Assembly: GCA_020630915.1 (NCBI GenBank)
Contig: JAHDIF010000015.1
Location: 131 to 37,714, forward strand
DNA from: Dokdonia sp.
GTDB taxonomy: Bacteria; Bacteroidota; Bacteroidia; Flavobacteriales; Flavobacteriaceae
Length of the DNA: 37,584 nt
Reading direction: 5' to 3'
The notes beneath the pieces were generated by a model. The model worked only from the letters and a program-made list of their open reading frames with translations, was not told where the DNA came from and made no database searches. Numbering within the stretch: position 1 is the first letter of the stretch; every line of letters begins with the position of its first letter. Shown here piece by piece: positions 1 through 37,584 of the stretch. The position numbers and the translations under genes are program-made.

Positions 1-304
<304 letters not shown>

Positions 305-318
305 AGGTGAGAATTTCA

Positions 319-370
319 GAGCATCCCGATTGCATCGGGAGGGTCAGGGGTTCGAATCCCTTCGCGCCCA
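319..370 (+). pseudogene. tRNA 3' fragment (displaced tRNA half)
   Basis: The bases can fold as the 3' part of a tRNA: D-stem 3' half GAGC (319-322), a TCCCG/CGGGA stem around ATTGCAT (324-340), a T-arm (346-362), acceptor CGCGCCC (363-369) and discriminator A370. No matching D-stem 5' half (GCTC) or acceptor 5' strand (GGGCGCG) precedes it, so it is not a complete tRNA. The T-arm and acceptor part is identical to 1-21. The anticodon-like TGC (331-333) may be fortuitous, since the acceptor lacks the G3-U70 pair expected of tRNA-Ala. Confidence 0.65.
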
Positions 371-404
371 CAAAGGCTTCCAGAAATGGAAGCTTTTTTT
401 GTTT
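350..404 (+). repeat. direct repeat copy 2: tRNA 3' end plus terminator
   Basis: Exact 55-base copy of 1-55. Together the copies bracket the GIY-YIG gene and give a unit period of 349 bp. Confidence 0.9.
376..400 (+). terminator. second copy of the tRNA terminator
   Basis: Same GCTTCCA-GAAA-TGGAAGC hairpin with seven Ts as at 27-51, here ending the GIY-YIG cassette. Confidence 0.85.
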
Positions 405-507
405 TTAAAATAGGTTTCTTAGTCACTACTGTTTGCCACAATAGATTGTATGAGTACTTATGACAGATGCTTATTTAGTAATTATAAAGTGTAATGTCAT
501 TTACTTT

Positions 508-1968
508 CTAGTTTTGTATGATTATTTTTTTAGTAATTCTTTTTTCCCCAGTGTCAATTAAAGCTAGATATACACCGTTTGGTAAGTCTAATTGAATCGT
601 ATTTGCCTTTTTAGGATATAGGATACGCCTAGATACTAGTTGCCCTATAAAATTATAAATTTGTAAGTCAGATTGATAGGCTTGTCTAAATTTTAAAGTA
701 AAGGTGCCATTAGAAGGATTGGGGTATAGGCTTACATTTTGATCCAAATAGGGTGAATTTACGCCTAACACTTCTGAAACATTTTTATACATAAATGATA
801 CGCGTACTGGACTCGCTGTAGTGGTTCCCCCTATAACAACATCAAGTAAATTGTCACCATCCACATCTGCCGCGGCATGTGTTGATAAATAGCCTCCTGT
901 AAATTCTGAAGAAAGTATAAAGATGTTATTACCTAAGTTCTCATAAATATGACTAAAGATGTTAGGTAAGCCGCCATTGGCAGATCCAATGGCAAATAAA
1001 TCTAGGTCGCCATCATTATCAAAATCATTCAAAGAAGTCTCGCCATCAAACCCAAGACCTAAAAAAGGGGCCTCAGTTAATTGATTAAAACTGTTATCAC
1101 CTTCATTGATATAGAGTTCTGTTACTATTTGCCCTTCTTCATTACCGCCAGTAATTACCACATCTAAATCCCCATCTAGGTCGGTATCTCCGGTTGCAAT
1201 ATCACCAAAGGAGATATTATTAAACCCGGCATCTGGTACCATTGAAAAATTACCTGTACCATTATTTAAATAAAGACGTGTGCTAATATTGCCTGAGGTA
1301 TCTTCTCCAGAAACCAGTAGATCCAGGTCATTATCACCATCTAAGTCGGAGAGATCTAATACGCCACTTACATTAGTAACCCCAATGGTGCTGTCTAAAC
1401 TAAAATTACCTGTGCCATCATTAGAGTATTTTACTACATCGTTTATGCCGTTATGACCACCTGAGAATATTATATCTAAATCCCCATCATTATCGAGATC
1501 TCCAAAATTAAAGTAGCCATTGTCAATATCTTGAAATGATGAGTCTGCTATTTCTGTAAACTCTCCAGTTCCATTATTTGTATACAGTTTTGTAAGTGGG
1601 GTTCCTCCGTGGGTGAATCCCGAAATTAAAAGATCTAAATCGGTATCATCATCAATATCACCTAGTCCTATCTTGCTCAATCGAATATTTTCAATAGTAT
1701 TATCTGTTACGGCTACAAAATTACCAGTACCATCATTTAAATATAGCGTGGTTCTGGCAGTGTGAACAGTTCCGTCACTCATATTTCCTGAGCCCGTGAT
1801 TATTAAATCCATATCTCCATCACCATCTAAATCTCCAAATTCCATATCACCCGTATCTGAACCTTGTAAAAAAGGTTGGGGGTCTATAAGCTCCATTGTA
1901 ATGTTTTGAGCTTTGATACTTGTTATGGCCGAAAGTATTACAATGACTGTTATGTATATATTTTTCAT
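508..1968 (-). CDS. secreted FG-GAP/VCBS repeat protein with T9SS sorting domain
   Basis: A 486-aa exported protein. Residues 1-21 are a signal peptide ending around IKAQ. About seven FG-GAP/VCBS-type repeats follow, each with a calcium-binding-like DxDxDGDxDL core (for example FGDLDGDGDMDL, LGDIDDDTDLDL, LNDFDNDGDLDL), often paired with a YLNNGTGNF strand. They should form a beta-propeller. The last ~75 residues (from LYPNPSNGTF to KKIIIQN) match the Por secretion C-terminal sorting domain (type A), so it should be exported by type IX secretion; gldJ, porU and porV lie 8-15 kb away. It stands alone on the minus strand with no partner. The ligand or adhesive target is unknown. The domain call is firm, the function is not. 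Confidence 0.88.
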   Translation of the reverse strand: MKNIYITVIVILSAITSIKAQNITMELIDPQPFLQGSDTGDMEFGDLDGDGDMDLIITGSGNMSDGTVHTARTTLYLNDGTGNFVAVTDNTIENIRLSKIGLGDIDDDTDLDLLISGFTHGGTPLTKLYTNNGTGEFTEIADSSFQDIDNGYFNFGDLDNDGDLDIIFSGGHNGINDVVKYSNDGTGNFSLDSTIGVTNVSGVLDLSDLDGDNDLDLLVSGEDTSGNISTRLYLNNGTGNFSMVPDAGFNNISFGDIATGDTDLDGDLDVVITGGNEEGQIVTELYINEGDNSFNQLTEAPFLGLGFDGETSLNDFDNDGDLDLFAIGSANGGLPNIFSHIYENLGNNIFILSSEFTGGYLSTHAAADVDGDNLLDVVIGGTTTASPVRVSFMYKNVSEVLGVNSPYLDQNVSLYPNPSNGTFTLKFRQAYQSDLQIYNFIGQLVSRRILYPKKANTIQLDLPNGVYLALIDTGEKRITKKIIIQN

Positions 1969-2224
1969 ACCTTTTATTTTAATTTGGCAAAGATTAATTC
2001 AAAAACTACTGTCTGTTACATATATAACAATTGTAAGATCTTTAATCCCAGCACAAATGAAAAAAATGTGTTTGCCCTGAAAAAAAGGGATTTTAAAAAT
2101 CTATAAGAATGAGAAGATGGCTAGGCATTTTACAATACTAAGAATAGAAAAAATAAATCCGAAAATTGTTCTATAAAGATGTAATAATATTTCATATAAA
2201 CCTGTTAGGAAGATAGGTATTTCT

Positions 2225-2243
2225 AATCTGTACCAGATTTTTT
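2225..2243 (+). terminator. small terminator-like hairpin just upstream of tRNA-Val
   Basis: AATCTG-TAC-CAGATT followed by a T-run ends 14 bases before the tRNA-Val acceptor strand. A 6-bp stem is short, and no plus-strand gene directly upstream needs it. It could stop readthrough or be chance. Confidence 0.35.
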
Positions 2244-2257
2244 CATCTTTATGGTAA

Positions 2258-2332
2258 GCGTCATTAACTCAGTTGGTTCAGAGTGTTACCTTGACAGGGT
2301 AGAAGTCACTGGTTCGAATCCAGTATGACGCA
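2258..2332 (+). tRNA. tRNA-Val (anticodon GAC)
   Basis: Complete cloverleaf. Acceptor GCGTCAT (2258-2264) pairs with ATGACGC (2325-2331). The D-stem is CTC/GAG, the anticodon stem TTACC/GGTAG encloses loop TTGACAG with GAC at 2293-2295, and the T-arm CACTGGTTCGAATCCAGT is canonical. Discriminator A2332; no encoded CCA. I found no convincing TAnnTTTG promoter upstream. Two strong hairpins follow directly. Confidence 0.95.
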
Positions 2333-2340
2333 CATCAAGC

Positions 2341-2375
2341 ATAATCCTGATGCCAAAGTATCAGGATTATTTTTT
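2341..2375 (+). terminator. Rho-independent terminator after tRNA-Val
   Basis: ATAATCCTGAT (2341-2351) pairs with ATCAGGATTAT (2360-2370), an 11-bp perfect stem with an 8-base loop followed by Ts to 2375. Its 3' arm overlaps the start of the next palindrome (2366-2419), so the two structures compete for bases 2366-2370. Confidence 0.85.
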
Positions 2376-2419
2376 GAAAGAGAACTGAAATATATTTCAG
2401 TTCTCTTTCAAAAAATAAT
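2366..2419. terminator. perfect 54-bp palindrome, bidirectional terminator
   Basis: Every base from 2366 to 2392 is complementary to its mirror from 2393 to 2419. The centre is CTGAAATATATTTCAG and the arms end in T6/A6 runs, giving each strand a long hairpin followed by Us. It lies between tRNA-Val (plus) and galE (minus), which converge, so a shared terminator fits. The stem is much longer than termination requires. Confidence 0.85.
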
Positions 2420-2499
2420 ATATAACAACGCAGTTGTTAGGATTGTATTTGCAGTAGTAAGGAGATTCTGGATCATCGCTAGATAATCCAATTTAAAAG

Positions 2500-3519
2500 C
2501 TAAAGATTTCTAATTTTTTGTTCCCATTTCCAAGCACTTGCCATCGCTTCATCTAGCGTGCTTTTAGATTTCCAACCTAAGTCCTCATTTGCTTTAGTCG
2601 TATCAGCATAAGCGGCTGTAATATCTCCTTCTCGTCTGTCTACAATTTTATAATTCAGCTCTTTTCCAGATACTTTTTCAAACGATCTGATTACTTCTAG
2701 TACTGAGCTCCCTGTTCCTGTGCCTACATTAAACACCTCATAGTTGGACTTGTTGTTGCCTTTAAGTAAACGTTCTAAGGCTACTACGTGCGCTTTGGCG
2801 AGGTCAACAACATGTATATAATCTCGTACTGCCGTTCCGTCATTTGTAGGATAATCGTTTCCAAAAACAGAAAGTTCCTCTCGCAATCCTGCACCTGTTT
2901 GCGTAATGAAAGGAACTAAGTTTGCAGGAACTCCCAGAGGTAATTCTCCGATTTCTGCAGACGAATGCGAACCTATAGGATTAAAATAACGAAGTGCTAC
3001 AGACTTTACATTAGGGTGAACTCTGCAGGTATCTCGTATGATTTCCTCTCCTATTTGTTTGGTATTTCCATAGGGTGACTCTGCAGGCTTTACAGGAGCG
3101 TTCTCAGTAATAGGCAGCTCGTCTGCCTGCCCATATACCGTGCAGCTGGAACTAAAAATAAAAGAAGCTTCTTCCATTTGAGATAATTCTTGCAAGATAT
3201 AAACCAGTGTTCCTAAATTGTTCTCATAATATAATAAGGGTTTTTGGACACTTTCCCCCACAGCTTTTGAGGCAGCAAAATGAATGACACCTTTTATATC
3301 TTGCTGTCTTTTAAAAAAGTCTTGCACTTTAGATTTTTCTCTAAGATCAAACTTTTCAAACTGAGGTGTTTTGCCCGTAATAGCCGAAATTCCTTTCAGT
3401 ACTTCTTGAGAAGAATTAGAGCAGTTGTCTATTATAACAACATCGTGACCTATATTTTGTAGTTCCACAACTGTGTGAGAACCTATGAAACCTAAACCTC
3501 CAGTGACTACTATTTTCAT
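2500..3519 (-). CDS. galE: UDP-glucose 4-epimerase
   Basis: A 339-aa extended short-chain dehydrogenase interconverting UDP-glucose and UDP-galactose with bound NAD in the cytoplasm. The Rossmann glycine motif TGGLGFIGSH is at 6-15, the SSSCTVYG strand at 123-130, and the catalytic YxxxK at Y150/K154. ALRYFNPIGSH and the C-terminal VFNVGTGTGSSVLEV are typical of GalE. Length is normal. It is the second gene of a two-gene unit, 8 bases behind the sugar/Na+ symporter, which points to galactose uptake and Leloir-type conversion; the epimerase could equally serve polysaccharide synthesis. Confidence 0.93.
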   Translation of the reverse strand: MKIVVTGGLGFIGSHTVVELQNIGHDVVIIDNCSNSSQEVLKGISAITGKTPQFEKFDLREKSKVQDFFKRQQDIKGVIHFAASKAVGESVQKPLLYYENNLGTLVYILQELSQMEEASFIFSSSCTVYGQADELPITENAPVKPAESPYGNTKQIGEEIIRDTCRVHPNVKSVALRYFNPIGSHSSAEIGELPLGVPANLVPFITQTGAGLREELSVFGNDYPTNDGTAVRDYIHVVDLAKAHVVALERLLKGNNKSNYEVFNVGTGTGSSVLEVIRSFEKVSGKELNYKIVDRREGDITAAYADTTKANEDLGWKSKSTLDEAMASAWKWEQKIRNL

Positions 3520-3527
3520 GAATTATT

Positions 3528-5177
3528 TTAAAAAATTAAATAGGTACTTAAAACAAGTAGTACGATTAAAATTCCTACTACAACCGCATATTTCCAAGGG
3601 GTTGTATCTATAGCTTCTGTTTGTTTTGGAATGTATTCATCTGTTTTAGGCTTTAACAATCCTATTACAAGCATGATAATGATATTAATAAAAAACAGCC
3701 ATGCCATGGTTTCTAGAAAGTGAAAAGGGAAGGTGTCAATTTTTATTTGAGCTAGTTCTAGGGTATCAGTAATTCCATTGGACTTGGCACTTGCAAGCGC
3801 ATTTTCCCAATTCCCTGGACGGATGAATACTGTAAATATGTACATCACAACACCGCTTATTAAAACCACTTTTGCACCTAAGGCAGGAACTTTTTTAGTT
3901 AATATCCCTATCAATACCACAGCAAGTATAGGAACACTTAAACTTCCTAGAGCCTGTTGTATGTAGTCGAAGAGCCCATCAGGAGCATTCGCTATGAAGG
4001 GAGCGATGATCATAGAAACTATCGCCAGGCCCAAGCCAAAATATTTACCCGCTTTTACGGCTTTTCGCTCAGAGGCCTCAGGGTTAAAGAATTTTTTATA
4101 CAAGTCAAAACCAAATAAAGTGGCACTACTGTTTAATAGACTGTTAAAAGAACTCAATACAGCTCCAAATAGCACAGCTGCAAAGAAACCTACATACGCA
4201 GGTGGCAGCACTTCTTTTACAAGTTGTGGGTATGCCTTGTCTGGAGATTCGAGATTGCCGTCAAATACATGCCAAGCTATTATTCCAGGAAGAACAACAA
4301 CAATTGGGATTACAAACTTTACGAAAGCTGCAACCATCATGCCTTTTTGACCTTCCTTGAGACTTTTTGCTCCAAACACGCGCTGAAGTATGGATTGGTT
4401 GGTTCCCCAATAATATACTTGGGCAATCATCATTCCTGTAAGTATCATTCCCGTAGCGGGTATAGAAGAAGCGGCGTTTCCTGTTAACTCAAACTTATCT
4501 TGATTTTCAGTCCAAAGTGTATCTAATCCTGTACCTACACTACCGTCTCCTATCAATTTTAGACCGAAGTAAGGAATTAACAATCCTCCTATAAGTAATC
4601 CAATTGCATTGATCAAATCAGAAACAGCAACTGCTTTTAAGCCTCCAAAAATCGCATATATAACACCTATTAAACCTATAATCCATACGCATAAGGCAAT
4701 TACTGTGTTTTCCTGTAAACCAAGCATCTCCGGCAGGTCAAACATAGTGCTAAACGCTAAAGATCCAGAATATAAAATAGTAGGCAAAAGAACAACCCCA
4801 AAGGCTATTAAGAATAATATAGAAAGTATGGAGCGCGTCCAGCTATCAAAACGTTCTTCTATAAACTCTGGTATGGTCGTGATTCCCTTGTGCATATATC
4901 TTGGTAAGAAGAAAAGAGCGGTAATCACAATAGCAATGGCAGCAAGTGTTTCCCAAGCCATAACGAGTATTCCTTCAGAAAAGGCCTGCCCGTTGAGTCC
5001 TACAATTTGCTCTGCAGACAGGTTCGTAAGTAATAATGATCCAGCAATGGTAATAGCACCAAGACTTCTGCCTCCTAGGTAAAATCCATCGGCACTTTTT
5101 TCGTCAGTGCCGCGTGTTTTCCACCAAGCAAAGCCGGCAACAAGTAATGTAAATCCAAGAAATGAAATGAGTCCCAT
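3528..5177 (-). CDS. sodium/sugar symporter (SSS/SLC5 family, vSGLT-like)
   Basis: A 549-aa inner-membrane protein with roughly 14 hydrophobic segments. Family marks include TNLSAEQIVGLNG (~51-63), which matches the vSGLT TNxSAEQ segment with the substrate-binding Gln, the VYYWGTNQSILQR motif (~254-266), and FGAVLSSFNSLLNSSATLFGFDLYKKF in the core helices. It should import a hexose with Na+. Coupling to galE 8 bases downstream suggests galactose or glucose; that substrate is inferred. Start ATG at 5175-5177. The upstream gap of ~170 bases carries a degenerate TTTCGCGAAAGCG element rather than a clear promoter. Confidence 0.87.
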   Translation of the reverse strand: MGLISFLGFTLLVAGFAWWKTRGTDEKSADGFYLGGRSLGAITIAGSLLLTNLSAEQIVGLNGQAFSEGILVMAWETLAAIAIVITALFFLPRYMHKGITTIPEFIEERFDSWTRSILSILFLIAFGVVLLPTILYSGSLAFSTMFDLPEMLGLQENTVIALCVWIIGLIGVIYAIFGGLKAVAVSDLINAIGLLIGGLLIPYFGLKLIGDGSVGTGLDTLWTENQDKFELTGNAASSIPATGMILTGMMIAQVYYWGTNQSILQRVFGAKSLKEGQKGMMVAAFVKFVIPIVVVLPGIIAWHVFDGNLESPDKAYPQLVKEVLPPAYVGFFAAVLFGAVLSSFNSLLNSSATLFGFDLYKKFFNPEASERKAVKAGKYFGLGLAIVSMIIAPFIANAPDGLFDYIQQALGSLSVPILAVVLIGILTKKVPALGAKVVLISGVVMYIFTVFIRPGNWENALASAKSNGITDTLELAQIKIDTFPFHFLETMAWLFFINIIIMLVIGLLKPKTDEYIPKQTEAIDTTPWKYAVVVGILIVLLVLSTYLIF

Positions 5178-5277
5178 AGGGTTAGGTATTTATTAGTGTA
5201 TGCTCTAAAATATGACAATTTAATAAAATAGCAGGGATTCTGTTAACAACCTTATAGCTATAACGTTTTCGTGGGTT

Positions 5278-5348
5278 GAATACGCTTTAACGCTTCGCTC
5301 TCCCAGAGGTCGTGAATCTCACAAGTTCGATTTCGCGAAAGCGTATTC
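5278..5348. repeat. repeat element A with terminal inverted repeat, downstream of glpKD
   Basis: GAATACGCTTT (5278-5288) and AAAGCGTATTC (5338-5348) are 11-bp inverted repeats. Inside, 5298-5345 matches 19321-19368 at 40 of 48 positions without gaps (CTCTC, GTGAATCT, AGTTCG, TTTCGCGAAAGCGTA). The palindrome at its right end is degenerate on the left arm (GATTTCGCGAAAGC). It abuts the TAG stop of the glycerol gene (5349-5351), so it may also act as a terminator. Confidence 0.75.
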
Positions 5349-8300
5349 CTACATAAATTCTTCTTCATAATAGTGACTGGCATCTTGAAGGAGAATGTCT
5401 AAATAGTCATTTTCTTTTTGTAATCTCGCTTCGTCCCAGCCTAGGTATCTGACCATATCTTCTTGTACCAAATTTCTGTACTGATGAACGGAGTGTATGT
5501 CAAAATAAAGACGTCCAGTTCTTCTTACAAAAAAGTCGGTGAGACTATTGGTCATCTCGTGATGGACGCTATACCATATTTCTGCACGAACCAAACGCTC
5601 TTCTGGATTTCCATTTAAAAAGTAACTCATCTTATCAACAATAGTATCACTTTGCTTGCCATAGGTAGTTGCTAGATACCAGCTTTGATACTCATTTAAA
5701 ATTCCAGATGCTTTAAGACGTTTTGCAATTTCTTGTTGGTAAGCATCTACCTCCTTGGTGTTTTGTAAAGGCTCTGAGGTGAGGGGTATTTTTTCCGTAT
5801 AGGATTTTACAAGGTGTTCTTTTTTCTTATAGGGGACATTTTTAATAACTCTATCAATAACGCGTTGCGCCATCTTGCGATAACCCGTTAATTTTCCACC
5901 AGCTATAGAAATAAGACCTGTTTTAGATTCAAATATTTCATCTTTTCGACTCAGTTCTGATGGATCCTTTCCATCTTCGTGTATCAATGGACGCAGCCCT
6001 GCCCAGTTAGACTCTATATCATCTATCGTGAGATTGAGATTTGAGAACATATTATTTGTGGCCTCTAGCAAGTAATTTGCATCGTCCATTGTGGCCACTA
6101 CACGATTAAGATTGCCACTATAGTTGGTGTCTGTAGTGCCTACATAGGTAGACCGTCCTCTTGGAATGGCAAAAATCATACGTCCGTCTGGCACGTCAAA
6201 ATAAATGGATTGTGTGAGCGGGAAGCGTTCTCTTGAAAACACAATGTGCACACCTTTGGTAAGGTGTAAGTACTTGTTGTTTATAGACTTATCTTTCTTT
6301 CGAAGTAAATCTACCCAAGGCCCCGCAGCCGAAACATAATGCTGTGATTTAAGTTTGAAAGACTTTTGAGTGTTGTGATCAAAACATTGCAGGCTTTTAA
6401 TCTTGCCGTTATCATCATATTTAAAAGATTTCATCTCACAATAATTTATGATGGTCGCATCAAAAGTTGCTGCCTTTTTAAGCAGTTCTATAGTGAGCCG
6501 TGCGTCGTCTGTGCGGTACTCTGCATAGTATCCACCGCCTACAAGATTTTCTTTATTGAGAAGGGGTTCACGCGATGCGGTTTCTTCTACACTTAGCATT
6601 TTGCGTTTATCATCGCCTTCTACATTTGCAAGAAAATCGTAGACTTTTAATCCAATGGCCGTCATCATCTTACCATAGGTACCCCCTTCAATAAGAGGGA
6701 GTAACATTTTCTCTGGAACCACTAGGTGAGGAGCGAGGGTGTGTACAATTGCACGTTCACTCCCAGACTCTTTCACGAGTCCAACTTCCATTTGCTTGAG
6801 ATATCGCAAACCTCCGTGTATAAGTTTAGTAGATTTGTTGCTTGTTCCAGAGGCAAAGTCGTTCTTTTCTATTAGACATACATTCATTCCTCTCGAAGAG
6901 GCGTCTAATGCGATACCAGCTCCTGTGACACCGCCTCCTATTATGATGAGGTCAAATTTATCTCTTTGCGCACGAGTAATCTGCCTCTCTCTGTCCAATA
7001 CAGAAAAACGCATGGGAGTATCATCTTGAGTGGCAAGCATTTGGTTTGTAGTGCTCTTTGTGCGTGCTACTGCATTTTTCCACCCCTTGTACTTTTTATT
7101 TCTTTCGTATTCGGTAATGGCTGGTTCAAAAACGGTGCCTACCTGGCGTATGTTTGCAATATCTTTTTTATTCCAAATACCTGATTGTATCCCTGCGAGG
7201 AATGCAGCGCCCAGTGCGGTCACCTCAAGCATTTTAGGGCGATCTACTTCTACATTTAAAATGTCAGATTGAAACTGCATTAAGTAATTATTGGCTGTAG
7301 CGCCTCCATCTACTTTAAGTGTTTTCATTTGTTTACCAGAATCTTCAATCATAGCATCTAGAACGTCTCTTGTTTGGTAAGCTAGTGCATCTACTGTAGC
7401 TTTTATGATATCGTTTTTACCCGAATCTAGCGTAAGTCCGTATATCGCACCTTTTGCGTCCATATCCCAATAGGGAGCCCCTAATCCTGCAAAGGCAGGG
7501 ACAACATAGAGATCATCACTAGAAGATGTGGTTGTACATATTTCTTCTGTTTCTTTAGCACTGTCTATTACTTGAAGTTTATCCCTCAACCATTGTACGG
7601 AGGCTCCTCCTACAAAAATAGATCCTTCTAGGGCATACTTCACTTTTCCATCTGGTAAACTGGCACATAAAGTGGTTAGTAATCCATTTTTAGAATGAAA
7701 AGGCTTTTTCCCTGTATTCATTAATAAAAAGCAACCTGTGCCGTAGGTGTTTTTGGCCATTCCAGATTTATAGCCTCCTTGTCCAAAAAGTGATGCTTGT
7801 TGATCACCTGCTACACCGCAGATAGGTATTGTATGTCCATCTAATTCAATTTCCCCAAAATCTGATGCAGAGTTCTGCACCTTGGGTAGCATTGATTGTG
7901 GAATGTTAAGCGCTTCGAGCATCTTTTCGTCCCATTTAAGAGCTATAATATTATAGAGGAGTGTTCTGCTGGCGTTAGAGTGGTCTGTAGCGTGTACTTT
8001 TCCATTAGTAAACTTCCAGATTAGCCAGGTATCTATGGTGCCAAAGAGCAGGTTGCCTTGTTGCGCTTTCGCGAAAGCGCCCGCTACATTATCCAATATC
8101 CACTTTACTTTGGTTCCTGAAAAATAGGAGTCTATAATAAGACCCGTATTCTTTTGAACGTAGTCTCCTAGGTCTTGGGATTTGAGTTGCTCACAAATAT
8201 TTTTGGTACGTTTATCTAGCCAAACGATAGCGTTGTAAACAGGTTCTCCTGTATTTTTATCCCAAACTACGGTAGTCTCTCGTTGGTTGGTAATCCCAAT

Positions 8301-8528
8301 TCCTGCTATCTCTTCTATAGAAATATTGGATGTTTTAATAACTTCTTTAAAAGTGGCTTGCTGCGCTTTGAATATTTCAATAGGATCGTGTTCTACCCAG
8401 CCATGATTGGGGTAGTACTGAGTAAGTTCCTTTTGAGCAATATTTCTTATAGAACCTTGATTATCAAAAATGATAGCTCTTGTACTGGTAGTACCTTGAT
8501 CAAATGCAATAATATATTTTTTGGTCAT
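5349..8528 (-). CDS. glycerol kinase / glycerol-3-phosphate dehydrogenase fusion
   Basis: One 1059-aa frame carries two complete enzymes. Residues 1-~490 are Glp[13 protein letters not shown] (8-19), [10 protein letters not shown] (81-90), TYGTGCF (261-267) and DGGATANN. Residues ~506-1059 are FAD-dependent GlpD: GGGVTGAG (531-538), [20 protein letters not shown], and a C-terminal GlpD domain. A 16-residue polar linker joins them. Met506 (bases 7011-7013) looks like an ordinary GlpD start (MRFSVLDRE), so the fusion probably arose by loss of the glpK stop. Product: glycerol to glycerol-3-phosphate to DHAP, the second step feeding electrons to quinone at the membrane. No glpF uptake gene is present. 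Residues 151-155 are AFAKA from a perfect palindrome, replacing same-length sequence in other GlpKs. Confidence 0.92.
8065..8078. repeat. palindrome GCTTTCGCGAAAGC inside the glycerol kinase domain
   Basis: Perfect copy; the palindrome extends to 18 bp (8063-8080). Encodes Ala-Phe-Ala-Lys-Ala at residues 151-155. By memory of E. coli GlpK (VEGSRERARRGELLFGT) the alignment needs no gap. Confidence 0.95.
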
Positions 8529-8570
8529 AACAATTTTACCTTCTAAAGGGTCTTCTTTAAAAATACAAAA

Positions 8571-8590
8571 ACATACGCATTAAGGTATGT
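8571..8590. promoter_or_regulatory. short inverted repeat upstream of glpKD
   Basis: ACATAC (8571-8576) and GTATGT (8585-8590), an 8-base spacer, 42 bases upstream of the glpKD ATG. It could be an operator for glycerol control; arms are short and no regulator gene is nearby. Confidence 0.25.
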
Positions 8591-8612
8591 AAATCAGAAC
8601 TTAAAGAGCTAG

Positions 8613-9896
8613 CTAGTCTGTAAAGATTTCTAAAATGCGTTCCATTTTCATGCCTCTAGACCCTTTGATAAGGATGGTGCATTTATTGGGAAGGTTGGAA
8701 GGATACGCTTTTGCGAAAGCATCATAACTCTCAAAAACATTTTGTTCGTCATTTTCTGGTGTAGATTTCCCAAATGATGGGCCCATGGCAAATACTTGTT
8801 TGATTCCAAGGGTATGCGCAAGATGGAGTATTTGTTGGTGCTCTTCTATTGCTCTTTTGCCTACTTCGAACATATCCCCTATAAAGGCTACCGTATGTTC
8901 TTTTTTTTGAAGGTGGAGGTTCTGAATTGCGGCGGCCATACTGGTAGGGTTGGCATTATAGGCATCTAGAATAATTTTATGTCTGCCCTTTGTTACTAGT
9001 TGAGAGCGGTTATTATCAGGAATATAGGACTCTAACCCTTTTTTTATTTGGTCTGGACCTACCTCAAAATGAGAACCCACTGCGGCTGCTACAGCAATGT
9101 TCGTAAAGTTATAAGCGCCAATAAGTTGAGTGGTAATGTGCTCGTTTTGATGCTTTATGCTAACGGTGGGATTTGCCTTTTCTAAAACAGTTGGATAATC
9201 ACTGTCTAAAGAGCCAAAGGTTTTAATGGTCTCTATACCTTTTGATTGTGTTACTTGTAAAGGGTCTTGGTCGTAAATAAAAGCTGTACCTTTCCTTTTT
9301 TTAAGATAGGTGTAGAGTTCACTCTTACCTTTAATAACTCCTTCAATGCCTCCAAAACCTTCTAAATGTGCTTTCCCAAAGTTGGTTATTAGGCCATAAT
9401 TGGGTTGGGCAATCTCGCATAGCGCTTCTATTTCTTTCTGATGATTTGCCCCCATTTCTACAATACCTATTTCTGTTTCGGCATTTAGAGACAATAATGT
9501 GAGTGGTACTCCTATGTGATTGTTATAATTTCCTTGTGTAGCGTATGTTTTGAATTTTTGTGATAGGACGGCATTGATAAGTTCTTTTGTGGTGGTTTTA
9601 CCATTGCTTCCTGTAAGACCAATGATAGGAATGTTTAGATAATTCCTATGGTAGGTGGCGAGCTCTTGCAGAGATTTTAATACATCTTTTACAAGTATTG
9701 TATCTTCATTTTTATACGTTTCTTCATCAATGACAGCTTTTAGGGCTCCTTGTTTTAAAGCTTGATGAGCAAATCTGTTACCATTAAAATTATCTCCTTT
9801 AAGAGCAAAATATAATTGCCCCGATTGTAAAGATCTAGTGTCGGTACAAACTCCTGTACTTTTTAAAAATAGGGAATGAAGTTCTGGTAGGCTCAT
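8613..9896 (-). CDS. murF: UDP-N-acetylmuramoyl-tripeptide--D-alanyl-D-alanine ligase
   Basis: A 427-aa Mur ligase that adds D-Ala-D-Ala to the UDP-MurNAc-tripeptide, the last cytoplasmic step of peptidoglycan precursor synthesis. The N-terminal UDP-binding domain contains DTRSLQSGQLYFALKG (~19-34). The ATP loop is LTGSNGKTTTKEL (~94-106), followed by EMGANHQKEIEALCEIAQPNYGLITNFG, and the C-terminal domain has LDAYNANPTSM and IGDMFEVG. Length is usual. It follows gldJ on the same strand, 58 bases away across a terminator, so it may have its own promoter. Residues 393-397 are AFAKA from a one-mismatch palindrome. Confidence 0.95.
   Translation of the reverse strand: MSLPELHSLFLKSTGVCTDTRSLQSGQLYFALKGDNFNGNRFAHQALKQGALKAVIDEETYKNEDTILVKDVLKSLQELATYHRNYLNIPIIGLTGSNGKTTTKELINAVLSQKFKTYATQGNYNNHIGVPLTLLSLNAETEIGIVEMGANHQKEIEALCEIAQPNYGLITNFGKAHLEGFGGIEGVIKGKSELYTYLKKRKGTAFIYDQDPLQVTQSKGIETIKTFGSLDSDYPTVLEKANPTVSIKHQNEHITTQLIGAYNFTNIAVAAAVGSHFEVGPDQIKKGLESYIPDNNRSQLVTKGRHKIILDAYNANPTSMAAAIQNLHLQKKEHTVAFIGDMFEVGKRAIEEHQQILHLAHTLGIKQVFAMGPSFGKSTPENDEQNVFESYDAFAKAYPSNLPNKCTILIKGSRGMKMERILEIFTD
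8706..8720. repeat. one-mismatch palindrome inside murF
   Basis: CGCTTTTGCGAAAGC differs from the perfect 14-mer by one base and still encodes AFAKA in the gene's frame (residues 393-397). Confidence 0.8.
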
Positions 9897-9910
9897 ATTT
9901 TGGGTATTAA

Positions 9911-9934
9911 AAAAGCCCTACGAATAGGGCTTTT
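9911..9934 (-). terminator. terminator of gldJ
   Basis: AAAAGCCCTA-CGAA-TAGGGCTTTT, a 10-bp stem with a CGAA tetraloop. On the minus strand it is followed by a T-run, placing it correctly 21 bases after the gldJ stop and before the murF start. Confidence 0.85.
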
Positions 9935-9954
9935 AAATATAAGTATCTTTTATA

Positions 9955-11619
9955 TTATCTCGCTGTTTTAGCTTTTCTAGATTTAGATCCTACTCTGGAC
10001 ATAGCACATCTAAAACCAATGTCGTCTGTTGCCATTCCTTGTGGTAAAAATCTTCTTTGTGCTGGATCTAACCAGTAAGCTCTATCTCTCCAAGAACCAC
10101 CTTTGTACACACGTACTTCATCATTGATGAGCGTGGTACGCTGGCTGGACTCATCATACTGACGATCTAACTTTCCAGAAGCACTATCTAAAGCTATAGA
10201 ATGTTTAGGAGAGTCATACATACGTTTACCAGCTTCTGAATCTTCTTCTTCATCATCAAACGATTCAAAATATCTTGTAGATCTTCTATCACCATCTCTG
10301 TAGTTACGGTTGTCACTGGTAGAGAACTGAGTTCTCATATACGTTTCATCGTCATCTACTGGAATTTGTAAAATTTCTCCTGGAAGATTTCTTGGTACTA
10401 TACTTCCATTTGCAAGAGTATCATACACAATAGAATCTACAGTTACTACTTTAACTTTTCCATCTTCTCCGATAGCATTTTTTGTGTAAACGTTTCCTCT
10501 GTAGTAATTAAAGTCATTAAACTCATCATCTACTATAGGTCTGTAAACATCTGCTACCCACTCTGCTACGTTACCAGCCATATCATAAAGACCAAAATCG
10601 TTAGGCTCGTAAGATTTAACTTCTGCAGTAATATCGGCATTATCGTCAGACCATCCTGCAATACCTCCGTAATCTCCATCGGCTTGCTTAAAGTTTGCTA
10701 AATGATCTCCACGAGTTCTTCTGCTATCTGATCTTGTATATGAACCATCCCAAGGATATTTCTTACGACCTCTATAAACATTATAACTTCTTAATTCAGA
10801 AAGACCTAAAGCTGCATATTCCCATTCTGCCTCTGTAGGTAGTCTGTACTTAGGTAAAAGAATTCCATCTTTACGCTGTACAAATATGTTTGTACTATCG
10901 TTACGTTTCATTCGAGACTCACTCGCTCTTCCTCCTCTTGCAAGACTATCACTACCGCCATAGGTAACAGACGGTGCGTTCAAGTAGGTTTCAGTGTCAA
11001 AAGTAGAAGATGCATCTACATCATTTCTTGCACCACGTGCGGTAAATCCTTTTTCTTCTAGTATTAACTCATTAACACGGTTAGATCTCCAATCAGAAAA
11101 CTCTACAGCCTGTAACCAGTTTACTCCTACAACAGGATAGTTTGCATATGCAGGGTGACGCAGGTAGTTCTCAGTCATTGTTTCGTTAAAACCTAAGCGG
11201 TTTCTCCAAACAAGAGTGTCAGGAAGTGCTCCTTTATAAATATTTTTGTAGTTATCTTCTTCTGGGGGAAACACTTTTTTAAGCCAGTCAAGGTATTCTA
11301 GATACATTACATTGGTTACTTCAGTTTCGTCGATGTAAAAAGACTGCACATGCTGTTGGTTAGGAGTGTTATTCCAGTCGTGCATAACATCATCTTGAAC
11401 TTTACCCATTGTGAAGGTTCCACCTTCAACAAAGACGAGTCCAGGGCCTGTTTCTTGTTCTTGATAATCTGTGTTTGCTTTAAAACCTCCGTTTTTGCCG
11501 TCGATTGACCAACCAGTTCCTCTAGAACTGTTTTTGTAATCATTTGATTTGCTACAACTCGTTACAGTGAGAGTTACTGCAACGAAAGCAAGCATTTTTA
11601 ATGCAAGATTTAGTTTCAT
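9955..11619 (-). CDS. gldJ: gliding motility lipoprotein GldJ
   Basis: A 554-aa lipoprotein. The signal peptide ends in a lipobox TVTSC with Cys22. The body is a formylglycine-generating-enzyme-like (SUMF1) fold: VEGGTFTMGKVQDD, FYIDETEVTNVMYLEYLDWL, YPVVGVNWLQAVEFSDWR, RLPTEAEWEYAA, NDFGLYDMAGNVAEWVADVY and VYKGGSWRDRAYWLDPAQRRF. GldJ is a known essential component for flavobacterial gliding and the T9SS, thought to act in the cell envelope, not as an enzyme. It diverges from porU, the same arrangement as in Flavobacterium johnsoniae. The many inserted polar segments (such as the DDEEEDSEAG acidic run) are usual for GldJ. Confidence 0.95.
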   Translation of the reverse strand: MKLNLALKMLAFVAVTLTVTSCSKSNDYKNSSRGTGWSIDGKNGGFKANTDYQEQETGPGLVFVEGGTFTMGKVQDDVMHDWNNTPNQQHVQSFYIDETEVTNVMYLEYLDWLKKVFPPEEDNYKNIYKGALPDTLVWRNRLGFNETMTENYLRHPAYANYPVVGVNWLQAVEFSDWRSNRVNELILEEKGFTARGARNDVDASSTFDTETYLNAPSVTYGGSDSLARGGRASESRMKRNDSTNIFVQRKDGILLPKYRLPTEAEWEYAALGLSELRSYNVYRGRKKYPWDGSYTRSDSRRTRGDHLANFKQADGDYGGIAGWSDDNADITAEVKSYEPNDFGLYDMAGNVAEWVADVYRPIVDDEFNDFNYYRGNVYTKNAIGEDGKVKVVTVDSIVYDTLANGSIVPRNLPGEILQIPVDDDETYMRTQFSTSDNRNYRDGDRRSTRYFESFDDEEEDSEAGKRMYDSPKHSIALDSASGKLDRQYDESSQRTTLINDEVRVYKGGSWRDRAYWLDPAQRRFLPQGMATDDIGFRCAMSRVGSKSRKAKTAR

Positions 11620-11646
11620 GGGTATTCGCTTATGTACATTTGGGAT

Positions 11647-11677
11647 TGCAATATAATAATTAAGAACTAATTGTCAA
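11647..11677 (-). promoter_or_regulatory. candidate gldJ promoter
   Basis: Read on the minus strand: TTGACAA (11671-11677), then a 15-base gap and TATATTGCA (11647-11655), close to but not exactly the flavobacterial TTG / TAnnTTTG pattern. It lies 28 bases upstream of the gldJ ATG. Confidence 0.4.
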
Positions 11678-11816
11678 CAGTTAAAACTTATTTAATACAG
11701 TAATCACAAAATTTTTAGTGGTTAAGGTTAACTCATAGGTAACGACTGTTTTTGTACTTTAGTATTAAGGTATTAAAAAAAATATAAAATTTAATTTAGG
11801 ATTCATACTATCAAAG

Positions 11817-11824
11817 TACCTTTG
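11817..11824 (+). promoter_or_regulatory. porU promoter -7 motif TACCTTTG
   Basis: Exact match to TAnnTTTG, 12 bases before the porU ATG at 11837. The -33 region offers only TTTA at 11795-11798. The predicted leader would be only a few bases long. Confidence 0.55.
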
Positions 11825-11836
11825 GCGTTTGCTTAA

Positions 11837-14800
11837 ATGATGAGAAGACTTATACCTTTAATCGCGTTGCTCACGTTTGCGAATATTTGGTCCCAGCAAA
11901 AGCCCTTAATACTTGATTGGGACCAGCTGGTAACCTTGCAGAGTGGGGAGCTCTTGTTAAATGAGAAGTATTTGACCAAGGATCAAGAGGATCAAGCAAT
12001 TACTTACATGGAGCAATGGGAGGTTGCAGGTTCTTTTCAATTTCAAAATGTACAGATTGCTTCTGTGTCTTATGAATCTATCCCAGCAGAGGTATTGTCT
12101 AAACTCGAAAAAAGTACAATACCGTCTTCGTTAAAATTTAGACTAAATTCTAGTAAAGCCCGTAATACAAATTATGCGGTCTTAGAAATGAATCCTTTTG
12201 TAAAGGATAATGGGCAATATAAAAGAGTAAAAGAGATTCGTTTTGAGTATGCTTTCGCGAAAGCGCAAACCCAGCAAAGCGCCTTGCCTATCTCAAATTC
12301 TTTACTTGCCACAGGCAGCTACTATAAGTTTTATGTAGAAAAAACGGGAGTACATCGTATAACACGCAATTTTATGCAAGATTTAGGGATGTCTCTTAAC
12401 GGTATTGATCCCTCTAAAATTAAGGTGTATGGATACGGAGGCTCGCCTCTGCCTTTACTGAATAGCGATAACACTCTTTTTGACCTTAGAGAAATCCCTA
12501 TTAAGGTAGTGGGAGGAGAAGATGGTTCTTTTAATGGAAATGATCACGTGCTATTTTATGGTGAAAGCACGAGGAAATTGCACGAGGAGTTAGATACTCA
12601 CGTAAATCCCTATGCAGACAGGTCTTACTATTATATAACTACGGGAGGAACTAATGGGTTGCGTGTAGCACCTATGGTAGAGCCAGGAGGAACCCCAACC
12701 ACTACATTTACAACTTTTGATGACTATCAGTTTTATGAAGAAGATATCAATAGTCTGGTAAAGGTTGGTAGAAGATGGTTTGGTGAAGAGTTTTCTTTTG
12801 AGAATGAACAGTCGTTCGATTTTACATTTCCTAATCCAGCTGTAGGTCAAATGGCAACATTAAAGGTTGTAGCTGCTGCAGTTTCTGAGTCTGTAACCTC
12901 CTTTGATGTCGCTGTAAATGGGGGTAATGTAGGTTCAATAAGTATTGGTGCCATAGGAGCAACCGTACTGGCCAGAGACAACGAGTTGGTTGTAGAAATT
13001 CCTGCGCCATCTCCAGAGACTACGATTACCCTAACCTATAATAATAGCGGAAACCCTGCAAGTTCAGGATATCTAGATTACATAAGCTTAGAAGTGCCAA
13101 GAGGGTTACAAGGCACAGGAGAGCAAGTGGCTTTTAAAAATAATCAAAGTGCTGTTTTGGATGGAGTAGGATCTTATGTTTTTACGAACGCCAGTGAGTA
13201 CTCAGAAATTTGGGATGTTACGGATCAAGCAGCAATTTCTTCATTTATCAATGAAGGAGGCCAGAGTAGTATGAGTTTTAAAGCTTCGTTAGGGACGTTG
13301 AGGTCTTATGTTGCGATCACTTCTAGTGATTACTTTACTCCTCAAAGAGAAGGAGGTAGTGCACTTGTAGCAAATCAAAATATTAAGGGTACGATTTTTA
13401 ATAATGCCAGCGGGCAATTTGAAGATGTAGATTATTTAATGATTAGTGGTCAAGCATTGCTTCCTCAAGCACAAAAACTTGCACAGCATAATAGAGATGT
13501 GCGTGGCCTTAACGTTAAGGTAGTGACGCTAGATGCTATTTATGAAGAATTTGGCGGAGGTAAACAAGATATTGGGGCTATTAGAAATTTAGTGAAATAT
13601 GTGTATGATAATGCTTCTAATGATTCAGAGCGATTAAAATACTTGTGTCTTTTTGGAGATACTTCTGTAGACTATAAAGATAGGTTGATAGGTAATAATA
13701 ATATCGTTCCCACCTTTCACGCGTTTAGTAGCTTTAGTCTTGTTAATTCATTTATGTCTGATGATTTTTATGGATGTCTAGACCCAAGTGAAGGAAGATT
13801 GATAGGATCTGATAAGTTAGATATTGCTGTAGGAAGAATTCTAGCAGACACGCCAGAACTTGCAAATACGGTAGTAGATAAAATTATAGCGTATGACGCT
13901 AGAGACTCTTATGGTAGATGGCGCAATAATTTTGTGCTCATATCCGATGATGCAGACGAGCCAGGAGCAGCTCATTTTGAGCTACAAGTAAATCTGGATG
14001 CTTTAGGTGATGAGATAGAGAATCAAAAACCATTTATAAATGTAACAAAAATACATGCAGATTCTTTTCAGCAAGAATCTTCGGCTGGTGGTGATCGTTA
14101 TCCGCAAGTAAATGACGCTATTTCAAATGCCATAGAAGTAGGAGCGCTTGTGGTTACGTACTTAGGTCACGGAGGTGAAGAGTTATTATCCTCAGAGGCC
14201 ATAGTAACTCAAAATACCATTAATGATTTGATAAATGAGGAAAGACTTCCCTTGTTGGTTACGGTTACTTGTGAGTTTACAAAATTTGATAATCCTTTAA
14301 GACCTACTGGTGGAGAAGGTTTTATATGGAGTCAAGAAGGAGGTGTTGTTGGTGCGGTAGCAACAACAAGAGAAATAACGGTGACCTTGGGAGTGAATTT
14401 TAATGATGCACTCGCTGCGCAGTTATTTTCCTTTGGGACAAATGATATTGTGAGTGTTGCAGAAAATGTGAGAGTCTCAAAAAATGCCATTTCAGATTCT
14501 AGAAGGAGAGTGATTTTTTTTCTGGGAGATCCGGCAATGACACTCGCATTCCCCTCACCAGATATTAGACTGACGGCAATTAATGATGTTCCTGTAACTT
14601 CAGAACTTCCTAATTTACGAGCCTTAGATAGAATTAAAGTAAATGGAGTAGTGACAAGTGAACTTGGTCAAGTTATTTCTAATTATACAGGAACTCTTGC
14701 GGTAACTCTTTATGATAAGGATATTCAAAGGCAAACTTTGGGGAATGATGGAACTACAGATCCGAATACGGGAGAATTGCTATTGTTGGACTTTAAAACG

Positions 14801-15661
14801 CTAGGGGCTGTTTTGTACAGAGGGCAAGCATCAGTTACAAATGGACAATTTGAGTTTGAGTTTGTAATGCCTAGGGACACAGCGATCCCTTTAGGAAATG
14901 GTAGGCTTAATTTTTATTCAGAAAGATTTGGTGTCTTAGAAGATCAGACGGGCGTTAATAAAGACATAATTATTGGGGGGCTTAATGAAAATGCACCTCC
15001 AGATAATCTAGGGCCTACAATACAACTTTTTATGAACGACGAGAACTTTGTGAATGGAGGTATAACAAATGATTCTCCCATCATCTTAGCAAAGTTAGAA
15101 GATGAAAATGGGATCAATACAGCAAGTGGTATAGGTCATGATATTGTTGCCATAATAGACGGAGATGAGACAAACCCTCTTATAATGAATGACTTTTACG
15201 AGAGTGATATAGATGATTTTATGCGAGGAACAGTCACTAGAAAAATTAGAAATTTAGAGGAAGGACCTCATACACTTACGTTTAAGGCATGGGATGTGTA
15301 CAATAATTCTTCTACTGCAGAGCTGCAATTTGTAGTAGTAGGAGATGGAGATCTTAAACTAGAAAATGTTCTCAATTATCCTAATCCTTTTGTGAATTAT
15401 ACGGAGTTTTGGTTTAACCATAATCGTGCTCTTGAGCCCTTAGATGTTCAAATTCAAATTTTTACGGTGAGCGGAAAGGTTGTAAAAACGATCAATCAAA
15501 CAGTACTAAATGAAGGGTTTTTATCGCGCGATATTACGTGGGATGGGTTGGATGATTTTGGTCAAGCGATAGGAAAAGGAGTCTATGTATATAAGATAAC
15601 TGTCAAATCTACGTTAACCAACAAGCGAGTAGAGAAGTATGAAAAGCTCGTGATACTATAA
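11837..15661 (+). CDS. porU: type IX secretion C-terminal signal peptidase PorU
   Basis: A 1274-aa gingipain-like (peptidase C25) surface protease that removes the C-terminal sorting domain of T9SS cargo and transfers the cargo to its anchor. Signal peptide ~1-19. The N-terminal half holds beta domains, followed by the C25 catalytic domain with LFGDTSVDY, the catalytic His in YLGHGGEE (H778) and Cys in TVTCEF (C812). The end carries a FlgD-like/T9SS-type C-terminal domain (NYPNPFVN... to KGVYVYKITV). Next to porV downstream and divergent from gldJ, the known conserved arrangement. Residues 139-143 are AFAKA from a perfect palindrome in the N-terminal region. ATG 11837 and ATG 11840 are both possible starts. 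Confidence 0.95.
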   Translation: MMRRLIPLIALLTFANIWSQQKPLILDWDQLVTLQSGELLLNEKYLTKDQEDQAITYMEQWEVAGSFQFQNVQIASVSYESIPAEVLSKLEKSTIPSSLKFRLNSSKARNTNYAVLEMNPFVKDNGQYKRVKEIRFEYAFAKAQTQQSALPISNSLLATGSYYKFYVEKTGVHRITRNFMQDLGMSLNGIDPSKIKVYGYGGSPLPLLNSDNTLFDLREIPIKVVGGEDGSFNGNDHVLFYGESTRKLHEELDTHVNPYADRSYYYITTGGTNGLRVAPMVEPGGTPTTTFTTFDDYQFYEEDINSLVKVGRRWFGEEFSFENEQSFDFTFPNPAVGQMATLKVVAAAVSESVTSFDVAVNGGNVGSISIGAIGATVLARDNELVVEIPAPSPETTITLTYNNSGNPASSGYLDYISLEVPRGLQGTGEQVAFKNNQSAVLDGVGSYVFTNASEYSEIWDVTDQAAISSFINEGGQSSMSFKASLGTLRSYVAITSSDYFTPQREGGSALVANQNIKGTIFNNASGQFEDVDYLMISGQALLPQAQKLAQHNRDVRGLNVKVVTLDAIYEEFGGGKQDIGAIRNLVKYVYDNASNDSERLKYLCLFGDTSVDYKDRLIGNNNIVPTFHAFSSFSLVNSFMSDDFYGCLDPSEGRLIGSDKLDIAVGRILADTPELANTVVDKIIAYDARDSYGRWRNNFVLISDDADEPGAAHFELQVNLDALGDEIENQKPFINVTKIHADSFQQESSAGGDRYPQVNDAISNAIEVGALVVTYLGHGGEELLSSEAIVTQNTINDLINEERLPLLVTVTCEFTKFDNPLRPTGGEGFIWSQEGGVVGAVATTREITVTLGVNFNDALAAQLFSFGTNDIVSVAENVRVSKNAISDSRRRVIFFLGDPAMTLAFPSPDIRLTAINDVPVTSELPNLRALDRIKVNGVVTSELGQVISNYTGTLAVTLYDKDIQRQTLGNDGTTDPNTGELLLLDFKTLGAVLYRGQASVTNGQFEFEFVMPRDTAIPLGNGRLNFYSERFGVLEDQTGVNKDIIIGGLNENAPPDNLGPTIQLFMNDENFVNGGITNDSPIILAKLEDENGINTASGIGHDIVAIIDGDETNPLIMNDFYESDIDDFMRGTVTRKIRNLEEGPHTLTFKAWDVYNNSSTAELQFVVVGDGDLKLENVLNYPNPFVNYTEFWFNHNRALEPLDVQIQIFTVSGKVVKTINQTVLNEGFLSRDITWDGLDDFGQAIGKGVYVYKITVKSTLTNKRVEKYEKLVIL
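12251..12264. repeat. palindrome GCTTTCGCGAAAGC inside porU
   Basis: Perfect copy, encoding AFAKA at PorU residues 139-143. Confidence 0.95.
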
Positions 15662-15681
15662 ATAAAAAAGTATAAAAAGTC

Positions 15682-15689
15682 TATATTTG
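15682..15689 (+). promoter_or_regulatory. porV promoter -7 motif TATATTTG
   Basis: Exact TAnnTTTG match in the 46-base gap between porU and porV, 18 bases before the porV ATG at 15708. No clear -33 TTTG is visible. It suggests porV can be expressed separately from porU. Confidence 0.5.
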
Positions 15690-15707
15690 TTTAAATCAAT
15701 ATTTTTT

Positions 15708-16853
15708 ATGAAGAAAGTTATTTTGCTGTGTTTGGGAGCTTATGTTGCCTTTTCTGGAACCTTAAAAGCTCAGGATGAAACAAATACAATTACAACGGCA
15801 GTGCCATTTTTGAATATTGCAGGAGATGCAAGAGCATCAGGAATGGGAGAGCAGGGAGTAGCGACGAGTCCAGATGTATATGGAGTACAGTGGAATCCTG
15901 CAAAATTAGCCTTTCTTGATAGGAAGCACAATGTAGGAGTAAACTACTCTCCTTATTTGCAACAACTTGTAGATGATATAGGTATAGGTAATCTATCATA
16001 TGCTAACAGAATTAATGAGAAAAGTGCCTTTGGAGCAAGTTTGCGCTATTTTGGACTGGGTACGATTACAACAACAACAGGGCCAGATGATCCAGGTGTA
16101 GATATACAGCCTAATGAATTTATAGTAGATGTAACGTATGCTCTCAAATTGGATGAAAGGTTTTCTATGGCTGTTTCTGGGCGTTACTTACGCAGTGATT
16201 TAAGAATACAACAGATAGATCAAGATGCATCTGCTGCGAGTTCTTTTGGTGTAGATATTTCTGGATACTACCAGTCTGAAGAAGTTGTTTATAACACCTT
16301 TGACGGTAGATGGAGAGCCGGCTTTAATATCTCTAATATTGGGCCAAAGGTTAGATATGATACCTCTGGACAAGAAGATTTTATTCCTACCAACCTAAAG
16401 CTAGGAGGTGGATTTGATTTTATACTAGATAGTTATAACAAGGTATTTGTAGGATTAGAATTTAATAAATTACTAGTGCCTACACCGCCTATTAGAGACG
16501 AAGATGGAAATGTAATTGCAGGTAAAGATGATGATGTAAGTTTCTTTTCAGGTATTTTTCAATCTTTTGGTGATGCGCCAGATGGATTTAGTGAAGAAAT
16601 TAAGGAAGTTACATGGTCCTTAGCGACAGAGTATACGTATGACGATGTTTTTTCTTTACGCCTTGGATATTTTAATGAAAGTGATATCAAGGGTGCGAGA
16701 AAGTTTGCCACTTTAGGGGCAGGATTTGAGTATAGTTCTATAGATATCGATCTCTCGTATCTTTTCTCTACAGGTTCTGTAAGAAGTCCGCTAGAGAACA
16801 CGCTGCGATTTGGGCTTACCTTCAAGTTTGGCGATGAGTACGATGAGTATTAG
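15708..16853 (+). CDS. porV: type IX secretion outer-membrane protein PorV
   Basis: A 381-aa outer membrane barrel (FadL-like PorV/LptO) that shuttles T9SS cargo from the translocon to the PorU attachment complex. I chose ATG 15708 (MKKVILLCLG, a proper signal peptide cleaved near LKAQ) over the upstream TTG frame at 15687. Family marks are TAVPFLNIAGDARASGMGEQGVATSPDVYGVQWNPAKLAF near the N-terminus, alternating barrel strands, and an end of LRFGLTFKFGDEYDEY. Immediately follows porU, its functional partner. Confidence 0.93.
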   Translation: MKKVILLCLGAYVAFSGTLKAQDETNTITTAVPFLNIAGDARASGMGEQGVATSPDVYGVQWNPAKLAFLDRKHNVGVNYSPYLQQLVDDIGIGNLSYANRINEKSAFGASLRYFGLGTITTTTGPDDPGVDIQPNEFIVDVTYALKLDERFSMAVSGRYLRSDLRIQQIDQDASAASSFGVDISGYYQSEEVVYNTFDGRWRAGFNISNIGPKVRYDTSGQEDFIPTNLKLGGGFDFILDSYNKVFVGLEFNKLLVPTPPIRDEDGNVIAGKDDDVSFFSGIFQSFGDAPDGFSEEIKEVTWSLATEYTYDDVFSLRLGYFNESDIKGARKFATLGAGFEYSSIDIDLSYLFSTGSVRSPLENTLRFGLTFKFGDEYDEY

Positions 16854-16884
16854 ATCACTTAAAAGTAGTATTTTGTATGCTATT

Positions 16885-16898
16885 GCTTTCGCGAAAGC
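16885..16898. repeat. palindrome GCTTTCGCGAAAGC between porV and cdd
   Basis: Perfect intergenic copy, 7 bases upstream of the cdd ATG. It does not carry the GTGAATCT flank seen in the long elements. Confidence 0.95.
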
Positions 16899-16905
16899 GT
16901 AACTT

Positions 16906-17388
16906 ATGAAAAAAATAAAGATAGAATCGTTTCTGGAAGTGTATCCTAGTATAAAGGAGCTCCCAGAAACGATTTTTTCTTTAATGCAATCTGCCATTGC
17001 GGCAAGAGATAAAGCATATGCACCCTATTCTGACTTTACGGTGGGAGCAGCCTTACTTTTAGATAACGGAGAGGTGATTGCTGGAAGTAACCAAGAAAAC
17101 GCTTCATATCCCTCAGGCCTTTGCGCAGAGCGTACTGCGATATATTATGCAGGAGCCACTTTTCCAGGTGTCTCGATACGTTCTATAGCCATAAGTGCAA
17201 AATCACGAATAAAGCCTACGCTTACGCCTATTCCTCCTTGTGGTGCTTGTAGGCAAGCCATTGCCGAATATGAAATAAAGCAGGGGACTCCAATAGCGCT
17301 TTATTTTATGGGTGAGGAGGGAGAAGTAGTAAAAAGTGATTCTCTTGAGAATTTATTACCACTACTTTTTACTTCAAAATATTTGTAA
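16906..17388 (+). CDS. cdd: cytidine deaminase
   Basis: A 160-aa homotetrameric-type cytidine deaminase converting (deoxy)cytidine to (deoxy)uridine for pyrimidine salvage in the cytoplasm. Zn ligands are C73 in the CAE motif, with catalytic E75, and C112/C115 in PPCGACRQ. YAPYSDFTVGAAL (38-50) and NQENASYPSGLCAERTA (62-77) are canonical. Third in the porU-porV-cdd row; the 52-base gap contains a palindromic repeat. Functional link to secretion is not implied. Confidence 0.95.
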   Translation: MKKIKIESFLEVYPSIKELPETIFSLMQSAIAARDKAYAPYSDFTVGAALLLDNGEVIAGSNQENASYPSGLCAERTAIYYAGATFPGVSIRSIAISAKSRIKPTLTPIPPCGACRQAIAEYEIKQGTPIALYFMGEEGEVVKSDSLENLLPLLFTSKYL

Positions 17389-17400
17389 GATTAAATTTAA

Positions 17401-17416
17401 GAGAGACCATTCTCTC
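17401..17416. terminator. small hairpin between convergent cdd and DUF721 genes
   Basis: GAGAGA-CCAT-TCTCTC, a perfect 6-bp stem in the convergent gap. There is no proper T-run on either strand, so a terminator role is uncertain. Confidence 0.3.
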
Positions 17417-17439
17417 GGGATGATGATGTTTTAATGAGA

Positions 17440-17730
17440 CTAGCGTAGTATTAGTTTTTTTACAACTTCTCTGCCTAAGGATTCATTGAGTCGTTGTATA
17501 ATTTGTACTTTCCCATAACTAAGTTCTTCTCTAAAAACGGAAGAGTTTAAATTTATATATAGCGTTTCTCTGTCAAAGCGTAGGGAGGTCGTGTAACTTT
17601 TAAAAGCTGGGTTTAATGCATACCAAGCTTCTGCGACATCTACCTTATCTATTCCTTTCTTTAATTTGTTCTTATCTACAAATTCGCCTAGTGCATCACT
17701 TAAAGAGATAGGGTCTGTGTTTCTTTTCAT
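17440..17730 (-). CDS. DUF721 / DciA-like protein
   Basis: A 96-aa protein of the DUF721 family: N-terminal SLSDALGEFVDKNKLKKGIDKVDVAEAWYAL, a RETLYINLNSSVFREELSYGK core and C-terminal LGREVVKKLIL. DUF721 is the core of DciA, the widespread bacterial replicative-helicase operator, and short versions like this occur beside recF in Bacteroidota. A DNA-replication role is therefore likely but inferred. Its ATG overlaps the TGA of the preceding lipoprotein gene by 4 bases, implying translational coupling. Confidence 0.8.
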   Translation of the reverse strand: MKRNTDPISLSDALGEFVDKNKLKKGIDKVDVAEAWYALNPAFKSYTTSLRFDRETLYINLNSSVFREELSYGKVQIIQRLNESLGREVVKKLILR

Positions 17731-18164
17731 CCTTCATTAAGTGTTAGTGGTTCGTATCTTCTATAGGTATAGATGTAGTTGTCTTTATTTTTGAGGATAA
17801 GTTGTATAGCGCTAATGGAGATAATCTCTTCTTCCCAAGTGTCAAATTCCGTACTATATTTAAGTACAACCGTATTTTCTCGAACTTCAATATCAATATT
17901 TTGACTAGATTGGGATGTGGTGAAGTTTCCGTTTAGGTCTGGTTGCACTTTTTTTCGAACACCTTTTCCTTCTTGAGTGATTTCAAAAAAATCAATATTT
18001 TGACTTATACTATATTCTTTAGTTGAGCCGTGGCTATTTTCTATTTGGGCAATTTCCCAATACCCATTGAGTAGCGCTACCTGCTTTTCTGGAGATATGT
18101 GTGTGCATCCTATTACAAAAAGTGCTAGAAATAGATATATACTATGTCGTTTTGTTATTGTCAT
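17727..18164 (-). CDS. lipocalin-like lipoprotein
   Basis: A 145-aa putative lipoprotein. I placed the start at ATG 18164 rather than the longer frame from 18191 because MTITKRHSIYLFLALFVIGC then gives a clean lipoprotein signal with a lipobox Cys. The mature part starts NGYWEIAQIE and alternates strands (GKGVRKKVQPDL, ENTVVLKYSTEFDTWEEEI, YIYTYRRYEPL), like the lipocalin-like domains common in Bacteroidota. Lies between recF and DUF721 in one transcription unit. Ligand and role unknown. Confidence 0.7.
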   Translation of the reverse strand: MTITKRHSIYLFLALFVIGCTHISPEKQVALLNGYWEIAQIENSHGSTKEYSISQNIDFFEITQEGKGVRKKVQPDLNGNFTTSQSSQNIDIEVRENTVVLKYSTEFDTWEEEIISISAIQLILKNKDNYIYTYRRYEPLTLNEG

Positions 18165-18203
18165 ACCGTGTGTAGAAATGTAAAAGTACAATAAGTGTAT
18201 GTT

Positions 18204-19286
18204 TTATTCCAGATGGAACAACTCATATGTCTGACGAATATTTTTTACAATATTTTCTGTGCGCTCTGGATGCGTATCACTTATAAAAATTTGTCCAAAA
18301 TGAGCCGTATTTACGAGCTTAATAATTTGACTTACTCTATGCTCGTCTAATTTGTCAAAGATGTCATCTAGCAGGAGTATAGGGGTCACTTTGTTCTCTG
18401 CTTTTATAAAGTCAAATTGAGCTAATTTCAAGGCAATTAAAAATGACTTTTGCTGCCCTTGAGACCCGAATTTTTTTACCGGATAGCCATTAATCTCAAA
18501 CTGTAAATCATCTTTATGAATTCCTGTACTTGTGTATTGCAATGCACGATCCTTGGCTACTGCATTTGTGAGAAGGTGCTCTAAAGGCATCTCGCTTAGC
18601 TTACTGGCATACGTAACAGATACTTGCTCAGTACCGCCGCTTATGGCTTCATAACGCTCTTGAAAGATAGGAGAAAAAGTCTCTATAAAGAGTTTGCGTT
18701 TCTCAAAAATGGGATTTCCATAGTGACATAATTGATCGTTATAAACGCTTAAAGTATCTTGATTAAAAGTGTTATTTGCACTAAAATATTTGAGTAAGGC
18801 ATTGCGCTGGCTCAATGCCTTAGTATACTTTAAAAGATCGGATAGATAGGTTGTATCGCTTTGAGATATCACACCATCTATAAACTTTCTACGAGTATCA
18901 CTGCCCTCAGTTATAAGATCTCGATCGGCTGGAGATATAATTACAAGAGGAAGAAATCCTATATGGTCTGCAAAGCGTTCGTAGAGTTTTCCGTTTCGTT
19001 TGATGACCTTTTTTTGTCCTTTTTTTGCACTCAGGAGCACCTTTTCTGATCTATCTTCTTTTTCATATTGCCCGTCTAAGACAAAAAAATCTGTGCCGTG
19101 ATGTATGTTCTGGCTTGTTACTGGATTAAAGTAACTTTTCCCAAAAGAAAGGTGGTAAATGGCATCCAATACATTGGTCTTTCCTACACCATTATTCCCT
19201 ACAAAGCAGTTTATTTTTGCATCAAAATCGAACGACTTGGAGACAAAATTTTTGTAATTAATAAGTGATAGAGATTTTAAGATCAT
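18204..19286 (-). CDS. recF: DNA replication and repair protein RecF
   Basis: A 360-aa SMC-like ATPase that loads RecA at gapped DNA. Start moved to ATG 19286 ([14 protein letters not shown]), the usual RecF N-terminus, from an in-frame ATG at 19307. Walker A GNNGVGKT is at 30-37, the signature is [18 protein letters not shown], and Walker B/D-loop [12 protein letters not shown] is near residue 305. Heads the recF-lipoprotein-DUF721 group and diverges from the TPR gene. Confidence 0.95.
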
Positions 19287-19320
19287 AGGGATGTATGGAG
19301 AGGACACTTTTATAGCTTTA

Positions 19321-19368
19321 CTCTCTTAAAAGTTGTGAATCTAACGAGTTCGCTTTCGCGAAAGCGTA
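19321..19368. repeat. repeat element B ending in a perfect palindrome
   Basis: In the recF/TPR divergent intergenic region. Matches 5298-5345 at 40/48 positions and 34381-34428 across its core, always at the same offsets (GTGAATCT at +14, TTTCG at +33). Contains the perfect palindrome at 19352-19365. Confidence 0.85.
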
Positions 19369-19440
19369 ATAAGTCTCATAAACGTCTGCAAATATCGAAA
19401 ATTAAGGGCTTTTTTCCCTTTCATAATTGAATAAAAATTA

Positions 19441-19448
19441 TATTTTTG
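19441..19448 (+). promoter_or_regulatory. -7 motif TATTTTTG upstream of the TPR gene
   Basis: Exact TAnnTTTG match, 21 bases before the ATG at 19470, in an AT-rich tract. The -33 element is unclear. Confidence 0.5.
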
Positions 19449-19469
19449 CGCCACTAATGACAGAACCAT

Positions 19470-20255
19470 ATGGCAACGTATAAGAAAAGAGGTCACAAGC
19501 CTAAAGTAAAACCAGCTAAGGAGTTGGTAGATGAGTTGGAAGGTGCAGAAGACAGTACAACGGCAGAAGTGTTTGCATCTTTAGATGAAGGTGCAAATAA
19601 AACAGAAGAATGGGTAGAGAAGAACCAAAAAGCTATTCTAGGGGTAGTAGTAGGAGTCTTAGTGCTTGTTCTTGCATACCTAGCATACACCAGATTTGTT
19701 GTGGAGCCTAATGAAAAAGAGGCTGCAAATGAGCTTACGCTCGCGCAGGAAAGCTTTACTACGGCATTAGAGACGACTAACTTAAATGTTAAGGACTCTC
19801 TTTATACAGTGGCTTTAGAGGGTAAGAATGGTAAGTACGGGCTACTTGAAATTGCTTCTAACTACGGAGGCACAAAAGCCGGGAATCTTGCAAACTACTA
19901 TGCAGGAATGTCATATCTAGAGCTTAAAGATTATGGGAAAGCTATAAGTCACTTAGAAGATTTTTCTAGTGATGATATGATGCTAGCGCCACTTGCAAAA
20001 GGAGCGATAGGAGATGCTTTTGTACAATTGGGACAGCCAGAAGATGCGCTAGGATATTACGAGGCAGCTACGAGCTTATCTTCAAACAACTTTACAACAC
20101 CACGATTCTTGTTTAAAGCGGGTGTGACAGCATTAGATCTAGGTCAAAATGATAAGGCGATTACATATTTAACTCGTATAAAGGACGAGTTTTCTAAATC
20201 TGAGTATAGTAATCAGGTAGACTTATACTTAGGAAAAGCGCAAGCAGCTAAGTAA
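19470..20255 (+). CDS. membrane-anchored TPR protein (YfgM-like)
   Basis: A 261-aa protein with a basic, charged N-terminus (1-54), one transmembrane helix (~55-74, ILGVVVGVLVLVLAYLAY) and a periplasmic-side TPR domain with repeats such as AGNLANYYAGMSYLELKDYGKAISHLE and GDAFVQLGQPEDALGYYEAA. The topology is like YfgM/AncA, a partner of the Sec translocon and periplasmic chaperones in Gammaproteobacteria; the same role here is inferred. Only 10 bases ahead of ribH, a neighbour pair seen in flavobacteria. Confidence 0.8.
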   Translation: MATYKKRGHKPKVKPAKELVDELEGAEDSTTAEVFASLDEGANKTEEWVEKNQKAILGVVVGVLVLVLAYLAYTRFVVEPNEKEAANELTLAQESFTTALETTNLNVKDSLYTVALEGKNGKYGLLEIASNYGGTKAGNLANYYAGMSYLELKDYGKAISHLEDFSSDDMMLAPLAKGAIGDAFVQLGQPEDALGYYEAATSLSSNNFTTPRFLFKAGVTALDLGQNDKAITYLTRIKDEFSKSEYSNQVDLYLGKAQAAK

Positions 20256-20265
20256 ATAAAATTTT

Positions 20266-20763
20266 ATGGCAACAGCAGGAACTAATTTATCTGCTTACGA
20301 CAAAGCAACAATCCCAAACGCGAAGAATTTTCGGTTTGGGATTGTTGTTTCTGAGTGGAATGGTACCATTACTCAAGGGCTGTTTCAAGGTGCTTTTGAT
20401 GCGTTGTTAGATTGTGGCGCGATTAAAGAAAATATCGTGCGCTGGAACGTGCCTGGAGCTTTTGAGCTTATCTACGGATGTAAGAAAATGACCGAGAGCT
20501 ATGAGATGTTAGATGCTGTAATTGCTATTGGTACGGTTATACAAGGTGAGACTAAGCACTTTGACTTTGTATGTGAAGGAGTAACTCAAGGGATCAAAGA
20601 CTTAAATGTACAGGGAGATATACCCGTGATCTTTTGCGTGCTTACAGACAATACGATGCAACAATCCATAGATCGCAGTGGTGGTAAGCACGGTAATAAA
20701 GGTACTGAAGCGGCTATTGCGGCCATAAAAATGGCGCAGCTCAAAAAGGACGCCAAGTTCTAA
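20266..20763 (+). CDS. ribH: 6,7-dimethyl-8-ribityllumazine synthase
   Basis: A 165-aa lumazine synthase, which condenses 5-amino-6-ribitylamino-uracil with 3,4-dihydroxybutanone phosphate for riboflavin. Typical segments: FRFGIVVSEWN (~22-32), WNVPGAFEL (~60-68), AVIAIGTVIQGETKHFDFVCE with the catalytic His region, and IPVIFCVLTDNTMQQSIDRSGGKHGNKG. Length fits the family. No other rib gene is in the window. Confidence 0.95.
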   Translation: MATAGTNLSAYDKATIPNAKNFRFGIVVSEWNGTITQGLFQGAFDALLDCGAIKENIVRWNVPGAFELIYGCKKMTESYEMLDAVIAIGTVIQGETKHFDFVCEGVTQGIKDLNVQGDIPVIFCVLTDNTMQQSIDRSGGKHGNKGTEAAIAAIKMAQLKKDAKF

Positions 20764-20826
20764 AATCAAGACCGTCATCTTCTTTGCATATTGTTAAAAC
20801 GGCATGCTTTTTGCCTTCAAATACCG

Positions 20827-20834
20827 TATATTTG
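20827..20834 (+). promoter_or_regulatory. -7 motif TATATTTG upstream of the small membrane protein and mutL
   Basis: Exact TAnnTTTG match, 13 bases before ATG 20848. No TTTG is at proper -33 spacing. It could serve the whole 20848-25704 row, whose genes are nearly contiguous. Confidence 0.5.
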
Positions 20835-20847
20835 ATAAGCAAGAATT

Positions 20848-21144
20848 ATGGGACCGACAAAATTCACTTTAATTAAGAAGTTGCCTACTAATAAGAGGTT
20901 TAACTACACTCCAAGGTTTTACAAAGGTAAAGATGGTGTGAAGGAAGAAAAGTATGCCACTAAGCTAGATGCCTACAACGAGTCATACAACAAAAATGAT
21001 TTTGGTTCTCACTGGCACGAAGCTAGAATCTCAAGACGTAACAGAGGAAATGGAGGACTTAATTTGACCATATTAATTATTGCGGCAGTTTTAGCATTGG
21101 TTTTTTTGTGGATAATAGACTTTGACTTGTCTATATTTTCTTAG
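20848..21144 (+). CDS. conserved small membrane protein of unknown function
   Basis: A 98-aa protein. Residues 1-70 are basic and hydrophilic (KLPTNKRFNYTPRFYKGKDG, HWHEARISRRNRGN), followed by a single C-terminal transmembrane helix (~74-90, LTILIIAAVLALVFLWII) and a short tail. I recognise it only as a small protein commonly found upstream of mutL in flavobacteria, and cannot assign a function. The mutL ATG follows 7 bases after its stop. Confidence 0.7.
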   Translation: MGPTKFTLIKKLPTNKRFNYTPRFYKGKDGVKEEKYATKLDAYNESYNKNDFGSHWHEARISRRNRGNGGLNLTILIIAAVLALVFLWIIDFDLSIFS

Positions 21145-21151
21145 TCTTTCT

Positions 21152-23029
21152 ATGGCAGACATCATTAAGCTTTTACCGGATCACGTTGCAAATCAGATTG
21201 CAGCGGGAGAAGTCGTACAACGACCTGCTTCTGTAGTGAAGGAATTATTAGAAAATTCTATAGATGCTGGGGCGAGTACTATCAAGCTCATTGTTAAAGA
21301 TGCGGGTAAAACGCTTATCCAAATTATAGATGACGGTAAAGGAATGACGGATACAGACGCTCGGATGAGTTTTGAGCGTCACGCAACCTCAAAAATTACA
21401 AACGCAGATGATCTTTTTAATTTAACTACAAAAGGATTTAGAGGGGAGGCACTAGCGTCTATTGCCGCCGTTGCTCACGTAGAGTTAAAAACAAGACCTG
21501 AGGGACAAGACTTAGGGTCTCAAATAACTGTTGAAGGTAGCAAAGTAATACAGCAAGAACCTTGCGCTACACCTAAAGGAACTTCTCTGGCGGTGAAGAA
21601 TTTGTTTTTTAATATCCCAGCGCGCAGAAATTTCTTAAAGTCTAATAACGTAGAGATGCGTCATATAATAGACGAGTTTCAACGAGTTGCCCTCGCGCAC
21701 CCTGACATCGCAATGCAAATGTATCATAATGATGGTGAATTATTCCATCTCTCTTCTGGCAAACTAAAGCAACGCATCGTGGGTATCTTTGGAGGAAAGA
21801 CTAATGAGAAGTTAGTACCCGTAAAAGAGGAGACCGATATCGTAAAAATAAGTGGGTATGTAGTAAAACCAGAATTTGCCAAGAAAACCAGAGGAGAGCA
21901 ATTTTTCTTTGTAAACAATAGATTTATAAAAAGTGCATATCTCAATCACGCAGTCTCAGCAGCCTTTGATGGGTTGTTGCCAGATAGAGCAAGATCGAGT
22001 TATTTTCTGTATTTAGAGGTAGATCCTGGCAGTATAGATATTAATATCCACCCAACAAAAACCGAAATTAAATTTGATGATGAGCACTCTCTGTATGCAA
22101 TGCTTAGAAGTACGGTAAAGCATAGTTTAGGGCAGTTTAACATCGCGCCAGTATTAGATTTTGATAGAGATAGATCACTAGACACACCCTACAACTACAA
22201 AGATAAATTTGCGGCTGCACCACAAATTAAGGTAGATAGAACTTTTAATCCTTTTGAAAATGTTGCTCCTCCTAAAAAAGGAGTGCAAATGCCGCATTTT
22301 GAAAAACCACAAACTGAAGGTTGGGAACAACTGTATGAGGGACTTCAAAAGGAAAATATACAAGCAGAAGGGAGTAAACTTACTTATGAGAGTGAGCAGG
22401 TAACTGGGGATCTTTTTAAAAGTGGAGATACTGCTCCTGCCGGCCGAGCAGGCGGGTTTGCGAAAGCGGAAGCCACTACCTACCAGCTTCAAAATAAATA
22501 TGTTGTGACGACTATAAAGAGCGGCATGGTGATCATCCACCAGCACAGGGCGCATCAGCGGGTGTTGTATGAAGAGCTTTTAAAGAATATTACACTGGCT
22601 TCTTCTGTGAGTCAGCAATTACTTTTTCCGTTAGTGTTGTCGTATAGTCCTAGTGAATTAGGATTGTTATTGCAGTTAAAAGAGGGATTGGAAAACACAG
22701 GATTTCTATTTGGATCTATTAAGGATGAAACCTTAGAAGTTACAGGAATCCCAACGGCACTTACGGAGGCCGAAGTACCTATTATATTAGAACAATTGTT
22801 AAGTGATCTAGAAAACGAAGTGCCAGATGTTGGGTTTAGTCAGACCGATGCCTTGGCAAAAAGTATGGCAAAAAGTATAGCGGTAAAAACTGGAGAAAGA
22901 CTGGATGAAACATCTAGAGAACATCTTGTAAATAGTCTTTTTGCCTGTAAAGAGCCTTCTTTTTCTCCCTCTAATAGAACTACTTTTATTACCATTACAA
23001 GTGACGAACTAGAAAGAAAATTTCAATAA
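21152..23029 (+). CDS. mutL: DNA mismatch repair protein MutL
   Basis: A 625-aa GHKL-ATPase mismatch repair protein. Start set at ATG 21152 (MADIIKLLPDHVANQIAAGEVV) rather than a TTG 30 bases upstream. ATPase motifs: ELLENSIDAGA (31-41), DDGKGM (60-65), TKGFRGEALASIA (93-105). A flexible linker (~330-440) leads to the dimerisation domain. The canonical endonuclease motif DQHAxxE is altered: the aligned segment is HQHRAHQ (463-469), and no CPHGRP motif is seen at the C-terminus, which ends FACKEPSFSPSNRT. It may lack nicking activity. The linker contains GGFAKAE from a degenerate palindrome with a GC-rich flank (22436-22469). Confidence 0.95.
   Translation: MADIIKLLPDHVANQIAAGEVVQRPASVVKELLENSIDAGASTIKLIVKDAGKTLIQIIDDGKGMTDTDARMSFERHATSKITNADDLFNLTTKGFRGEALASIAAVAHVELKTRPEGQDLGSQITVEGSKVIQQEPCATPKGTSLAVKNLFFNIPARRNFLKSNNVEMRHIIDEFQRVALAHPDIAMQMYHNDGELFHLSSGKLKQRIVGIFGGKTNEKLVPVKEETDIVKISGYVVKPEFAKKTRGEQFFFVNNRFIKSAYLNHAVSAAFDGLLPDRARSSYFLYLEVDPGSIDINIHPTKTEIKFDDEHSLYAMLRSTVKHSLGQFNIAPVLDFDRDRSLDTPYNYKDKFAAAPQIKVDRTFNPFENVAPPKKGVQMPHFEKPQTEGWEQLYEGLQKENIQAEGSKLTYESEQVTGDLFKSGDTAPAGRAGGFAKAEATTYQLQNKYVVTTIKSGMVIIHQHRAHQRVLYEELLKNITLASSVSQQLLFPLVLSYSPSELGLLLQLKEGLENTGFLFGSIKDETLEVTGIPTALTEAEVPIILEQLLSDLENEVPDVGFSQTDALAKSMAKSIAVKTGERLDETSREHLVNSLFACKEPSFSPSNRTTFITITSDELERKFQ
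22455..22468. repeat. degenerate palindrome with GC-rich flank in the mutL linker
   Basis: GGGTTTGCGAAAGC keeps the right arm of the palindrome and encodes FAKA in frame. It is preceded by CCTGCCGGCCGAGCAGG (22436-22452); a similar GCC-GGCAGGCAGG segment lies next to the degenerate element in mutB (34433-34443). Confidence 0.6.
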
Positions 23030-23032
23030 ACG

Positions 23033-23794
23033 ATGGGAAAAATAACAGATACGGTTAAAATATTACTCATTGTAAATGTGTTGTTTTATCTAGGTTCTCA
23101 ATTTGTGATAGGGAACGTACAGGCTATGGAGTTATTTGCTCTCTGGTTTGTAGAGCATCCAGCTTTTCAATTGTGGCAGCCTATTACTCATATGTTCATG
23201 CACGACTTATCGAGTCCTATGCATTTGATTTTTAATATGTATGCTCTATGGATGTTTGGAAGTCCCATAGAAAATTCTTTGGGGCAAAAACGTTTCGTAT
23301 TCTTTTATTTTTCTGCAGGTTTGGGAGCGGCTTTGATACATACCTTAGTTAATTACTACCATTTTCAAGCAGGATATCAGGTGCTTATGGACGTAGGGAT
23401 CACGCCAGATGAAATTACAGATATGTTAAGCAAGACTTTGCAGCCAGGAAGCTATATGGAGTCTTCAAGAATACCAATAGAAGCTGCAGAAGATCTTTTT
23501 GGATCTTATAATATACCAGCAGTAGGTGCCTCTGGAGCGATATACGGAGTGCTAGTAGCCTTTGGAATGCTATTTCCTAATGCGTCTTTGGGACTTATTT
23601 TTGTGCCTATTCCAATTAAAGCAAAATATTTTATTCCTGGATTGATCTTAATTGATTTATTTTCTGGAGTTACAGGCTTTTCTATTTTCGGTCAGAATAT
23701 TGCCAATTGGGCTCATATAGGAGGTGCTTTATTCGGTTTTATAATGATGTACTACTGGAAGAAAAATAGTTTTAACGATAAACGCTGGAATTAG
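23033..23794 (+). CDS. rhomboid family intramembrane serine protease (first of two)
   Basis: A 253-aa six-helix membrane protease. The catalytic dyad is S167 in VGASGAIYG and H228 in NWAHIGG; the HxxxN segment MHLIFNMY (63-70) lies in the second helix. An extra ~55-residue soluble stretch (~108-162, with ITPDEITDMLSKTLQPGS) separates core helices and is unusual compared with GlpG. Starts 3 bases after mutL, ends 1 base before a second rhomboid gene. Substrates unknown. Confidence 0.9.
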   Translation: MGKITDTVKILLIVNVLFYLGSQFVIGNVQAMELFALWFVEHPAFQLWQPITHMFMHDLSSPMHLIFNMYALWMFGSPIENSLGQKRFVFFYFSAGLGAALIHTLVNYYHFQAGYQVLMDVGITPDEITDMLSKTLQPGSYMESSRIPIEAAEDLFGSYNIPAVGASGAIYGVLVAFGMLFPNASLGLIFVPIPIKAKYFIPGLILIDLFSGVTGFSIFGQNIANWAHIGGALFGFIMMYYWKKNSFNDKRWN

Positions 23795-23795
23795 T

Positions 23796-24674
23796 ATGAC
23801 AGATCCATCTCTTGCATATCGATATATAACGGCAAACATTGCGGTTAAGTTAATCGTGATTAATGTGGCGGTTTTCCTTCTTTTTAATGTACTACCATGG
23901 ATCGTACAACTAGATAACGGATTGTTTACTAAGTATTTTGTGCTCCCTTCAGACCTTATGCATCTTATTACGCAGCCGTGGTCTATAGTGAGCTATGCTT
24001 TTTTACATTCAGGTGTCTGGCATTTATTGTGGAATATGCTATATCTCTATGTTTTTTCTAGATTTATACTCAATCTATTTACAGAAAAGCGACTGCTGAC
24101 TGTTTATTTATTAGGAGGCATTTGGGGCGGTGTAGCTTTTGTATTTATGTATAATATCTTGCCTGTATTTACTGGTAAGAGTGTATTACTGGGTGCGAGC
24201 GCAGCCGTAAACGCGATAATTTTGTTTATAGCTACCTATTCTCCAAATACTGAAATACGCATTTTCTTTTTTAACTTAAAACTATGGCATATTGCGCTTG
24301 TCTTAGTGCTTATTGATCTTCTGGGATTACCTTCTTCGGGCAATGCAGGAGGTTCTATTGCACATCTTGGAGGTGCAGCTTTTGGGTATATATATGCAAG
24401 ACAATTAGCCAAGGGAAAGGACATAGGAGAGTGGTTTGAAAAATGGATGGATACGGTTGCTGGTTGGTTTTCTAAAACACCAAAACGTAAAAAGGCGCCA
24501 CTTCGTACAGTACATAAAACTAAAAAAGCAAGTGCCCGAAATACAACAGCTACAACCTCTAAATCTGCCCAGCAACAGCAAATAGATGCTATCTTAGATA
24601 AGATAAGCAAGAGTGGCTACGATAGCTTATCTAAAGCAGAGAAGGATTTTCTTTTTAAAGCGGGTAAGGAATAA
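23796..24674 (+). CDS. rhomboid family intramembrane serine protease (second of two)
   Basis: A 292-aa rhomboid with S135 in LLGASAAVNA and H190 in SIAHLGGAAFGY; WHLLWNMLYLYVF provides the HxxxN helix. The C-terminal ~80 residues form a basic tail (KTPKRKKAPLRTVHKTKKAS) followed by a helical segment (QQQQIDAILDKISKSGYDSLSKAEKDFLFKAG), a common cytosolic ending of Bacteroidota rhomboids. Not a close copy of the upstream rhomboid, so an old pair rather than a recent duplication. Both catalytic residues are present, so it should be active. Confidence 0.9.
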   Translation: MTDPSLAYRYITANIAVKLIVINVAVFLLFNVLPWIVQLDNGLFTKYFVLPSDLMHLITQPWSIVSYAFLHSGVWHLLWNMLYLYVFSRFILNLFTEKRLLTVYLLGGIWGGVAFVFMYNILPVFTGKSVLLGASAAVNAIILFIATYSPNTEIRIFFFNLKLWHIALVLVLIDLLGLPSSGNAGGSIAHLGGAAFGYIYARQLAKGKDIGEWFEKWMDTVAGWFSKTPKRKKAPLRTVHKTKKASARNTTATTSKSAQQQQIDAILDKISKSGYDSLSKAEKDFLFKAGKE

Positions 24675-24678
24675 GACA

Positions 24679-25704
24679 ATGAAGAAGTTGAGCTTTCTAA
24701 ATAAGTTTGTTTTTATTTTGAATAGCTTTTGTGCCGCTCTTCTCTTGTTTGGGTATATGCTACCTTATATATCGCCCAGTATCTTCCCTAAGTTATCTGT
24801 ATTGAGTCTGGCTTTGCCTGTTTTGTTGGTTCTTAATCTTGCCTTTTTAGGATATTGGCTACTACGTGTTAAAAGACAGTTTCTACTATCTGCCCTCGTA
24901 CTTATGCTTGGAATACATCATATCACGAGTCTTTATAAAATAGGGAGTCCTCCTAGTTCCACAACGGAGGATTTTACAGTATTAAGCTATAATGTAAGAA
25001 CCTTTAATCATCAAGGGTGGGTAAATAGGGAGAAAGTGCAATCTGCCATATATGAGTTTATTGAAAGCGAGCAACCATCTATTGTAAGCCTACAAGAGTA
25101 TAGCGATACGGGTCATCCTCTAAAGTTAAACTATCCCTATAAGTATAAGGAGATGAAGCCATTTAAGAAAAGCTTCGGACAGATTATATTCTCTAAGTAC
25201 CCTATCATAAATTCTGGAGCATTTAACTTTAAAGGGACAGGTAATAATATTATATATACAGATATTGTAGTTCATAAAGATACCTTGAGAGTGTATAATG
25301 TACATCTTCAATCTCTTAAGGTTTCTTCTCAGTTTACTGAGTTGCAACAAGAGGACTCAAATCGTCTTTTAGGAAGAATGGGAAGCGCATTCCAAAAGCA
25401 AGAGCAGCAGGTAAAGGTGTTTCTGGAGAATGAAAATAATTGTCCGTATCCAGTGGTTGTAACTGGCGATTTTAACAATAGTGCCACGTCCTATGTGTAT
25501 CGCAAGATCAAAGGTGAGAAGGAGGACGCTTTCGCGAAAGCGGGATCAGGAACGGGGCATACGTTTACATTTGATTTTATACCGCTCCGCATAGACTTTA
25601 TATTAACAGATCCCGAGATAGAGGTAACACATTACAAGAATTTCTCTCAGGAGTGGTCTGATCACAAACCTATTAAGGCTTCATTTACGTTAAAGAAGGA
25701 GTAA
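24679..25704 (+). CDS. membrane-anchored endonuclease/exonuclease/phosphatase family protein
   Basis: A 341-aa protein with two to three N-terminal membrane helices (~10-80) and an EEP catalytic domain: LSYNVRTFN, SLQEYSD (metal-binding Glu), YNVHLQSL, VTGDFNNS, RIDFILTD and WSDHKPI with the terminal catalytic His. The fold includes phosphodiesterases, nucleases and lipid phosphatases; the substrate is unknown. Start set at ATG 24679 (MKKLSFLNKF), as the longer frame overlaps the rhomboid gene. Residues 284-288 are AFAKA from a perfect palindrome. Its last 20 bases overlap the 3' end of the convergent wbqC-like gene. Confidence 0.85.
   Translation: MKKLSFLNKFVFILNSFCAALLLFGYMLPYISPSIFPKLSVLSLALPVLLVLNLAFLGYWLLRVKRQFLLSALVLMLGIHHITSLYKIGSPPSSTTEDFTVLSYNVRTFNHQGWVNREKVQSAIYEFIESEQPSIVSLQEYSDTGHPLKLNYPYKYKEMKPFKKSFGQIIFSKYPIINSGAFNFKGTGNNIIYTDIVVHKDTLRVYNVHLQSLKVSSQFTELQQEDSNRLLGRMGSAFQKQEQQVKVFLENENNCPYPVVVTGDFNNSATSYVYRKIKGEKEDAFAKAGSGTGHTFTFDFIPLRIDFILTDPEIEVTHYKNFSQEWSDHKPIKASFTLKKE
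25528..25541. repeat. palindrome GCTTTCGCGAAAGC inside the EEP-family gene
   Basis: Perfect copy (16 bp with flanking C/G), encoding AFAKA at residues 284-288 between GDFNNS and the RIDFIL motif, a loop region. Confidence 0.95.
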
Positions 25705-26323
25705 GTGATATATTTTCTAAATAGGTAATGGCATTAGGGCCTTCGTTAAAGAGCAGGTCCAGTACAGATAGGTTAGGGAGGTAGCTATGCTTTTCTTTAA
25801 ACAGCTGGTGATATTCAGGGAATAGAATTTCTGGTTTCTTTTTTGCCAGTGCAAGATGTCTAAAGTCTAATTTATCTATAGGTAATTTTTCGTAGGTATC
25901 GGTATATTTGATCTCTTTTTCTAGCTGTAAGCACTCCATAATCACTTCGTGCAGTTTAAGAATAAAATCTACGAGTTTGCTGTATTCTGCATGGTAAAGA
26001 GGCTCAAACGTATCCTCATAGTACTCAAAATAGGGAGAGGTCTGATAGGCTACTTTAAGAGACCGCCAGTGATCACGCTGCCAGTGAAATTTATTCTCAA
26101 TATGCACGTCAAAGGTTTGCTGTCGCTCTTGAGAATATTTGTTGTGTAAAATGGGTATGTTGAGCTGTAATATACCTAGAGAGGTTGCTATTTTTTTACG
26201 ATTGCGGTACGTTTGCTTTTGATAGTTGTCCTTAGCTTCAAAAAAGACCGTATCTGCTTGCGCGATGACGGCATATTGACTAATAGGGCAACCATACGTA
26301 GGATGTAGTAAAACCGATCTCAA
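25685..26323 (-). CDS. WbqC-like family protein
   Basis: A 212-aa protein of the WbqC family: N-terminal LLHPTYGCPISQYAVIAQADTVFFEAKDNYQKQTYRNRKKIA, then LNIPI and WQRDHWRSLKVAYQTSPYFEYYEDTFEPLY. The family is associated with polysaccharide biosynthesis in some species, but its biochemical role is not established. Final gene of the parA-to-wbqC cluster, 6 bases after lepB. Its stop-proximal 20 bases overlap the convergent EEP gene. Confidence 0.85.
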   Translation of the reverse strand: MRSVLLHPTYGCPISQYAVIAQADTVFFEAKDNYQKQTYRNRKKIATSLGILQLNIPILHNKYSQERQQTFDVHIENKFHWQRDHWRSLKVAYQTSPYFEYYEDTFEPLYHAEYSKLVDFILKLHEVIMECLQLEKEIKYTDTYEKLPIDKLDFRHLALAKKKPEILFPEYHQLFKEKHSYLPNLSVLDLLFNEGPNAITYLENISLTPSLT

Positions 26324-26329
26324 AAGGTA

Positions 26330-27949
26330 CTATTTAGTCGCTGGTTTTTTCTTCTTAAAAAAGCTCGCTACGAAAAGACCCACTAAAATAAATAGTACCC
26401 ATTTAAAACTCGTAGGTTTTCCCGTGCCGCTTACGGTTGTAAATACACGATCCCAGCGGATTCTACTAAAAAAGCCAGTTTTATGTGGATTGTTATCCAT
26501 GCTAAACCAAACAAATACAGGCTTTCCTACGACGTGGTTATACGGTACATATCCCCAGGCTCTAGCGTCTTGCGAGTTATGACGATTGTCTCCCATAAGC
26601 CAGTAGTAATCTTGTTTAAATGTATACTCTGTTATAGGGTTGCCATTAAGTAAAACTTGTGTGCCAGAAACATCTATCGTGCGTTCTTCCCCCATTTCAT
26701 ACCCTTCGTATACTTCTATAATACGTTTGTAAAAGGGAATGGATTCTGGGGTGATAACAACGGTTTTTCCTTTTTCAGGGATATAAATTGAACCATAATA
26801 ATCTACTGTCCAATCATTATTATTATGAGGGAATAAATCACGACTTCCATTTTCCTTCTCAAATATATTTTTCTCTACTTTAATAACATTTGTATTGTTT
26901 TTAATTTTTTTATATGATTCATCTGTCATATGAACCGTTTGATAATAAACTCCGGAATTTGAATCGCGTATGCCACTTATATCTGAAATTTCATATCTGC
27001 TAAAAGCGAGATCTGTGGGTGTATACTGATAGCCATTTTTATCTTTAGGACCAGTAATGAATGGTGTTTTCGTTATTAATGTATAGCTATATTGTAATCT
27101 AGTTCGATCAGGTAACTCATTCTGTACACCATTAATATACACGTATCCATTACGCACCTCAAGAGAATCTCCTGGCATTCCAACACAGCGCTTGACATAG
27201 TTAGATTTTTTATCTACAGGTTTACGCACACTTCCTCGCATAAACCCTGGTCTAATATCTACCAAGGTGTCTACTGGCCAACTGAAAACTACAATGTCGT
27301 TACGCTTAATTTTTTGAAAACCCGGTAATCTAAAATAGGGTAGTTGAGGTTTGCTTAGATAACTTTTAGTATGAATTTTGGGTAATGAATCGTGTAACAT
27401 AGGCGTCCCTATGGTTGTCATAGGCGTACGCGCTCCGTAATGAAATTTACTAACTAATAAATAATCTCCTACAAGTAAGGTTTTTTCTAAGGACGAAGAC
27501 GGGATTACAAAGGGCTGCATAAAATAGGTATGCACAATCGTAGCCGCCACTACTGCAAAGATGATAGAGCTCACCCACTCACCATTACTACTTTTGGGTT
27601 GTAAACTTCTATCTTTTATATAAGGAGCGTCCGTCGCATAATTAATGTAAAATAGATATAAACCACAAGTAAGTACAACTAATGCGGTGTCTTTATAGGT
27701 GTTAAATCCAAAGCTTCTAGCTGTTTCTGTCCAAACAACAGGAAACATTAACAGGTTTACAATAGGGATAAATAGCAAAAACACCCACCACCATGGACGG
27801 TTAATTATTTTCATGAGAACTACGGCGTTGTATACAGGTACTGCTGATTCCCAGGCTTTTCTCCCTGCTCGCACATATAATTTCCAAGTTCCTAAAAAGT
27901 GAATTACTTGTATCACTACGAAAAAAAGAAGCCATTGTGTAATTGTCAT
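26330..27949 (-). CDS. lepB: signal peptidase I with N-terminal membrane extension
   Basis: A 539-aa type I signal peptidase. The catalytic Ser lies in IPSSSLEKTLLVGDYL (S153 by alignment) and the general base Lys in YVKRCVGMPGD (K253); the C-terminal box is YWLMGDNRHNSQDARAWGYVP. It differs from short enterobacterial LepB by several N-terminal hydrophobic helices (1-~105, RPWWWVFLLFIPIVNLLMFPVVW), a large insertion between the Lys box and the C-terminal box (~280-440), and a C-terminal membrane anchor followed by a KKKKPATK tail. This enlarged form is usual in flavobacteria. Fifth gene of the par/dap cluster. Confidence 0.93.
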   Translation of the reverse strand: MTITQWLLFFVVIQVIHFLGTWKLYVRAGRKAWESAVPVYNAVVLMKIINRPWWWVFLLFIPIVNLLMFPVVWTETARSFGFNTYKDTALVVLTCGLYLFYINYATDAPYIKDRSLQPKSSNGEWVSSIIFAVVAATIVHTYFMQPFVIPSSSLEKTLLVGDYLLVSKFHYGARTPMTTIGTPMLHDSLPKIHTKSYLSKPQLPYFRLPGFQKIKRNDIVVFSWPVDTLVDIRPGFMRGSVRKPVDKKSNYVKRCVGMPGDSLEVRNGYVYINGVQNELPDRTRLQYSYTLITKTPFITGPKDKNGYQYTPTDLAFSRYEISDISGIRDSNSGVYYQTVHMTDESYKKIKNNTNVIKVEKNIFEKENGSRDLFPHNNNDWTVDYYGSIYIPEKGKTVVITPESIPFYKRIIEVYEGYEMGEERTIDVSGTQVLLNGNPITEYTFKQDYYWLMGDNRHNSQDARAWGYVPYNHVVGKPVFVWFSMDNNPHKTGFFSRIRWDRVFTTVSGTGKPTSFKWVLFILVGLFVASFFKKKKPATK

Positions 27950-28003
27950 AATCTAGTTGCTTTTGCCTTGATTAGTTGTTGCTTTGTGTCTGGTGTTACG
28001 TAA

Positions 28004-28717
28004 TTAAGATAAGTTTAGCACATCACGCATCGAAAATACGCCTTTTTTCCCAAGAAGCCACTCGGCGGCTATGACTGCTCCAAGGGCAAAGCCCTCTCTA
28101 GAATGTGCTTCATGTGAGATAGAAATGGTATCTATATTACTTTTGTATGTTACGATATGTGTTCCAGGCACCATTCCTTCTCTTTTGGAAGTAATAGGAG
28201 CGACATTGGTTTCAACTTCTGGGGGATCACTTTCGGTAAGTTGCCACGTATTGTAATGTGAATTGTCAATAATGTCTTGGGCAACGGTAATGGCTGTACC
28301 ACTGGGTGCATCCAGTTTTTGAGTGTGATGAATTTCTTCAATACCTAATGAATAGGCATCTTGTTTGTTCATCAAGCTTGCTAGTTTCTTATTTAGCTCA
28401 AAAAACAAATTAACGCCTACGCTAAAGTTGGATGCGTAGATAAAAGCGCCATTTTTTTCCTTGCACAGAGCAACTACGTCGTCATATGCATCGAGCCATC
28501 CTGTTGTTCCAGATACAATAGGAATGTTATTTTGTAAACAAGAAGTGATATTTGCTACAGCAGATTCTGGAAGACTAAAATCAATAGCGACATCTACTCC
28601 TTCTGGACTAAAATTAGTATCTCTTCCTACTTTTTGAGAGATCGTATGCCCTCTATCTAAGGCAATTTTCTCAATAGTTTTACCCATTTTTCCATATCCC
28701 AAAAGTGCAATTCTCAT
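28004..28717 (-). CDS. dapB: 4-hydroxy-tetrahydrodipicolinate reductase
   Basis: A 237-aa NAD(P)H-dependent reductase in the diaminopimelate/lysine pathway. GYGKMGKTIE (7-16) is the nucleotide site, SGTTGW (69-74) contacts the cofactor, and EEIHHTQKLDAPSGTA (127-142) holds the catalytic His130/His131 and Lys134. C-terminal AHSREGFALGAVIAAEWL matches the family. Its ATG shares a base with the stop of the upstream DUF5683 gene (TAATG). Confidence 0.95.
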   Translation of the reverse strand: MRIALLGYGKMGKTIEKIALDRGHTISQKVGRDTNFSPEGVDVAIDFSLPESAVANITSCLQNNIPIVSGTTGWLDAYDDVVALCKEKNGAFIYASNFSVGVNLFFELNKKLASLMNKQDAYSLGIEEIHHTQKLDAPSGTAITVAQDIIDNSHYNTWQLTESDPPEVETNVAPITSKREGMVPGTHIVTYKSNIDTISISHEAHSREGFALGAVIAAEWLLGKKGVFSMRDVLNLS

Positions 28718-29322
28718 TAATCTATTTTGTAGGTTATTTTAAAGCCGTAGTGCATAGCGACCCCTAGATCATCAGTATGAATATCTGGTGCAAAGGTAAG
28801 ATCGTCATCTACATCATATTGTGTTAGATGTGCATCTACATTTGCTTCTATTATTTGTAATACATACATCCCAGCGGTCACCAAAATGGCGAGTTCTTTT
28901 CGTCTTCTAAAGACATCTTGACCTCTTATCAAGGCGTCATTAGAAAATATTTCAGTGATCTCACCAGTTTCAGGATCTTCCGTAGTAAATTCATCTACTC
29001 TCCCGGCAAGACGGTCTTTAAAGGCATTTCTAAACCTTTTAAATTCTTTGTCACTGTCAATAGCAACAAATACTCCCGACCCCAAAGCGCCGTAAACAAG
29101 CGGTAATTTCCAGTAGTCTTTATTGTATACTTGTCCTAAACCTGGCAAGGCGGCTGCATAAAATGCTGCTCTAGCCGGTCTTAAAGGATCATAGGCTTCT
29201 TTCGAGATAATAGAGTCTCCTGCAACAATGGTATTTTCTATATCATTTGTGGGGGTCTGCGCTTTCGCGAAAGCACAAACAAAAACAAACAATATAAAAA
29301 CGATTTGTTTGTTACTTAGCAC
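28717..29322 (-). CDS. DUF5683 domain protein
   Basis: A 201-aa exported protein: signal peptide 1-~21, then a conserved PLRPARAAFYAAALPGLGQVYNKDYWKLPLVYGALG segment, two hydrophobic stretches, an FRRRKELAILVTAGMYVLQIIEANVDAHL region and an FAPDIHTD... end. The family is Bacteroidota-specific and of unknown function, typically in this par-dap-lep setting. Start overlaps the parB end by 11 bases. The palindrome at 29261-29274 encodes residues 17-21 (AFAKA), immediately before Gln22, so it supplies the AKA signal-peptidase site. Confidence 0.83.
   Translation of the reverse strand: MLSNKQIVFILFVFVCAFAKAQTPTNDIENTIVAGDSIISKEAYDPLRPARAAFYAAALPGLGQVYNKDYWKLPLVYGALGSGVFVAIDSDKEFKRFRNAFKDRLAGRVDEFTTEDPETGEITEIFSNDALIRGQDVFRRRKELAILVTAGMYVLQIIEANVDAHLTQYDVDDDLTFAPDIHTDDLGVAMHYGFKITYKID
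29261..29274. repeat. palindrome GCTTTCGCGAAAGC inside a signal peptide
   Basis: Perfect copy, encoding AFAKA at residues 17-21 of the DUF5683 protein, where AKA-Q forms the predicted cleavage box. Confidence 0.95.
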
Positions 29323-30211
29323 GTTTTATTAATTTCTGGATACGATTAAAATCCTCTTCTGAGGAGAAGGGTATAGTAATTTTTCCTCGCCCGTTTTTTG
29401 CTATCTGGACATCTACTTTTGCCCCAAAGTAAGAGGCAAAATCTTTCTGCCCTTTTTTAATATACTTAGGTGTTTGGCTAGGTTGAGGTATCTCTGTCGA
29501 AGCTGTATTGTGATAATTTTTTACAAGGGCTTCAGTTTGTCTCACAGAGAGTTTGTCTGTAATTATTTTTTCGTAAATATCAAGTTGATCCGAAGTGTCT
29601 TCAATATTAATAAGCGCGCGACCGTGTCCCATAGAGAGAAAGCCATCACGCATTCCAGTTTGCACTATTGGATCTAACTTGAGAAGTCGCAGGTAATTTG
29701 CAATGGTAGATCTGTTCTTCCCTACACGTTCACTCATTTGTTCTTGAGTAAGCTGTATCTCATCAATTAAACGTTGATATGACAATGCAATTTCTATAGG
29801 GTCTAAGTCCTGACGTTGGATATTTTCTACCAGCGCCATTTCTAGACTTTCTTGATCGTTTGCAATTCGTATATAAGCTGGGATCGTCTCATTACCCAAG
29901 AGTTTGGACGCTCTATAACGTCTTTCTCCAGAGACTAATTGATATTTCCCAAAGCTCAGTTTACGTACCGTAATAGGTTGAATAACGCCAAGTTCTCGTA
30001 TAGAAGAAGCTAGTTCTCTAAGGGTTTCTTCATTAAAACTTGTACGCGGTTGGAAAGGGTTTACTTCTATATTTTGCAACTCTAGTTCAACAATGTTACC
30101 TACTACCTTGTCTGCATTCTTATCGTCTGCACTTTTGATATCATTTGCTGGGTCCTTAAGTAAGGCAGAAAGTCCGCGGCCTAGGGCCTGTTTTTTTGTT
30201 GCTTTAGCCAT
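29312..30211 (-). CDS. parB: chromosome partitioning protein ParB
   Basis: A 299-aa ParB/Spo0J-type CTP-dependent DNA clamp that loads at parS sites to segregate the origin region. N-terminal GRGLSALLKD (11-20), ParB/Srx domain with IEVNPFQPRTSFNEE, GERRYRASK (95-103, CTP-binding) and ENIQRQDLDPIEIA (129-142), then a helix-turn-helix QEQMSERVGKNRSTIANYLRLL (~157-178) and the C-terminal dimer domain. Overlaps parA by 8 bases. I found no convincing parS nearby. Confidence 0.95.
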   Translation of the reverse strand: MAKATKKQALGRGLSALLKDPANDIKSADDKNADKVVGNIVELELQNIEVNPFQPRTSFNEETLRELASSIRELGVIQPITVRKLSFGKYQLVSGERRYRASKLLGNETIPAYIRIANDQESLEMALVENIQRQDLDPIEIALSYQRLIDEIQLTQEQMSERVGKNRSTIANYLRLLKLDPIVQTGMRDGFLSMGHGRALINIEDTSDQLDIYEKIITDKLSVRQTEALVKNYHNTASTEIPQPSQTPKYIKKGQKDFASYFGAKVDVQIAKNGRGKITIPFSSEEDFNRIQKLIKRAK

Positions 30212-30980
30212 TGGTGCTACTGTTTTTCGTTATGAGTTCTTGTGCAAGGCTCAGGTAATTACTCGCACCTTTGCTTCCAGCGTCATAATTAATAATACTC
30301 TCCCCATAACTAGGCGCCTCACTCAATCTTACATTACGCTGTATAATGGTTTTAAATACCATTTCACTAAAATGTTTTTGAACCTCTTCTACCACCTGAT
30401 TCGATAGTCGTAAACGAGAGTCATACATAGTTAGTAACAATCCTTCTATATCTAATGCTTCGTTATGAATTTTTTGCACACTTTTAATAGTGTTTAATAG
30501 TTTTCCAAGTCCTTCTAATGCAAAGTACTCACATTGTATAGGAATAATAACACTATCTGAAGCCGTTAAGGCATTAAGTGTGAGCAGTCCCAAAGAAGGA
30601 GCACAATCTATTAGAACATAATCATAGATTTCTCTTAAGTGACCTATAGCCTGTTTTAGCATGTACTCACGCTTGTCCTTGTCTACTAGTTCAATCTCTA
30701 TAGCTACAAGGTCAATATGGGCGGGAATCAGATCTAGATTGGGAGAGTCTGTTTTGATAATAGCCTCTTGGGCACTACTTGCGTGCTCTAGCAATTGGTA
30801 GGTCCCTATCTCAACACTTTCTACATCTATTCCTAACCCAGAAGTTGCATTGGCCTGTGGATCTGCATCAATAAGCAATACTTTCTTTTCTAAGACACCT
30901 AAAGATGCCGCTAGATTAACAGAGGTGGTCGTTTTTCCAACACCGCCTTTTTGGTTTGCGATAGCAATTATTTTACCCAT
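30204..30980 (-). CDS. parA: chromosome partitioning ATPase ParA
   Basis: A 258-aa Walker-type ATPase (ParA/Soj) that binds DNA in its ATP form and is stimulated by ParB. Deviant Walker A NQKGGVGKTTTSVNLAA at the N-terminus, LIDADPQANATSGLG, and VLIDCAPSLGLLTLNAL. First gene of the parA-parB-DUF5683-dapB-lepB-wbqC unit with several overlaps, so one transcript is likely. The gap upstream (30981-31076) shows no clear TAnnTTTG promoter. Confidence 0.95.
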   Translation of the reverse strand: MGKIIAIANQKGGVGKTTTSVNLAASLGVLEKKVLLIDADPQANATSGLGIDVESVEIGTYQLLEHASSAQEAIIKTDSPNLDLIPAHIDLVAIEIELVDKDKREYMLKQAIGHLREIYDYVLIDCAPSLGLLTLNALTASDSVIIPIQCEYFALEGLGKLLNTIKSVQKIHNEALDIEGLLLTMYDSRLRLSNQVVEEVQKHFSEMVFKTIIQRNVRLSEAPSYGESIINYDAGSKGASNYLSLAQELITKNSSTNG

Positions 30981-31076
30981 ATTAGTTTGAGGACTATTAG
31001 TAGGTAAAAATACAATTTATAATGGGTTTATAAAATGACACTAGACCAAATCAAAAACAAATAATATCATTTCATT

Positions 31077-32186
31077 CTAGAAATAATAATTAATACCAAT
31101 CCCTATATTTTGATTGCCAACTTCTAGAGGTATAATAGCGTCCTGTGTCGGGAACGTAAGGTCGTTCTCATAGGATGAAATATATTCTATCATTACTCCA
31201 ATATGTTTATTGTTTTTCAACGTAAAGCGTGCTCCCAGTCTTGGAGCTATAAACGGGTTTCCGCCATTTATATCAAAGGAGTTGCCCGTAATACTTCCTG
31301 AGAAGGTATCTGAGGTTGCTCCCAATCCTACTCCTAAAATGGGCTTTATCGTCCCTGTTTTGTTAAAAAGATATTCAAGACCCAATTGTGCTCTATATGA
31401 ATTTATACTAAAGTTTACAGGATCTTCATTGTTAGAAAATGTTTTGTCATCGGTAAAATTTGCTGAGCCTTCCAAAAAGAAATGAAGGTTTCCTTGTAAA
31501 TTGCCTAAGAAACTAGGGCTTGCTATAACTCCTATCTTTAATCCACCTCCTAAAACACCTTCGGTATCATCTCGATCAAAGAAACTTATGTTGTTAAGGT
31601 TTCCTCCTGCTCCTACATAAAAACTGGCTCGGTCTGTATTGTGATTGTTGGCTCTTTTTATTTCTTTTTCTGTTGGTGCGTACGTCCCGTATGAACAATT
31701 ATTGTATTGGTTTGTAATGTTGAGAAGATCTTGTTTACTATAACTGTCTTCTCTTTCGACAGTCTGGCGTATCTCATTACAGTCATTAAAAAGAAGCGAT
31801 AGCGTGCCCGGAATTACCGTCTTATCTGAGTCAAGATTGAAACTCTTGGATTGATTGTTTACAGTGATTAGAAAATGATCTTCTCCCAAACTGTATAGAG
31901 AAGCTTTTGCGGTAGTCTCATTAAGTTGCTGAGCGAGGTAATTATTATCGTTTACAGTAAGTAGATTGTAGTTTTTCTTTCCAATTTGAGCACTGCTCAC
32001 TTGATCAAAATCATATGACTTTAAGTCAAAACCATTCTTGATTAACAGCGTCTTGGTTGTGTTGTCAATTCTTAATTTTCCCTCTAGAGATTGTCCATTT
32101 TTAAGTATGGCTGTTCCTTTAATAAAGATTTGTGCAGATGCAATAGTTGAAAGCGCTAGAGCGCAGAGTAGGATAACATTTTTCAT
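31077..32186 (-). CDS. exported protein with predicted outer-membrane barrel domain
   Basis: A 369-aa protein with signal peptide MKNVILLCALALSTIASAQ. Residues ~20-185 form a soluble beta-rich part (GTAILKNGQSLEGKLRID, YLAQQLNETTAKASLYSLGEDHFLITV) resembling proteins that begin with a 'request to' surface-copy domain in Bacteroidota. From ~190 it alternates amphipathic strands (ASFYVGAGGNLNN, LHFFLEGSANF, YRAQLGLEYLF, KPILGVGLGATS) and ends in a terminal aromatic residue (GIGINYYF), as outer-membrane barrels do. No specific family recognised. Stands alone; its ATG lies in a long inverted repeat that may control translation. Confidence 0.7.
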   Translation of the reverse strand: MKNVILLCALALSTIASAQIFIKGTAILKNGQSLEGKLRIDNTTKTLLIKNGFDLKSYDFDQVSSAQIGKKNYNLLTVNDNNYLAQQLNETTAKASLYSLGEDHFLITVNNQSKSFNLDSDKTVIPGTLSLLFNDCNEIRQTVEREDSYSKQDLLNITNQYNNCSYGTYAPTEKEIKRANNHNTDRASFYVGAGGNLNNISFFDRDDTEGVLGGGLKIGVIASPSFLGNLQGNLHFFLEGSANFTDDKTFSNNEDPVNFSINSYRAQLGLEYLFNKTGTIKPILGVGLGATSDTFSGSITGNSFDINGGNPFIAPRLGARFTLKNNKHIGVMIEYISSYENDLTFPTQDAIIPLEVGNQNIGIGINYYF

Positions 32187-32233
32187 AACATAGTTTTTTT
32201 ATAATGAGTATCAAAAATCATTCCTATGTTATG
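32184..32233 (-). promoter_or_regulatory. inverted repeat that can sequester the start codon
   Basis: CATAACATAG (32184-32193) and CTATGTTATG (32224-32233) are perfect 10-bp inverted repeats 30 bases apart. In the mRNA of the barrel protein the second arm ends in its AUG start codon, so the hairpin would hide the start. It could alternatively be a protein-binding operator. Confidence 0.45.
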
Positions 32234-32291
32234 TCTATTGAAGGGTAATTTCCTTACAGCTACCTAAGTTCTGCCTTGTAAGTTTTAACTA

Positions 32292-34484
32292 TTACTCAGT
32301 CATTATTTCAAGCAACCCAATGGCAGCGTCACTTATCTTAGTTCCAGGGCCAAAAACAGCAGCAGCCCCTGCGTCAAAAAGAAATTGATAGTCTTGTTGA
32401 GGGATTACTCCTCCTACGATTACCATAATATCTTCTCTACCCAGTGTTTTTAATTCTGCAATCACTTGTGGTACTAATGTTTTATGTCCCGCTGCAAGCG
32501 AAGATACACCTAAGATGTGTACATCATTTTCCACTGCTTGCTTAGCGGCTTCTTTAGGTGTTTGAAAAAGAGGTCCAATATCTACATCAAAACCTATATC
32601 TGCATACCCCGTAGCCACTACTTTGGCTCCGCGATCGTGACCATCCTGTCCCATTTTTGCAATCATAATGCGAGGGCGTCTGCCATCTTGCTCAGCAAAT
32701 TGGTTTGCAAGTTGTTGCGCTTTCGCGAAAGCGGGATCCTTCTTTATCTCTTTACTATACACACCACTAAATGTTTTAATCGCAGCTTTATGTCTACCGT
32801 ATACCTCTTCTAGTGCGTCTGAAATTTCACCTAAAGTTGCTCGCTCTCTGGCTGCAATAATAGCTAAAGCTAGTAAATTTTCTTTACCTGTCTTTGCTGC
32901 CTTTGTTAACGCTTCTAGTGCTTTAGTTACTTTTACAGTATCTCTAGTAGCTTTTATCTGTGCCAAACTCTCTAGCTGGCCTTCTCTTACTTTAGTATTA
33001 TCAACTTCTAAGATGTCCAAGTGCTCATCTTCTGTAGGCTGGAACTTGTTTACACCTACAATAATGTCTTGACCGCTGTCTATACGTGCCTGCTTTCGGG
33101 CAGCTGCTTCTTCTATTCGTAGTTTGGGGATGCCGGCTTCTATAGCCTTGGTCATTCCGCCTAGCTCTTCTACTTCTTTAATTAAATCCCAAGCTTTGTG
33201 TGCGATATCATTAGTGAGCGATTCTACATAATAACTTCCTGCCCAAGGGTCTACAGTGCGCGTGATATGGGTCTCTTTTTGTAAGTATATCTGTGTGTTA
33301 CGGGCTATGCGTGCCGAAAAATCTGTAGGTAAGGCAATGGCTTCATCTAATGCATTTGTGTGTAAGCTCTGCGTGCCTCCAAATGCAGCTGCAGTTGCTT
33401 CAATACACGTTCTGGCAACGTTGTTAAAGGGGTCTTGCTCTGTAAGACTCCATCCACTTGTTTGGCAATGAGTTCTAAGAGCTAGAGATTTTGGATTTTT
33501 AGGATCAAATTGTTTTACAATTTTTGCCCATAGCATTCTCGCGGCTCGCATTTTTGCGATTTCCATAAAATGGTTCATTCCTATAGCCCAGAAAAATGAG
33601 AGTCTTGGGGCAAATGCGTCTATATCCATTCCAGCAGCTAGACCTGTGCGTATATATTCTAGTCCATCTGCAAGTGTATAGGCTAGTTCTATATCACAAG
33701 TTGCTCCAGCTTCTTGCATGTGATATCCAGAGATAGAAATGCTATTAAATTTGGGCATCTCCTTAGAGGTATACTCAAAAATATCAGATATGATACGCAT
33801 AGAAGGAGTAGGAGGATAGATATATGTGTTGCGCACCATAAACTCTTTGAGAATATCATTCTGTATAGTACCAGATAATTTTTCTGGTGCTACTCCTTGT
33901 TCTTCTGCGGCGACAATATAGAAGGCCATTATAGGTAGCACGGCTCCGTTCATAGTCATAGAAACACTCATTTGATCTAAGGGTATTTGATCAAATAAAA
34001 GCTTCATATCTTCTACGGTGTCTATGGCAACACCAGCTTTTCCTACATCGCCAACAACGCGGTCGTGATCACTGTCATAACCTCTATGTGTGGCTAGATC
34101 AAAGGCTACTGAGAGTCCTTTTTGTCCAGCTTCAAGATTACGCCTATAAAAAGCGTTGCTCTCTTGCGCAGTAGAAAATCCAGCATACTGACGGATCGTC
34201 CAAGGACGTCGCACGTACATAGTACTGTAAGGCCCTCTCAGATTAGGCGCAAGTCCAGCTACAAAATCAAGGTGCTCTAAAGGGTCAATATCTGCAGGCG
34301 CATATTCTTTTTTAAGTGCAATATTTTCGGCTGTAACAAACGTGTCTTGATTGAGAGTAGCTTCTTGCTTCGCTGCTGTGCTCTTCCTTTGGTTGTGAAT
34401 CTCACGAGTGCTGTTTCGAGAACTTACCTCGCCGGCAGGCAGGAGCGCGTCTAGGGTAATATGTTCGAGATTTTTTCTACTCAT
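32292..34484 (-). CDS. mutB: methylmalonyl-CoA mutase large (alpha) subunit
   Basis: A 730-aa catalytic subunit interconverting methylmalonyl-CoA and succinyl-CoA with adenosylcobalamin. TIM barrel from [36 protein letters not shown] through [14 protein letters not shown]-terminal B12 domain with [11 protein letters not shown], whose H616 is the axial cobalt ligand. The N-terminus carries an extra polar stretch (~15-33, around [14 protein letters not shown]) encoded by a copy of the dispersed 48-bp element (34381-34428). Residues 585-589 are AFAKA from a perfect palindrome in the interdomain linker. Overlaps the upstream lipoprotein gene by 8 bases. Confidence 0.96.
32719..32732. repeat. palindrome GCTTTCGCGAAAGC inside mutB
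   Basis: Perfect copy (16 bp with flanking C/G), encoding AFAKA at residues 585-589, between the barrel and the B12 domain. Confidence 0.95.
34381..34428. repeat. repeat element C inside the mutB coding region
   Basis: Gap-free relative of 5298-5345 and 19321-19368: CTCT at the start, TTGTGAATCTCACGAGT core, GTTTCGAGAAC where the others have the palindrome. The palindrome is decayed. It codes for part of a polar N-terminal extension of MutB. Confidence 0.75.
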
Positions 34485-35055
34485 TTGCCTCGGGTGTATC
34501 GAGCGTCATGCCTACAAGATTTTGATAATAACTATCTAGAGCTATGTACAATGCTTGATTTCTATTTTTCTCTGCCTGACTTCCAAAGTTGCGCAGGCGA
34601 GAGTTAAAAAGTGTTGGGTCCATGCTATTTACTTCTAGCAAGGAGCTAATTGTTTTCTTTATAGCGGCGTCCTCAATACCATCTATAATGCATTGTACCG
34701 CTGGGTGATTATAATTAAGATTGCTTTTTACTCCATTGGGTATTAGAATGTTTTCTTGGAGTAACTGATCTCTTATGGCAAGAGAGTGATCTGAGACAAT
34801 TTCTTTATACGGTGCGGTCCCTGCTATTCCTTTAAACATATATTGCCCGTAAGACGTTACTACGGTTTTAGTTTCTGACATACTATGGTTGTATATGTCT
34901 TGCTCAAAACTGTGTAAAGCTTCATTGAGTAGAGCATTGTTCTGATCTGGACAGGTAATGGTTTGTTCTTTATCGCTATACTTATAAGTTAATTTAGGCG
35001 TTTGAGTACAGCTTATCACGCTTATTAAAAGAATTGAAAAAACAAAAGGTTTCAT
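34477..35055 (-). CDS. hypothetical lipoprotein between mutA and mutB
   Basis: A 192-aa protein with a lipoprotein signal ([16 protein letters not shown], Cys16). The mature part is mostly helical and polar ([70 protein letters not shown]) without a motif I recognise. Its stop overlaps the mutB start by 8 bases and it follows mutA by 23 bases, so it is cotranscribed with the mutase genes; a periplasmic lipoprotein has no obvious role in that reaction. Confidence 0.7.
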
Positions 35056-35078
35056 AGTGTTACTAATGGTGTTTGAAA

Positions 35079-36452
35079 TTAAACTTCTGATTTTAATCGT
35101 TCTTGTTCCATAACCTCTGCTAGTCGTCTAGCAATTATGGGTTCTATAATAGTTTTTCTTGGTTTGTGTTTTACAAAAGGGTAGAGCTCTAACTCATTTT
35201 TCATGAGATCTTTTTTGTTAGGATGTATGTTTGTTCCCAATAAAAGGGTATCTCCTGTGTTAAATGCACTCTGCTCTTTTTGAGCGCTTTCTTTTATTTT
35301 ACGCTGTATGGTTCCTTCTTTGAGCTGTTTTAAGAATCCGCCTGAGTTTTCAATTTCTTTAAATAATTTTAGCGCTTTTGTTGAGAGTTCTTTGGTCAAC
35401 TCTTCTATATAGTAGGCTCCGTCTGATGGATTACTCACAATGTCAAAATAACTTTCTTTTTTTAGGATGATTAATTGATTTCTGGAGATGCGTTGTCCAA
35501 AATCATTGCGCTTATGATAGAGGTCATCATAAGGTCTATTAATGATAGTATTTGCTCCACCTAAAATAGCACTCATACACTCCGTAGTGGTACGCAACAT
35601 ATTTGTGTTGTAGTCGTAAATAGTTTTATTACGTCTGGTAGGTCTGGCCATGATGTGACACTGTGCGTTTTTTGCTAAAGCATATTCTTGAGTAACTAAT
35701 TCAAATAGTTGTCTAAGCGCCCTTAATTTTGCAATTTCAAAAAAGTAGTTAGACCCTACATCTACCTTAAAATTTGTGGACTCTAAGGGTGTCTCTTTAT
35801 TTTCGGCATAATTGAGATACTCATTTACATGGCATAAGCCATAAGCCAGTTGTTGCACTATTGTGGCACCTGCATTTTGATAATGTGAAGTGTCTACAGA
35901 TAGTACATTTCCTCCTTTAGCTAGTATCATTTCTAATTGCTTATGATCTTGATCTAATGACGCATACCAGTTTCCGTCTTTGACAAGGTTGCCTATGATA
36001 TCTGTATTGAGAAAAATAGTAAATTTCTTTGCAGTGGCTTTTTCTTGTAACGCTTTCGCGAAAGCGATATCTAAAAAATTTAACTGAAAATGTAAAGGGG
36101 TGTCATTATTTGTGAGTTCGCTAAAAAGCGGGTCGATTTCAAAAGGATTATCTGCTATAAAATGGATAGCTTCTGTACCGTTTTCAATAGCGAGTGCTGC
36201 TGTTTTTCCTGCGGCTGAAGGCTCAAGAATAAAAACATCCTCACCTATAAACCACTGCTCAGGTATTTGAGTGATGACTGCAAGAGATGAAACATCATCT
36301 CTATGGTAAAATGGTTTTACGTGGATACCTTCAGGACTTTGCCATATCAAAGTGTCATTGTAGTCTTCCCCTTTGAGATCTACCTGTATCTTTTGCTTAT
36401 AGGCTTTAGAAGATACCGTGTCAAAATCTTGAAAAAGCTTGTTTTTAGTCAT
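35079..36452 (-). CDS. mutA: methylmalonyl-CoA mutase small (beta) subunit
   Basis: A 457-aa non-catalytic partner of MutB. Barrel features remain: LIWQSPEGIHVKPFYHRDD, VGSNYFFEIAKLRALRQLF, MARPTRRNKTIYDYNTNMLRTTTECMSAILGGANTI and SDGAYYIEELTKEL. It ends near residue 457 with no C-terminal B12-like domain and no DxHxxG, so it is shorter than the ~600-residue actinobacterial form; this seems usual in flavobacteria. Residues 130-134 are AFAKA from a perfect palindrome. Start overlaps the divIC end by 8 bases. Confidence 0.93.
   Translation of the reverse strand: MTKNKLFQDFDTVSSKAYKQKIQVDLKGEDYNDTLIWQSPEGIHVKPFYHRDDVSSLAVITQIPEQWFIGEDVFILEPSAAGKTAALAIENGTEAIHFIADNPFEIDPLFSELTNNDTPLHFQLNFLDIAFAKALQEKATAKKFTIFLNTDIIGNLVKDGNWYASLDQDHKQLEMILAKGGNVLSVDTSHYQNAGATIVQQLAYGLCHVNEYLNYAENKETPLESTNFKVDVGSNYFFEIAKLRALRQLFELVTQEYALAKNAQCHIMARPTRRNKTIYDYNTNMLRTTTECMSAILGGANTIINRPYDDLYHKRNDFGQRISRNQLIILKKESYFDIVSNPSDGAYYIEELTKELSTKALKLFKEIENSGGFLKQLKEGTIQRKIKESAQKEQSAFNTGDTLLLGTNIHPNKKDLMKNELELYPFVKHKPRKTIIEPIIARRLAEVMEQERLKSEV
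36052..36065. repeat. palindrome GCTTTCGCGAAAGC inside mutA
   Basis: Perfect copy (16 bp with flanking C/G), encoding AFAKA at residues 130-134 (LDIAFAKALQEKA). Confidence 0.95.
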
Positions 36453-36774
36453 CTTTTTTTGAGATACTGTCTTCGTATTCTATGATGTATATTTCTTCGT
36501 TTGCCTTTTTCATAAAGTATTCTTCACGGGCAAATCGTTCTAATTCTACACTGTCTTTAAGCTTGCTTATTTGAGCTTTATCTTGACCAATTTCTTGGTT
36601 AAAGTACTCCTTGTTTCCTTCAAGTTTTTCTATCTCTTGGTTAAGCTCTCTATGGATGAGGTATGAATTGCCGTCAAAGAAAAACATCCAGACAACAAAA
36701 ATGAGAATGATAAGTACATATTTGTTACTTATTATTCTGAACCATTTTTTATTTTTCAGTCCCTTTAAATTCAT
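36445..36774 (-). CDS. septum formation initiator family protein (DivIC/FtsB-like)
   Basis: A 109-aa bitopic division protein: short basic N-terminus, one membrane helix (~19-35, YVLIILIFVVWMFFFDG), then a coiled coil (HRELNQEIEKLEGNKEYFNQEIGQDKAQISKLKDS) and the FAREEYFMKKANEEIYIIE motif typical of FtsB/DivIC. It should join FtsL and FtsQ-type proteins in the divisome. Lies 21 bases after udk and overlaps mutA by 8 bases. Confidence 0.9.
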   Translation of the reverse strand: MNLKGLKNKKWFRIISNKYVLIILIFVVWMFFFDGNSYLIHRELNQEIEKLEGNKEYFNQEIGQDKAQISKLKDSVELERFAREEYFMKKANEEIYIIEYEDSISKKDD

Positions 36775-36795
36775 CCTTACGAAGATAGGAAAACG

Positions 36796-37404
36796 CTACG
36801 ATAAACGTTCATTTATTATGGTCCTAACGATATCTACAGCTACTGTATTATATCTGTTATTAGGAATAATAATATCTGCAAAGGAGGCGGTAGGTTCTAT
36901 AAACTGCTGGTGCATGGGTTTGAGGGTAGTTTGGTATCTGGACAAAACTTCCTCTAGGTCTCTGCCTCTTTCTGCTATATCTCTTTTTAATCTTCTTATA
37001 AGTCGCTCATCACTATCTGCCTGCACAAAGACTTTAATATCAAAGAGGTCCCGTATTTTTGGGTTGGTAAGGATTAAAATACCTTCAACCACAATAACTT
37101 TTTTAGGTTGTGTGAGTATTGTTTCTTTAGTTCTATTATGCTCTTTAAATGAATATACAGGTTGTTCTATAAAAGTTCCTTCTTTGAGTAATTGCAAATG
37201 CTCGCATAATAAGTCAAAATCTATCGCATTGGGATGGTCAAAATTTACTTGAACCCTTTCTTCCATAGACAGATGTGAGAGATCTTTATAGTAGGAATCT
37301 TGGGATATTACAGCAACCTCGCCTTCTGGTAATTCCTGTATTATATGATTTACAACGGTGGTTTTTCCACTTCCTGTGCCACCACCTATTCCTATAATAA
37401 GCAT
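36796..37404 (-). CDS. udk: uridine kinase
   Basis: A 202-aa pyrimidine salvage kinase phosphorylating uridine and cytidine. P-loop GIGGGTGSGKTTVV (5-18), SQDSYYKDLSHLSMEERVQVNFDHPNAID (substrate site), VIVVEGILIL, and DIKVFVQADSDERLIRRLKRDIAERGR (lid). Length is typical. First gene of the udk-divIC-mutA-lipoprotein-mutB unit. Confidence 0.95.
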   Translation of the reverse strand: MLIIGIGGGTGSGKTTVVNHIIQELPEGEVAVISQDSYYKDLSHLSMEERVQVNFDHPNAIDFDLLCEHLQLLKEGTFIEQPVYSFKEHNRTKETILTQPKKVIVVEGILILTNPKIRDLFDIKVFVQADSDERLIRRLKRDIAERGRDLEEVLSRYQTTLKPMHQQFIEPTASFADIIIPNNRYNTVAVDIVRTIINERLS

Positions 37405-37423
37405 AATGTATGATTGTTTTAAA

Positions 37424-37431
37424 CAAAGGTA
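37424..37431 (-). promoter_or_regulatory. udk operon promoter -7 motif TACCTTTG
   Basis: Exact TAnnTTTG on the minus strand, 19 bases before the udk ATG. A clear -33 TTTG is not seen. Confidence 0.45.
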
Positions 37432-37487
37432 ATTAACGAGTAAAGAATATAATAGAGGCTATTTGTAAAATATTTTAGTAAAACGAA

Positions 37488-37516
37488 TTTCTTTTTAGAA
37501 AGAAATATTATATTTG
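37488..37516 (+). promoter_or_regulatory. tRNA-Pro promoter
   Basis: TATATTTG (37509-37516) matches TAnnTTTG exactly; a TTTC (37488-37491) lies 17 bases upstream as a weak -33. The tRNA begins 17 bases downstream. Confidence 0.6.
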
Positions 37517-37532
37517 CACCCCAATAATTATT

Positions 37533-37584
37533 CGGGGTATAGCGTAGCCCGGTTATCGCGCCTGCTTTGGGAGCAGGAGGTCGC
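37533..37584 (+). tRNA. tRNA-Pro (anticodon TGG), 5' part, cut by the window end
   Basis: Acceptor 5' strand CGGGGTA (37533-37539), D-arm, and anticodon stem CCTGC/GCAGG around TTTGGGA with TGG at 37568-37570. The T-arm and 3' acceptor lie beyond the window. Confidence 0.9.

What the first reader, a model, noticed from the sequence alone, without database searches (positions are those of the whole stretch)
5331..36066. A 14-bp palindrome, GCTTTCGCGAAAGC, iterated across the window
Perfect copies sit at 8065, 12251, 16885, 19352, 25528, 29261, 32719 and 36052; degenerate ones at 5329, 8707 and 22455. Any given 14-mer is expected far less than once in 37 kb, so eight perfect copies spread over both genes and gaps is a strong signal. 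The pattern recalls the cyanobacterial HIP1 highly iterated palindrome, REP sequences, or binding sites of a nucleoid or segregation protein. I know of no description of this motif.
Basis: partly seen in the sequence, partly recalled or inferred. Interest (0 to 1): 0.85.

Follow-up and report, generated by a model that had tools for sequence, protein, structure and literature searches.

The report
Evenly spaced palindrome in marine flavobacteria
Marine bacteria of the genus Dokdonia, and a second, distantly related genus, carry the same 14-letter DNA palindrome hundreds of times, spread unusually evenly along the chromosome, most likely as a self-recognition tag for taking up and recombining DNA; I found no description of it in the papers I could search.

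Summary
The window lies in a Dokdonia genome (Flavobacteriaceae) with 685 perfect copies of GCTTTCGCGAAAGC. The 17 other same-genus genomes sampled, the 23 sampled of a distant genus g26 (Nonlabens by recall only) and one g206 genome carry 288 to 905. The other sampled Bacteroidota genomes have 0 to 19.

New: (1) the element is about 50 bp: palindromic core plus two independent 18-nt arms, G-poor and A/C-rich outward, A favoured every 3 nt, alike in both lineages. (2) Spacing is even: 16 of 303 gaps under 1 kb against 97 expected; E. coli Chi and 150 control 7-mers are random. (3) Sites stay perfect in diverged DNA, yet positions turn over. (4) Perfect copies outnumber one-mismatch copies 12:1 in G017, about 5:1 elsewhere. 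(5) REP/RAYT, terminator and C5-methyltransferase readings fail.

Best explanation, unproven: a DNA uptake/recombination signal of the pilus-less flavobacterial transformation system. No recognising protein was found. A chromosome-organising protein is the main rival.

The parts
8065..8078 (.). perfect copy inside an ORF that by sight joins glycerol kinase and glycerol-3-phosphate dehydrogenase (5349-8528, - strand), reads AFAKA
12251..12264 (.). perfect copy inside the 1274-aa ORF at 11837-15661 (PorU-like by sight), reads AFAKA; an orthologous copy is shared with G017
16885..16898 (.). perfect copy in the gap between the ORFs 15687-16853 and 16906-17388; arm score only 0.1
19352..19365 (.). 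perfect copy in the gap between the ORF 18204-19307 (RecF-like by sight, -) and the ORF 19470-20255 (+); also perfect in Dokdonia locus L005
25528..25541 (.). perfect copy inside the ORF 24613-25704 (nuclease-like by sight), reads AFAKA; perfect in L005 and L009, not in L006 and L007
29261..29274 (.). perfect copy in the signal-peptide region of the ORF at 28717-29322 (-), reads AFAKAQ; perfect in L005, L006, L007, L008, not in L009; present at the aligned place in g206
32719..32732 (.). perfect copy in the methylmalonyl-CoA mutase large-subunit-like ORF (32292-34484, -), reads AFAKA; perfect in 7 of 7 Dokdonia and 5 of 5 g26 genomes examined
36052..36065 (.). perfect copy in the mutase small-subunit-like ORF (35079-36452, -), reads AFAKA; not perfect in the aligned Dokdonia locus L005 nor in G017
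5329..5342 (.). one-mismatch copy in a gap between ORFs, arm score 3.6
8707..8720 (.). one-mismatch copy in the ORF 8613-9896 (MurF-like by sight, -); still reads AFAKA
22454..22467 (.). 3-mismatch possible relic in the MutL-like ORF; perfect at this place in L006, L007, L009

Best explanation
The 14-bp palindrome with its two 18-nt G-poor arms is a self-recognition signal for DNA exchange: a DNA uptake (or uptake-coupled recombination) sequence of the pilus-less natural-transformation system of Flavobacteriaceae. DNA carrying the signal is preferentially bound and imported, then recombined. Copies are therefore gained and kept by biased gene conversion (molecular drive) and by purifying selection, in places where they do least harm. 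One copy per imported fragment is enough, which gives even spacing of about 3.7 kb (899 copies in 3.29 Mb of G017) and repulsion under about 1 kb. Shown here: sequence, arms, spacing, conservation, turnover, placement, taxonomic range, presence of ComEC and of the DUF5689/outer-membrane pair. Inferred: that these genera are competent, that the signal acts in uptake, and the receptor, which was not found.
For: Even spacing in two genera, beyond what placement in genes and gaps gives, not seen for E. coli Chi or for 150 equally common 7-mers. Published uptake sequences are likewise evenly spread, conserved, in permissive core-genome places, and scarce in newly acquired DNA (PMC7811141 and PMC2397512, passages). 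Few copies in an O-antigen-type cluster (3 per 20 kb), a type I restriction locus (2) and an array with TPR, LRR and Schlafen-domain genes (1), mean 5.3; these were picked because they were low. Perfect:one-mismatch 373:31 in G017. Density and spacing are conserved while individual positions turn over: 5 shared, 4 and 6 private between two Dokdonia species. In tandem gaps copies sit just after stop codons, away from the next start. All three frames used. ComEC family in 20 of 20 genomes tested; DUF5689 in all 9 motif-rich genomes tested. The Riemerella DUF5689 gene and its outer-membrane partner are essential for transformation there, and Riemerella prefers own DNA (PMC8459023, PMC7965970, passages).
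Against: No motif-specific receptor: the DUF5689 protein does not group motif-rich genera in a tree, its operon is like that of the one motif-less genome compared, and its two C-terminal types occur in both kinds of genome. Partial sequences of the upstream outer-membrane partner show no grouping either. I know of no demonstration of competence in Dokdonia or g26. Known uptake sequences are not palindromic (recall). No recombination tract around the site shared by Dokdonia and g26. Genuine-looking sites also occur in phage-like contigs. ComEC and DUF5689 are as common in genomes without the motif.
Confidence: 0.48

Rival explanations
1. The element is the binding site of a dedicated chromosome-organising protein (nucleoid, loop-anchoring or segregation factor) that needs an anchor every few kilobases.
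For: Perfect dyad core plus symmetric arms fit a dimeric double-strand DNA binder; regular spacing, few degenerate copies, and presence in coding and non-coding DNA alike. A weak decline with distance from the GC-skew switch near 0.7 Mb (Spearman -0.24, p 0.049; 5.7, 5.6 and 4.8 copies per 20 kb by thirds) would fit it, though the harmonic test is not significant (p 0.14).
Against: Positions turn over between species; no strong regional bias along the chromosome; copies are few in several islands. No candidate protein found; the search was partial. The core resembles parS and Noc sites but is out of register with them (recalled sequences).
Confidence: 0.27
2. A recombination hotspot signal of the Chi type, palindromic so that it acts from both sides, with the G/T-rich 18 nt on its 5' side serving as a recombinase (RecA) nucleation cassette.
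For: On either strand the 18 nt on the 5' side are C-poor and G/T-rich with a 3-nt phase, matching the 3 nt per monomer and about 18 nt per turn of RecA filaments (recalled).
Against: Chi in 150 kb of E. coli is spaced at random (29 gaps, CV 0.99) whereas this element is not; Chi octamers are short and asymmetric (recall).
Confidence: 0.12
3. A methylation-linked highly iterated palindrome like HIP1, kept by an orphan methyltransferase and repair.
For: Palindromic, iterated, clade-specific, in genes and gaps, like HIP1 (PMC4390886, start of abstract and one passage).
Against: C5-methyltransferase family PF00145 not found in 8 of 15 motif-rich genomes; TCGCGA outside the sites close to Markov expectation; 14 bp plus 36 bp of arms exceeds usual methyltransferase specificity (inference). 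N6/N4 methyltransferases not tested.
Confidence: 0.06
4. A mobile palindromic repeat (REP/MITE) or a transcription terminator.
For: Palindrome, genome-wide, enriched about 9-fold per base between genes in G017 (computed from the counts).
Against: 191 of 373 G017 sites lie in called genes, in all three frames; Y1 transposase family not found in 10 of 15 motif-rich genomes; the arms do not extend the palindrome, are alike on both sides relative to transcription in tandem gaps, and are A/C-rich downstream instead of a run of T.
Confidence: 0.02

Closest known systems
Uptake signal sequence (USS) of Haemophilus and DNA uptake sequence (DUS) of Neisseria
   Same: Hundreds to thousands of copies, conserved core (USS also with weaker flanks), even spread, in permissive core-genome places, in coding and non-coding DNA, scarce in acquired DNA, clade-wide (passages of PMC7811141 and PMC2397512)
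   Different: Here the core is a perfect palindrome with two symmetric G-poor triplet-phased arms; copies are 3- to 4-fold sparser than the roughly 1-kb USS spacing; relatives transform without pili; no uptake test exists; shared by two distant genera
HIP1 (GCGATCGC) of cyanobacteria
   Same: Iterated palindrome in genes and gaps
   Different: 14 bp not 8 bp, long arms, even spacing here (HIP1 spacing not examined), and not tied to the one methyltransferase family tested
Chi (GCTGGTGG) of E. coli
   Same: Similar density (32 in 150 kb)
   Different: Chi is asymmetric and, in that sample, randomly spaced
parS and Noc/SlmA/MatP-type sites
   Same: Palindromic binding sites of chromosome proteins (recall)
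   Different: Those are tens of copies with regional bias (recall); here hundreds of copies with at most a weak regional trend

Membership tests
DNA uptake sequence (USS/DUS) | far above chance, genome-wide, clade-specific | tested here: met
DNA uptake sequence (USS/DUS) | even distribution, few close pairs | tested here: met
   in the g26 contig G708:C4 the close-pair deficit holds (5 against 18.4) but the overall gap CV 0.915 is not significant
DNA uptake sequence (USS/DUS) | scarce in acquired segments | tested here: inconclusive
   Spearman of count with GC 0.30, p 0.013, n 67; GC below 0.37 mean 4.0 (n 9) against 5.6 (n 58); the islands named were picked because they were low, and acquired origin is inferred from gene content
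DNA uptake sequence (USS/DUS) | promotes uptake of DNA by competent cells | not testable with these tools
   needs a transformation assay
DNA uptake sequence (USS/DUS) | cognate receptor specific to motif genomes | tested here: inconclusive
   DUF5689 found in 25 of 26 genomes, with and without the motif, no motif-specific form established; other candidates not tested
HIP1-type methyltransferase-linked palindrome | shared cognate methyltransferase | tested here: inconclusive
   speaks against PF00145 as the shared factor (not found in 8 of 15); other families not tested
REP/RAYT | genome encodes a Y1 transposase | tested here: not met
   not found in 10 of 15 motif-rich genomes
REP/RAYT | copies confined to gaps between genes | tested here: not met
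   191 of 373 in called genes
Intrinsic terminator | hairpin followed by a run of T, oriented with transcription | tested here: not met
Chi | modulates RecBCD/AddAB recombination | not testable with these tools
MatP/Noc/SlmA-type site | strong regional bias along the chromosome | tested here: not met
   67 N-free stretches of G017:C1, 1 to 8 copies per 20 kb; harmonic test p 0.14, weak decline with distance from the skew switch (Spearman -0.24, p 0.049)

The most novel reading that the evidence does not exclude
A new class of chromosome-wide DNA signal: a palindromic core that works from either side, flanked by two 18-nt arms built as six triplets almost without G, read by a RecA-like or other triplet-stepping protein once one strand is exposed. 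It would mark the chromosome every few kilobases as an entry point for strand exchange with own-kind DNA, and two distant genera would share the same code and so form one gene-exchange community.
Probability: 0.15. Interest if true: 0.92.

Novelty: new variant of a known kind. Interest (0 to 1): 0.8.

Why it matters
If it is an uptake signal, it would be the first in Bacteroidota and the first palindromic one that I know of. It would show that sequence-guided DNA exchange exists outside the pilus-bearing Proteobacteria, and it would give the still unknown flavobacterial DNA importer a defined ligand to test. If instead it anchors a chromosome protein, it would reveal a regular, ruler-like organisation every few kilobases that no nucleoid system I know of shows. 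Either way the sharing of one 50-bp code by two distant genera, and its absence from the sampled genera that look closer to Dokdonia by ParB, is an evolutionary puzzle.

Tried and rejected
Considered and rejected: REP/RAYT, MITE, terminator, C5-methyltransferase HIP, restriction avoidance. Considered: an ori- or ter-biased segregation site; at most a weak decline with distance from the GC-skew switch. Considered: copies in other genera as independent iteration. Several of the clusters examined in low-count genomes (in G110, G119, G246, G133, G368, G044) lie in a shared copper/heavy-metal efflux region (P-type ATPases, AcrB-type pump, outer-membrane efflux protein, multicopper oxidase, CusB-like protein) that also occurs in Dokdonia and g26. 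Single copies in G059 and G382 and some other stretches were not explained. Homologues 67 to 94% identical carry the sites at the same positions. The idea that sites decay in motif-less hosts was not supported: 17 of 21 perfect in motif-less hosts (the query's own two included) against 16 of 20 in motif-rich ones (second overlapping G425 piece L406 left out). Recent transfer may explain this.

Tried for the recognising protein without success: trees of DUF5689 and of partial outer-membrane partner sequences, and column comparison. One DUF5689 column (0.89) exceeded the random-label maximum (0.86 in 60 draws), but labels are not independent of clade and both C-terminal types occur in both groups, so I do not claim it. 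Looking for unusually similar protein pairs between Dokdonia and g26 gave, by sight, housekeeping genes, on part of the genomes only.

Another iterated palindrome in the 75 ParB loci of other genera: only three TTGTTAACAA in each of two loci; loci are at most 21 kb, so a rarer one would be missed. The first spacing control (six 9-mers) used parts of the motif itself and is void; one search replaces it. No recombination tract around the shared mutase site (25 of the 29 rows; G003, G042, G246 and G018 left out).
Full report
WHAT IS THERE. The window holds eight perfect copies of GCTTTCGCGAAAGC and two with one mismatch, where chance gives about 0.1 within two mismatches. The place given as 22455 has three mismatches in its best register and background-like arms. 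The window's own genome (G000, 2.97 Mb, 18 contigs) has 685 perfect copies and none of the reversed control. ParB of the window matches Dokdonia best (five loci, 87 to 93%; next Gelidibacter 82%), so the genus is taken as Dokdonia.

TAXONOMIC RANGE. Same genus: the 17 other genomes sampled have 369 to 905 copies; the 21 further genomes of that sample have 0. Family sample of 397 genomes, own included: six carry 400 or more, namely the own genome and one other of the same genus, three of genus g26 and one of g206; 74 carry 1 to 19 and 317 none. Genus g26: 23 of 23 carry 288 to 857. Phylum sample of 296: apart from the own genome the maximum is 4. By ParB, g206 is 85% identical to the window but g26 only 70 to 72%, below several genera without the motif such as G022 (82%) and G176 (81%). 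The ParB tree puts g26 with six motif-less genomes (99/97), on a long branch; the mutase tree does not join g26 with Dokdonia but is largely unresolved. G012 and G176 match contig lengths of Dokdonia sinensis and Leeuwenhoekiella polynyae.

THE ELEMENT IS ABOUT 50 BP. In G017 (70 stretches of 20 kb, 373 sites) positions +1 to +4 outward favour G, T, A, A/C; from +3 to +18 G is at 1 to 12%, mirrored on the other side. In intergenic sites the bias fades to background between +19 and +27. The two arms vary independently; at +5, +6 and +10 they are if anything less palindromic than expected. So this is a symmetric half-site preference, not a longer hairpin. A is favoured at +4, +7, +10, +13, +16 in intergenic arms of G017 (column-shuffle p 0.014), the own genome (p 0.0002), and g26 genomes G273 (p 0.006) and G425 (p 0.083, 18 arms). 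The phase was noticed first on G017 and own arms, so only the g26 tests are independent of that look. In tandem gaps the arms look alike on the 5' and 3' side relative to transcription. A weight matrix of arms trained on G017 scores g26 sites at a median of 11.5, own-genome sites at 6.1, and random places at -13.2 (99th percentile 2.9).

COPY QUALITY. Perfect against one-mismatch: G017 373:31, own 54:10, g206 28:5, g26 58:12. Outside sites in G017, TCGCGA is seen 137 times against 111 expected, CGCG 1279 against 1658.

PLACEMENT. In G017, 191 of 373 are in called genes, 181 between genes, 1 across an end, with 90% of sequence called coding (home-made gene caller, so approximate). Frames are AFAKA 119, (x)FRES 25, (x)LSRK 47. 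In 108 tandem gaps the median distance is 21 nt after the stop and about 100 nt before the next start. Signal peptides are a recurrent place: 27 of 167 frame-0 sites, pooled over five genome samples, start at residues 12 to 26.

SPACING. In G017, 303 within-stretch gaps have CV 0.61; random placement preserving the numbers in genes and gaps gives 1.01 +/- 0.04. There are 16 gaps under 1 kb (expected 97 +/- 7), and the variance/mean per 20 kb is 0.51 (expected 1.29, minimum of 300 simulations 0.71). A contiguous run of 99 gaps gives 4 under 1 kb against 22.7 (CV 0.74). G708:C4 of g26 gives 5 of 93 against 18.4, although its overall CV (0.915) is not significant because of site-free stretches up to 30 kb. 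The smaller samples give 0 of 43 (own), 0 of 24 and 0 of 18 (g26) and 1 of 20 (g206) under 1 kb. Controls: 150 7-mers of like abundance in the same DNA have CV 0.88 or more and at least 25% of gaps under 1 kb, against 5.3% for the motif; E. coli Chi, 29 gaps, CV 0.99, 6 under 1 kb against 6.0 expected. Along the G017 chromosome a first-harmonic trend is not significant (p 0.14), but the count falls weakly with distance from the GC-skew switch (Spearman -0.24, p 0.049). Some stretches with few copies hold an O-antigen-type cluster, a type I restriction locus, a TPR/LRR/Schlafen array, or a frame of at least 4957 aa; count rises with GC content (Spearman 0.30, p 0.013).

EVOLUTION. Where window copies can be aligned to other Dokdonia (DNA 69 to 81% identical), 9 of 13 aligned places are perfect and 4 are not, and four aligned copies in the others are not perfect in the window (window sites 8065, 12251 and 16885 had no alignment there). 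The mutase large-subunit site is perfect in 7 of 7 Dokdonia and 5 of 5 g26 genomes, absent from g206 and from 16 of 16 motif-less genomes (2 to 10 mismatches). Dokdonia-g26 identity is 1.00 in the 14 bp, 0.77 in the 30 nt on one side (0.61 against motif-less genera), but 0.73 in the 30 nt on the other (0.74 between Dokdonia and motif-less genera) and ordinary elsewhere. This is conservation or convergence at a point, not a transferred tract. Across orthologues, own-G017 shares 5 with 4 and 6 private (59 pairs); Dokdonia-g26 shares 2 with 10 and 5 private (47 pairs); Dokdonia-g206 shares 2 with 5 and 4 private (29 pairs). Neutral survival of 14 bases at about 72% identity would be near 1% (inference). 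So density and spacing are maintained while positions turn over, which fits a signal that acts regionally better than gene-by-gene regulation (inference).

COPIES ELSEWHERE. Several clusters in low-count genomes lie in a shared copper/heavy-metal efflux region, also present in Dokdonia and g26.

MECHANISM. Even spacing, strict conservation, permissive placement and clade restriction are what uptake sequences show (PMC7811141, PMC2397512; passages read). Riemerella transforms without recognisable pili, with own-DNA preference and no established signal; the essential set includes ComEC, DprA, ComF and an outer-membrane protein next to a DUF5689 protein (PMC8459023, PMC7965970; passages). ComEC is in 20 of 20 genomes tested, DUF5689 in 25 of 26. 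The two-gene operon, with a nuclease-like gene nearby, is present in four motif-rich genomes (G017, G222, G273, G425) and one motif-less genome (G119); in G222 the nuclease-like gene lies on the other side. The nuclease family (Exo_endo_phos_3) was checked in G017 and G273 only. No form of DUF5689 or its partner was shown to track the motif, so the receptor remains unknown and the uptake reading stays at about even odds. A chromosome-organising protein is the main rival. The 18-nt triplet arms invite a RecA-loading reading, kept as the novel case.

LITERATURE. The 14-mer: 0 papers. 'Highly iterated palindrome' or 'Flavobacteri': none of the 15 listed holds the first phrase. 'Dokdonia' with 'palindrom': 5 listed, none on this by listing. 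'DNA uptake sequence' with Bacteroidetes: 5 listed, none on this by listing. Terms on Dokdonia, Nonlabens and transformation: 74 papers hold three of five terms, 15 listed, none on this by listing. HIP1 survey PMC4390886: no occurrence of Bacteroidetes or Flavobacter. Only openly licensed papers were searched.

Noticed in passing
window 5349-8528 (-): A single 1059-aa ORF that by sight joins glycerol kinase and glycerol-3-phosphate dehydrogenase; I recall these as separate proteins.
   Followed up: no
L107:14162-19561; L458:1141-6681: A secreted-looking Exo_endo_phos_3 nuclease gene stands beside the CarboxypepD_reg outer-membrane gene and the DUF5689 gene in Dokdonia and g26 alike; a possible part of the flavobacterial DNA importer.
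   Followed up: partly
DUF5689 proteins (alignment): DUF5689 proteins have two alternative C-terminal domain types scattered over genera, and G108 and G019 show two DUF5689 matches in one frame, suggesting exchange of domains.
   Followed up: partly
L125-L136: A copper/heavy-metal efflux region shared between Dokdonia, g26 and several motif-less genera, carrying the palindrome at fixed places (two copies 933 bp apart in L125, L127, L128, L130).
   Followed up: partly
G011, G016, G044, G133, G176, G246: A second, ParB-like match in a frame of about 600 aa in several genomes; in G246 and G044 one lies within about 55 kb of the efflux region.
   Followed up: no
L097:5125-19998: One open frame of at least 4957 aa in G017, in a stretch with a single copy of the palindrome.
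   Followed up: no
L294: A mostly same-strand array of small genes with long gaps in G017, including TPR, LRR and Schlafen AlbA_2 proteins and only one palindrome in 20 kb; looks like an acquired array.
   Followed up: partly
L064: Olleya namhaensis locus with a repeated AACACCGTGTAT unit (4 copies in 21 kb).
   Followed up: no
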